From NCBI GenBank assembly GCA_911728435.2, contig OU452206.1, positions 8,152,297 through 8,216,296 of the forward strand: a DNA stretch of 64,000 bases, read 5' to 3'. A program made the translations under genes and the position numbers. This DNA comes from Apoderus coryli (taxonomy: Eukaryota > Arthropoda > Insecta > Coleoptera > Attelabidae). A model generated the notes under the pieces. That model was not told the DNA's origin. It saw nothing but the letters and a program-made list of their open reading frames with translations, and did no database searches. Numbering within the stretch: the stretch's first letter is position 1; the number at the start of each line of letters is the position of its first letter. This document shows positions 1 through 64,000 of this stretch, one piece after another.

Positions 1-778
1 TAAATTTAACGTATGAACACCGGAGCGAAAGCTTATCTTATTATATAAGTGGAGGATGCTTTTCGGAATGAAACAGACAGGATGAATGCAGTCTTCGTCT
101 AGATTCCATATCCAGCCACTTGCTATCCCTAAGTTTATGTGATACCGCATCATACTTTCTAATAACATAGGTATACCTCAGGCAACATTTCTGGATTCGT
201 TGTATTTTATTTTTTCCAACGTTCTCAGGCAAGGACCATACACTGCATCCCCATAATTAAAATGACTCAAGACGAGAGCAACAGTTAGCATTTTTAAAGT
301 ACTGTATGCTTTACGTAAACATTGGGTAACGTGATCTGTAAACCGTAGATCTGTGTCGAGAAGTAAACCAAGGTTTTTTGCCACGGATACGCAGGGTATT
401 ACTTTATTATCAATCGTAAAGTTTTAAGATAGTCCCTATTATGTTCTTGTTTTTACCAAATAATAAATGAAATGATTTATTGGGATTTATAATCATTTGA
501 TGCATATTAGAAATATTTAATAATTTTTCCAAATCCTGATTTATTATGTGAGAAGCTAGTTCACATTTTTATAATGGAAAGAGAATCTTAACTGACGATC
601 GTCTGCATATTCATAGTTTGTGCAATTTAAAAGGTGTTTATGGATGTTTGCTGTGTATAAACAGAATAGTAAAGGCGAAAGCACAGATCCCTGTGGTACT
701 CCACACAAAATATCTCCCATTGAAGATTGTCCATCGTTTGTTTCAACATACTGTAATCTATGACTGAGAAAACTGTTT
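1..778 (-). pseudogene. LINE (non-LTR retrotransposon) reverse transcriptase remnant, cut by the window edge
   Basis: Read on the minus strand, the stretch from about 778 down to 590 encodes a reverse transcriptase core with the motif GVPQGSVLSPLLF followed by EYADDRQ, the catalytic YxDD box. After several stops and frameshifts (about 430-580) the C-terminal part continues at 384-178 (LGLLLDTDLRF...HFNYGDAVYGP) and 232-41 (KIQRIQKCCLRY), typical of the region after the RT in Jockey/CR1-like LINEs. The copy is dead and 5'-truncated; its 3' end lies beyond position 1. Clade is inferred from motif style only. Confidence 0.8.
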
Positions 779-878
779 TGTTATGACAAAAAAATGGATA
801 GCAAATTTCTTAAAATTATTGTTTAAATTTTGAAAATTTAAAGAAATTGTTTTCTTTTGTAAATCATAACTTGTAATA

Positions 879-2412
879 CACTGCTCAAAAAATTTAAAGG
901 AACACTAACCCTGTAATTTTTTGGCTTGCTGTTATTAACAAATGAAAATTATATTTTTATAATGGATTTACATTTTATTTTTGTGATTTGTTAAAAAATA
1001 AACGTGATTATGCTCATTTATTCGAGATAAAGTTTAATATTCCACAGCAAGTACAAAAAATAAAGGGATTATGAAAATATTCTCGTTTAGGTTTAAGTCG
1101 TGGCAGGCTTAGAGAGCGTCATTGGGCAACGGCATGACAGTTTGTAGTTGTTGAATTCATTATCTGTCAAAATGAGAGATCTTAGCGAGATAGAAGTCAC
1201 TCGTGCTATAGCTTTTGTTGAAATTGGTGTAAAAAATCGACAAGTAGCTAGAGATTTTAATCGCAGTAGGTCAGTTATCAAACGTGTGTAAAATCGCTAT
1301 CGAGAGACTGGACGATATAAAAGACAAACCGGATAAAGTCGGAATCGCAAAACTACACAAATTCAGGACCGATATTTAGTAGTTTCTTTGCGAAAACGAA
1401 TAGCGACAGCAAAAGACCTTCAAAGTACACTTAGGATAGCTCATCATGTAACCATTTCTAACCAGACTGTTGAAACAGGTTTCGGGACGGAGATTTAAAA
1501 CCAAGAAGGCCGGTACGAAAACCTGTTTTAACTCGACATCATTAAACTATGCGATTAAACTTTGCTCGTGAACATTTGGGATGGCAAATTCGACAATGGA
1601 GGCCAGTACTTTTTACAGACGCATCAAGATTTCATCTCACTCGTTGTGATGACCGATTGCGTGTGTATAACGTCCGAATGAACGATAATCCACTGCTGCT
1701 GTACAAGAACTATCCAGATTTGGAGATGGTCCGATAATGGTCCGAGGTGGAATAAGTTTGGACGCAAAAACCGATCTTGTAGTCATACTGGGAAGTTTTA
1801 CAGCTGCAAGATATATGGATATCAGTCTGTTAGATCAGGTTATTCCTGGAGCATATGGTATAGGCCCTGATTTTCTTTTCATGCAGGTTAATGCAAGGCC
1901 TCATACTGCTGCGATTACTATAGATTTTCTTAACGAGCATGAAATTCGTAAAATGGATTGGCCAGCGATAAACCCTGACGTCAATCCAATTGAACCCTTA
2001 TGGGATATATTGGACAGACGTTTTCGACGTCGTCCAAATCCATCTCAAACCCTTCAGCAATTAACAGAAGCCCTAATCGAAGAGTGGGACAGTATATCAC
2101 AGGAAGACATTCGAAGGCTCGTCAGAAGTATGCCAAGAAGATGCCAAATAGTCATTCGTGCTTCTGGAGGGCACAAGCGATACTAAAACGCATTGGTTTT
2201 CGGAACATTGCCATTTGAAAAATGTTTTCTTTTCATTTTGTTATTGGCACTTTTTTTAAATGTTGATCTTAGTTTACAAATAAAGGATTGTTGAAAGTTC
2301 TATTAATCGGTTTATTACAAGAAAATATGTGTCTTTCAGAATCTGTATATAACTATCACTTAATAAGTTACAGGGTTATACAAAAGTGTTCCTTTAATTT
2401 TTTTGAGCAGTG
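879..2412 (+). mobile_element. Tc1-family DNA transposon, full length but defective
   Basis: The ends are near-perfect terminal inverted repeats of about 28 bp starting CACTGCTCAAAAAA (left at 879, right ending at 2412) with one mismatch. Each end abuts a TA dinucleotide (877-878 and 2413-2414), the target duplication of the Tc1/mariner superfamily. The length of about 1.53 kb fits a complete element. The internal transposase gene is broken (separate entry), so the copy could move only with a transposase supplied from elsewhere. Confidence 0.93.
1172..2186 (+). pseudogene. Tc1-like DD34E transposase, inactivated
   Basis: The frame opens at ATG 1172 (MRDLSEIEVTRAIAFVEIG) with an N-terminal helix-turn-helix region, then meets stop codons near 1289 and 1333. 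The catalytic part resumes at 1549 (first Asp in VLFTDASRF), shifts frame at about 1735, and continues to 2186. The residues NARPHTAA and NPIEPLWD mark the second and third catalytic positions, with 34 residues between them, so the class is DD34E. The second catalytic Asp is replaced by Val (MQVNARPH). Stops, a frameshift and loss of a catalytic residue make it a pseudogene. Confidence 0.9.
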
Positions 2413-2414
2413 TA

Positions 2415-3394
2415 GTAGTTTTGAGGAAAATGAATTAATTTAAGTTATACTTAACAATGCGCTTGTTAGTTTAAAGATTTCAGAAGTAATCATCTTATGG
2501 ATTACTTCAAGAAATATACCTACTTACTTCTTTAATCAATTAGTTTTATGTTTATCTTAAAAAGGCATCTAATGTAGTACCTATTTATAATTATTATTAT
2601 TTGTATGCTAAATTTTATAGAAAATCTTTATATTATTATGCAGCTATGAATGAATATGCTTTAAGAAATATGTTCTCGGTGAACACTCGCATAGTTTTTC
2701 TCTTTGGGATAAGACTTCGTTATGGGGAACTATAAATAATATGTATGCACATCAGGATTATTTTAAATCTCACCAGTATGAAATAAAATCCCTTCCAACA
2801 ATTTTTAATTATATAGAATATAAATTTAAAATGCACAATACTTCCGACTGTAACCAGAAATTTGCGTTCTATATATTTATTTATTTTTTGACATCGACCC
2901 AAAAATCTAAAAACAAAAACATTCTGTGACAATAAGATTCATTAATTGTTGCGAGTGCATCGCGGTAATGCGCCAAAATATATTTTTGTTTTAAAAAGTG
3001 CAGCCCCGTAAATTTTTTCTTGAAACTCGTTTAAATAAAAACGAAACTTAAGTCTTATACATACAAATAAATATCCAAAAAAGAAAACGTATGCGTGCAA
3101 TAAAACAGAAGAATGTTAATACTGGATTGGTGTTTGGGAAAATAAACATTTTATTTTTTTAAACAAATCAGAGTCTAAATTTAAGAAGCGTGTATTTTTA
3201 GCCCAAATACTAGATCGGACCGTTTTGGTTTTTAACAACACTATTTAACTTTTTGCTATATTGTATTATTACACACACTGTAGTTGTTTAGCGAAAAGCG
3301 GGGGCAGCGAAACTCGGAAAAAAAACTTGCTCAAAAAATACTCGGATATTTTTGAGTTTAGGTACTTTTTATTTCTCAAATTTGAATTTAATAA
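2415..3394. other. 5' flank and probable 5' UTR of the Zasp-like gene
   Basis: No coding potential is seen on either strand beyond short AT-rich ORFs. The part just before the ATG at 3395 presumably holds the transcription start and 5' UTR, but no clear TATA box or initiator could be assigned. Confidence 0.4.
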
Positions 3395-6300
3395 ATGGGC
3401 AAACCGCACGAGATACTTTTGACATTGACGAGAAGTTCACCGAGCGAACAGTGGGGCTTTAGTTTGGTTGGTGGTTCCGATGTGAAGACGCCCCTTATCG
3501 TCACCCGGGTAAGTTGATATAATATCATAATTAGACTAGAAAATTAGAACCTACATTTTTATTAAAAATAAAAAGAGGACAAGAATTAACTGATTTGATT
3601 CACGAATATTTTCATATTCAGTTTGTTCGTATGTTCCTTATTTTCTATTAATTACGCTATCGCTAAGTAAGAACTTAATTTTATTGTACCCTTTCACAAA
3701 ATACAATATTCTATTACTTTAAAGAAGTAGTAAGCTGTTTCAGCTAGGTTTCAATGACCTTTTAATACTAAACGTAGACATACAAGGTGTCTCACAGTGA
3801 CCACCCAGTAGAATATTTCTAAAACAACTTTGATTTGAATTTTGATCATTCAAGTAACGGTATTTTCAAATATGCTTTATTTAAATGAAATAAAGTCATC
3901 CACGTAACACTTCCGGTTATACTGCGTCAATTATTAAATTATGGTTTATGCCAAATTTTATATTACCTATCAAAAAGTTTTTAGTGAAATTTCCATAGAA
4001 ATGTCTGATTCTGCCGATTCAGTGCGATATTTTGCGATTAAGATATTAATGGAATCAAAAAATTATATTGAAAGTGAAAGATGGACGTTAAAACAGTCTA
4101 TCTTTTAAAATTGAACCCGCATGGTTTAAGAATTTTTGTAGCGTAAACAATTAGGACAGCTTTGTTGCTGTCTATTTCGAAAATGTGCAGTTTTTGAAAT
4201 TTAACATTTATAGTAAAAACAATCAGAATTTAAATAGGGTATGGTTAACATATTATTAGAAGCAAAGCAAGTGTCAAATACTTATACAATATATTTGGGT
4301 TTCTACAGAAATACCACCACTTTTGATTTTTAAATAATAAACCCAGCATAACTACCCGACCTGTCTAATTTCAAAACGAGTTTCATACTGATCCTAGGTG
4401 GCTTTGACTTTCTATTAGAACAATTATCAAAATTTATCATGATTTACTTTTTATTTAGCCCCTAAAGATTCAGTTTGACGTTTTAAGGAAATACACAACA
4501 AATTGACTATAATTGCGCATTTTTTTTTTGTGTTTTTGGAAATTAAAATTTTACTTTCCCACACAGGGGGTATTCTTCTACGATAGCTCCCAAACGCTTT
4601 AACCAATTTGAATTTTGGTATATGAGTTTTAGGCAGTGCTAGAATGAAGCTTAAGCCCTGAGATAGAGGTGGACACAACCACTAAATTTTCATATATCAG
4701 TAGGGGTCGAGTGATACATCATTTTTTATCTGCTTTACAAACGCGAAAATTGCGTTTAAAATAGTAGTTGGAACGTATATATATATCACATTTAAAATAC
4801 AATACGAGTATATAATACATATGGTACCTTCGCTTAGTATGCGGAAGGTTAGGTGTTCGAGTCCCAGCTCTGGTCACACTTTTTTTTCTTGTTATTTTTG
4901 AGTAAATTAATTAGTGTGTTACGTTAGTTTATTGGAAATAATGAAAATAATACAATTATAATAATAATTATTATTAAAATTCTGTTTCGTTATGCAGGTC
5001 ATATTTTTGATTATATTATAACTTGTCGGGAAAGTTTTGGAGTGACACAACCGATTTTTTAGTGTTTGAACGAAAGTCAAATCTCCACAAAATAAGTTTA
5101 ATAGAATTTATAAGCCAGACATGTTTCGGGACTAGACGAGTCCCACCATCAGTGGCAAATAAAGAATCAAAGAAACTTTTCACAAAGACAAGGAATGACA
5201 CCGAAGTCACCTTAAGGAAAATAATTTATTTTAATTCATTGAAAATGTAATAACATAGTTAGGTTTACTATTTTTTCTTTTTGTATATCATTTCGATTAA
5301 ATAAATTATTTTCGGATTCTTATATCTATCGAGCTTGTGCTAGAATTCACGGTCAAAATGGTTGATCAGAATCCGTTAAATAATTTTTAAAATAATTTAT
5401 TTAATCGAAATGATATACAAAAAGAAAAAATATTAAACCTAACTATGTTATTACATTTTAAATGAATTAAAATAAAATATTTTCCATAAGGTGATTTCGG
5501 TGTCTTTGTGAAAAGTTTCTTCGATTGTTGAATTGCCACTGATGATGGGACTGGTCTAGCCCCGAAACATGCTGGCTGTTAAACTTATTTTGTGGAGATT
5601 TGACTTTCATTCAAACACTGAAATTACAACTCCACTTAAGAATGGACTACTTATTAAAATTTCTAGATTGACAAATAACCTGGGAAACATTTATTGGCAT
5701 TTTTAATTGGTACCCAAAAATTTGAAGGACAACCATATAATAATTTTAAAGAGAAATATTCTTAGGATATACGAAAATATTCTTGAATTACATATATTTC
5801 ATTCATCATTTTTCTAAACCCTTTATCGTAATAATTCTGAAACAAATATTATGTTATCCAATTGCAGGTAGCCCTCGGCTCACCCGTACAGGGTGTACTT
5901 CAACGGGGTGACATCATCACCAAAGTTGGCAACTATGATTCGCGCGATATTCGTCACCAAGATGCTCAAAATTTATTCAAAAATTCTGGCAACAGTATTA
6001 GAGTTGTAGTACAACGGTGAGTCAAAAACAGTGTTCTTCCACAATGTTTAGAAAAACGTTGTAAGTCAGTGTTGTGTATCAATATCCATACTAATTATAT
6101 TTTAACTGCAATGCTAATATAACTTATAATAATATTTTGTTGCTAAAATGCTTAAATATAACATTTATTTATTTATTTAGCATTTTTCTAGAATTTCGAA
6201 ATCAATACACCTTCTAAATATAGATTTTTCGTGAGAACGGTTTATAATGCAAATGTAATAATTTGAAATTTTAAAATAGAGCACAATATGAAATCAAATA

Positions 6301-9300
6301 TTATATTTCGTCGTATATGATTATTTTATTTAATTATATTTGACTTATTGGAATTAGATTTTAGCTGTATATTTATTTTTAAATTCAATTGTACACTTAT
6401 GACCATGATTTTTGTAATTCAAAAAAGAAATGCCATAAAATCGTTGGTAAATAAACGTAAACCGTATCAACACAATATCTTGTTTATGAGCAATAAATTC
6501 ACATTTTTTGGACTTCTGCCATATGGATAATGTTAATTAGAATTTCGTAATAAAAATTAGCTTTAATACATGTAATACCTATATAAATAATCATTGAATT
6601 AGATTTATTTTATTCAGGGTTAGGTATTAGTATTTCTTTTGTGGATTAGCTAAAATTTTATTATTATTATTTTTTATTTTTTTTATTTTTTTAGTTTTTT
6701 TTTTTTTTTTGAAAAATTGAACACGTTACAAATTAAAGAGTGAATTAATAATAGGGGACTCAATGAAAGATGTTTGGTCATTCAAGCAAGTGACACTATT
6801 ATTTGACTTAGCCTTCATGATCTCCAGAATCTCCAAATAATTTAAACGGGAGCCCTTGTTACACCTATGTAATAACGTTGAATTATTCAAAACATCCAAG
6901 TTGTGATGTCGCGATTAGATGGTTTGCAAAAGTAGATGGAGTATTAAAAATATCGGTATTCTTATAACGGTTGTAATAATACAAATGTTCCTTGATTCTC
7001 GTAAGAATCCTACGGCCAGATTGGCCGATATAAATGCTATTACAGTCCTGACAAGAAAGTCCATAAACTCCCGAACATTTCAAAAAATTTGTTCTATCTT
7101 TAGAATTCACTAAACAAAGGCTAACGTTGTTAACAGTTCTAAAACTAACGACAATATCCGGAATACTACTTCTTATCATTTTAGCAATCTTAAGACAATA
7201 GCTACCGGTATAAGTAAGAGAGACATATCTTATGTTTTCCACAAGAGGACTTACAACCGTAAAAGAAAGTCTTAATCTTGTATAGAATCTAAAATATAGT
7301 TTCATAATGGTTGGAAGAGGGTAACCATTATTATGTGCTAATTGTTTAATCACATTAATCTCTCTCTCAAACCCATCACCACTAAGTGGTAAAGAAAAAG
7401 CCCTATGAAACAAACAGTTGAAAGAAGCGAACTTATGACTAAACGGGTGGTTAGATTTAAAAGGAATCAAAGTGTCAGTTGTGGTAGGTTTTCTATATAC
7501 CTCAAACTCAAAACGATGCGCTAGAACATGTCTAATAATCCAAATGTCCAAAAACGGAAGTTTGTTGTTAGATTCGAATTCAATTGTAAAATCGATATTA
7601 GGGTGTAGGGAATTAACAAAATTCAAAAAATCAAAAATAACAGTTGGAGTGCCATCAAACAAAATGACACAATCGTCCACTTATCTGTAATAAAATAGAA
7701 TCCTCCCAGCAAACTGAGGGTCACTAAGAAAAGAACACTCCAGATTCTTCATAAAAATTTCAGCTAAAAACGGGGAAAGGTTCGAACCCATAGCCAAACC
7801 CGTTTCTTGTCTATAAAACTTATCATTAAATTGAAAGAAATTCTGTTCCAAAACCAAACCAAGCAACAAACACAAATCGAGTGCAATATGAGTTGGTACA
7901 TTGTTATGAAGAAGCTCATGTCTAACTAAAGAGATGCATTCCTCCGGTGGAATACTCGGGAATACATTTTATTACATTGTTATTAATTAAATAAATTAAT
8001 GAACGGCTTGCTAACTCTTCGTTTGATACAAATATGTATATTATTTAAATTATCTAAACTAACAATACCACCTGTTGTAGAAAGCATACCTGATTTTGTT
8101 TTTTTTTTCTGCAAAGGGCTTTCATTTTACAACTTGCCACCCATAATGACTAGCCATCTGAATTATAGACACGAATTTCGACAGAAACACGTCGATTTTG
8201 TATTTGTTATTATGATATCTGTGATAGCATTTAAAATTTAAACTGCGTTGTGGACTAAAACGCTGCGTTGTCACATTTCAAAAACCCTTCAAAATAGAGA
8301 ACGGATATTGGCGGGTTTTATACCTAGAATTACGTAGTATCTCATAGAAATAAACCAGTTTCTATTATAATAATAATAAGCGTATATTTCCAACAGATTC
8401 ATACAAAAAATCCAATTACAGGAAATCTCTACAACTCAATACTATTATTGCTAATATCAGTAATTACAAAGAACAAGATAAATAAAAATGGAAACATTAG
8501 TGATAATAATAATACTACAATAATAATCACAATAGCAATAAAAATAATTATAATAATAATAAGCGTATATAATAATAATAAACAACAACAACAATAACAA
8601 TAATAAGCAATAATTGCAATAGCCACATACAGAATATTTATGAAAAACACTACATCTATACATACTCACGAAAGAGACACCGCACACTTACAGCAATCAA
8701 ATCATGACTGGATTGAGCTAATTATCCTTGCAACAGAGTCAAAGTACATATCGAATTCAGAACAGTTCATGTTAAAAGTTGAACAAATAAAATAAATAGG
8801 ACTCTGTCGCAGAAGATTTGTTCTTGGAGCATCAGTATAAAACGGCCGACCTTGCCTAGCCGCCAACCTAGGCACCCACATATTTATTTTGCCGACCAGG
8901 TAAATGCAATCCAAATGGCCGTGCAATAGGTTGTACAAAAATTTGACGCCCAGAACCTTTCTCCGAGTCTCCAAAGCTACGATGTCGAAGCGTAAAAGAA
9001 GCGACTCATGATCGGTACCACGGACCGGATAAGCACCATCCCTCCTAAAGGCAAGATATTTTACAAGCCGTCGTTGAATAGATTCAATTGCACTAGTGTG
9101 ACGCAGATACAGGGGGTTCCAAATCACCGAGCCGTACTCCAGTCTAGATCTGACAAATGTGTAGTAAAGCAATCTGAAAGTTGAGGGGTTGTTGAAAAGG
9201 TTACAGTTTCTGATAATGAATCCAAGCATCCTAGATGACGTGTTAACAACATCGTCGATATGTAAAGAAGAGCTGAATTCTTGATCGAACAATATACCCA

Positions 9301-12300
9301 GATCCTTAATATGGTCGTGTCTATTCAGCGAGGCACCATCCAAGTTGTAGTCGAATAAAATAGGACTCTTAGACCTTGTGTAACTAACAATACTACACTT
9401 GTCAGTATTAAGTTGCAGTCTATTGGCATTACACCATCCATTCAAACCATCCAAGTCGCTCTGGAGCGCGGCACAGTCAAGCGCACAGTCTACGACGGTG
9501 TAGATCGTAAGGTCATCAGCGTACGCCAGGCGGCAACCCGGTCGAAAGCCTTCTGGAAATCAGTGTATACGACGTCCACTTGCCCCGCATTATCCAATGC
9601 TTCGCATATATATTGAGAGAAGCTTGACAGATTCGTCACACATGATCGCCCATCAATGAAGCCATGCTGATAGGGTGAGAGCAAGCTTCGGATGGAAGGA
9701 AACAACTTGTTATAGAGAACAATCTCAAATACCTTTGAGAAGTTGCACAGGATTGATATAGGTCGGTAATTATTAACCTGGCTAGCATTACCCTTTTTGA
9801 GGACCGGGGTTATTTTGGCTGTTTTCCAAATAAATGGATACTTAATGGAGGAGAGCATTAAATTATAAATATGAAGAAGATGCCGGGAAAGAGCACCGAT
9901 ACAACATGTATAATTCTTTTATAATCAAGAGGTATACTTTTGTTTTTTGATTTCTTTTACATAACCATTGTGCACCTATTTACCATCGGCATAGTAAAGT
10001 ATTAAGTATTGGATTTATCGGATAAGCCCAATACAGATAATGCCTGATGTACTATTTTGAGTAGTAAGTTTACTTTGGTTGCACCGTTTTCTCTTGAAAA
10101 ATAAATATAGGGCAATTATTCTCTGTCTGGCGATGAACAAATTGTTTCGTTTTTGGCTAATCCATACAGATAATGGACGTATTATATACCATCCATAATA
10201 ATTGAAAGGTGTCTCGGTGTTAACGTATTAGACGTTTAAGGAGTACTAAACAATGGAAATTTGGTTACTTCAGTAGATCAATCTAATCTATACCTACTTA
10301 TAAAATATTTTGACATTTGTGCCACTTCCGCTTATACCGGAAGTTGATACTAACTTTCTTATTTCAAATGGAATGATTAATGACGTTTCATGGCTACCTA
10401 ATTAAAATAAGTAGGTATATGGAAGTAATCCAATGTTTCTTAAAACTTGCTTTTATTTCAGAAACTTTTCAATTTAGGAATAGGAACATGCATATCATTT
10501 GAAAGGGAATTTAAATGTCTTTCAGAATATTTTATAATATACAGGGTGTTTCATTTGAGAAAATTGACTTATGCTTGTTTTTCCTAGTAGATAACAATAC
10601 AGTAGTTTGCGACCACCCTGTAACTTTATGGGTGAATCTGTCAAGATAGTTGGTTTTTCTAAGATATGCTTCATCGGCCGTCAAATTTTCCAGAGTCTGC
10701 CTATTTAGGTAACCAAATGGTGAATATTTTCCAGAGACCTGTTTTGGACCAAAAAAATTCAAAGTTAGTATTTATTCAAAAACAGTTGAAGAAAGGTATA
10801 GGGAAGTGTTCAGAGAAAGTACTCCAAAACAGATAAGGATTCCCAAAATATAATAATATACACGGTGTTCTATTTGGTATAAGAAAGTTGGTAGTATAAC
10901 CGGAAGTGGCACAAAAGCCAAAATATTTTAGAAGTATTGATTAGAATGACCCACTGAAGTAACCAAATTTTCAAAATGATCCGTTTTTACATTTTATTCA
11001 TTGTTTCTTGATTTCGATACAAATCTTTAGACATACCTATTAATGTAGTGATTCTTCTCTTAATGCCTTTAAATAATAATTTTACTCATTTTTTTAATAT
11101 TTAAGGCTAATACCTACTTGTTTACTTCATACCCAAAATAAATTTAAAATCCATGTAATTTATTGTTAAAATAGTTAAATATCAAGTTATCTAATTATTA
11201 TTTTCATAAATTCTTCTTTCCAGAGACACCCCAGCGCGTCACAATACTAGTACAGGATCATCTCGTGCCAGTAGTATCTACAGTCCACTATCAGTCTCAC
11301 CTCACCTGTCACCTAGAGGCGGACAACAATCACTAAATCCAGGCTACAGTCCCGGTGCGCCAGCTCTTACACCTGTTTACACACCTCTAACTCCAGTTGA
11401 CTCGAACTATTTCGACTCCTATGAGTATCAGCCAGGTGGTCAAAATGTTGGATCGGCAGATGTCCATGTCACGAAACAAGTGAGTTGAAAAAAAAAAAAA
11501 TGTTATAATCGTTTCCCTTAGTTGAATTTCAAGAGGGTACTGAGAATTGGTGGTCACACTATATTTAAAACAAATGCGGTGAACAAAATAAGGCAGTGCG
11601 ATTTAATTTTCAATAATTGTCTACATTATTTTAAATTTTAGTATTTTTATTCTAATAAAAATACTAAAATTTAAAACCTGCGTTCCATACGGAAGAAGTT
11701 TATACTGTGATACCATAATAACTGTTCTCTCATGTTAGGGCCCGCTCCAAGGCCGGACAACCCGGACATTGTCCGGTGCGGCATTTTCACTGTCAGAATG
11801 AGAGAAACTGTTATCAATATTAAAATTAAAATATTAAAAATAATAGCAAGCCGCCTTTCGTTTGTAAAAACTTTTCTTATCACTGTTTTTACAAAAATAA
11901 TTGTTTTTGATATACAGTGTCCAAGATTAGAATGCGATAGCATTGCAATTTTGGAAACGATAGGAGTTACAATGTCGGTTAAATTAGAGAAAACTTGTAG
12001 AATTTAAACACTTTTTAAATGGTGTTTTCAAAACTATACTAACTTTAGCCGTTTTCGAGAATTTTTGCGATTTTAGTTTTTATTTATTTTTGACATTATT
12101 TTTACAGATATAAAAAAATCATTAGCACTCTCTCATTGTTCCTTTTTGAAGAGAAAAAGATAGCGTTTACAAATTTTCACTACAACGTTTCTTTTTTGAA
12201 AAACCATCATCAACTTCGTTTTTTTTAAATATGGCCTGGATTTTTATTATTAAATTTAAAGCCATTTTCAATTCAAAAATAGGTGGTATATCACACGTAA

Positions 12301-15300
12301 GGGTTTAAACAAGTTTTCAGTATTTTTAGCAGTTATTTAAACTTATTCAAGAAAAATCTCCATAGTTTGGCACTTAACTGACTGAATTCAGAGTAGTAGG
12401 TTTTGGAAAAATATTCTTTCGTCGTTACTCACAATTATTTATTATTATTTGACAATTTATTTCTGTCTCAGTACAACATTTTATTCTGTACGCGGTTTTT
12501 TAACTTTAGTTGAAATTATTGAAAAAACGCCTTTTTTCAGATGAATGTTTTACGCAAAATAAATGCCAAACTATGGCGATTTTTCTTGAATAATTTAAAT
12601 AACAGCTAAAAACACTGAAAACTTGTTTAAACGATTACGTGTGATATACCACCTATTTTTGAATTGAAAATAGTTTTAAATTTAAAAATAAAAATCCAGG
12701 GCAGTATTTAAAAAAACGAAGTTGATGATGGCGTTTCAAAAACGAAACGTCGTAGTGAAAATTTATAAAAGCTATATTTTGTTCCTCAAAAAGTAACAAT
12801 GAAGAAGTGATTTTAATTTTTTTATATCTGTAACAATAATGCCAGAATTAAATAAAAACTAAAATCGCAAAAAATTTAACCATTTAAAAGGTGTTTAAAT
12901 TGTACAACTTTTCTCTAATTTAACAGACATTGTAACTCCTACCGTTTCCTAGATTCCAATGTTTTCCCGTTCTTATCTTAGAGTGTATATAGTTTAAAGA
13001 AAATAGGTAATTACGAACACAATTAATTATTCAATAATAATTATTAAATAAGGACACGGATGTTATTTACACTACCTAATATAACCGCGCATCGCATATA
13101 AATGATTTTAACATAATTTTTATTTTATTTAAAAAAATCTGGCGGCAAATTGTCTGTTTGTCCGGGGTGACATGAACGCTAGAGCATGCCCTGCTCATGT
13201 AGAACTGAAAATTGTTTCATATTTTAACTGCTGAAATTCTTTGGAAGCCTGTCGACTTAATGCGCATGCGTGTCCGAATCGACCCCATCACAACATGTTT
13301 CCTAGGCTCCACCAAAAGCTACTTACATGAATCTGGAAAATTTTGAAATAAGAGTTTTGATACTGGTCAAAATCGGCAAGTTCGAACAGTTGAACTAGAA
13401 GTTGGAATTCTAAATATTGTCGAAACTCAAGCTGAGACAAGTACAAGAAAAATTGCTTCAGAGTAGAGATGATGTATATGCTATAAGTTTTATATTCTTA
13501 CCACATAAAGAGGGTTCAGGTTCTCTTACTAAGTTATTTCAATCGGTTTTTTACTTCAAAAATGAATGGCCTCTTATTTTGTCCGAAAGTTTTGTTCTCA
13601 GATACAGCTACTTTCTCAATAGACGCGATTCTGAAAATCCATAACAGGCATGTATGATGGGCTGAAGCAAATCCACATTCAATTACAAAACATAAGCATC
13701 AGTTCTTAACGAATGGATAGTAATTGTTGGCGAATATTGCATGGGCATACATTTTCTGCCTTTGCGATTAAATGGGAATATTACGGATTTGATAAAACTT
13801 CAGTTCATTTCTTTGAAATCTACTTAAATTTCCGTTCTCAATTTGTCAATGTTAATGTAATATTATCGGTGGGTTAGGTGTTGGATTAGGTTGGGTCGAG
13901 TATTGCATTTACGGTAATCTTATTTTAACTAAGTTTTTAATGCCTTACTACCACTGCTATGTATTCACACATTTAGGTATATATTACTTTCCCCGACCAG
14001 GGAAAGTATTGTGAAGCGCTAAAAAATTTTTTGAGATAAAGACGGATATATCCATAGTGAAGTTCCCTGAGGCGATTAAGGACATTTCCAGATAGAAGTC
14101 TGTGTGTGTGTGTCTGTATGATTCTTGCACGATAGCGCCTAAACGCTTTAACCAATTTAGCTAAATTTTGGTGTATGAGTTTGGGAGAGTCCTAGGAAGA
14201 ACCCGTTAGTTTTGGTTGAAATCGCGTAAGCCCTGTGATAGGGGTGGATACAACCCCTAAATTTTCATATATCAGTAGGGGTCGAGTGATACATCATTTT
14301 AAAGCCTTTTTTATCTGATTTACAGAGATAGGTGACTTTTGATATTTGCCCCCATAATTTTCGAGAAAATAGCGTTTAAAATGTCACCAGTGAGTTAGTT
14401 GGAACGTATAGATATAACAAATAAAATACAATATTTATTATCGGGTCTCTGTTTGGTCATTGGTAGGGAGTTCGCTCCGCATGCGGAAGGTTACGGGTTC
14501 GAGTCTGGCCACACTTTTTTTTTCTAATTTTTTAATACAGTAGTTTGTTACGTTAGTTTATTGGAAATAATGAAAATAATACAATTATAATAATAATTAT
14601 TAAATTTCTGTTTCGTTACGCAGGTCATATATTTTTGATTATATTATAACTTGTCGGGAAAGTTTTGAAGGAAAAAGTTGTAGAGACGGAAAAGTTTCTA
14701 AATGAATCGCGTTATCTAACTTTTTTTTTCTGAACTGTGGTACAAGTTTATTAAAACTACAAAATATGTTAAATACGCATATTGATAACAGTAATAGGGA
14801 AAGGCGTCTAATATCGATCATCTTAATATTAGGCAACCCTACAACACTATAAATTGATACAATCTGTGCTGGCATCTCAATTATAAACAGCAACAATGGG
14901 CAGTTTCATTGTAATGCTGGGTAGTTCTTTTTAATATTTTTTCCGCTCACCAAGTACGTTATGTAATTGTGAAGGTTAGAAAATCCGAAGCTACTTTAGT
15001 ACTAATATTGAATGGTACCCCGAGGTAGTCTATACCGTGTTTATGAAAATTTTAATTCTTTGTGGTTAGGAGTTGTTTATGTCAACACCACGGCGTCCTT
15101 GCGGCGGGTAAAATCGGCCAGCGTGACCGATATTAGCCGCATATGATTGATTTTACGCTCATTACCTCTGAACGTCACGTTTTTCAATTAATTGAAGACA
15201 GCATATAGCAAAGAATGCGATATTTATATGAAATATGAAGTCTCATCATTATAATAAAATTGATGTGAGGGACATTGCAGAGCTTTTGCTAATGCGTACG

Positions 15301-18300
15301 ATCGAGTTACTTCCAAAGAAAAATGTCTGAAAATACGGGTATTTTTCTATTAGACAGAAACGTATTTGGGGAAGAAGAGTTTACTGAAATACCAAAAGAA
15401 CCAAATTCCATTATCCAGGCAAAAGCCAGCGAACTGGCGAAGCCTCCCGAAGGAACAATTTATTTAGATCCGAAGCCCGGAACTAGTAGAGATCCAGACC
15501 CATCGTGTATACCAAGCAGAAGCCATGATGAATTAAATATGCGTCAATTTACACCGTCACTGGAAGCCTGTAACAAAGAGCCACGTCAACGAAGAACATA
15601 TTCCAATGATACTTCGTCATCAGCAATAAGAGAAGTCTTCGATAACGCAACCGATGACAAAGACAATACCCTTCAATTAAAGAACAATCCTTCGAAGACT
15701 TTAATCCGAAAACCCGATTAACAGAAAAACCACGCCCTAAGAGAAGGAAACTACAATCTCAAATACTAAAGTCCACTCCTCTGCAAGCATCTTTGGAGGA
15801 TAACGAAGCCAAGAGGGACAAGAAGAAAGTTGAAAGATCTTGAAAAAATGTATTTCATAAAGGAAAATCGGTAGGACTTAAAACAGCAGCAGCTAGATAA
15901 AATAACATATAAATAATAAGTTCAAACAGCAACATAATGGGAAGCCTATGAATAGACATTGATCGATATTACCCTCCTATATGATCGATATTAGCCGACC
16001 ATAGGTGAGATTTAAAATAAATTTTTGTAGCAAAAGTCTAGAATTGTTTTTTGTGTTATATGTGCTTGATAAAATAAAGTTTACGTTCGATAAAAAAATA
16101 TTGTATTTTGTGCAAGAATGGCTTTTGTCTTACATTATCTCTTAAGTGATCGATATTCGACCACCTTCACCTATTTCCTCAAAGTTGTAGCACTGTTTTG
16201 AGATTTGCTTTTGTTTTAAAAAAAATCTGACATTCATAAGACAAACTACCCTTTATTTTCAATAAGGACTCACACCCTAATGTTTTTCACCCTTGTTTCG
16301 CAACACACTAAATATGCTATTTTTATTTTATTATCTGAAAGTTTATGTACCTGTATGTATTAATTATTATTCTTATGTTTTGTATGTTTTGTTTGTTTAC
16401 CTGTCTACAAAATTATTTAATTTTTTTGACAAATATATATTTATTTATTTAATAACTGAATTATTGATGTTTTCAATAAAATATCAATAAGAAAACAACA
16501 ACAAAAAAGACAAAATCTCAAAAAGCATACAGTAATAATTTATTGTTGAAAATTGAAATAGGTAATTAATGAAAAATCTGAAGACAGATTGTTATTGAAT
16601 GGTGCGAATTCAAGTTCACCTGTTGAATAACTGTTTTTTTTTCTACTCAAACATTTTGCCAAGTTTCTTGTGAGACAATGTTATTAAACACAGGTGTAAA
16701 CGTGTAATATACACTTTTCATATTTTATAATAACAATAATTTAAAATGTTGCCCACGTAATATTAGTTTGAATGGAAAATGTAAACATTGTATTGCCGTT
16801 AACATTTCGATCATACTTATTTTGATTTAGGCTGAATAAAATTTTAGATTTTATTATTTAATCGGAAAATAATTAAAAATCATATCACTATAAGCTTCAA
16901 CAAATTTATTTATAAGTATAGGACCTTGTTACGCGACAAAAATTGGACGACATCCAAAAACGCAAAATTGATTGATGGAAATTTTATTTAATACGTGACC
17001 TAGTGGACAAATTAAAACAATCAGAGCATTTAATATCCATTTGTAAATTAAATTACTATGTTAATTAATACAAACGGCTTTGGCCATTATAGTAGGAGTA
17101 GAACCATTTTTAAATCATGTAGGCACCAAAAATTAAATATCGAGAACTTCTCATTTAGATAACGACCAGATAGGATAGGATAGGAACAAAATAGTCTCAC
17201 CTAAGCGTATGGACAGAATACCTTATTTATACTGAGTATCCCTCTCTATCCCTAGTTCCACTGCAGCCGATAATAAAATCATAATCATGATTTTGAAGAA
17301 CAAGTTTTACCACTTCACCGAAACGCTTATCTTTTATCCATATCTCAACTGACTTTTAACATACTTAGGACAATTAAAACTAAATTATGATGATTCTTTC
17401 AATCCATTTGCATTTTGTTAAATAATACCTTAAGTACTGAATTCGACACGACATTGAAATTGTACTTTCCCACACATTAATCTTTTTAGTTTAGGACACA
17501 TGTATTAGAGAATTAAGCATTGGCTTCGCGTTGGTTAACTACACTTACTTACTCCGTTCAGTCAGTCTTCCGAATGGACTTTAGGGCGCATTTGCTTCAA
17601 TTGTCTCTATGTTGTCGATCAAATGTCCTTGAATTTTTAATTTTGGAGACAGCCAAAAGTCACAGGGAGTAAGTTTGTGTTTTCCCAAAACCTGTTGTTC
17701 ATTGTTGAATGAATGCGGTGATACGTTGTCGTGGTGAAGAAGTTGTTCGACCATTTTGAACCGCTTGTACCGTTATTATATTTGTATTGTATTATTTTTC
17801 CTATGCCTTGTCATCAAAAGCTTTCTGCATCATTTATATAGTTTCCGCAAGACTTTGTTCACGTTTAAAAGAAACTTAAGGGAAATTCGTTGGTCAAGTC
17901 ATTTTTGAAGGCAACAAAAAACTTGCTGTAAACAAATATACACGACATATTATATGAACTGTTGTTGTGGCACTCGGAGCAGGCAGCGTGTTGACGAGTG
18001 ATGTAACTCGGATATCCACGCGCGAAATTATAAACACAGGTTGGATATTTGCGTGGTACAGACTTTCTAAATGAAACCAGACCATTGTTGAAGAGGAGGA
18101 TAATTTAATATCTTCAAACTTAAAAATATTGAAAATTTTATTCTTACCCCCAAGTAAAATATAAATAAGTCGAAATCAAACGACGCGACGTCTACTCCAA
18201 AAAAATTGTGGAGTAGACGTCGTTTGATTTCGAATTCATGCCACTCCTCTTTGCAATGAATTACTTCAGAAAATAAATATAAATAAAATAATTATTAACC

Positions 18301-21300
18301 GCTGTGCTGCAACTCGAATGTACAGAGGATATGCCCTCTGTGATGGCACCGGTCCAAGTGGCGCTAGTCTCGGATACTGGGAACGTAATTCACCACATCC
18401 ACGACACCTCAAGCAACTGCTCAGCTACATGACCGGCGGGTTAAACTGCGCATGGCATCGTCTTGGATACTAAAATGAGGGTCATCTGATTCCGACGCCT
18501 CAATTGAGTTGCCACGTTACATGCTCCCTCTCAAGGGATATGCACATGGATAATTCAAAATCAAAAAGTGGAGTAGACGTCGCGTCGTTTGATTTCGAAT
18601 ACATGCCACTCCTCTTGGCAATGAATTACTTCAGCAAATAAAATCATCTTCCTACAGTCATGTAAACAATTTATTATTATACAGTTATAAAAGCAGATAA
18701 TTCCAATTATTGTAAACTTTCAAGTAAAAAGTATCATTATTATACTTTCAGTTTTCTTTTTAAGTCTTTTTCTAATTTCATTGGAATACGCAACAGTAAA
18801 ATTCTAAATTTTTATTATTGTGCAAAGATTATATTCTGAGAATTCGATCGCCGCGATTTATTGTGCAACAACCTGTATTAATAGTATTTTCGGAAACACA
18901 TATATTCGAAAACATTAAGTTTCTATTTGATATGCCAACATTTCTCACAAATGTCCAAGATAAGGGGAGCCAGTTCAGTGATTTAGGAAACCGTCCGTAA
19001 GAGAAACAAAAGTCGGTTACTCGTTGAAAGTTTTGTAAAATATGTTCATAACCTTTATAGTTGCAATGGCATAAGAGATAATGTAAAAAAAACTTTAAAA
19101 TAAACTAAGCTTTACCGATGTCAATGTCAATAGACAATTTTTGCTTGATTTGGAACTTTGGACGCCAGATTAGCTTCTTCACTTTGTTTCGGCCTGGATA
19201 GCGTGGTCAAATTTTAAAATATCTTTTTTCTGTCTCGTGATCCTTCATGGTACAACAAAACACGGTAATTCTTATGGTTTATGATGATTCTCTGGCAGTT
19301 TTAGAATAAAATGTATCAAATCAAAATCATATTCGGTGGATAATTTATTGTAATTAAATAATCAATTCGTTTAATGTTATGGAAATACGAGTAGTTGACG
19401 ATTTATCCAAGTCGGGCTGAGCCTGTCATTGTACCTACTAAGCCTAAGATTTTTTAAAAACCACTTTGAAAAACTTCTTACTTCATTAAAATTTTAAAAA
19501 GACATTTACGTTTTTTATGGTGAGTTTATTGTACCTAATAAAAGATTTTCTTTTCTTATTTCAAGAAATATGTCTGTGTTGATTTAATTGGGACCATATT
19601 TATAATATTTTCGTCTTGTAAATAGGTGGATAAATAGGTGTATGGTAATAAACAGCTTTATAATAATGCTAATAATTTTTTGGCCCGTTTCATGCTTGTA
19701 AACAAGAAACCGATGAAAAATTGACGTCCGAAGCTTTACGAAAAACGTGCAAAAATAAGTAGCGCCTACACTTTTTTGGGCGAGTCAGTTTTTCACGAAA
19801 ATTCAGATCAGTTGTAATAAAAAATAATATATAGTCGAACATTTGTATATTGTTAGTAACAGGATTTAATAATATAGGTTTCAAGTAAAATCTCTGTTAA
19901 AGCAATTTTTTTACCGAGAAGAAAATGTTGTTATCAAGAAGTTTTAATAATGAGAAATTTAATGACGAAAATGAACAAGAGGCAGCAAAAATGTGGGTAA
20001 GGTGTATTTTTTAATAATCCTACTTTTTATATCAAAAGTTTACAAAAGCGTAACTACAATTATTTGCTTTTCAAAATTCTGTGAATGAATAGTATAAAAA
20101 AAATCTTCAACAATGTCATTACGTCATAAATTTTCTATATTTACCCTACTGTACGGGATAACAAACTGTATTTTAAAAATAGTTGAATCCGTTTATACAT
20201 AAATAAAACTGGAATGTAGTGATATTAGATAATTTAATTTTAGTATATTTTATTCAATATGTACAAAAATTATTTATACATACAGGGTGATTGTGTGATT
20301 GTACGACTTCCGGTTAGGTATACCGGAAGTTAATACCAACTTTCTTATTTCAAATGTAACATCCTATATATTACCATGTTTTTGGATTCCCCATCAATTT
20401 TGGAGTATTTTAGTTTAAAACTTCCCTATATTTTTCATCCATATCTGAGAGGAGTATCACATAAATATGTGAAATAAAACACGTCTTCTCCACAAATTAG
20501 GTCCTTTATATGTTAAGAAAAACTTAGATTAGTCTAAAATAAAAATTAATGTAACGATTGTTATAAAGAGCAAAATATCTTAAAATTCTTAATAATCCTT
20601 TGATGAAAATGAAAAAGAAAAAATGCAAAATAACACGAATAATTAATTTATTTAATATTTCAATAAATTTAACTTAATACCTACTAATGATATAATTATA
20701 TAAAAAGGAAAAAACCACGAGGTGGATGTTTTGGATCTTGAAGTATAAATTTAAAATCTAATGTAAAATTTAAAATCCTAAATAACATTTGAAAATAAGA
20801 CAATTGTAATTATGTGTTAAGTTTTCATTCTAATATTTGAAATTACCAACTTTTAATGAAATATTATAATTTAGGAGCCCCTGAAGATGGAATGGGCTTG
20901 ATTCCGAAACATGTCTGGCGCGTGTTGAGTTTGTCTTAACATATAAAGGATCTAATTTGTGGATTTGTGTGTTTTATTTCACATATTCCCTATATTTATC
21001 TCGAACTGAATAAATAACTTATTTTGAATTTTTTGGTCCCAAACAGGTCTCCGGAAAATATTCGCCATTTTGTCGGTTGAATAGACAAAATCTTGAATTT
21101 TGGAAGGTAGTTCAATAACATCTTAAGAATATTAACTATCTTGAAAATGGCACATCTTGTATATTATCAAATATTTAGTGCTTACAATATTAACTGTGTC
21201 CAAAAAATCTGATATTTAAATGTGCTGCAAACAAACTAAATAAAGTTTTTATGGATGTCATATAAATTTAAACTATTAACACTAATGGACTGACAATACT

Positions 21301-24300
21301 ACGTTGCAATGCAAATGATGTAAAATAGGCCTTCTGTATACTTGTAGATATTTTACTATTTATCTTTTGCAGAGGATGCATGAAGAACCTTAATCTGAAG
21401 GTCGCTTTGTTTGGAATATCAACAAATTTATTAATTCGTATATAAAGACTATCAAGTTATTTTTGAGGTATTACGATGACAATGCTGCATGCGAAAGTTT
21501 CGTCTTCTTGTCTTGATTTAACAAAGGCGTTTGATTGCGTCTCACACGATATCTTGTTGGGTAAACTCGAGCGATCGGTATGAGTGCGAATTCGATTCGT
21601 TTGCTGAGTTCCTATCTCACTGGTAGGAATGTTGTAACGATGTTTGAGTCAAAGTCTTCTCAGCCCTTGTTGAGCTCTTGTGGAGTCCCACAGGACTCGG
21701 TGCATTAATGATTTACCGCTACATCTGCCATGCTCTGACCTGACATTGTTTGCAGACGATTCAACTATTGTCGATGTTGAACTGTCGAGTGATGTTCTGG
21801 CCTCAAGTATGATTAATTCACAGTCGAGGGCTGCGGACTGGTTTGCAGCTAACAAACTCTCTATGAATGCCATAAAACAGCTACTAAAATATTTACATTA
21901 CGTGAGACGGATGTTGCTGTTTCTGATGGTCTGGTAAAGTTTTTGGGTGTCACTTTCGACCAAAAGTTAACCTGGGCGGGTCATGTCGAGGTTACCATTG
22001 CCAAGTTGTCTAAGGTTGTGTTCATGTTGAGAAGCTTGAAGGGTGAAGTCTCTTTTAATGTTTTGAAATCAGCATATTATGGCCTTTTTCACAGTGTGGC
22101 TTCATATGCTTTGTCAATTTGGGGACACTCTTGTCATGCTAGTCGGGTATTCGCAATCCAAAGACGAGTGGTTCGAATAATGACAGATTTAAAGTTTAGA
22201 GAGGATGTCAGACCTAAATTTAAAGAATGTGAAATAATTACACTCCCGTGTCTCTATATCTACAATTCAATTATGTATGTGAAAAATAATTACAATCTGT
22301 AGATAAGGCATGATGAAGTTCACAACCACAATACCAGAAACAAAAATGAAATTCTTCCTGAATATATGAGGTTGGGTAGAAGCAGAAATTCTGTGAATTA
22401 TTATGGTCCCACATGCTATAATCATTTGCCAGATAGTTTGAAAATACTGAGCCTTGCAATGTTCAAAAATAGATTAAAAAACTACTTAATTGACCAGGCT
22501 TTTTACTCCGTTGATGAATTCCTCAGCACTGACTTTCTGTTTTGATTAAGTTATATACATTTCTATGTTTTTATGTTGTGTTATATAATATTTTAATATT
22601 TAATATGACTTGTGTAAATCTTTTTTGGTAATGACATGTAATGACAATAAATAAATATCATAAGTTTACAAAACTTTGATCTGTATGAAACAATTTAGTA
22701 TCTACCTAATTTGAGATTTGAACATTTAGCTAATAAATACCTTTTAAAATTGTTAACCGTGCCATATGGAAAACTTAAATTTAAAATTATCTCTATCATC
22801 GACTATACAGGGTGTTTCAGAAAGACATGGCCAAAATTTGTAAGCGATTTTTTTGAAATATTTTCGAAACGAGTAAAGATGAATTACCCAATGTAGCATA
22901 TTTATTCACCTAGTTAAATAGCGTAAACTGACATGAAATTTAATAAAAAAGGATGACCATAGGCGGGTAAACGGGGGGACCCTTGCCTTAGTAAACAGCA
23001 GTAATAAAATTATTGAAATACAGTTTGCTAACGAAAAGTTTTCCAAAATTTTATTAATGCTGTTTACTAAGGACCAGTTTTGTCCCAAAATTTTCAAACT
23101 CGAATTTCACAAAAACCTTTAAGTTTTTCGAGAAAAAAGAAGTATCTTTGTAAATAAGGACTTTTCGAAAAATTACAATTTAGGTTTTTTTCATGATTAG
23201 ATGTCCCCAATTCGCTCACAAATTTTGGCCATATCGTTCCGAAACACCCTGTATAGTTATTTGAGTTTCATAAGTAATTATTAATTTAAAAGCTATAATT
23301 ATGTATTATCTCTTTGTATGTAAACATACGTTACACGCTTTGCATACCTACTGGCACAATACTTTTATAACAGTGTGTTCTTGATAGACATACATATAGG
23401 CTAAGTGCAACTTAATTCTATTTCAGAAATAAGATCTAGGTTATCATCACTTGGGCTAATTTTATCAGTCAATTTGTACCGTTTCATGTGTTAAAAATTA
23501 CATAGGGATTTCTTAGTAGAATATATTATAAAATGGCAAAAGTAGGTATATTGTAAAAAATCATTTAATAATATTTTATCATCTACGTTTTGACGTAGTA
23601 TATTTAAATAATCTTCAACGAATAACAAGACAAAAACAGATCTTAAATGACATAATATGTTCGAACATGGTGGTTGGTTTTTGTTACAGTATTAATATTT
23701 TCATTGAGAGAAAACCTATGCAAATTTTTGTGTGACATGTCATTTCATTAAGTCTTTGTGCTACTTCAGGTGATCGACACAATAGAAATTTTGATGCAGT
23801 CCTTCATTCCATGACCCCTGAACCCTAAAAATGACCTCAGTTATCTATATCTACATATTCCTATATGTATTCGCAGTATTTGTTTATTTTGATTTATTAT
23901 CTCTCATATATGAATGTCCTAACTACAAAATTTTGACAAAAAATTATCCGGACACATTTATTGGAATACTTTATTACCTAAATTTTGTATCCAGTATCCA
24001 TATTCGCTATCCAGATATATTTTGCTTGTCTCTAAAGCCAACTCTAGTCTAACCCCACTTCAGATTCAAGACAAGTGTATGCATATTCTCCCAAAATGAT
24101 GTCCAAGGTGTCCGGAATTGCATGTGGTAAAATTGGAGACAGGAGATAGAACTTTCAAAAATATGAAAAAAATTTTGGTTTTCGAGTTACAGGGTGTTAA
24201 AGTTACATCCTGTTGGTTGTTTTTAAGGATATTTTCGAAACTTTCGTTGTATAATAAACACATTAAATTTTGTACACTAACTAACCATTTTATGCTGGAT

Positions 24301-27300
24301 AACATGGTTCTAAATCAGTTTTCAAAAATTGTCCATTGGTAGGTCATAATGGGGGTAGCTGGGAAAAACGTTTCACCATTGTTTTGAACGCACACTTTTG
24401 TGAGTCCTGACACAAAAATATTAAACCATCATCTTATCTCATAAAAAAACGTACTCTTGTTTGAAGTCAATCTGAAACACCGTTTTCGAGTAAAATAAAT
24501 TTAAAATGAATTGGTCAGAAACCTTCAACCAATAATTTATTATTTAGAATAGTGTGGCATAACGGAATAACATTTCTGAAAATTAAAGAAGCTTGTGATT
24601 ACTTGTGTGCACAATTATTAATATCAAATGCAACCCGATCAGTTGTTCGTAGGTGTCAAAAATGTGTTGAAGTGGTTGGATGGCGCACTTGTTGTAATTA
24701 ATTTTTTACAATTTTGTTTAAACAAATTGAATATCGCTAATTATTCCAAATTAGTTTATTTATTTCACATACTTCTACGCAGCCAATTAGTTTATTTAAC
24801 CATTTTATTTTATCAACTATTAATAATTGTAATAATGATTATTAACAATGACAGATATTTTTCTCTCATTTTCATAAATGCCATTCCGTCATGGCACACT
24901 ACATTCGTGTACAAAATTGCATTTGTTTATTATACACCAAATCGAAAATATTCTTAAAAAACCACCAACCGGACACCCTGTAACTCGAAAACCAAGCCTT
25001 TTCCGACATATGAATTAAATGACCTTTTTTTCATATTTTTTAACATTCTACCTCCTTTATAAGAATTTTTGATTAATTTTCTCTACAGGGTTGTGAAATT
25101 TAATTTAATGTTTAAATGTATACACTGTGTCCAAGATAAAAATGGGATGACATGGTATCTTGGAAACGGTAGGAGCTACAATGTCGGTTAAATTAGAGAG
25201 AAGTTGTACAAATTAAACACCTTTAAAATGGTGTTTTTAAAACTAAATTAACTTTAGCCGTTATCGAGAATTTTTGAAAAAATTATTTTTTGCGATTTTT
25301 GTTTTTATTTATTTTTTACATTATTTTTAGAGATATAAAAAAATGAAAAGCATCTCATTGATACTTTTTGCTGCAAAAAAATATAGCGTTTACAAATTTT
25401 CACTACGACGTTTTGTTTTCGAAAAACCATCATCAACTTCGTTTTTTTAAATACAGACCTGGATTTTTTAATGTTAAATTTAAAGCCATTTTCAATTCAA
25501 AAATAAGTGGTATATTACATGTAATAGTTTAAATAAGTTTTCAGTGTTTTTAGCTGTTATTTAAAATTATTCAAGAAAAATCGCCATAGTTTGACACTTA
25601 ACTGACTGAATTCAGAGTAGTAGGTTTTGCAAAACCATTCTTTCGTCGTTACTCACAATTATTTATTATTATTTGATAATTTATTTCTGTCTCAGTACAA
25701 CATTTTATTCTGTACGCGGTTTTTTAAGTTGAAATGATAAAAAAAACGCCTTTTTCAGATGAATGTTCTACGTAAAATAAATGCCAAACTATGGTGATTT
25801 TTCTTGAATATTTTTTGAATACGAGTTAAAACACTGAAAACTTCTTTAAACCATTACGTGTGATATACCACCTATTTCCGAATTACAAATGGCTCTAAAT
25901 TTAAGAATAAAAAATCATATTTATTTAAAAAATAGAAGTTGATGATGATTTTTGTTTTCGAAAACGAAACGTCGTAGTGAAAATTTGTAAACGCTATCTT
26001 ATTCTCCTCAACAAGTAACAACGAGAAAGTGATTTTCATTTGTAAAAATAATGTCAGAAATAAATAAAAACTAAAATCACAAAAAATTGTTTTTCCAAAA
26101 ATTCTCGAAAATGGCTAAAGTTAGTTTACTTTTGAAAACACAATTCAAAAGGTGTTTAAATTGTACAGCTTTTCTCTAATTTGACCGACATTGTAACTCT
26201 TACCGTTTCCAAGATTCCAATGCTATCCCATTCTTATCTTTGACACAGTGTATATACTCTTTTTTATGATCATTATATTAACAACCTCGCGAATTACGCT
26301 TAATTATATAATATAAAATTAGATTAATCAAAGTGCTAACTAAATGCTTCATTTTTGTCCAATTAATTTTTTAAGTCTAAAGTTAAAAGATATTTTTACA
26401 ACATAGGCTAATCTTGATTAGGGAGGGTAGATTTACTAATAAACTATTTTAAACTGTATAGTAGAGGCTGTAAAATTTAGGATATTACAAAACTTCTGTT
26501 ATTTATCTATTTTCTTACAATTTGGAATTAATTGAGAATATTAGTTATTTTAATTTATAAGTAGCACGCGTTTATTTATAAATTTATACACACGCATACG
26601 TATACAGAATAATAAATATATATATTTTGAATGAAATACTTATGTTGCATATACTCTTTTGAAAAATGATGTTTTTATTGCCATTTTATAACTTGAAAGG
26701 CTCACATGTTAGATGTTTCATTGTTTGCTAGAATCGAAATAATTTGCTTTTGGTAGCGAACACGCGATGTAAATAAAATCATAAATAATTATTATGGTGC
26801 TATTGAGTTTCATTTCTACTATATTTCTATCATGTAATTTGACTCAAGCTGGGTAGAAAAATTTTAATCAGCAATTTCTTGTCTATTCTGTAGATACAAT
26901 ACCGATGTTAGAGTCATGAACTTTTATAAATTATTAATCAGCGAAAAATACGTGGTTCGACCGGATGCAATATTTTTATTACAATATTTTGACAAACTAC
27001 CAAAACCTCGTTAAACAAAGAAATTATTCTGATTGTCTACAAGAGAAAAGAGTAGGTTGTAAAACAGATTCCAAATTTGTTTTAGGAATATTTTTATCTG
27101 ATTTTGATTAAGTGTTTTCCTTTTGTAATGTATTTTGTGAATATGTATTGTTTACCTTTGTTGTTCGTTGTTTGTATAGCCGTACCGTACCACTCCTCTA
27201 GTACTGCCCGGTGCTAAAGTGAAACCTCAGCTACAAACTGAAACCTATTTACGTCATCATCCAAATCCTTCGGTGAGGGCGCCTCCGCATCATCTCGATC

Positions 27301-30300
27301 CAGAACATGTTTACAAACAAAAGGTATATTGTTATTACTACCAAGATAAATAAATAGTAGATCACTATTATATTATTTTTTACGTCAGAACGACTAATAA
27401 TAATAAAAGCATTTTCGAAATTACAATATGAATAGCCGTTTGTACCAAGAATTTTAGGCAGCATTTCGCGTTAGAGAAATAAGTGCAAACAAAATACAAG
27501 GTTTATTCTTTCCCTTATGTTGCTACCTAAAACCGTTGGTGAAAACGGTCATAAATCAAACAATCATCCTTGGACGAAGGTTGCTCAGCAACTAGTGGAA
27601 AATGAAAAACAGCATTACAATGTACTATACATTTTCAAATTATGATTGAACATAATAAAGGCATTTAAAGACAAGAGAGAAAAAATAAATATAAACATTA
27701 CTTATTGGCGTTAGAAACAAATCTGCACTACCCTTGTGAATTCAGGTCCGGACCATGGTAAATGTGGCAATTTCCAGGTCTCTGCACCTTTGCCGTTATA
27801 AAATCTTTATCCACAAAATAAATTAAAATGAAACCTTGGTAACAAAGTAAAACAAGAAATCATCTTAATCGCAATACCGATTCAATGGTCAAATGTATTT
27901 AAATTAAGTCTGTAATCTGTAAAAATAATTTTTTACGAATATATTAATTTATTAATTAAGTGATAATATAGATTAATATTTAAGGGAAATAATGTTGAAC
28001 AACATAATGTATTTTTAAAGTTACTACTGGAATTTCATCAACGTATTTTTAACAATTTGAATTGAATTACCCGAGACTTGTTGGAAATTCATATAAACTT
28101 TTAAAATTATGTTATTTTCACTTAAGAAATCAAATAATTTTTAGGTTTAAACATTTTCAATTTATTTTTATAGTAGGTACTGTAGGGATGACAATCTGGT
28201 ACATAGAAAACAGATTGTCATCATATCGTTCATATTGTAAAAATTAATTGAAAAGATTTAAACCTAAAAATTGTTTGATTCCTTAAGCGAAAGTAACATA
28301 ACGTATTTTTAGTTGACCAAAGGTTCAATGGCAACACATATTATAAATTCCACCTTTGATTTTATAATATAAAAATTTAAAATCATAATATCTTAACAAA
28401 ATTAAAACAAATATTAACACATTATGTAAGAGTTATTTTTATGTAAATTTTAAGACATTTCTGAAAACTTAAAATATTATTATTGTCCGTAGGTTGCCAA
28501 CTCGGTGCTGGAAAGAATATCAACTGGCGATCCAAATAAACAGGTTAATTTTGGTTATTGTGTGTTGGTGTTAATTATTTTTTCATTTTAACATACACTG
28601 TGATTTTGTTACTGTTTATTATTATTACAAGTTTATATTTAAAATCTATGTAATAACATTATTCAAGCAAAGTAAATGGGGTAAGTTTGAATAGTGTTGT
28701 TAATAGTGTCCCTAGTATTTCAAATTTCAATAGCATAGAAATTACGATTATGAAGTTGGATATCCGTAATTCAAAATTTAGTAATTATTTGTGAATAGCT
28801 TGTTACATAAAGTGAAACACAGTTCACAAACGATGGCCGGACAAGAAGCAACAACTCTATCATTCCTATTGCCAACACTATACATTACATTATTAATTAT
28901 TCTTTGCTCGAAAAAAGTAATTATTAGTATTTTTCTACAGCTTGTCCACAAGCAATTCAATTCACCCATAACGATGTACAGTGAACCAAATGTAATTGAT
29001 ACGATTCACAGGCAAACTGGCATTTTACCGTAAGTATTAACAATACATAAACATAATTCCTCGTTTACTTAGTCTCTTACTACTACATCCTCGTCGCCAA
29101 TTTTATATTTTGTACTAATTTGAAGGCAATACTGATTATTATTAATTAAAACACTGGTTTTAAATATACAAAATAATAGTTTTATTCTCATTGGCATCCC
29201 AGACAAGTATATACAAAAACGGACAAGGTAGATATCGGCCAGTCCCGAATACTGATAACGAAAATCATATTCTCTCTTTATACAGTAGCTTTCACTTAAA
29301 TCGTTTAACTATATTAACAAATACTTAAGTATACAGATTTCATATACAATATATAACCAATACAGGGCGTCTCAAAAAGGCATAAACATAAACTTAAACA
29401 AGAACAAACAGTCAATTTTTGGGCGTATAATGATAAATACAAAAAATGCTTCAAATTTAATCTTAACCCTGATTTCAGAGTTACAGAAGAATATTTGAAG
29501 AAACAGGGCTCAGAATTTAAAGGTGGTGGAAAATCTACCATTCAAAAAGTTTAAAAACAAAATTGCAAACCTCATTTCAACCAAACTTTGGAGCAAAAAG
29601 GCTAGATTTTTATTTGTGGCAATTGAAATTTTCATAAGCTTATATTTTCTAATGAATCAACATTTTTAACCAACGGAACTGTAGCTTCTCAACATGTCAT
29701 ATATTGGAGTAATGAGAATCCCGAATTTACAATTCCCGCAAGACGTCAGTACTGCAAAAAAGTCAATGTGTGGTGTACTATTTCATATTACGGTATCATT
29801 GGGCTTTATTTTTTCGAAGGTACTTGTAACACAGCAAGCTATTTGACACTACTAGATCCATTATTTTGCGATCATCTCGAAGAGTTCCTCTAGATTATCG
29901 CAACGCAATGTATTTCATCAACACGATAGGTGTCCTGCACATTGCGCTGGAGAGATTAGATAATGGCTGAACCAGAAAATCGGTGTCATATGGATAGGAA
30001 GAAGTGGTCCAGTTTTATGACCCCTAAGAAGTCCCGAACTGACATTAGCCGATTCTTTCCTTTGGGGTCGTCTAAAGCAGCTTACCTATGCGCAACATTG
30101 ACAATTCAAGAGATTCAAGACAGTTTTGATCACATTAGAAAGCAGTTGGAAAAGTGTGTTGAATATGGGGGAAGGATTTTTGAACTATGATTATGATTCC
30201 GTTATGCTTATTTCTGTTTATTAATTTTTGTTTCAATTTTCATTTTAATTTTATCTTTATGCCTTTTTTATATAAAAATCATGTTTTTTTCATAGTAGTT

Positions 30301-33300
30301 CTTATTTTTCCGACAAGCAGATTTTTTATCAAGAATAACTTTTTTTCGTATATTTCAATTTTTGGTCCATTTGACCTCTTGTTAACCGCATTCGTAGACA
30401 TACTGTATATAGCCTGTGGTAGATATATACAGGGTGTCTCACTAAGCTATCGACCAGCTGTATCTCCGATTTACCGCTAGCTTCTGGGAAAAAATATATT
30501 AACAAAAGTGGCCGTGTAAAATTGACCAAATAGTTTTTAACTTTCAACTCCTACCACTAAAAACTGCATTATTAAAAAAAATCCAAATGGACAGGTACAT
30601 TTTAGGTTACATTTTCGAATTTTACTTTTATTTGTCTAGAACTTTATTCCTCAACATTTTGCCGAATCTCCTAAAAATAAAGGAAAGGGGATACAAAAAA
30701 TATGTTTTAGAAAATATGCGATATTTCTGCAACTCATTATCCCATTTAAGTCTACTTAAGCCCTAGTTTTAATTTATTGAAAGAAACTCTAACACCCAAT
30801 CTAGAAATGATCACACCTGTATTTAAAATTAAATATATACCTAGTTTATATACATTATTTATTAGTTACATTTATACCTATATACAGGATTATTTTAATT
30901 TTTCAGAGAAGTTAAAAGGCAAGTACTATGGGTAAAGTAATAGATTATCTGTAATTCGTCCTGTCCTAGAAATACAAACTCCTAACATGTAGAGGATACA
31001 CTACAGGAGTCAAGTGTGAATGTATATATTTTTTTCACCCTTATTTTGTTTGACAAACATTCTGTGGAAAACCCATGTGGATTTTATTTTGTGTTACATA
31101 CAGATGTATTCGATAATCAACTTGCCCTCTTCATTTTCAGACTAAATTGAGAGCAAAATAGTGGCGCTACTAAAAGTAGCAGCATCTTTTGATTCTGTAC
31201 TCGATTTAAATTAATTTGAAAAAAAAAATCAAGGGAATGTAACTTAAATAATATTTTGTGAATTCCTTGTTACATAAAGTAACAAGACTTTAAGTTATGT
31301 TGGAAATTTGTTTCACACTACCATGCTTTCACCAGACGGGCTGTTTCGTTGATCCACAACAACTCATCAGTGGTGATCGGCAGACAGTCTGATTCAAATT
31401 TTCAACATTTACGAGATACCGAAAGGAAACTATTTTGTATATTCTTGCCACTCAATCAAATTATTTTGACTAGTGACTACAAATCATACTTGTGTATGTT
31501 ACAGTAGCATGACTGTCATCACTGTATTTCATTATCGATCATAACTTTAACACATCTGTCTCAAGTTACATTTACCATATCTATTCATATTATACTATAG
31601 TTTAGTAACTTGTGTTTTATAATTTTTGATGTTGATGAAATAGTTCAGCGAAGCGTCAAGTAAAGTTTAATCCTGCTGAAAGTGAAACATACAAAGCTTT
31701 GCAAGAAGAGCAGTTGCTTAACGAACGAGTACAGGAAGTGAATGTGCCACCCCAGAGTAAAATCTACACACCCACCAAGGTAAAATTGATGAGCCAAAAG
31801 TTGTAACTGGCTTGAAATCTGCCTGCTATCTATCAGCCCGTTATCACACGCTTGTCATATGCAGCAAGTAGGTTTCATCATAATTTATATCACAACATTC
31901 GAATCTTTAATATTATTAATAATCTGCTTGCTAACTTCATTCGCAACTACTTTGAAATATTAATATTTAACACTTTAATATATTTATCAGCCTCTGTTGT
32001 GAAAACTGGTGTTTACCTTTCTATTAACTTTCAATTAACCAAAGTAGCGTGGAATGAAATAATAAATAATCAAACTCTTACATCAAAAATTGTGCTAATA
32101 AGTTTTCGAACCTTAGAAATTTGATTATAACTTTATTATATCAAGTGTGGAAGCCTTAGAGTCAATAACTTGGACGAAACTTCTGAATGGATGAGATTAA
32201 AAATAACTTAATTGGTTCATATATTTCGAGCCGAAAAAATTATACATTTAAAGTTAAACGTTGAGTAAACTTGCAGCGGGAGCCTCAGGAAAAGTTTGCA
32301 GGGCTGAGCCTGGGACCGTTTTATTAGAACAACTCTAATGACAAGGTTAAAAATTGCTTAACCTCGGTTACAAATGCGATTTTAAGGTACCTTAAGCTAG
32401 GAATGAGTGAAAACTGGAATATCTTGTTCAGTACTGGTTCATAGACTTAACGGCTCTTCTAACTTTATTTATAAATTTGATTTTAAGAATTTATTCATAA
32501 CTTCGTTCAATAAGGAAGACAAACAAATCAGAGAAAATATTGTGTTTTCCTTGAACTTTAATCTACCAGTATTTCAATTTTATTTTTCTAATTTTATAAA
32601 AGGCGCGACCTGTAAATTTCAAGGCTTTAAACAAAATTAGGTTCTGTAATATAAATATGAACTGTTTGTTACATTCGGAAAGTACCTACATAATTTTAAA
32701 ATGTTAAAGTTTATTGTAAAAATGTGATTTTTTCCAAATTTCGGCAAACTTTCGAGCCCATGTGAGATCAGAAGATATAACCCGATGTTATTCTTTTTTT
32801 CTCATTTTAACTCTTCATACATATCCGTGGGACTGTGAATTAAAATATTTTTGTAAATTCATTCAAGTATACAAGTCATGCGAATAAGTGATAAACCTAA
32901 TAAGTAGGTCTACGTCAAATTTATATATATAATAAAATTATCGGAGCAGAATCTCCAAATTGATGTCATGCAGCTGCAGACATGTCCTAATTTTGGACAT
33001 AAAATGTCGAGAGTATTTGAGGATTGAGGTACATGAATTAGCTCGATAGAGCTCTTTAACAATTAATAAGAAGCCTAAAATTCTAAAATATCACAAAATA
33101 CTTAGGACATAAGAAGAAAATTATTAGGTATCTGATGATTTGGCTGATTGTGTATTAATATATCTACATTATTGTCAAAATTGTATTGTTATTTCCAGAA
33201 AACTCATGTCGTAGTGAATCAAAATCCACAATATCTAAATGCTATTGGAACTGATCCCGAAACTATTCAACAAAGTGGTTCATTCAAAAGATTAATGATG

Positions 33301-33327
33301 AGTGTATTACCTGGTAGTAACTTCTAA
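3395..33327 (+). CDS. Zasp66: PDZ and ZM-motif muscle Z-disc protein (Zasp66-like), 8 coding exons
   Basis: Coding exons: 3395-3508, 5868-6016, 11224-11479, 27180-27323, 28493-28543, 28942-29030, 31644-31779, 33199-33327. They join in frame with GT/AG introns to 355 codons plus stop. Exons 1-2 encode a PDZ domain (residues about 5-87): WGFSLVGGSDVKTPLIV is the ligand-binding loop and VLQRGDIITKVG the core. Exon 3 is Ser/Pro-rich. Exon 4 (PYRTTPLVLPGAKVK, ESYLRHHPNP-like ETYLRHHPNP) and exon 6 (HKQFNSPITMYSEPNVIDTI, residues about 241-260) give the Zasp signature and ZM motif, which in the family bind alpha-actinin at the muscle Z-disc. No LIM domain follows: exon 8 ends with SGSFKRLMMSVLPGSNF and a stop. 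That fits the short PDZ+ZM members (Drosophila Zasp66/67) or a short isoform of a Zasp52-like gene; the symbol is the best guess. Introns are large (up to 15.7 kb) and packed with transposons. Confidence 0.88.
3781..4452. other. Intron 1 sequence, left part
   Basis: This AT-rich intronic stretch begins with ACAAGGTGTCTCACAGTGACC near 3783, which resembles the ends of the short ACAGGGTG-type elements seen elsewhere in the window. No matching right end was found and there is no coding signal. Confidence 0.3.
4553..5035. repeat. Short TIR element with an embedded tRNA-like segment (copy 1, shortened)
   Basis: Ends read ACTTTCCC (4553) and GTCGGGAAAGT (ending about 5035), inverted relative to each other. 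Internally it matches the longer copy at 13986-14663, including the sentence-like block CATATATCAGTAGGGGTCGA (about 4691) and a tRNA-like segment at 4824-4880 ending with GTTCGAGTCCC, a Pol III B-box-like sequence, followed by a run of T. This copy lacks part of the left end present in copy 2. Confidence 0.6.
5114..5156 (-). ncRNA. Hammerhead ribozyme motif, A9 mutated
   Basis: On the minus strand: GCCA (stem I), CTGATGG where CTGATGA is expected, a bulged T, stem II GGGAC/GTCCC, GAAA, self-complementary ACATGT of stem III, cleavage triplet GTC, then TGGC closing stem I. All parts are present except the invariant A at core position 9, which is G, so activity is doubtful. Confidence 0.75.
5535..5576 (+). 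ncRNA. Hammerhead ribozyme motif, cleavage site damaged
   Basis: Stem I GCCA/TGGC, CTGATGA, bulged T, stem II GGG/CCC with a degenerate outer part, and GAAAC are present. The expected ACATGTC is ACATGC here: one T is missing from the NUH triplet, so the cleavage position is disrupted. It is the inverted partner of the site at 5114-5156. Confidence 0.7.
6722..7965 (-). pseudogene. Penelope-like retroelement remnant (reverse transcriptase + GIY-YIG endonuclease)
   Basis: On the minus strand the frame starts abruptly near 7960 (NVFPSIPPEECISLVR), then gives RT motifs ETGLAMGSNLSPFLAEIFM and VDDCVILFDG. Downstream, LPFLDIWIIR and YRKPTTTDTLIPF lead to a GIY-YIG-type endonuclease: SGVYGLSCQDCNSIYIGQSG followed by R and KEH (about 7040-6960). 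RT joined to a GIY-YIG nuclease defines Penelope-like elements. The copy is dead: codon 7681-7683 is TAA in place of the Tyr of the catalytic YVDD box, and a frameshift near 6900 displaces the C-terminus, which ends at about 6723 (IINSLFNL, stop). The element is 5'-truncated. Confidence 0.9.
8375..9905 (-). pseudogene. LINE remnant with internal deletion in the reverse transcriptase
   Basis: The minus strand reads KYPFIWKTAKITPVLKKGN, NYRPISILCNFSKVFE and VVYTDFQKAFDRV (9858-9540), then jumps frame directly to RLAYADDLTIY (about 9530), and continues to the C-terminus at 8702 (RLEYGSVIWNP, IQRRLVKYLAF). The RT motif normally between AFDRV and the YADD box is missing, so some hundreds of bases were deleted. 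A TAA/TTA-rich 3' region (8700-8375) is probably the element's 3' UTR and tail. The 5' end is truncated at about 9905. Jockey/CR1-like by motif style. Confidence 0.88.
10252..10977. repeat. Foldback (MITE-like) element with CACTTCCGGTTATACC arms
   Basis: Long inverted arms at about 10252-10370 and 10866-10977 share AAATTTGGTTACTTCAGT at the outer ends, then TTTGTGCCACTTCCG and the block around AACTTTCTTAT. The interior contains ACAGGGTG-type half-ends (10541 and 10858). A diverged copy of the interior lies at 20284-21180 in the opposite orientation. No transposase is encoded. Confidence 0.7.
11911..12990. repeat. ~1.1 kb foldback element (family copy 1)
   Basis: The two halves are inverted copies of each other: the left end TATACAGTGTCCAAGATTAG matches the complement of the right end, and the interior blocks AAACCATCATCAACTTCGTT and CAGTTATTTAAACTTATTC recur inverted. 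The ends lie at TATA sequences, compatible with a short TA-type duplication. It has no ORF of note. A second copy is at 25119-26254, so this is a dispersed non-autonomous family, inside the 15.7 kb intron 3 of the Zasp-like gene. Confidence 0.85.
13986..14663. repeat. TIR element with an embedded tRNA-like segment (copy 2, longer)
   Basis: Ends ACTTTCCCCGAC (13986) and GTCGGGAAAGT (ending about 14663) are inverted repeats; the left end also forms a local hairpin (CTTTCCC...GGGAAAG). It shares most of its sequence with 4553-5035. Inside, 14449-14513 resembles a tRNA-Ala: D-arm-like TGGTCATTGGTAGG, a 7-nt anticodon loop TCCGCAT, and the B box GGGTTCGAGTC, followed by T8. It may be a tRNA-derived SINE captured by, or part of, a DNA element. 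Confidence 0.65.
15232..15900 (+). pseudogene. C-terminal remnant of a pogo/Tigger-like DDE transposase
   Basis: The upstream part reads VRDIAELL in one frame and NAYDRVTSKEK in another, then an open frame at 15323-15721 starts ENTGIFLLDRNVFGEEEF. This matches the junction after the DDE domain in pogo-class transposases (a 'TGI-x-P-NR-VF' pattern), followed by a Pro/Ser-rich tail (KPGTSRDPDPS) and, after a frameshift near 15710, the basic end KPRPKRRKLQSQILKSTPLQ. The catalytic domain is absent. The assignment rests on that short signature and tail composition. Confidence 0.65.
15943..17570. other. AT-rich intron without recognised gene
   Basis: Intron 3 of the Zasp-like gene. GATCGATATT occurs near 15960, 15984 and 16147, flanking the pogo remnant, and may be part of that element's ends. 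Otherwise only short AT-rich ORFs are seen. Confidence 0.35.
17578..17760 (-). pseudogene. mariner-type transposase fragment
   Basis: The minus strand from 17757 reads VEQLLHHDNVSPHSFNNEQQ, then LTPCDFWLSPKLKIQGHLI and DNIETIEANAP. HDN...H and L-x-PCDFWL-x-P are the second and third catalytic neighbourhoods of mariner transposases (DD34D type). Only about 60 codons survive. The residues between the two motifs are fewer than in intact mariners, so an internal deletion is likely. Confidence 0.75.
18169..18274 (+). mobile_element. Minimal foldback element without ribozyme, hammerhead-family tail
   Basis: A short inverted pair (GAAATCAAACGACG ... CGTTTGATTTC, with GACGTCTACTCCA and TGGAGTAGACGTC at the centre) is followed by the family tail CCACTCCTCTTTGCAATGAA. 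AAATATAAATAA flanks it on both sides (18157-18168, 18275-18286), a candidate 12 bp duplication, though its AT richness weakens this. The ribozyme-bearing middle seems to be lost. Confidence 0.6.
18300..18562. other. GC-richer island of unknown nature between two tail-bearing ends
   Basis: This block is visibly richer in G and C than its surroundings. On the plus strand it keeps two overlapping frames open for about 50 codons each; one reads MYRGYALCDGTGPSGASLGY. It is followed at 18570-18645 by a second copy of the unit end and tail seen at 18200-18274 (GTGGAGTAGACGTCG, then CCACTCCTCTTGGCAATGAA). It may be the body of an element bounded by two such ends. No protein family is recognised. Confidence 0.4.
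18563..18645 (+). repeat. Solo right unit end and tail of the hammerhead-family foldbacks
   Basis: AAAGTGGAGTAGACGTCGCG, TTTGATTTCGAA and the tail CCACTCCTCTTGGCAATGAA repeat the end at 18205-18274 with few changes. No ribozyme is present. Confidence 0.6.
20434..20985. mobile_element. Hammerhead-bearing foldback element, copy B
   Basis: TTCCCTATATTT is duplicated on both sides (20422-20433 and 20986-20997), and the host repeat reads continuously if one copy is removed. Inverted unit ends (ATGTGAAATAAAACAC at about 20469 and GTGTTTTATTTCACAT near 20984) enclose the insert. A left-side tail, read on the minus strand as ATACTCCTCTCAGATATGGA, matches the family tail. The left unit is truncated before its ribozyme; the right unit keeps one. 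Confidence 0.85.
20877..20919 (+). ncRNA. Hammerhead ribozyme motif
   Basis: CTGAAGA (an allowed CUGANGA variant), bulged T, a perfect 5 bp stem II GGAAT/ATTCC, GAAA, the palindromic ACATGT of stem III, and the GTC triplet are all present. Stem I GCCC/TGGC has one mismatch at the base pair next to the core (an ancestral GCCA is likely). Confidence 0.8.
21373..22650 (+). pseudogene. LINE remnant, RT to 3' end
   Basis: The plus strand reads LDLTKAFDCVSHDILLGKLE (about 21512), then after frameshifts CINDLPLHLPCSDLTLFADD (21700 onward) with the FADD catalytic box, LGVTFDQKLTW and AYYGLFHSVASYALSIWG. After a single stop at 22300-22302 the end continues in frame: HNHNTRNKNEILPEY and MFKNRLKNYLIDQAF to about 22545. 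The AATAAATA-rich end near 22650 may be the tail. It is Jockey/CR1-like, 5'-truncated and dead. Confidence 0.88.
22803..23257. repeat. MITE with CTATACAGGGTGTTTC termini
   Basis: The left end TATACAGGGTGTTTCAGAAA and the right end CCGAAACACCCTGTATAG are inverted repeats, and CCAAAATTTGTAAGCGA near the left recurs inverted as TCGCTCACAAATTTTGG at the right. The TA at each outer edge fits a Tc1/mariner-type insertion. No protein is encoded. Confidence 0.8.
23260..24060. other. Intronic sequence without recognised feature
   Basis: AT-rich intron 3 of the Zasp-like gene; short ORFs only, no repeat structure noticed. Confidence 0.3.
24149..25032. repeat. Imperfect inverted repeat pair with ACAGGGTG cores
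   Basis: GGTTTTCGAGTTACAGGGTG (about 24176) and its complement CACCCTGTAACTCGAAAACC (about 24975) are oppositely oriented, with AAAAATATGAAAAAAA recurring outside each. The roughly 780 bp between them has no recognisable gene. The element boundaries are uncertain. Confidence 0.5.
25119..26254. repeat. ~1.1 kb foldback element (family copy 2)
   Basis: Ends TATACACTGTGTCCAAGATA and its near complement at 26235-26254 bracket two inverted halves. It matches 11911-12990 over most of its length (for example TTCAGTGTTTTTAGCTGTTA, GAACGTC-like and CATCATCAACTTCG blocks). No coding capacity. Confidence 0.85.
26255..27179. other. Intronic sequence without recognised feature
   Basis: The 3' part of Zasp-like intron 3. 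A pyrimidine-rich acceptor ending TTTGTATAG precedes exon 4 at 27180. Confidence 0.35.
28108..28310. repeat. Short foldback (~200 bp)
   Basis: TTATGTTATTTTCACTTAAG and AATTTTTAGGTTTAAACATT at the left recur inverted at the right (AATGTTT-like AGATTTAAACCTAAAAATT and CCTTAAGCGAAAGTAACATAA-type sequence), with a second inner hairpin GATGACAATCTG...CAGATTGTCATC at 28186-28222. Intron 4 of the Zasp-like gene; no ribozyme motif. Confidence 0.65.
29340..30215 (+). pseudogene. Decayed mariner/Tc-type transposase
   Basis: In shifting frames the plus strand reads IFSNESTFLTNGTVASQHVI, YWSNENPEFT, KKVNVWCTISYYGIIGLYFF and DPLFCDHLEEF (29660-29892), then FHQHDRCPAHCAGEI and, after more stops, WPLRSP-like and SFLWGRLKQLTYAQ (about 29905-30100). 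The order YW(S)(D/N)ENP, KVNVW, the Gln-x-Asp...H box and a LWG(x)LK box is that of a widespread arthropod mariner-like transposase. Several stops and frameshifts show it is dead. The left border may be the ACAGGGCGTCTC at about 29363. Confidence 0.8.
30216..31320. other. Intronic sequence with a half-end of an ACAGGGTG-type element
   Basis: ACAGGGTGTCTCACTAAGC at about 30429 is one end of a short-element family, but no inverted partner was found. The rest is AT-rich and shows no gene. Confidence 0.35.
31329..31376 (-). ncRNA. Canonical hammerhead ribozyme motif, different subtype
   Basis: On the minus strand: stem I TCACCA/TGGTGA (6 bp, perfect), CTGATGA, stem II GTTG/CAAC (with G10.1-C11.1 and an 8-nt loop), GAAA, a short stem III A-U/C-G closed over AGCCC, and the cleavage triplet GTC. 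No core base deviates. Unlike the other sites it has no bulged T after CTGATGA and no ACATGT palindrome, and no foldback partner was found nearby. It lies in intron 6 of the Zasp-like gene, antisense to it. Confidence 0.85.
31780..33198. other. Last intron of the Zasp-like gene
   Basis: AT-rich with short ORFs only. The acceptor TATTTCCAG precedes the final exon at 33199. Nothing else recognised. Confidence 0.4.
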
Positions 33328-33844
33328 TTACTTATATCTCCAAACAAAAAAAAAACAGCGTAACACATCTTGCTTACTAAACACAACAGAAAACGGAAAC
33401 TTCGACGAATATTTTAAAAATGTTCGACTAAAATAATATGTTTAAAAATTATCTTTCAAATTAATGTAATATTTTGCGAACACGTAGAGCCATTAATTAA
33501 AAACATCTGAGCAAAAGAAAAACATGATTTGAATGGTACTGTTATTTTAATATATTACTTATATTAGTTCAGTAATTTTTATTATAATTAAGAAATATTT
33601 TTCAAAGTTCATAGATATAGATAAGCTGTAATTTTTGCACATAATATATTGTATTGTACTAATTTATAATTTTTATTTATTTTAATTTGAGTTATATACA
33701 CCCGAGTGTATTCTAGTCACTTTAGTCTTTAGGCCAATATTAAATTAGCTACTTTATATGGTAGTGAAATTATATTATTGAAGTAAAACCGATGTCTATT
33801 ATTAAAAAAATTGCAAATACTTTAATTGTAATATATTTAGATAT

Positions 33845-33850
33845 AATAAA
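33845..33850 (+). terminator. Polyadenylation signal of the Zasp-like gene (putative)
   Basis: AATAAA lies about 520 bp after the stop codon at 33327, in an AT-rich 3' UTR-like stretch and before the start of the oppositely oriented neighbouring gene's coding end. Confidence 0.5.
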
Positions 33851-33893
33851 GGATTGTTTTATGAATGTGTAAATTAAAATTGTATGCACATGA

Positions 33894-33899
33894 TTTATT
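33894..33899 (-). terminator. Polyadenylation signal of IVD (putative)
   Basis: AATAAA on the minus strand, about 20 nt past the stop codon of the isovaleryl-CoA dehydrogenase gene. It implies a very short 3' UTR. Confidence 0.45.
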
Positions 33900-33919
33900 T
33901 ACAAAAATAAAAATATTTT

Positions 33920-36900
33920 TCACGAATATTCTGAGTTGATTGCTCTACCTATTACCAATCGACGTATTTCAGATGTTCCAGCTCCTATTTCATATAATTT
34001 GGCGTCTCTTAGCAGTCTTCCAGCAGGATAATCATTTATATATCCATTTCCTCCTAAAATAAATTATTAAAAATATACCATCTATTAATCCTAACGCTGC
34101 AATGATTAAGTTCGTCGTCTGGATAATTATACAGAGTACTTCTACAGTAATCTGAAATATTGTTCTCAGCGATTTTATGACGAAAAATTCCGATAAACAT
34201 TTGTGATACGTTTTGTTGTTATTGAGAATTGTTTGTAGTAAACAATGTCAATTTGTAAACCAAATATTTCCGTGACGCCACTGGTTCTCAACACTAATAA
34301 GGAATAAAGAATATGTTTAAGTGGCCTTTGGAATTCTGACAATTATTTGTTAATTAGTTTATCAAACAATTATGTTCTTATCAAGTCACAAAAACGTTTC
34401 GAATATTCTGAAAGAAAATATATTGTATCCATATAATATTCAACCTGTTCAAGCTTCGCTACCTAATCCATTTCGTATTACCAAGAAAACAATCAAAATT
34501 CTGGTGCTTCTCAAGATATGATTTTAATTTTCATAATACCTAATGATGAACGTCCACAACTGTAGAATGATTGTAACAAAAATTCTCTATCAAAACGTTG
34601 GTTAGAATGATAAACGATTAGGATCATTTTTCATATTCAACGATTGAATTAGACATTGTAAGTACTGTATAAGTTTGTGTCTGTGGAAGTTTTCTGTCTT
34701 AAAGACTTATATTTAGGTATTTATTTTTTTTCGAACAGATTGAGCAATCTACTTTTCTATCATTATGATTACAATGTTATTATTTACGTACGGTAAAATA
34801 AGACACAAAAAGGACACCCTTTATCGCAAACATGGAAAGTTTCGTCATAAAATTTGTCCAGAACAACATGTCAGTTGAATAAGTAGAACTGATTAACTGA
34901 CCAAAAGATGTCGCTGCCGGATGAAGGCTAGACTAAAGTCACTGTGTATTTATTTGTCTTTTCTAAAATATCCAACCTAACTTTTCAAATATAAGACGTT
35001 CAGATTGATAGAAAATGATATGAGTAAAACAAATATTATAAAAAATGTGTCAAATCTATAAGTATAGTTATATGCACCTACTAGAACTATTATTATATAG
35101 CTTGATTCAATGGTAGCTTCAATCAACAAGCTTAGTTATTTTCTACAGGCAACAGAAAGACAATATATTACCTAATATTTGAATGGTATCCAACGCCATC
35201 TGTGTAGCTCTTTCACCTAAATATAATATCACACCAGCACAATCCTTACTATTGACTTTGCTTTGATCACAAGCTCGAGCAACATTGTATAGATAACTTC
35301 TGCATGCACTAAGTGTTGTGTACATATCGGCCAACTTACCCTTAAATATTCATGAAGTTTTGAAAGTTTGCATATTTTCGAAAATAACATTACATTTACC
35401 TGCATAATCTGAAATTCTCCAATTCTTTTATTGAATTGTTTTCTAGTATGTGCATATAAAAATCCTAAATCACAACATGCCTGCATTATACCGAGAGGTC
35501 CCGCTGCTAAAACCAATCGTTCCAAATCTAGACCACTCATGAGGACGTAAACACCTGAAATATTACGAAAAGTTATTCGAACATGCCTGAAATGTTTTTT
35601 TCCTAAGGACTCTGCGTAAATATACACCCAAATATAGTACTTAAATAAACGCGTTTCAAGTTTTACAACCTCATCTTCAGGATTAGACATGCTTAGAATT
35701 TCGGATTATCAATACAAGCAGAACAATTCATCCGCGACTCACTCACAAATATAAAAATTGTTCTTGTCTTTTTATTAAATGTATCAAGCTCAAGAATAAG
35801 ATAACCTCTCCATGGCAATGGTGATTACACAGATTATAGATACTAGCAATAATTCCTCCTTTCTATTAGCTATTATCAAATTCAATCATAACTTACCTTT
35901 ATTTTCAGTTCCTAAAATATTCTCCTTAGGTACCTTACAATCTTCAAAAATTAATTCTGTGGTATTAGAACCTCTCATTCCAAGTTTATCTAATTTTTGA
36001 GCTGTCGTAAAACCTTTGAAATCTTTTTCAATGATAAATGCTGAAATGCCATATTGAGGTTTACATTTTACGTCTGTTTTGGCATATACCTGGAGGAAAA
36101 TTAAGGTACCTATTTCATTTAATTTTAACTTCGACGTTCTGTTATAAAGCATTTTCGTATGTAGTGGATTTTATGAAAACCAACTACAACGTATTAATGT
36201 GATCTTTACCACTAAAACGTCAGCATCTGAACCATTTGTAATCCAAAACTTATTTCCATTGAGTACATAGTGATCTCCTTTTCTCTCAGCTCTTAACTTC
36301 ATGGAGACAACGTCTGATCCAGAACCCGGCTCTGACATTGCTAAAGCTCCTATATGTTCTCCGGAACAAAGCTGAAATAAATTGAAATCGAAATATAATT
36401 TCAAAATGTAGGAGATCTAAGATAAACGATTGAACCATTCGTTTAACTTGATGAGAAATAATATTTAATTTTTTCTTGAAGTAATCCATATCAGAGAGGA
36501 GTTGAATGTATATTATACAAATAAAACTACGTCTACTCCACCAAATTACTCATATTATATGTTCAAATTTGAGTTGTGGTGCCAGCCATGCTTCGGAAAC
36601 TTAAATTTCCATCATCAGTGACCTAGTGTACAAAGCTCAACTTTTATAACAACGTCGTTAAATCTGTTCGCAATTTTCTTGTGAAGTTATAGATTTCAGA
36701 ATCTTTCTTCGGAACAAAAAACAATAATAATTATGATGTACAAAACAAACATTATAGAGCAAAAGACTAAACATTTAAATAGCACGCATATATTCTTAGA
36801 CTCTCAATTCCTTAAGAAAATGTTTTTAATTTTATACCTAACACTTTTAATTTCAGCTAGTTGTTTGTATACATGTTTAAATGCCACTGATGATGGAAAT

Positions 36901-38016
36901 TTAAGTTTCCGAAACATGTCTGGGACCACAATTTAAATTTGAACATATATATGAGTAATTTGGTGGAGTAGACGCAGTTTTCTTTGTATATTATAATATT
37001 TTATTTTATGTATATTAAAAAACTCATTTTGAAATTATAAATGTCTACACCTTACCAAAAACAGAAATTAGGTACATTAGTCAAAATTCCAAATGATGAT
37101 ATAGCTTGTTTAATTCAAATGGAACACCCTATATATTATTTTGATATTAGATGATAAAATTAGTAGTAGTATTTATCATGCCGATGGTTTTTATATTCTC
37201 ATTTAGACTTATGTTTCCAAAACCCATTTCATGTTACGCACACAGAACTGTTAAACTGCTAAAAATTCTGAACTTTGAGACACGCGAACTGGTTTGGAAT
37301 TGACCCGCGAAGAAAGGTAATATTCAGTGAACGTTTTTGGTCAGGGTCAGAGTAAATGACAATAAATAACGATACAAACAACTATATAAATGCAATTTTT
37401 ACTACTAAGGAAAATGTATTATTAGCAATTAGCAATTTGCAGATACCTTTGGTAGATATTTCTTCTTCTGAGTATCGTTCCCATTCCTATTAATTTGGTT
37501 GACACATAAATTAGAATGAGCTCCATAGCTCAGTGCTATCGCTGGGCAAGCCCTAGATAACTCTTCCATGATAATAACATGATCAGTGTATGATCCATCT
37601 GAACCTCCATAATCACTGTTGGCAGTTATTCCTACCAATGAGATCATATAGTAAAGAGAGGATTGTATCAAATCAATGTTTTTTACCCAATGTTCCCAAT
37701 GAACCTAGTTTCTTCCAAAAGTCTCTTAGATCGGGAAAATTATTGATTCTATCGATTTCATTTGCTTTGGATGCTAATTCTTTTTGTGCAAAGTTAAATA
37801 TTGTATTTCTCAACTAAAATTAAATTTTGTACTTTATCACATAAAAAATATCAATTATTAATACCTTACCTGAATTTGTTCAGAAGTTAATCCAAAAATA
37901 TGTTCATCAATAGGGTAATTTAGCAAAGATGCTTGCCTAATATGGCAAAAACTTAAAGAAATATGATTTTTGTTGAAATTTTTTAAAACACAATTACCTA
38001 ATACTTTTAAAGCCAT
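33920..38016 (-). CDS. IVD: Isovaleryl-CoA dehydrogenase, mitochondrial, 8 exons
   Basis: Exons in gene order: 38016-37870, 37813-37687, 37631-37447, 36371-36210, 36089-35897, 35554-35400, 35340-35172, 34053-33920. They join in frame to 423 codons plus stop, the usual length. The enzyme oxidises isovaleryl-CoA to 3-methylcrotonyl-CoA in leucine breakdown in the mitochondrial matrix, passing electrons to ETF through FAD. The N-terminus ([14 protein letters not shown]...) is basic and lacks acid residues, as expected of a mitochondrial presequence. Acyl-CoA dehydrogenase signatures are [13 protein letters not shown] (FAD/substrate), [20 protein letters not shown] and [13 protein letters not shown]. 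The IVD-specific catalytic base is the Glu of [10 protein letters not shown] (residue about 283); the position that carries Glu in MCAD is Ala/Gly in the LYEIGAG loop. No damage is seen in the reading frame. Confidence 0.97.
36581..36622 (-). ncRNA. Hammerhead ribozyme motif, inactivated
   Basis: CTGATGA, bulged T and stem II GGAAA/TTTCC are kept, but GAAA is GAAG and the following CATGTC is CATGGC. The A15.1-U16.1 pair and the NUH triplet are therefore lost. Confidence 0.7.
36883..36924 (+). ncRNA. Hammerhead ribozyme motif, intact core
   Basis: Stem I CCA/TGG, CTGATGA, bulged T, stem II GGAAA/TTTCC, GAAA, ACATGT and the GTC triplet are all present. It is antisense to IVD (which is on the minus strand) and is the inverted partner of the dead site at 36581-36622. 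Confidence 0.85.
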
Positions 38017-41000
38017 ATTTTTAGTACCGCTACATTAATTTGGTACGAACTAATTTAAAACCAAAAAGATTAATCTCGTAAATAACTCTAATGAACACTC
38101 TTAATCTACGTATTTTGTATTTAGTACTGATAAGGAATACGCATACAATCGACAACAAAGCGCAAAGCAGAGAGATCAAGGGCATTTGAATTAATAGTCC
38201 AATCAAAATATGGAAATGAAAAAAATCAGGCTCGCACAATAATTGGATATCATATTCAACTGGTATTGCAGAATTTATAAATTGAAAGCGAGATTTGAAT
38301 CGGTAAATATTATGAAAAAAAATTGTTGACAATAATAATTACTGTTGTCTAAAATTTATTTCTTAATTATTATGTAAGTACTTACTGAAAAGTTTTTAAA
38401 TATGGGACGTTTGTAGTTAAAGAATTTTTTGTATTACCTGCTCCCCAAAATATTCATAGAAGGTGAATTTATTGATCATTTTGACATTGATTTTCGTTTT
38501 TGGCTGATTTTTTTCATTTTACCTATTTACTAGACTATTGACATGCCGTTAGAATTTAATATTCATTCATATAGCGAAGTACTATACTTTTAGCACATGT
38601 TGTCTGTTTAGTCTTAAACCGGTTTCAAGTTATTTTATTTGTAGACCGTGAATTAACAAAGGAATGTTGGTATAATACTCATAATAAACCAAATTTTCTA
38701 TGGGAAATTTAGTAACCAACACCCACTTAAAGTCGGTAAAATCGGACTCAAAAATATGCTACCTCACACAAAGAAAACGGCTGCATAATGATAAATAAAT
38801 TAATATCTCTAAAATCGGGAAACGCTGCAAAAAATAACTGACAAGAATAATAAAAATGTGGGAATAAATACACTAAAGGTCTAGTAGAGTTTTAGAGAAA
38901 ATTTGAAAAGGAATTCACCTGGATAACTTCCGATTTTGTCTTACACCAAACCTCCTCAGTAAACTAGTAAATATAAAATATCAATGGTTGCTTTTTGCTT
39001 TATATGGAGGAGTTGAAGTATGATAAATAACCAGATCAAGAACTGTGAACTGGGACTGCCTCCAGCACGTTAATAGCTCAATCCTTAGTAACTTTGTTAC
39101 GGAATCAGAATGAGATTCTATAGTTTAAATAAAATATTTTTCGTTCATGTCTAAAATTCCTTTTTTTTTTGACGATGTTTCGCCCAAAGTAACCTTTTCA
39201 GTTATAAATAACATTAGGTACAACTCTAGATTGTTTGGAGGCTAATTGTTATTCATACAAAGTCGTTTCATAATAGGCATTGCGCAAGCGGTACAGTTTT
39301 TCTGATGAAGTAATTTTTGTGCAACTAATATATTAGTATAAACGTCACAGAAAATACAACAGTCATTTGCTATTCCGGAGTCCGTTAACATCTCGACAGA
39401 AAACAGCAATATTCGTCGTAGGAAACCTTATTTCAGGTTTGTTACATAAATAGGTATTGCTTCAAATTTTAAAATATGTGAAAATATTTAGATTTAAAAA
39501 CAAACATGAAATTGATATTGTTGATAGGGTTGGCACTGTACAGGAGAACTGTGGTCACTGTGTCAAAAATGTTGGTCTTCTTGTATTTAATAAACATTAA
39601 AAATATTTAAAAATGTGCACACGACGACTGCGGAGTGTTCAGAGTTCGCTTCTTGGCATAATATATTTTATGAAATTGTTAATAATTAAATTAACGTTAA
39701 AGTAAAATTATCTAGCCTAATACCACTCTATAAGTAGGTATTAAATTAAAATGCGATTGGATGTAACAATTTTAATCAGGAACAAAAGAAAAACAAAAAT
39801 TTACAATGGACAAATTTTGCGTTTGAACGTTGATTGAATAGTATGGCAGTGCTGCTGTGTAATGTTTTGAATATATTTATAGAAACAAGTCACTTTTATA
39901 GTGAATAATATTTAGCATAGAGATATCGACAAGCAGTTGTCACTGCCTTTATCATTTTTTTGTCCTCTTTTTACTATAATAAAGAAAAATGCTCCATTAC
40001 ATTTGAAATTTCTGAGAAAAATAGGAAAATTTTATACTTTTATTATGGCTATCGACAACAAAGCTATTTTATTTTATTAATTTTTATAATGCATCTTGGT
40101 AAGCAATAAAAGTTGTTTTAAATTTTAAATGACATCAAGTTTGTTGAATTCGATTAAAAAACAAAAAAGTTATCCCTCTATATTAGGATAAAGAAGACAA
40201 TTTTGGTGTATCTTTCCTATGTAGTTTTTTTTTTTTGAGAAAAAGGCATTTCTATATTTCCGAATGTTGAGTGCGAATGACTGACAAATTTCAAAAATAA
40301 ATTCCAGAATCTTCTTTTCTACAATGAGTGGTTCCTGAGATACAGCTGCTTACCTCTCTTAATTGGCTACCCTGTACATAGATTAAACAGACCTTAATCT
40401 ATAGTATTCGACATTTCTTATGCATTGCCATTAGCTGATTTCTGTGCCACGTTTTCTTATCTTCTTTGACTTGTTGCGAAGTAAGATTACAGGTACATTC
40501 GGTAAATTAACTACTCAGCAACAATGAGATTATATTTCAAACCTTAAAATTTGATGTATTAAAAAATCAAACATTCTTTTTTATTTTTGTATTTACAAAA
40601 TAACAAGAATTAGATTATAAATTAATAAAATACTTTAAGAAATACAGTAAAGTCTTAAATGTTATTAAAAATTAGTTAATATAAAGCTGGTAATTATTAT
40701 TATATTAAATAAGATTCTAAAATATTTTGAATATCTAAAATATTTATTGCCTTACATAATTGTACAAAAAACTTATTTTAACTTATAACAATCAATGTTT
40801 AGTCAGTCTTATTGTTAATATTGGAGATGGACAAAATATGTCGTATACGAATTATACCTAAAATGTTCGTAAGTACACATCATTGCCGTTGGCGATCAGT
40901 TTTCGGTTACAGGTTTAAATTTTTAGTGATAACGCTCAAGGGGAGCGTGTTATTTAAAATAATACTCTGTATGTAGTTTTCCTTGTTATAATAATAATTG

Positions 41001-41363
41001 TAAATAGATTAAAATATAGATAGATTGTTAAATAAAAATAGATTGAAAAAATAGTAAAAACGGTATTTTAATAAAAGACATAACACAGTTTGATTACAGT
41101 CATGAACAAACCGTTTTCTGAAAAAAAAAATAAGGGATTTTTGAGGAGTAGGAGGAAAGTCTCGCACAATCCTTTCATTTCATTTACGGTAGTAAAACGT
41201 TTCGTTGCATAGTTTTCACTAATTTAAATTCGTCCCAAGTCGTACTATGGATGAAAACTTTATACGGCATTTTCTATTCATCTAGTTATATGTCTCGATT
41301 GGCCTCTTAAATTTTGTCGCCACTAACGAAAATTCATGTTTTATATAATATACTTACTAAGCA
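38017..41363. other. Intergenic region between IVD and the ninjurin gene
   Basis: Upstream of IVD (its promoter must lie at the left edge) and downstream of the ninjurin gene. About 40371 a right-hand ACCCTGTACAT end of a short element is visible. No protein-coding or RNA gene was recognised. Confidence 0.4.
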
Positions 41364-44300
41364 CTAGGTTGGAGCAGGCGCTACTCCAAATGCTGATATA
41401 AATACATTAATAATAGTAACTAAAAATATACCGATTACAGTAAAATTATTTATCCTATTAGCTCGACATAATGCTTTGGTATTTTTCACATTGTATATGG
41501 AATTCCAGATGAGTCCAATGCCAACAGCAATCTGAAATAAAAAATATATATATTTTTTATAGTTTTTGCCAAAAAGAGTGAAACTAATTTCCTAAACAAT
41601 GACATAGATGTTGACCTTGTAAGTTCTCAGTATGACATGCACTGTAATAAAAACTGCACCTTAACCTGTTGTCGTAATATAATAAAATATTCGCTATGTT
41701 GATATCATTGTGAGACACACGACAGAAGCACGAAGTACATATTTCAATTTGCTACGCCCGACAATAGTCATTTTAGTTGTTCCACTTTACTTTCATTAAA
41801 AGGCTTATTTAAAATTAACCTATCAAGTATTTGCCGAAATGGTCTTTATTCATTTGTCTATAAACAGTACCACCTATTTCCTCGTTTATATAAAGACTGG
41901 AGATACCGCAGTCAGAATCACGGTTGCTACAGGCTGTCAACAGGAAGGCGTGCTGTCGCTATGGCCAAGAAACACCGTTCTGGCAATGATTACTAAATAC
42001 TATATATATATATATATATACATTTATTCTGTAGTCTTTGGTTCTGGGTTCTATACAATCACTTACGCTGATTAATACGAGGAAGTGCTATGAAACACAT
42101 TACAGTGATTAAGCGAAGTATGGTGTATGGAGCATTCACTACTATAAAGCCTAATTGCCTATGGAAATGTAGTGTTGTGGCTCAAAAGCCAATAGAAGAT
42201 AGCAATACTAAAGCTGAATCTGGTTCGAAGAACGGCTTGACTAACTTACTAGAGCAAGGAACACCACCCTGACGTACGCCCCTACTTATATCTAAAGGAA
42301 GTCTCTGACGACAATGTTATACCTCAAAAACGGTTGGTTTTCAAACTAACGTATGAAGTTGGAAAGATCAGACGGAAAAGCCATTCTTAGACTGCTACTA
42401 CTATCCTTGTCATATTCTAAGTAAACATAGGATGAGGCAGTAGCCTCGCCAAGGAACTTTGAGTTATCCGAACGAAAATAAACAATATGTGAAATTCAGA
42501 TCTACGGGAATCGTGACTGGGAGAACGATTAGGACGGCAGTCTCGGGTTCGGTCACCGCATTTTTCACTGAAATAGTATTATATAATATTCTTGAAATAA
42601 AAGTCGACCTCCACACAATAAATTTAATAAAAATCCTCAATAAATGTCACCATACATGTTTCACAGCTCCGGGCTGCATCATCAGTGGTTATAATAGAAA
42701 ATTGACGAAAAGCTATGTTATTTAACTAAATTAGTACATATTATTTTTGGGAATTTCATTTATCAACTCACTGTGCGAAAAAACAAAAGTTTTTTATTGT
42801 TAAATTAATTGTTGTTAAACATTTAAACTAAAATTAATAAATTTAAAAAGGTCACATTATTACTAATGTAAGCCTTGTAACATTTTTCTTTTTATATATC
42901 ATCGAAATTCTTAAAAATTCTTTCTCCACGAAGACACTAGATTGCAGTTTCACACAACAATTCAACATGTTGTGTGAAACTGCAATCTAGTGTCTTCGTG
43001 GAGAAAGAATTTTTAAGAATTTCGATGATATATAAAAAGAAAAATGTTACAAGGCTTACATTAGTAATAATGTGACCTTTTTAAATTTATTAATTTTAGT
43101 TTAAATGTTTAACAACAATTAATTTAACAATAAAAAACTTTTGTTTTTTCGCACAGTGAGTTGATAAATGAAATTCCCAAAAATAATATGTACTAATTTA
43201 GTTAAATAACATAGCTTTTCGTCAATTTTCTATTATAACCACTGATGATGCAGCCCGGAGCTGTGAAACATGTATGGTGACATTTATTGAGGATTTTTAT
43301 TAAATTTATTGTGTGGAGGTCGACTTTTATTTCAAGAATATTAAATTATTCTACTCCACTTCAGTATGGACTACTTCTTTCGAATGAAATAGTATTAGTT
43401 GATTTGCGGAAGATGAACACGAAATCAAATGGGTCCAGGTGGGATATCCACCATAAATTGTAGATTCCAACATATTCATTATTTATCTTTTAAACTTTAT
43501 TTATTTATGAGATTTCTAAACTAATTTATAAATTCTTGTGTAAAAGTAATCTCAGAAAGCAAATACTAAACATACAGACATAAAACAAAACCACACAATC
43601 AAAATAAAAGCAGGAACTGCAATTTTTAATTCTAATTCTAATTATAATTCCTTTATATGTTTAAAAACCTTTCTGATCGTTGGAATATACACATACATAT
43701 CATTTAGTCTAGAAATTACCACGAAAACTGTTTTGTATGTTGACAAATGAAGTATAAAATATTTCAGTAAACACCACACACACACTCACACCATCATTTT
43801 AATTAGCACTCCATACATCCCTCAAAATATTAACTTCAGGAATCATATTTTTGGCCAATATACGCTACGTTTTACGATTAACTAGGAATTTACATCTTCA
43901 CGTTCATGAATTAATTTTTCTGGAACAAATTTTGTCGCAGTACCTATATATTTGTTGGCTATTGCAAATAAAACATTTATACACACTTTTCTCATTTCCA
44001 TAAAATTATATATACAGTACGTATAGATATAAAAAAATATTTACAATTTTGCTAGGTATCTTTTGTCTGTGTATATACTATATAAATATATTATAATATG
44101 TAGTATAATATAGAATAAATATCTAACCTGAAGGACGGCATTTGAATAGGAATGAAATTGTTTAACGCAATAAAAAGGAACATTCTTACATCGTTTCCTT
44201 GTTTTGATTTATGTATTAATTTATTTAATAGCTTAAAAATATATGATTGAATAACACTATAATTAAATGAATTGTCTGTCACTAAGATTATTTCCTTGTA

Positions 44301-47300
44301 TTAATTAACACATCGAATTACAAAGTGAGGTAATTGAGTTTCTAGTAATACAATTTAAGACGACTCCAGGGTGTATATTATTGTATATGACAAAACATAT
44401 TTCTCGAAATCCCGTGGCTACATTTTAATGAATAGCTACAACAATTCCAAATTCGTCAATCAAAACTTTCTTCAATATCTGAGTTGTTAGTATGGAGTTT
44501 GCATTCCACGTTCTAAGTTCAAGTACTTGAGGACGAAAAGAAATCGCAAGGGACAAAATTGGCAGCAAGCTTAGACTGTTCGTCAATTAGAAACTACAAA
44601 AGTCATATATTATGTACCCCCGGACACAAGGAGGATTTAAAAAGATAATGCTGAAGAGATTCTATGCATGCTTATGAATTGAGTTAATTTTGACTTTCAA
44701 GTGGGGAATCGAGTTGAGTAGCCATGTAAGAAGTGACCTATACAACTGTAACTTTTTATGTAAAAATCAATAAACGTAGCTGACTGTCAAAACGTATCTA
44801 CTACACGAAATTTGCTTTCCCATGGGATATGTAGCATTTTTTACTACAATGATAACTAATATTATGTTACACTTATTCGTAAATATACAACAGCGAGTAG
44901 TGGAGATTGTCCCTGCCCTTCTCATACAATTTACCACTCCGCTACCCTCAACGTCAGTCTGTATCCAAACATCAATGTACTAACATTATTATTACCACGA
45001 TATCCAAAATAAAAATATACAGTTTGTTTTAATATAAAAAATAGTTGTTATTCAATCCCTTGGTGCAAACCAATCACAAAAAAAAAACACATTTTATTAA
45101 ATTTTTGTTACGGAAATAAAGGGACATTATTTAATCGTTTCGTTACCTAACAAAAAAATTAAAAATCTGCCGTTGTGTAACAGTAAAACCCCTGTATAAG
45201 CGGAAAATTATTTTAACTACATTTAATTTCAAAAGATGCTGGTCAGTTGGTTATAACCAGAGCCACTAACTTAATAACTCACACACAATTTTAAAACAAA
45301 AGACTTACTTGAAGAATCAAACTCAATGAAATCAAAACCAAACTTGGGTAATAGTATGGATGGTTTTTGAAAGTCTCCAATACATATCTCAGTTGATTGG
45401 CATTAGCCGAGAATAACGCTAAATCCATCATTCCTTGGGCAAGGGTTTTCTTGTGTTGATAGACATTCAAGTCTGGTATAGATTCAGGTATTTCTGGGTT
45501 GCTACCAACTTCGATATCGAACCCATTTGGCACAAAACCAGGTGCAAATGGGAAGAAGCCTAAAATAAATCATTATTAAATTATTATTAACAATATTTTG
45601 AATGTTTTAAGAAGCAAAGCACATTAAAAGAAAAAATGTGATGTTAAATAATAAATGAAAGTATCATTGTTGATGTTAAACTAAAATATTTAATTTAAGT
45701 GGTTTTTCATAACAAAATTTAGGGTAAAATGATTTATTATAAAAGCTTTCGATTACAAAATATAGGGTTTTATTTAAAAAAATAATACGTACGAGGGAAA
45801 CCGTTTATAGAATAGACTAATATACTCTAAAGACAACTCCTTGCTATTTGGGTTGTAGGGTCCCAATAAAAAATATAACCAGCGATAAAAATATCATAGT
45901 TATCTATTATTTCCTGCTCATTACCTCGTCTACTATTAGTATTTGGTGGTATCATTGGAGTTTTTCCATCAGGATCATCAGTAGGTTGATTATCATCATC
46001 GCCATCTGGTCCCAACCGTGGTACTATACTGGGTACGTTATTATGATCTGGTGGCTTCTCATCTTCTGGAGTTTCAGGCTCTTTTGGATGCGTTGGTACT
46101 AACTCTACGTCTGTATCAGCTAAACAAAAATAAAAACACAATTGGTAATTATAAAATTTTCAGGCATTCAAAAAGTTTATTAAGATACAAGGAATCAATT
46201 AATTTCTCTAAAGCAAAAATAGCATTTGAAACCCCTTTATCTAGAATAATTATTATCGTCTCGGGGACTTTTTGAATTGTTGAAAAATTAAATAAAGCTA
46301 ATAGTATGAAGAGGAAATAAAACGTACCAATCATTCTCGAAGTCGATATTTAAACTAAACGGAATTCTTATTGATATCTAAACGAATAGTTTTAGCAAAC
46401 CTACAATGCGGTTTGTAGATAAAAAAGAACCAGTATTTTGTTATAATTTTCGCAATAGTCATATTACGGAACATTTTACTTAAAACTGCAAGTTCTTGAT
46501 AATGAAATCATTATCTTATTTTTTATTATCGCGGTCATTTAATTATGTCAAACAATAAAAAAAATATTTATACAACATTTCAAGAAATGTAAATGGGTCA
46601 ATAATACGAGAAAAAATATTTCAAATAGAGGATTTTTGGTTATTAAAAAATAACCACTATATATTGTATTAAAATCCAATAAAAAAAACTTGCAAAAAGA
46701 AACAACAATAATTTATTTGGCTAAATAATTATATTCTATCTAAAGTCTGAACTTGGTTAAATGTATTAATGAATTTGAATTTCTTGTGATAAAATTAAAA
46801 ATTTTAATGCGCGTAATTTCAAAAACAAGGCAAAAAAAATTTAAATCGTTGTTCACTAAAATTCCGAGGTCCTTGATCAGAGAGCACCTTTCCAAATTAA
46901 ACCATATAAATACTGTAGTAATACACGATTGATTGAGCAGAGATTTATATTTATTTCATGGAATTTACTATACTTAGTATAGTAATGATAGAATCGTCAG
47001 TAAATAATGTATTTATAATTACAATCATTGATAACCATTACCAAAAATTTTCACCACCTGATACCATTTATAAAAATAAAAAAAAAGAAGGACACTGGTT
47101 GGCGCCAGTGAAGTATAATAGAAGTTATATACCTCTTCGGTTATAGTATAGAATATGTGCTCAATCTCATGGAATCGGCCTTAAAAATGTCCTCTGATTA
47201 TGTTCTATTTTTAAATTACTTTTAAAATATTTGGTGTAATTTAATAATTATTCAATATGGGTACTAGGTAAGACTGGTGAAAATGGTTTATTTAGTTTGC

Positions 47301-48758
47301 CAGGGATATACCTACCTACTAGCTTAGCCACAATATTGTGATTTTTTACCCTGTCCGATAAAGATAGAAAAGAATTATTTTGAGACAAACCAAATTCACT
47401 ATAATATAAAGAATTACGGGTAAAAATTGTAAAGTATTGAAAAAAGTACAAATCGGAAAGCTATGCAAATTTGGAAGTACTTATACTAACCTCCACGGGA
47501 GTACTATTAATCAGTTTGAAAAGAAACACCTGCGATGTAAAAGTACGACGTCTTTAGAGCCACCAAAAGTCAAAACGGTCCAATAAGAGTTGGTGATCAA
47601 AACCGCGCTGTGGAAAATTACCATCAATCCTAAATGCAAGAAATTTAAAAACTTGTCAATTTTAAGAATATTAATATTTGAACCCCCGAAAGTTCACAAG
47701 TTTAAATAATGCAAATTTCATGGGTTCAGTGTTCTTTACGGAAGAATCTGGATTTTCTAAAAATTGAATCATACACAATCCTTTGCATTAATGTACAGAC
47801 GAAAATTCACAATCTTTTATTGATCAACACCAATTTGAATTCCACACGTGTGAGCACCAATCATCCGGCCATATTTAATTTCTTTTGTCAAGGTTAACAG
47901 GAGAATTTTATTCAGTCGTTCATGTATTGCGTGGTGCTCCGGTCTAGCAGTTCGAGAATACATAAACAGACAGTTCGAAAATCATTGGAAAGGAAAAAGA
48001 CGACCTTAATATAGAAGATTAATTTTCATTGTCGCGAATAAGAACCAATGTTAAAGCATTTTGGAAGAACCAAAATCTCGGAAATGGATTTTTTATCGAT
48101 ATCTACTAACAGTGGCTTTGTTCTGCCGTTATCCTACAGGGCCATATTGTACAAAAGCTAGTCGGTCCCTGGTAAACTAAATGTTTATATACAATTTTTA
48201 TCTGGTATCCATCATAGTGAAAAATGAAAATGAATGAAATTACACAACGTATTTTAAAATTTAGTAAAAAAACTATTTTCAGGGAAGTTATTGCCCACAA
48301 ATTCTGGGGCACAAAATCTGGAAGAATATTACAAAAAAGCTAATAGGAGGGAAGGAATATAACTAAAAGTTTATTTTCTAACAGGGAAATTTATCAACTA
48401 ATAATAAAATCATTTGAAAATTCAATTCAAACTCACCTCCATTTCCAGATTTCCTCTCATCGTCATCATTAGTAAAAAATCCATCATCAACACCTGGATA
48501 CGCTTTAGTCACTACTTCTCTATTATCTATATCATCATCATCCAATTTTTCGACTTTCGCTAGAGGTGCTCCGGAGAACAAGATTGGCTTCCCGGAAAAT
48601 TCATCTTCCATCGGTAATCTAATTTGAACATCACTAGTTGCATTATTATATTGTATAGAAGAGTCCTGCAAATCTTTAAGATTATGACTAGATGATGCGG
48701 CAGTAATTTGAACTTTAGGAGTATTAATGGTTGGGATAGACGAGTTCGGTGCGCTCAT
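41364..48758 (-). CDS. Ninjurin (membrane adhesion / membrane-rupture family), 4 exons
   Basis: Exons in gene order: 48758-48437, 46119-45925, 45559-45309, 41531-41364, joining in frame to 311 codons plus stop. The first two exons encode a hydrophilic, acidic N-terminal part (KLDDDDIDN, DGDDDNQPTDDPDG) of about 170 residues with no family match. Exons 3-4 encode the ninjurin domain: VYQHKKTLAQGMMDLALFSA and NQLRYVLE (amphipathic helices), then two membrane segments, YYPSLVLISLSLILQ continuing into IAVGIGLIW, and FTVIGIFLVTIINVFISAFG. These end with the typical IINVFISAFG. Ninjurins are surface proteins whose helices can assemble into filaments that rupture the plasma membrane; Drosophila NijA is also shed by a matrix metalloprotease. 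Which insect paralogue (A, B or C) this is cannot be settled. Introns 1 and 3 are large; intron 3 holds a hammerhead foldback. Confidence 0.93.
42001..42020. repeat. (TA)n microsatellite
   Basis: About ten TA units in ninjurin intron 3. Confidence 0.8.
42649..42689 (-). ncRNA. Hammerhead ribozyme motif
   Basis: Stem I ACCA/TGGT, CTGATGA, bulged T, stem II GCAGC/GCTGT (one G-U pair next to the core), GAAA, ACATGT and the GTA triplet. The core is intact; the weakened closing pair of stem II could lower activity. Confidence 0.82.
43238..43278 (+). ncRNA. Hammerhead ribozyme motif
   Basis: An exact inverted copy of the site at 42649-42689, including the same G-U pair at the base of stem II. Confidence 0.82.
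43398..45308. other. Ninjurin intron 3, rest
   Basis: AT-rich, no coding or repeat structure recognised. Confidence 0.35.
46120..48436. other. Ninjurin intron 1
   Basis: AT-rich, only short ORFs. No transposon was recognised. Confidence 0.35.
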
Positions 48759-49220
48759 TTTTATATTAATAATTTTACATCACTTAACACACCGATACTA
48801 AAGAAACTAAATTAAAAAAGACACACACTTTAGTACATAAACACAAGACTTGGAAAGTTTATGTACAAAATTTAGACTTTTAACACAAATAAATTAAAAC
48901 GCGTTGTTTCTTTGATGAAAGATATTGTTATACATGCTGCACTAAAATTATAGTTCATAAACCGGAGAGACGAGTTTAAAAATAAAAAATATTGGAATTA
49001 CGTAGGCAATGTTGCCGATTTTAATTGAAATATTCCAATTATCTAACCATTAAAAACTCATATAAGATACATCTGGTTATCGATATTAACATATAAAATT
49101 ACAGGGCATCAGCTTCTAGTTTACGTCTTAAAAAATTATTTTTTTTAAATACGATAGCATTTATTTAGGCATTTTTTGCAATTTTTGCCGACTCTGTAAC
49201 ATATTTCGAAATATTCTTAT

Positions 49221-50090
49221 ACAGGGTGTCAAAAAATGAAAATGAAGCAAAAAAAAAACAGTTCGAACTCAATTTTTTCAAATACAAAAAACCTGTAAAG
49301 TTACTTTTCCGCCGATGTCTTCCTCTTCCATTCGGGGAAAGATAAAATCTTCCAACATGCCGCGATAGCGCTCAGCATTGACGGTTACGGCGGCTCCTGC
49401 TTCGTTTTCGAAAAAAAAAACGGACCAATGATTCCGCTGGACCAGATACCGCACCAATCAGTTAGTCGTTGTGGGTGCATTGGCTTTTCCATGATTACGT
49501 GTGGATTTTCTGAGTCCCAAATGCTGATTGACCTAACCACCGAGGTGGAAATGATCTTCATCCGAAAAGACGATTTTTCGATAAAAATGCTCATCTTCCA
49601 TCAAGCGTTCTTCGGTCCATTGGGCAAACCGAAATCGCATCGGATGGTTGTGCTGCTTCAGCTCTTCCACCAATTGAATTTTGTATGGCTTTAAACCGGG
49701 GTCTTTCGCTGGCGAGTTCATGTTGATGGAGTGTCACTCACACTTTCAGCAACAACAGTAATATTTTAGATTGAGCGCCCTGGACGAGCACGGGAACGCG
49801 TTGCTTTGTCTATTAACGAACCACTTTCACGCATACGCTTCACAAATTTATCCACAAGGCACTTTATTTTTTCCGAATTTTGTGCGCCATTTTTCTTGCA
49901 GTTTCGGTTGAAAACTCACAATTTTGGAAGTTTTCAATATTTCCCATTTTTCTTCGAGCGTAAACTTAACCATTTCGTAAACCGCAAACCTTTTACTAAA
50001 CATTTGACACATTGACAAAGTCATTCGAGCTGTCAAAGCCGAAATAATCGATATTTCAAAAAGCAACCGATAGATGGGCCTCACTATATA
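49221..50090 (-). pseudogene. mariner-like transposase, 3'-truncated
   Basis: On the minus strand: MVKFTLEEKWEILKT near 49970, WRTKFGKNKVP (about 49890), then YKIQLVEELKQHNHPMRFRF and KIVFSDEDHFHLGG (about 49680-49535, first catalytic Asp), and after a frameshift HPQRLTDWCGIWSSGIIGPF. The frame then gives AAVTVNAERYRGML and FIFPRMEEEDI before it stops making sense near 49300, short of the second catalytic Asp. A terminal ACAGGGTGTCAAAAAATG lies at 49222. It is one of the widespread arthropod mariner-like families and is dead. Confidence 0.82.
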
Positions 50091-51419
50091 TTGTTGTATA
50101 AATTACAGAATTTTGGTTTCTCTTATCGTTTTTGTTCTGACAATAAGATTCCTCATCTTATTTTATTTTAGTGAGATAATATTTATGTAGATTTTCCTAT
50201 TCAAACTATTCTATTAAAAAAAATTATAGCGAAAATACAAGATGTAAGGTACCTACATAAAACAGCTGCAACAAGGATTTTCATGAAATTATATGTTCAA
50301 GAGTTAAATGAGTAGGAGTTCGTGAGACCATTGTCTCGGTCTTGTCTCGTAAATCGAGTCGGTCTTGAAAAATATTTTCTGATTTTCACAAAACTATTTT
50401 TCTAAAAAAACACCAATTTTTATTTATCAACGGAGACCAATTATTATTATCAAATAAATATTACTAGTCAAGCCGTGAGTTATTTATATTTTGTTTAATT
50501 AAAATAAACCACAAAATAGGAAATAACATTCGATATTTATATTATATTTAATTTCTTTACGCTCCTGGAATGTAACTAATTAAATTTAAAACGAAAACTT
50601 TCCGTAGAAATTCTCTAATAAACTAAAAATGTCTTCCAAAGAACTAAAGACACGTTCTTAGAAATTTAACCCAATTTAAATAAAATCTGAAAAAGACGAA
50701 GATGACAAACTGCAAACCAATTGATTTAGATATAGTACCGATGCTAACAGCCCGAGAATTGTTTCCACAATTTTCCCTAAAATAACAAAATTGGATAAGT
50801 ACTATAAACTTGGAAAGTTGATTTGTGTACATACCAACTAATAATTTATATTGTGGAAAATACGAAACCTAATTAAAATATGTAGTACTATGTATATATT
50901 GCTGATAATTATATGTAAAACAAAATACCTATTAAACCGAAGAATTTATTATTACCTAGTTTTTTCATAATTTTTAAAATTGATTAAATAAACATGCACA
51001 ATGCACATACTACACAAGAATAAATCTTTTTCCTATATACTTTTTGCTCTAAATATATATCTTTTATAAATTTCCATAATGACTAACAAAATTTATATTA
51101 AATTACTTTTGCAAATAAAAGTAGGTAGGGAAAAAACTGACGTCATGAATTACCTGGTATTTCAGGTCAATAAACGATTTTTCATTGGAAATTTGGTAGA
51201 GAACCAGTTTTGAAACAAATAATTTCTTGGCACCATAATGGGAAGATGAAATTTAGCATCTACTTTTTTTGTTACGTATATTTAGATGAAAATAAATTAA
51301 TAATAATAAATTATCTAGGATGCACATATTTTACTTACAAATCTAGTAAATATAAAAAACGAGTATAAATAGTTTTGCACCAATTTGAAACTTTATTTTA
51401 TGGCGATACAAAGGCTTGA
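50091..51419. other. Intergenic region
   Basis: AT-rich; no gene or repeat recognised. Confidence 0.3.
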
Positions 51420-51423
51420 GATA

Positions 51424-51986
51424 CAAATTTAAAACATTTTTCAACATACGAAGAATATTTGCGAATAATTCGACTAAAAATCAGTAACGTTTGTGTTATT
51501 TGAATATGTCAAATTTTTTGAAGTCCCTTAACATCACTAGGATCACTATACAAATTTATGTATAAATGTATACATGTCAGTCATCTCATCGGTGACTGAC
51601 ATGCACTTCATTTATGGACTCGCTTATGGCAATGCATTAGAAGCTAGGCGGTTGTACACTGAAACATTTCCTCAGCGTATAACTCCTGATTTTCTGATAT
51701 GTGTTCTGTACGCAGATGTTTTTGGCAAAATGAACTGACTGATGGCTTGTTGAGCCGAAACTAGTTTCCTTTCTTATAATTAAATTAAAGATTTTGTGGA
51801 GTTGACTTCGAAAGTTTTTGTTTGTTTTCCTTTATATGAAACTGACACTCCACTTTGATGATGGATAATTTATTTCGTTTAATTTTATTTATTTGTTTTT
51901 ATATTGCTTCGAAATGTTAATGTTATTTTTAGTTGAATTATTCGCAAATATTCTTGGTTTGTTGAAAAATGTTTTAAATTTTATAT
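51424..51986. repeat. Foldback containing a degenerate hammerhead unit and family tail
   Basis: AAAACATTTTTCAACATACG and GAATATTTGCGAATAATTCG (51430-51470) recur inverted at 51930-51985. Inside, 51748-51778 reads CTGATGGCTTGTTGAGCCGA with AACTAGTTT following: stem II GGCT/AGCC and GAAA are present but the core box is shortened. TTTTGTGGAGTTGACTTCG follows, then the tail ACTCCACTTTGATGATGGAT at about 51847. A hammerhead-family unit seems to be nested in, or part of, a larger foldback. Confidence 0.6.
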
Positions 51987-52089
51987 AAATGAAGCAACAT
52001 AATAGGAAAATAATACAAGAAATAAAAAAGTTGTAGGTTTAGTTTATTTATTAAATTACAGTCAGTGCCGTAATTTTTTTTTGTCAATC

Positions 52090-52378
52090 ATTTTTATTAA
52101 GTTGTCCCCCTAACGCCACTGGACTTAATAATTTTGGTTAGTTAGTTAGGATCATATAAGCTCCCTATTTCTAGCAACAACGCTGCCAAATTTCAAAGAA
52201 ATCGGTAACGAGATATTTCACTTAATTAAAAAAACCGTTATTTACAAAAAAAGTTAACACCTTGTATCTTGGAAACAATGCTTTTCCGAACGTATGTTGA
52301 TGGGAACTTTTTTTTAATAAAATGACCTGAGAAATCACCCCTTAAATATTGCCACGTCTTTTTGAAACACCCTGTAGT
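52090..52378. repeat. Right end of an ACAGGGTG-type short element
   Basis: The stretch ends with TTGAAACACCCTGTAG at about 52368. No left partner was identified. Confidence 0.35.
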
Positions 52379-53668
52379 TTTTTGACAGCGACATAACGTC
52401 AACGCTGCTTCTGAAAATAGTTATTTATGTAATAAGTGTGCGAAGGATAATTTCGCGCATTGAGACAGAAATTTATTTTGACGATGCGCAGCTGAGTCAA
52501 AATATCTGTTGAATGCGCGAAATTTCTTCGCACACATATTACATACAACATTTTTTCTACAACTGCAGATATTTCGTTACTATGAAAAGTAGAATATACC
52601 CACATACGCTTTTTTAATTTTGACAAAAAACTAGTTTTTATTGTAATTTCTAATAATTAAATATTAAGTATGTAGAATATGGAAAATGGAGCTATAAACA
52701 GTGACCAAGAGGCAGTATGAAAGGACATACAGTCAATTCAAAGAGTGCTGTAAAACTAAAAAATTTGAAAAAGTGAGTGAAAATGTTCTGTTAGGATATT
52801 TGTACCATTAACGTGAATATTGTGAAGAATATTTAATACCTACTTAATTAATAATGTTTGAATCAATTTATGTTTTTCATATATTCTTAGTACCTACAAT
52901 AAAGTTGAATTCTACGTACTTAGATCGTGTTAAAGTTAGTGCACACAGTATTTCGAAAACGCCGGTGCGCGAAGTAAATAATTCGCACATCGGCGTTTGC
53001 GAAATATCATTTGTCACATTAAAAGTGGTGAAAAAATGTCACTCTTTTTTGACAGTTGTAGAAAAATGTGTTTTGTTCGAAAAAATCTCATATAAAATAT
53101 AGCTGAAATACCTGTCAAACTGACACGATTTGTATTTATATAGGAGGTTTGAGGTGTATAACCCGCATTATTTTAATATACGAATAGTATTTGGCTAGAT
53201 TATTTTTTGTTTAAATTAAAACAATAGATGTCAATTAAAAATGGTACGGAAAAAATAATCTATTTAAACAGAAAATATTTAACAGATGTCGAATTTAATA
53301 ACGAAATCTGAATGTTTGTAACAAATATCAAACTAGTTGCTATGGAAATGATCTCCAGTCTATTTTTTGATTAACGAAAATATACAAGCTAACTTTTCAA
53401 ATGGGACGTTCAAATTGACTAAAAATGGCACGAAAAAAATAATCAGTGAAATATGTCTTATTTTGAATATGGACTTTTATCACGGTTTTTGGTCATCAAT
53501 CTAAATATTTTTTATAATTTTGGAAGGAAGAGTAAACAAAAAAGAAAAATAAATATTTAAAAATATATTATATGCAAAAAATTAATTATTTTATCGAAAC
53601 AATAAACAAGTTTTGAGTTGCTATATAACTACATAATTTAATAGTTTAATCTTATGAAGTCAAGGTTA

Positions 53669-56600
53669 CTATTTTTTCTTAGCGCGTGTTTTCCTTTCTT
53701 TTGTAGGTGTATCAACGGTTTCCTAAAATAATCAAATAGATATTGTTTTTTTTTAAACAAATCATTAAATAACTTACCGAAATTTTGCTGTCTTTTTCTT
53801 CTGTGATATGAGGTAACTGACTCCGCTTCCTGCCCTTAGAGGTTCTTTTTGGAGTATCAGCGTTACTCTCTATAAATAATTAAAATATTTCGAAATTAGA
53901 CCTTGTATAATTATGTATTGGCTGACTATGTTTTTTTCTCATAAACTTATATTAAAATTTATTCAATCTATGAATAGCCTGACTACTCCATCTAAACTAA
54001 AAAGTCAAAATTATAAATATAAATCATCAAATAACTACTCCAGGAATGCGAAAATCACTGCACAAAAATTTTTAAAGCCATAAAAAGACGACAATATAAC
54101 AAACCATGAAACTTTACATAATATAGAAACCGAGTGATTCATATTTAATGGCACCATTTCATTTAGGCCGAAATCTATCGCCAAAATAAACTTATTTTTC
54201 CATTTAGTTTGGCCCATGTGATTTTTGACCCTATTTTTATACCCCTCAACTTTGCTTGCAATATCTAATCAGTTCTTTACGATGTTCAATAGTATGTTTG
54301 TACAGAATTTGGTTAAAAACTATTGAGCCGTTTTCTAGTAATCGTGTATAAGGACTTTAATTATAGATACGATAAAACAAGTATTTCCGGTGAAAAAAAA
54401 TGTCATGAAACTCATAGCACACATATAGTATGGAGAAGTTGGCTATATTTCCGAATACATTTCAATGTCTTCTAGCAGCACAAACTTAAATTTAGTATTA
54501 TCTTTTAAGACTTTAATTGCTTAAACTACGTAAAACACAATAACAAATTAAAATAAATAATAACAAAACAAATATCATAAAAAATATAATCATATAAAAA
54601 GAAACTAGTGACCAAAATTTAACTAAACACCGACGCTCTATACGCATGAATGTTTTTGAAAGTGACTTTAGGTTTAGATTTCATTAGTATATTTTCATTT
54701 TAACACATTTTTTATATTTTAGTTCCTATTTTGAAACCCTCATCGACATCTTTTGATGTTTTTGCTGTGAATAAGTTCGGTATAACCACTTCCATTTCAA
54801 AATGTTTATGATTTTTGTTACTTGCCAACTTTTTTGTATATGTATTTTTTTTTTGTTTTAGTAGAATTTTAATTTGTTTTGTTTATAGTTTCTTTTTGTA
54901 CTATCTTGTAATTTGTGGTATGTAATTATATCAATTGTGAATATATTGACCTGTAAAGGGGTAAAACTGTTGGACAATAAACGCTATTACCATTATTATT
55001 ATTAACTTTTTACCTTTATATACAGGGTGATTCATAACTAACGCGGTTTATTGTAAGATGTTTGATTTTGTTTTCACCAAGAAAGTATGTAGATTAATTG
55101 TGGCCTATTATACCAAACCAGGGTGGCTTACAAAAAGTTATTTTTTTAAGAGACACCCTATATCTCAGAGAACATTCCAATAGAACCTATAAATTTGAGA
55201 AAATTAAGTTTTTTAATCAGGTCGGAAATTTAACGAGATATCCATAGTGGCCCTCGAATATGAAGCACCCTGTACAGCCACCAAATAATTCCAATTATCG
55301 CTCAGTTATGACCATAAATCCAATTTTAGTTTAGTCCTCTATATAAGCACAATTTTTATCTTAACTTGGATTGATTCTTAAGGCAATAAAAAAAAGCATT
55401 GACAATCATTTAAAAACTAACAATGCTTCAAATAATAAATAACTAACTAACCTCTTGATTTATCCGATGCAACAGAATTAGCTCGACTTCTTGTTGATCT
55501 TGCAACTGAAGTTGAATCATCTTGAGACTTGCCTTTATTTCCACGCTTTGATGGACTCGGTGAATCGGATGTATCAGAAATCACCGAATTTGTATCCACA
55601 GATTTCCTTTTCTGTCTTGTTCTTATTACTTCAAATACAAATAAATTATATTAAAACAGGGACAATCGAACTTAAAATATTAATTTTAGGCGCCGTAGAT
55701 TATTTCTTTAATTTCATAAATAATTTACTTGCTTTTTATTGGTTCTGCTTCTTTGACAGGAGTCTTTCTGCTTCCTCTTGTCCTTCTGGAACCTTCAACC
55801 TGAGATTCCTGAGCTGTTGAAGCATCTGATGTAACAGAAGCTGTGCGTTTCTTCTCGTTTGTTCTAATGCTTACTGAACTATTAGTAGGAGATTCATTAT
55901 AAACTTTTCTCTCATCTGGATCAGCTTCACCTAATATTTAAGATAGTTATTTTATTTCAAATAAAATATACCAACATCCCAAGTCAATTAATTTGTGTTT
56001 ATTATGATTGGGGCTAGTTTCACGGTATCATCAGCCAACAGAGAAATAAAATTACATACCTAGTTAAAAATACTGATACTGTCACATAGTTGTAAAATTG
56101 AAATTAATGCGCTGATATTATTTTTGATAAGCAAGCAAGTGAATATTCGAGACGAGTATAAAAGAGAAGTGTAAGAAAAAATTATCAGACCTGGATAACA
56201 AAATGAGAATTAATGAATGATTGTCCTAACAGTCGCGGTATATATTTGGATTTGATATTCTCGCACTATGCTTCGTTGGTATGTTCACCAGGGATTGATA
56301 TGAAATCGGGACTATTAGTGCGAACAGTTTTATCTTGATTATAGGAGTGCAAATTATGAAGCTATTAATGACTGTTTGGCATCACTGCCTTGGTCAGATC
56401 TGTTGGATGGAACAGCTGTCTATAAAATGGTTTTTTATTCTACGCTGCTTTGTACCATTAATAGTGTACCTCAGAAATGCATCAAAACGTCTAGTTTTCC
56501 TAAATATTTCAATGTTGAGCTTAAAAATTTAGTATGTCTGAAAAAAGGGCCACAAAATGTAGAAGGAAACCAGAGAGTGTTCTATGTATTAAGAATTTGT

Positions 56601-59600
56601 TAGGCTAAGAAATGTATGCAATGTTAAATCTAGAAAATGCCACTCCGAATTCATATGCTGATTGGAGTCAAATATCAATGAAAATATATGATGATGATGA
56701 TGCATGAAAAATATCAATTTTGGCACTCGAAAGAAGTAGTCCATATCGAAGTGGAGTGGAATAATTAAATATTCTTGAAATAAAAGTCGACCTCCACACA
56801 ATAAATTTTAATAAATATCTCCAACAAATTACATTTGTCACCATACATGTTTCGCAGCACCGGGCTGCATCATCAGTGGTTATAAGAGATTCTTACGAAA
56901 AGCTATGTTATTTATTTACTTAGTATTTATTATTTATGGGAAATTCATTTATGAACTCACTGTATGAACAAATTTTTTAATAATTATTTAGTCATAAAAA
57001 TTTAAGTCATAAAAAATTGTTAAATTAAGTGTGATACATGTTAATGCATTAAAATTAAAAATCAAAACTTACATCATTTCTAATGTAAGTCTCTGTAATA
57101 CTTTTTTCTTTTTGTAAATCATTGAAGTTAAATTCTTTGTCGATAATATTATACTTGATTGATAATTTAACAATTATTTATGACTTAAATTTTTATGACT
57201 AAATAATTATTAAAAAATTTGTTCATACAGTGAGTTCATAAATGAATTTCCCATAAATAATAAATACTAACTAAATAAATAACATAGCTTTTCGTAAGAA
57301 TCGCTTATAACCACTGATGATGCAGCTGCGAAACATGTATGGTGACAAATGTAATTTGTTGGAGATATTTATTAAAATTTCTTGTGTGGAGGTAGACTTT
57401 TATTTCAAGAATATTTTATCAATTTTGGCGTCTATTAATAGTATAAAGAGTGGAATTGGACTTCCAAAGTCAATGCGGATTCAGTTCTAGTGTTTATGAC
57501 GCAACTGTATGTACCGTCCCGATTTTCTTTAACTAATTCTAGAAATATAGCCTTCGATAATATCACGATCCAGGATGTCTTTGAGAAAATTTTGCGAAAT
57601 CCTGACAGAACATCGATCGGTCCGGACAACATGCCTAACTTTTTCATTAAGAGATGCATATTTACTTTATCGATACCACTTCAGAAATTGGATAATATTT
57701 CATTAAGGCAAGAAAAATTTCCAACCAGCTATGTTGTGTCTATTCATAAGTCTGGTAGCACTGAAGATGTTTCAAACTACAGAGGAATTTGCCATCAATC
57801 AGCGATAGCGAAAATATTAGATAGTCTCTTGTTCGATCAACTTCAGTGGAAGTGTAAAGACTTTATTACTCAAAATCAACACAGAGTTGCCAAAAATAGG
57901 TCTACGACAACAAATTTGGCTTCTTATGAACTTGAATTCATGGACGCTGTGGATCAGGGTTGTCAGACGGATTCGGTGTATACCGATTTCGCAAAAGCAT
58001 TTGATAGGGTGGTAAACTTCGATATTTTGTTAGCAAAACTGCGAGCTTTTGGATTTTCTAACCCCTCTGTAACATGGTTGGAGAGTTTTTAAAGGGACGC
58101 ACCCAAATGGTGAAAAGTATGAACTAGAAATCCCAGGAATTTCGAGTGACGTCGAGTATTTCCCAGAGATCTCATAGTGCTCCACTCCTCTTCAATATTT
58201 TTATAAATGACATTAGTGACATCTTATGATTTTCAACGCCTAGTTCTTTTGCAGATGACTTGAAGCTATACACAAAAATTACTAGTGATGGTGATGTTAA
58301 TTGCTTACAGAATGATGTGGATGCTCTCTGAGAATGGTCCGTTTCTAATAACTTGAAATTTAATACAGAAAAGTGTTGTTTTATCAGTTTTTTCGTACTA
58401 AATCCAGATTTCCTAGTCAGTATGTAATGAGTGGTGACCAGTTGAAATACGCTAATAGAATTAAAGAGTCAAGAGGAGTCAATTTTTCGGAGAATGTTAG
58501 CTTTAACGACGACATACATGCAGTATCTCAGAGTGCACATAAAATTTACAGGATGTGGGTATATATGTGGATGATACGCTGAATTTTCAGGCCCATTATG
58601 CCTATAATGCAGCTTTGTCCAGAGTCAACATGGTGCTGGGATTTTCGATGAGGACAGGAAGGGACATTACTGATGTCCATACTTTAATGCTTGTATATTG
58701 TTCGCTTGTGTGATCAGTTTTGGAGTATGGTGCGGTAGTCTGATCTCCGTATTACGGCAATTTTAAAGAAAGATTCTAGGCACTTCAGAATAGGTTCATT
58801 AGATTTGTGAGATTCATGCTAACTAGGAATGGGATGGTCCTGCCTACGAAACAAACACAATGTTATTGTAATAGGAAATAAAACGTCTGACTCCACAAAA
58901 TCAATTTAATACATTACACTTAAAGTGTTATGTCCAAACATGTTTCGAAGCTCACTAGCTTCATCATCAGTGGCAAAATTTAGAGAAATTGTATTTGTTT
59001 TCTCTAAATGTTGCCACTGATGATGAAGCTAGTGAGCTTCGAAACATGTTTGGACATAGCACTTTAAGTGTAATGTATTAAATTGATTTTGTGGAGTCAG
59101 ACGTTTTATTTCCTATTACAATACATTCACTCCACTTCAGAATGGACTACTTCTTTAAAATAAACACAATGTTATTTGAAATTAAGCCCTTTGGAAAATC
59201 GTAGAAAATATTTAGGATACGTCTACAAATTGCATATTTCGTTGAATACCTAAATAAAATAAAATACCCTCAGATGTTAGGTCTATTGAAGTACACAAGA
59301 AGTTTGTAAAAACATGTAGCGATTATATATATATATAGATTCTCAGATAGCTTCGATCTGCTCTTCTGAAGTGATGGAAACTTGTTCATTTTTTTGTGTT
59401 GAGGGGGAAAGAAGACGATCTGCAAAGCCGCGCGCCGGTGACGTGCACATGCTTACAGTAACATCAACGTAGGTTCATACAGATATAAAATTATCTAGAT
59501 TTGTAATTTCATTTGATTTGATTAAAGGTGATCATGTTAAAGGTGATCATCTACTTACAAGAGTAGAACTATTTACTTTAAATAAGTTTCCAAAACGATT

Positions 59601-62600
59601 TCATTTCTACTCTTATACTAAATTATAAATATCTTACCGCTAAATGTAGGTTTATCCAGTAAATTGATGGGATCGATTTCAGCTACTTGGAAAGGTAGAT
59701 ATTCTTCTATATTTTTCATCATTGTTGCTTGCCTTCTTGTTAATCGCCTTAATGATACATACATATCTGGACCAGCTGATAATTTTTCTTTCCTATCATC
59801 TTCTTCACTTGAACGTCTTTTATCTTCCTCCTCAATCGCAGGTAATGCACTTATAGATGCTGTTACGCTTCTTTGCCTACGTCTTTTCGATGTATTTCCG
59901 TCAAAAGTAGATTTGTTCGAGTCCAATGTGTCTAGATTATTTACACTTAAACTACGCGTCCGTCTCAACCCCACTGCCTTTTCCGGTGTTGGGAGTAAAT
60001 TCTTTAATGCATTATTTTCTTCTTTGGATCTAGTAATTTCTAACACATCACCCACGCTTTTTGCTTTCTTAGATGTTCTGCTTTTTTTAGTTAAATTAGA
60101 GGTAACCAACTCCTTCAAATTATCAACACTTTTAGCTCTATCGTGTCTCTTGCTAGCAGTTCCAGTATCAGCAACATCTTCAATTGGTTCAAAAACACTG
60201 CTGCTCATATCTAGAGTACTTGTTATGGATATATCAGTAGTATTTAAAATATCTCTTTCATTACTAACACTTTTTCTTCGCAAACTTCTGCGTCTACCAT
60301 TAGAGTTTGTACTGTCTACCTTAATCGTATCAGACGCATCTGCTTCCTTTAGTGATGAAGCATCATCAGGTTTTGTAACGGACATTTTTCTATCACTTTT
60401 GGAATAAGTATACTTGACAAGATTAACGACTAACTCTGGAGACGGAACAACTTCGCTATGAGGTATTTGTACACTTTTATTAAACATTCTTGTTTTAGGA
60501 ACAGCACTTTCGAATGAATCCACTGACTTGGCCCGTGTTCGTGAGTATGTTCTTCTAGCATCGGTAACGACTAATTTTGGAGTTTTAGGATCCAAAGTTT
60601 GTAATTCGACAACTTCCAGTTGCTTAGTGACTGATTTTGAACGTTGTCGGGAATATGTCCTTCTGGGCTGAGTTACAAATAATTTTGGAGTTTTAGGCGT
60701 CAGTGATTCTTTCGTTAATATAGCTTCAATTTTCTTAAGTGAAACAGAGTCTTCCTGTGAGTTTTCTCTACCAGTATTTTGTTTGACAGTACTTTGATCT
60801 GTTACTTTTGAGGTTTCAGCAACTTGATTTGGAGATTCTGATGTTGTTGCAAAACTAGTTCCACTATCACTTTGAAATGAACAATAATCTGTTTGTACAC
60901 TAGCATTTTTGGAAGTACTGTCATCATCAGTATTTGATTCATTAGCTTTTGATGTTATTAAAGCATCTCCATTTCCTTCTGTCATTTGTGCAATGTTTTC
61001 ATCAGTCAACTGTAATTGTGCACTTTCCATCTTTGCGTCTGTGTGTATTTCCGCGGCTAAAGTTACTTGAACACATTTGTTTTTCATATTTTCACTAGAA
61101 TCAGCATTTTTTTCATTTTGTGTTTCTGATAATTCGTAAATAGTTTCCGAATCAATTATTTCCGATTTTGATAATGGGTAAATACCTTCCTCCACTTCCA
61201 TCCCAACATCTTGCTCGAATGGTACTGTGGTTTCAACTAGAGTTTCATGGATTTCTTGTTCTGAAGCTAACATAACAGAATTAGTTTCATTATGCTCAGT
61301 AATGTTCTCTTGAATACTAGATTTTTCAGTTTCAGGAAACTCCAAAATAACATTTTGAGTAATGCCTTCTTCTACAATAACATCCAATTCATCGGTGAAA
61401 GTTTCATAGACACCGGTGTTTAAAACAGATTCCGTGTCGTCTTCTAAACACTCAAATTGGTCAGGTTCTTTTAACTCACAGCCTTCTTCTTCTTCTTCGT
61501 CATCCGAAATTACTTTAACATCGGAACAGTCTTCTGATTTTTTTTCCTGTTCGTCACTATCCTCTTCTTCAGAGTCAGATGTTTCACTCTTATCACTGCT
61601 TTTGCTTCCCGATTCTGAGCTACTATTAATTTCAATCACATCTTCATTAAGTTCTAAATTTTCAGCTTGATTCACAGTATTACCTAAATCAATTTCTTTA
61701 TTTTCGTCATCAGAAAGTTCCGCATATATATCATCTTCATTTGTAGTGTCCAATTGTAGATTCATTTCATCTTCTTCTTCGTTATTATGGCATTCGTATT
61801 CCCCTGCCGAAATATTTAAAGTGTCAACGGTACTCTCATTTAACATATTATTTTCATGTTGTTCCGAAATATTCACAATGTGGTTATGCTCATCTAAATC
61901 AGTACAACCTGTTGCAACTATTGTTTCCTCTTTATCAGTTTCAATATTGGCTTGAATCAGTTCCACAGGTGTACTACTTCGTTGTTCTGAAATATCCTCA
62001 GCATGTTTAGACTCATCTAACCTTGTTGCAACTATTGCTTCCTCTGTATCAATATTGGCTTGGCTCATTTCCATAGGAGTACTACTGTGCTTATCATTTA
62101 TTTCTGTTAACACTTTAGTGTAAGACATGTAACTTTCGGATTTACTGTAACTTGTTTGTTTGACTGATATATGTCCTGCCACCTCTGGTTGATCTAAAAT
62201 TGATCTACTAAGAGATTTACGTCTGACAATATTTATAATTTTAGAATCTGCAAGAGCTTCTCGAGAATCTGCAATAGATTCGCTGCTAGTATTTGATGTA
62301 ATATCAGGAGAATAATTTACAGAATCTGATGACAAATTCAAATCTATTGATGACAGACTACCATCTGAAATTTTTGGTTTTATAAGTTGTTTAGAAAATC
62401 TATTTGACTGATCGTTATTTTTATCATTATGTGAGCGTAATGAAGTATCGGTAAGGGAATCATCTGTACATGTCGTTTTTGAATCATCTGTTCGAGAGAC
62501 AAATATTTCAAAATCCATATTCTTTGTCTTAACGTCAGTTTGCTTCATAGATTCTGTTGTACTATTGAACGAAATACCATGGGACGACTTTAATGGGTTA

Positions 62601-64000
62601 GAAGAAAGATTTAAATCTATTGATGAATTTGTGGTGTCCTCCATTGTAGATGACACTTGAGTTAATCTTTCGTTGTCTCTATTTGCTGTTTTGGCTTTTA
62701 AAAGTACATTTCTCTCTAAGACCGCTCTAGATAATGATTTTCTAACACTTCTTCTAGGTGCAGGTGATCGTTGTGCTAGTTCTACAGAACCCGAAGTAGT
62801 TGAACTGCTAAGCGTATCTCTTGATTCCGATTTCTCTTCACTTTTAGCTCTAGATAAACGGGGGCTGGACCGTATTGGTGAACTTGATACCAAAGACCCT
62901 GTAACAAATAAATTGTTAAATTTTCATTGATTAATTAATTTAACTAAATATGTCAATCAAATTTGCTTTTCTCATTCTCAAGAATTTGTAGTAACAAGAT
63001 AAAATAATATATAAATTATGTATTAAATTGTGAACAGAATTAATTAAAAACAAATTGTTGACATTGACGAAACGTTTTTTTAGACATTGAATAAAATCTT
63101 CAATCATTGCACTCCAAATGTGATATTAAACATAAACTGGGACCGTTAGAGCACGTGTAGGTCTCCATAAAAATGTTAACATTTTATTTGTAATGAAATT
63201 CGACTAACGCTCGATGCACATTTTGAAACTTCCATGGACGTAATGGTAATGGAAGTAATTCATGCTGGTTAAATATTATTTTCACCCTTTTTAACCCCCC
63301 TGCACATCCTATATATATTCATTTCAAATCAACTACGAAAGCCATGTACACCTTAATTGTATATCAAAGTTTATTTTGGCCAAAATTCATTGGCAAGAGA
63401 AAAATTATTGAAATTTTTGAAGATGTAATCGATACATTACCTGTGGAAAGGAAGATTAAATGCAATGAAACTATCACTATCACTCTACAAACTGTTCACT
63501 CTTTTTTGAAAGTGGAACATGTTTCGGGATGTCTTAGATCCCATCATCAGTACCGATGAGATCTTATATCCTACAACTCCCTGGCCCTTGATTTCGATGG
63601 ATTAATGAACTCCTTCGAATGTACTGAACCTGGATAATTTTGCCAAAAGTTCTGAACTTTTGTCGTCATCCAGGTTATACCAGTTGCAGGTTCTGGTCCG
63701 ATAAATTCTCCCAGAACTTCTGCCTGGAAAACAGTAGCGTGGGAACTCAGACATTGGTTTTACCCCGTTAGTTCTAAACAAAATACTCAGTATTTGAGGT
63801 GATGACGCATTTTCATTAGTATAGCCTTTAAAATTTACACAATTTAAAAAATCTGCACAAGCTTATTTTATAAACTTACGTTTGTAACTGCGTCGTGACC
63901 TCGGTGACTGCAATAAAGGTGAAATTGCCTCTTTTGGTTCGTCTACATTGTTAGTTCCAACATTTTCTGTCGTTTGAATATCCACCAAAATATCTTTCTC
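53669..64000 (-). CDS. Large Ser-rich, acidic, probably nuclear/chromatin protein (C-terminal part; N-terminus beyond the window)
   Basis: Exons in gene order: 64000-63880 (continues upstream), 62898-59638, 55930-55729, 55621-55452, 53869-53778, 53722-53669. They join in frame to about 1300 codons and a stop. No enzymatic domain is recognised. The 3.26 kb exon is disordered-looking: an acidic block (SDSEEEDSDEQEKKSED, then SDDEEEEEG), and a basic Ser/Arg half with repeated units PKTPKLFVTQPRRTYSR, PKTPKLVVTDARRTYSR and the weaker PSPELVVNLVKYTYSK, plus RRKSLSRSIL, RRKSVSNERD and RRTRSLSVNN. These look like phosphorylation-prone S/T-P and RxxS sites. The C-terminus is strongly basic (TPKRTSKGRKRSQ, ERKTRAKKK). 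The composition recalls the C-terminal region of ELYS/AHCTF1-type nucleoporins or other chromosome-bound proteins, but this is a guess. The 3.7 kb intron between the exons at 59638 and 55930 holds a LINE split by two foldbacks. Confidence 0.85.
54715..55012 (+). repeat. Possible 3' end of a LINE with ATT tail
   Basis: A T-rich stretch ends with GGACAATAAACGCTATTACC and then ATT repeats, the look of a LINE 3' UTR with a polyadenylation-like AATAAA and simple-repeat tail. No coding part remains, so the call is tentative. It lies in an intron of the large Ser-rich gene. Confidence 0.35.
55021..55276. repeat. Short MITE with TACAGGGTG ends
   Basis: TATACAGGGTGATTCATAAC at the left and GAAGCACCCTGTACAG at the right form inverted termini about 255 bp apart. 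Confidence 0.6.
56840..56880 (-). ncRNA. Hammerhead ribozyme motif, best-preserved foldback copy
   Basis: Stem I ACCA/TGGT, CTGATGA, bulged T, perfect stem II GCAGC/GCTGC with loop CCGGT, GAAA, ACATGT and the GTA triplet. Nothing in the core deviates. Confidence 0.88.
57310..57343 (+). ncRNA. Hammerhead ribozyme motif with collapsed stem II
   Basis: All core boxes and stems I and III match the site at 56840-56880, but stem II is reduced to GCAGCTGC, which leaves at most a 3 bp stem with a 2-nt loop. Confidence 0.75.
58934..58973 (-). ncRNA. Hammerhead ribozyme motif, intact core
   Basis: Stem I CCA/TGG, CTGATGA, bulged T, perfect stem II GAAGC/GCTTC with loop TAGTGA, GAAA, ACATGT and the GTT triplet (allowed by the NUH rule but usually slow). 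Confidence 0.85.
59014..59053 (+). ncRNA. Hammerhead ribozyme motif, intact core
   Basis: The inverted partner of the site at 58934-58973, with the same stem II and GTT triplet. Confidence 0.85.
63515..63553 (-). ncRNA. Hammerhead-like motif, stem I weak
   Basis: CTGATGA, bulged T, perfect stem II GGGAT/ATCCC, GAAA and ACATGTT are present. The flanks that should form stem I (GGTA and CCAC) pair poorly, and no foldback partner or tail was found. It is probably a decayed solo unit, in an intron of the large Ser-rich gene. Confidence 0.65.

Follow-up and report, generated by a model that had tools for sequence, protein, structure and literature searches.

The window, a 64,000-nucleotide stretch of the Apoderus coryli genome, holds six foldbacks with hammerhead-like sequences, further hammerhead-like sites outside them and a coding fragment of a Penelope-like element (PLE). 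In order along the window, with target-site duplication abbreviated as TSD, these are as follows.

5057 to 5653, unstranded: foldback A, inverted leader arms with outward-pointing hammerheads at 5120-5152 (minus) and 5539-5571 (plus); tail at 5630-5653, the right end; TSD not recognised
6738 to 7968, minus strand: PLE coding fragment of family P1, with reverse transcriptase (YVDD) and GIY-YIG; for the greater part of its length it is about 97% identical to intact copies
20437 to 20985, unstranded: foldback B, one hammerhead, in the right arm at 20881-20913 (plus, CTGAAGA); tail on the left, read by eye; 15-bp TSD with 1 mismatch
31325 to 31380, minus strand: doubtful separate hammerhead-like site, canonical junction without the inserted U; overlaps an Rfam type III match (31338-31390) that scores 29.3 against 48.5 bits for gathering
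36473 to 36992, unstranded: foldback C, hammerheads at 36587-36618 (minus) and 36887-36918 (plus); tail at 36478-36501, the left end; 15-bp TSD with 1 mismatch
42582 to 43384, unstranded: foldback D, hammerheads at 42655-42685 (minus) and 43242-43272 (plus); tail at 43354-43377, the right end; exact 13-bp TSD (42569-42581, 43385-43397)
51725 to 51776, plus strand: hammerhead-like site of the P1 form, the thirteenth, with TA in place of AT in loop III; followed by a box and then a P1-type tail (by eye)
56725 to 57416, unstranded: foldback E, hammerheads at 56846-56876 (minus) and 57314-57337 (plus); tail at 56733-56756, the left end; exact 13-bp TSD
58868 to 59161, unstranded: foldback F, hammerheads at 58939-58970 (minus) and 59017-59048 (plus); tail on the right at 59130-59153; TSD includes 15 exact bp
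63506 to 63559, minus strand: weak solo hammerhead-like site, stem I unpaired, no recognised box or tail

The arms of foldback D measure 391 nt (extending into the flanking TSD), are 99% complementary and enclose an 8-nt centre, and those of foldback F measure 125 nt around a 10-nt centre. A sequence-only reading of this DNA had described six coding-free foldbacks and a solo unit; all seven lie where it placed them, its starts for C to F (36473, 42582, 56725 and 58868) fall directly after the TSDs, and no PLE coding match was found inside any of the six. Its view that they share little outside the ribozyme does not hold, since 11 of the 12 foldback ends carry a GTGGAG box (the right end of B reads GTGGAT) and one end of each foldback a tail of about 40 nt.

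As a sequence motif and a predicted fold, the hammerhead is real. A covariance model whose training set excluded the window finds 12 sites at E<=2.2e-6, namely the solo site and 11 in the foldbacks, B having a single site and the left site of A reading CTGATGG; the sequence-only reading had located its sites correctly but counted ten. The thirteenth site, at E = 7e-4, looks like a 5'-truncated leader copy. All three helices and the conserved core (CUGANGA, GAAA and NUH) of a minimal type I hammerhead are present, with stem III consisting of one C-G pair plus A-U and a 2-nt loop, and with predicted cleavage after GUH. GAAA runs directly into CATGT, contrary to a proposed layout that separated GAAA from ACATGT. 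A U is inserted after CUGANGA, before stem II, in 19/19 aligned copies, most of them retrieved with a genome pattern that itself required that U. Stems I and II covary among the aligned copies while GUH is retained. The compensatory character that had been ascribed to stem II is borne out, as pairing reaches 94.5%, compared with 66% (maximum 73%) on shuffling, with 73 distinct sequences among 100 listed places. Moreover, the family is dispersed, as had been claimed: the 428-Mb genome holds 8,451 pattern matches (4218 + 4233), and the reversed-pattern control gave 0 + 0.

Rfam models gave no match in the window at the gathering score. At E<=10 there were 18 weak matches, mostly of microRNA models on the palindromes, and the sole hammerhead among them was of type III (31338-31390), outside the foldback sites. 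The absence of covariance-model hits, which had been named as grounds for dismissing the ribozymes, thus applies to Rfam only, because the PLE-form model does match. Folding energies of single hammerheads gave an unremarkable z of about -1 for the two window sites folded and were lower for P2 and P3 (z -2.8 and -3.0). Folding of the box-tail hairpin was not significant in the three cases folded.

Going outward, an arm passes through the 5' UTR and a minimal type I hammerhead and finishes at one of two types of end, an inner type lying just before an open reading frame (ORF) and an outer type lying a few codons into it, which constitutes the tail; paired insertions have one inner and one outer end. 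Both ends were typed in 68 paired insertions, and in 67 of these a single end has the tail: 19/19 in a first set (nine loci of contig C1, the six window foldbacks and L040-L043), 25/26 further pairs of family D, 6/6 of P1 and 17/17 further pairs of P3, the last becoming 20/20 when three P3 pairs counted before are included. The sole two-tailed pair (C20:839722/841479) has no detectable TSD. Adjacent family-D matches are arranged (-,+) in 31 of 34 pairs, (+,-) in 1 and (--) in 2. Direct repeats of about 12-19 bp flank most foldbacks; the best flank match scored >=12 in 13/19 elements, compared with 5/342 mismatched flank pairs, and 6/19, foldback A included, show no convincing TSD by that score. 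The second arm consists of tail only in L001, L069 and L070 and is not contained in the other arm, and in family D the longer arm may be the tailed or the untailed one.

Single-ended insertions are common and stand outside the tail count. They account for 16 of the 25 sampled contig C1 loci, which have one recognised end (L002, L004, L005, L006, L044, L047, L048, L049, L051, L053, L054, L055, L057, L058, L060 and L061); of these, L005 apparently has a tail at neither end, and L058 has hammerheads at both ends and is incompletely typed. L008 was dropped as overlapping L007. Left out of the count of further D pairs are the window's own foldback D, which belongs to the first set, a C37 copy judged to be a segmental duplicate of a second one, the nested element at C5:7247551-7249024 (two rows, with a TSD at its outermost ends), C7:31607665 (partner end unmatched), 7 solo matches and fragments. 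The P3 count excludes solo or unpaired rows, and 2 of its 17 pairs (C1:34004513 and C13:4350853) are diverged. Tandem P3 and P1 elements were typed at their outermost ends, and tails were assigned by eye for foldback B, L043, L045 and L046. The genome DNA searches scored 40 of 1255, 40 of 678 (P3 pairs) and 145 of 3088 candidates, and the family counts are therefore lower bounds.

The one-sided tail is the start of the ORF in P2 and P3 (MDYFF and MDKFVDL), and we accordingly rejected it as an independent signal. The ORFs of P1, P2 and P3 each contain an RVT_1 domain with the YVDD motif, as in single-ORF PLE-type reverse transcriptases, and each shows the endonuclease motifs GVY...Y(I/V)G...EH expected of a GIY-YIG domain; the Pfam GIY-YIG model scored the window fragment below threshold (18.6 vs 22.6 bits) and was not listed for the three ORFs. 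A search with P3 found 41 related proteins. The pLTRs are tandem or inverted with an optional 30-40-bp tail, as in PLEs, and layout, ribozyme, box and tail are common to ORF-bearing elements (L040-L043) and to the 20 P3 pairs with and without an ORF. In L040, a palindrome of 6402 bp at 99.94% identity, the arms carry the P3 ORF. The link to PLEs drawn in the sequence-only reading is thus upheld by the layout of ORF-bearing elements and by L066, a family-D element with the C-terminus of a PLE ORF between its arms. Foldback D is tied to PLEs through the L066 ORF, and A, B, C, E and F through shared ribozyme, box and tail only. Searches of viral contigs found no PLE protein relatives and no hammerhead loci. 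The hammerhead scan of prokaryote genome contigs returned 1 locus, in which an inverted pair flanks a weak PLE match; its small contig is assigned to a Phycisphaerales MAG but is probably misbinned eukaryotic DNA.

The content of the foldbacks is best read as 5' leader, ribozyme and first ORF codons, copied twice head to head. We consider it probable, at roughly 75%, that the foldbacks are insertions of endonuclease-bearing PLEs made by two-sided target-primed copying.

Six short P3 insertions (L092-L097) bear on the template. They lack precisely a 61-nt GT-AG intron, from both arms of L092-L094, L096 and L097 and from a single arm of L095; genome-wide, exact matches to the spliced junction number 11, every one of them in these six, against 32 for the unspliced form. 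Such exact intron loss implies that the template was spliced sense RNA. The leader-only P3 copies are spliced; the ORF-bearing copies retain the intron. One intronless source for the spliced foldbacks, argued from their differences to L040, was rejected because the A-run difference also occurs in the unspliced L041 and L042 and a G-to-A change is private to L092; no change common to the spliced leader copies points to a single non-coding source. As L092-L097 demonstrate at the sequence level, a coding PLE can give rise directly to coding-free foldbacks as by-products. Divergence between arms, compared in 22 of 24 elements (L069 and L070 had too few shared columns), is below the median to other elements in 20/22, and the arms are not mutual nearest relatives in 5/22 (L079, L080, L084, L091 and foldback D). 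The arms of L080 differ by 4.4%, suggesting two RNAs, and a variant of L092 is found in both its own arms and, by exact pattern, nowhere else. In most cases we infer a shared origin of the two arms, either in a single RNA or in different RNAs of the same source.

These features support a two-sided form of target-primed reverse transcription that begins at a pair of neighbouring internal start sites. After cleavage of the two target strands by the element protein, the 3' ends so released would serve as primers within the leader, one for reverse transcription from the inner start site and the other for reverse transcription from the outer one. Synthesis of either cDNA would proceed in the direction of the RNA 5' end and often halt prematurely, and the far ends of the two would be joined in the middle. 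Use of the leader-proximal pair of start sites would yield a coding-free ribozyme foldback, while a longer (tandem or read-through) RNA and the next pair would give arms that carry the ORF. Under this proposal each target strand primes at a different adjacent site, and every paired insertion would therefore be head to head with exactly one tail. Both start sites lie downstream of the ribozyme, and because the copied leaders retain it, its cleavage would not be needed for template use. The idea that hammerhead cleavage sets the RNA 5' end was unsupported in family D, whose arm ends show no excess at the predicted cleavage site (3/34 within 12 nt vs 2.3 expected). In LINE-1 twin priming, a minority outcome for L1, the two target strands prime on the RNA to give an inversion. 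The copies described here would share that two-strand priming but with fixed internal start sites and usually overlapping arms. Tentatively, and with slightly less than even confidence, we hypothesize that paired twin priming is the standard mode of PLE integration in this genome, one sense mRNA being copied twice, with leader-only ribozyme foldbacks as its commonest product. Biochemically, a purified PLE protein cuts each of the two strands and extends it, with a pair of neighbouring start sites delimiting the tail (PMC11167929). The same account, for PAc in vitro, reports no difference in start site between the strands, so that nothing known enforces one inner and one outer start.

Other routes to such structures need weighing. 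In self-priming, proposed in antisense form for bdelloid Penelope elements in 2013 with a call for tests (PMC3846280), a head-to-head palindrome arises when a single cDNA or antisense RNA folds onto itself and serves as its own template. The near-perfect palindromes (D and F with their 8-10-nt centres, L040 and L041), a small snap-back piece in L070 and the private L092 variant present in both arms are compatible with fold-back copying too. Antisense RNA would keep a GT-AG sense intron, however, yet 11 arms have lost it. Self-priming also gives no reason for the single tail, the tail-only arms of L001, L069 and L070 are absent from their partner arms, and either arm, tailed or untailed, may be the longer. 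Together these observations argue against antisense self-priming for these copies, and we regard it as quite unlikely.

The sequence-only reading instead saw a separate non-autonomous branch. Foldbacks of such a branch would be independent units, with transcription of their own and mobilisation in trans, in the manner of retrozymes or SINEs. A PLE protein match in only 3 of the 25 sampled hammerhead loci (within 1.8-3.6 kb per locus) would suit it, as would the shared 5' end implied by 26 of 72 family-D matches beginning at query position 5. It is countered by the same layout in ORF-bearing PLEs, by the PLE ORF of L066, by the six spliced leader-only P3 copies with no mark of a single non-coding source, and by a window without the unit-length tandem array typical of retrozymes; such a branch appears unlikely, although there may be a trans-mobilised non-coding family among A, B, C, E and F. 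Inverted repeats and target duplications would also be expected of DNA-transposon foldbacks or MITEs whose hammerhead-like sequence serves as a terminal binding motif rather than as RNA. Conversely, the tail is the PLE ORF start, two helices covary with GUH kept, arm truncation is variable, and the spliced copies refute this origin for P3 unless they are artefacts, which makes it extremely improbable.

Two-sided copying of PLEs remains our preferred reading, and the elements resemble known systems in several respects, as far as the cited accounts describe them. Like PAc of Anolis, they combine a reverse transcriptase and GIY-YIG ORF, a hammerhead in the leader/pLTR and a tail bounded by two internal start sites (PMC11167929); the ORF here begins in the tail, about 90-110 nt past the ribozyme core, whereas that of PAc begins at stem II. 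Penelope/Poseidon-type PLEs share the inverted pLTRs, head-to-head palindromes and short TSDs (PMC11167929, PMC3846280), and Pen families of Adineta vaga optionally carry a tail on one inverted pLTR (PMC3846280). Compared with PLEs as set out in those two sources, most hammerhead copies in the sampled loci here have no PLE coding match, the one-tail rule is counted, and splicing distinguishes leader-only from ORF-bearing P3 copies. The ribozymes match the minimal type I hammerheads of PLEs in having nearly no helix III, and non-coding copies of such minimal hammerheads are reported dispersed by the thousands in animal genomes (PMC7761336, PMC6155905, PMC6466107). Animal and plant retrozymes are likewise non-coding hammerhead copies for which mobilisation in trans is possible; unlike the inverted leader copies with PLE ends seen here, they are tandem or LTR-flanked units that give rise to circRNA (PMC7229834).

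Ribozymes in PLEs have already been published, as have inverted pLTRs and single tails. A literature search with few subscription papers in its scope listed none recognised as reporting exactly one tail per paired insertion as a strict count, or PLE copies that consist of the spliced leader alone. The 2024 account of internal initiation on both strands in vitro left later steps unvalidated (PMC11167929). A genome with thousands of leader-type copies records the reaction in their fixed ends, single tail, unequal arms and spliced templates. More generally, the evidence suggests that the minimal hammerheads scattered through non-coding DNA may largely be leader-only insertions of PLEs.

Exactly one tail, a segment of about 40 nt from the start of a Penelope-like element (PLE) open reading frame, was found in 67 of the 68 paired insertions, counting only those typed at both ends (19/19, 25/26, 6/6 and 17/17 by set). 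About half of the pairs would be single-tailed if each end picked freely between two sites. The lone exception carries two tails, has 1.3 kb without a PLE match between its arms and shows no target-site duplication (TSD), and may therefore represent two insertions. Among the window foldbacks, the tail is placed as follows:

Right end: foldbacks A, D and F
Left end: foldbacks B, C and E

All six have outward-facing hammerheads (one only in B). A TSD of 13-15 bp flanks five of the six, with one mismatch each in B and C, and none was recognised at A. Flank-match scores of at least 12 were reached by 13 of 19 elements; mismatched flank pairs, used as the control, reached them in 5 of 342 cases.

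The window contains a PLE coding fragment, and the genome at least 146 PLE matches (145 scored of 3088 candidates), which group by identity, among those scored, into the window-like family P1 and further groups at ~46% (P2), 44% and 43% (P3). The frames of P1, P2 and P3 carry reverse transcriptase and GIY-YIG motifs, and a hammerhead lies downstream of the ORF in all three. The closest protein relative of P3 is 43% identical, and its named relatives include proteins from Cordylochernes, Heterobilharzia, Rotaria, Eurosta and Musca. One locus (L040) is a 6402-bp palindrome whose arms hold the P3 ORF and whose hammerheads point outward; L041 is shorter, and the arms of L042 are unequal. For P3 the one-end tail is ATGGACTACTT, for P2 ATGGACAAATTTG. 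The tail's ATG opens the frame MDYFFKMNEASQ in two P3 copies in which the leader runs on, and the ORF of L043 begins MDKFVDL, so that arm ends fall either just before the ORF (inner end) or just inside it (outer end). Judged from these sequences, the foldback-making element is a PLE.

A DNA search with the arm of foldback D returned at least 72 matches, 67 of 72 ending at query positions 376-394 or at 415 and beyond, and neighbouring pairs (n=34) were oriented (-,+) in 31 cases, (+,-) in one and (--) in two. In one member of this family, L066, an exact 13-bp TSD flanks arms that enclose 223 residues of a PLE C-terminus sharing 70% identity with P3. The Penelope-like link drawn in the sequence-only reading is borne out by the tail, which in P2 and P3 is the ORF start, and by this internal C-terminus; the window foldbacks belong to PLE, D through L066 and the other five through the ribozyme, box and tail in common.

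Often one arm extends as far as a shared 5' end (26 of the 72 family-D matches start at query position 5) and the other is truncated, and the longer arm can be tailed or untailed. At L001, L069 and L070 the second arm hardly exceeds the tail, stopping just beyond the inner start at position 370 in L069 and 360 in L070. In 20 of 22 elements the two arms diverged from each other by less than the median distance separating them from other elements; the arms were mutual nearest relatives in 12, tied in 5 and not nearest in 5. A single RNA likely serves both arms. Between the arms of L080 (C5:4830030-4830850) there are 13 differences over 294 positions, and one arm lies nearer to another element, a pattern that points to two different RNAs in at least this instance. 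In the nested palindrome L068 (C5:7247450-7249120), four leader pieces lie between the copies of a single 16-bp TSD, which suggests that the template was switched repeatedly during one insertion.

According to PMC11167929, a purified PLE cuts and extends both target strands and initiates at two neighbouring internal sites, with the tail between the two. Taken with the one-tail counts, this is most simply read as both start sites being used once each in every paired insertion.

In six P3 leader copies (L092-L097) precisely 61 nt, GTGAGT...TTTTTCAG, are missing from both arms wherever two exist (11 arms). Genome-wide, the exact spliced junction was matched 11 times, always in those six copies, and the exact unspliced junction 32 times. 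ORF-bearing P3 copies retain the 61-nt intron, whereas short leader copies are spliced; L099, whose unspliced arm begins near the same leader start yet extends into the ORF, shows that splicing and short length coincide. The P3 leader copies start near TCAGTT, an initiator-like motif. The spliced copies fit a sense mRNA as template, and an antisense template would be hard to square with them. Close to its centre, one spliced copy, L096 (C5:28344850-28345460), carries a 60-nt run of A, or of T when read on the opposite strand.

Minimal hammerheads in PLEs and dispersed non-coding copies (PMC6155905, PMC7761336), as well as inverted, arm-like PLE repeats (pLTRs) with a single tail (PMC3846280), are already described. 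Our literature searches found no near-exceptionless one-tail count, tail-only arms or spliced leader-only copies; the strict one-tail count is the contribution of the present analysis. Inverted pLTR-like arms with a CTGAAGATG hammerhead also surround a weak PLE match in a contig filed under a Phycisphaerales MAG (L009, JAKSDK010001231.1), probably misbinned eukaryotic DNA.

Pattern matching in the window (G000:C15:8152297-8216296 within a 428-Mb animal assembly whose repeats look insect-like; GC 29-35%) recovered the hammerhead motif sites reported from sequence alone. The covariance-model check proposed with them was positive for a model built from 19 hammerheads, all from loci outside the window (R1; 12 sites, E<=2.2e-6), but Rfam models gave no window match at gathering score. 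Next in rank under R1 were the first two sites listed below (E 7e-4 and 0.019), followed by two matches at E 0.8 and 2.2. The copy at 51725-51776 is also enclosed by the arms of a further inverted repeat of 57 nt; the site at 31325-31380 has a weak Rfam type III match and no associated GTGGAG box or tail. These sites and other window features are:

51725-51776, +, leader copy of P1 type that includes a hammerhead remnant, a box and a tail, within inverted repeat 51425-51981
31325-31380, -, hammerhead-like site whose junction is canonical and lacks the inserted U; stem I has 6 bp (TCACCA/TGGTGA) and the triplet is GTC
35229-35702, -, acyl-CoA dehydrogenase domain
8702-9918, -, reverse transcriptase pieces, apparently non-LTR
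1689-2183, +, DDE_3 transposase fragment
59618-62923, -, open frame of 1101 codons, acidic, serine-rich and unmatched in Pfam, which may be an exon of a host gene
12062-12873, 25153-26219 and 28107-28301, long MITE-like inverted repeats without hammerhead match

The predicted fold runs from stem I (3-6 bp) through CUGANGA, an inserted U, stem II, GAAA and helix III (one C-G pair plus A-U around a 2-nt loop) to a GUH triplet. Of the 52 arms examined, 42 have standard pairing at the first three positions of stem I and 50 have the GUH triplet (exceptions wA+ and wC-, in foldbacks A and C). In most genomic copies CTGATGAT and GAAACATGT were preset by the search pattern, leaving H, stem I and stem II as the free tests there; the P1 hammerhead, with loop III TA, was identified independently of the pattern. 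The compensatory stem changes proposed earlier hold across 19 distinct non-window sequences, with pairing in 94.1% of cells vs 72.9% when shuffled, 42 cells altered on both sides vs 11.6, and at most 44% pairing when the partner was shifted by 1-3 columns. Stem II pairs were standard in 94.5% vs 66% shuffled for 73 distinct sequences among 100 listed places, all within the first 4.5 Mb of contig C1. Across the 428-Mb assembly the strict motif pattern matched 4218 + 4233 times and its reversed control 0 + 0.

Family-D arm ends show no enrichment at the predicted cleavage site and the hammerhead is kept in copied leaders, which agrees with PMC11167929, where in vitro PLE insertion is reported not to require ribozyme cleavage. 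The conserved pairing would then mean that the ribozyme matters somewhere other than in insertion.
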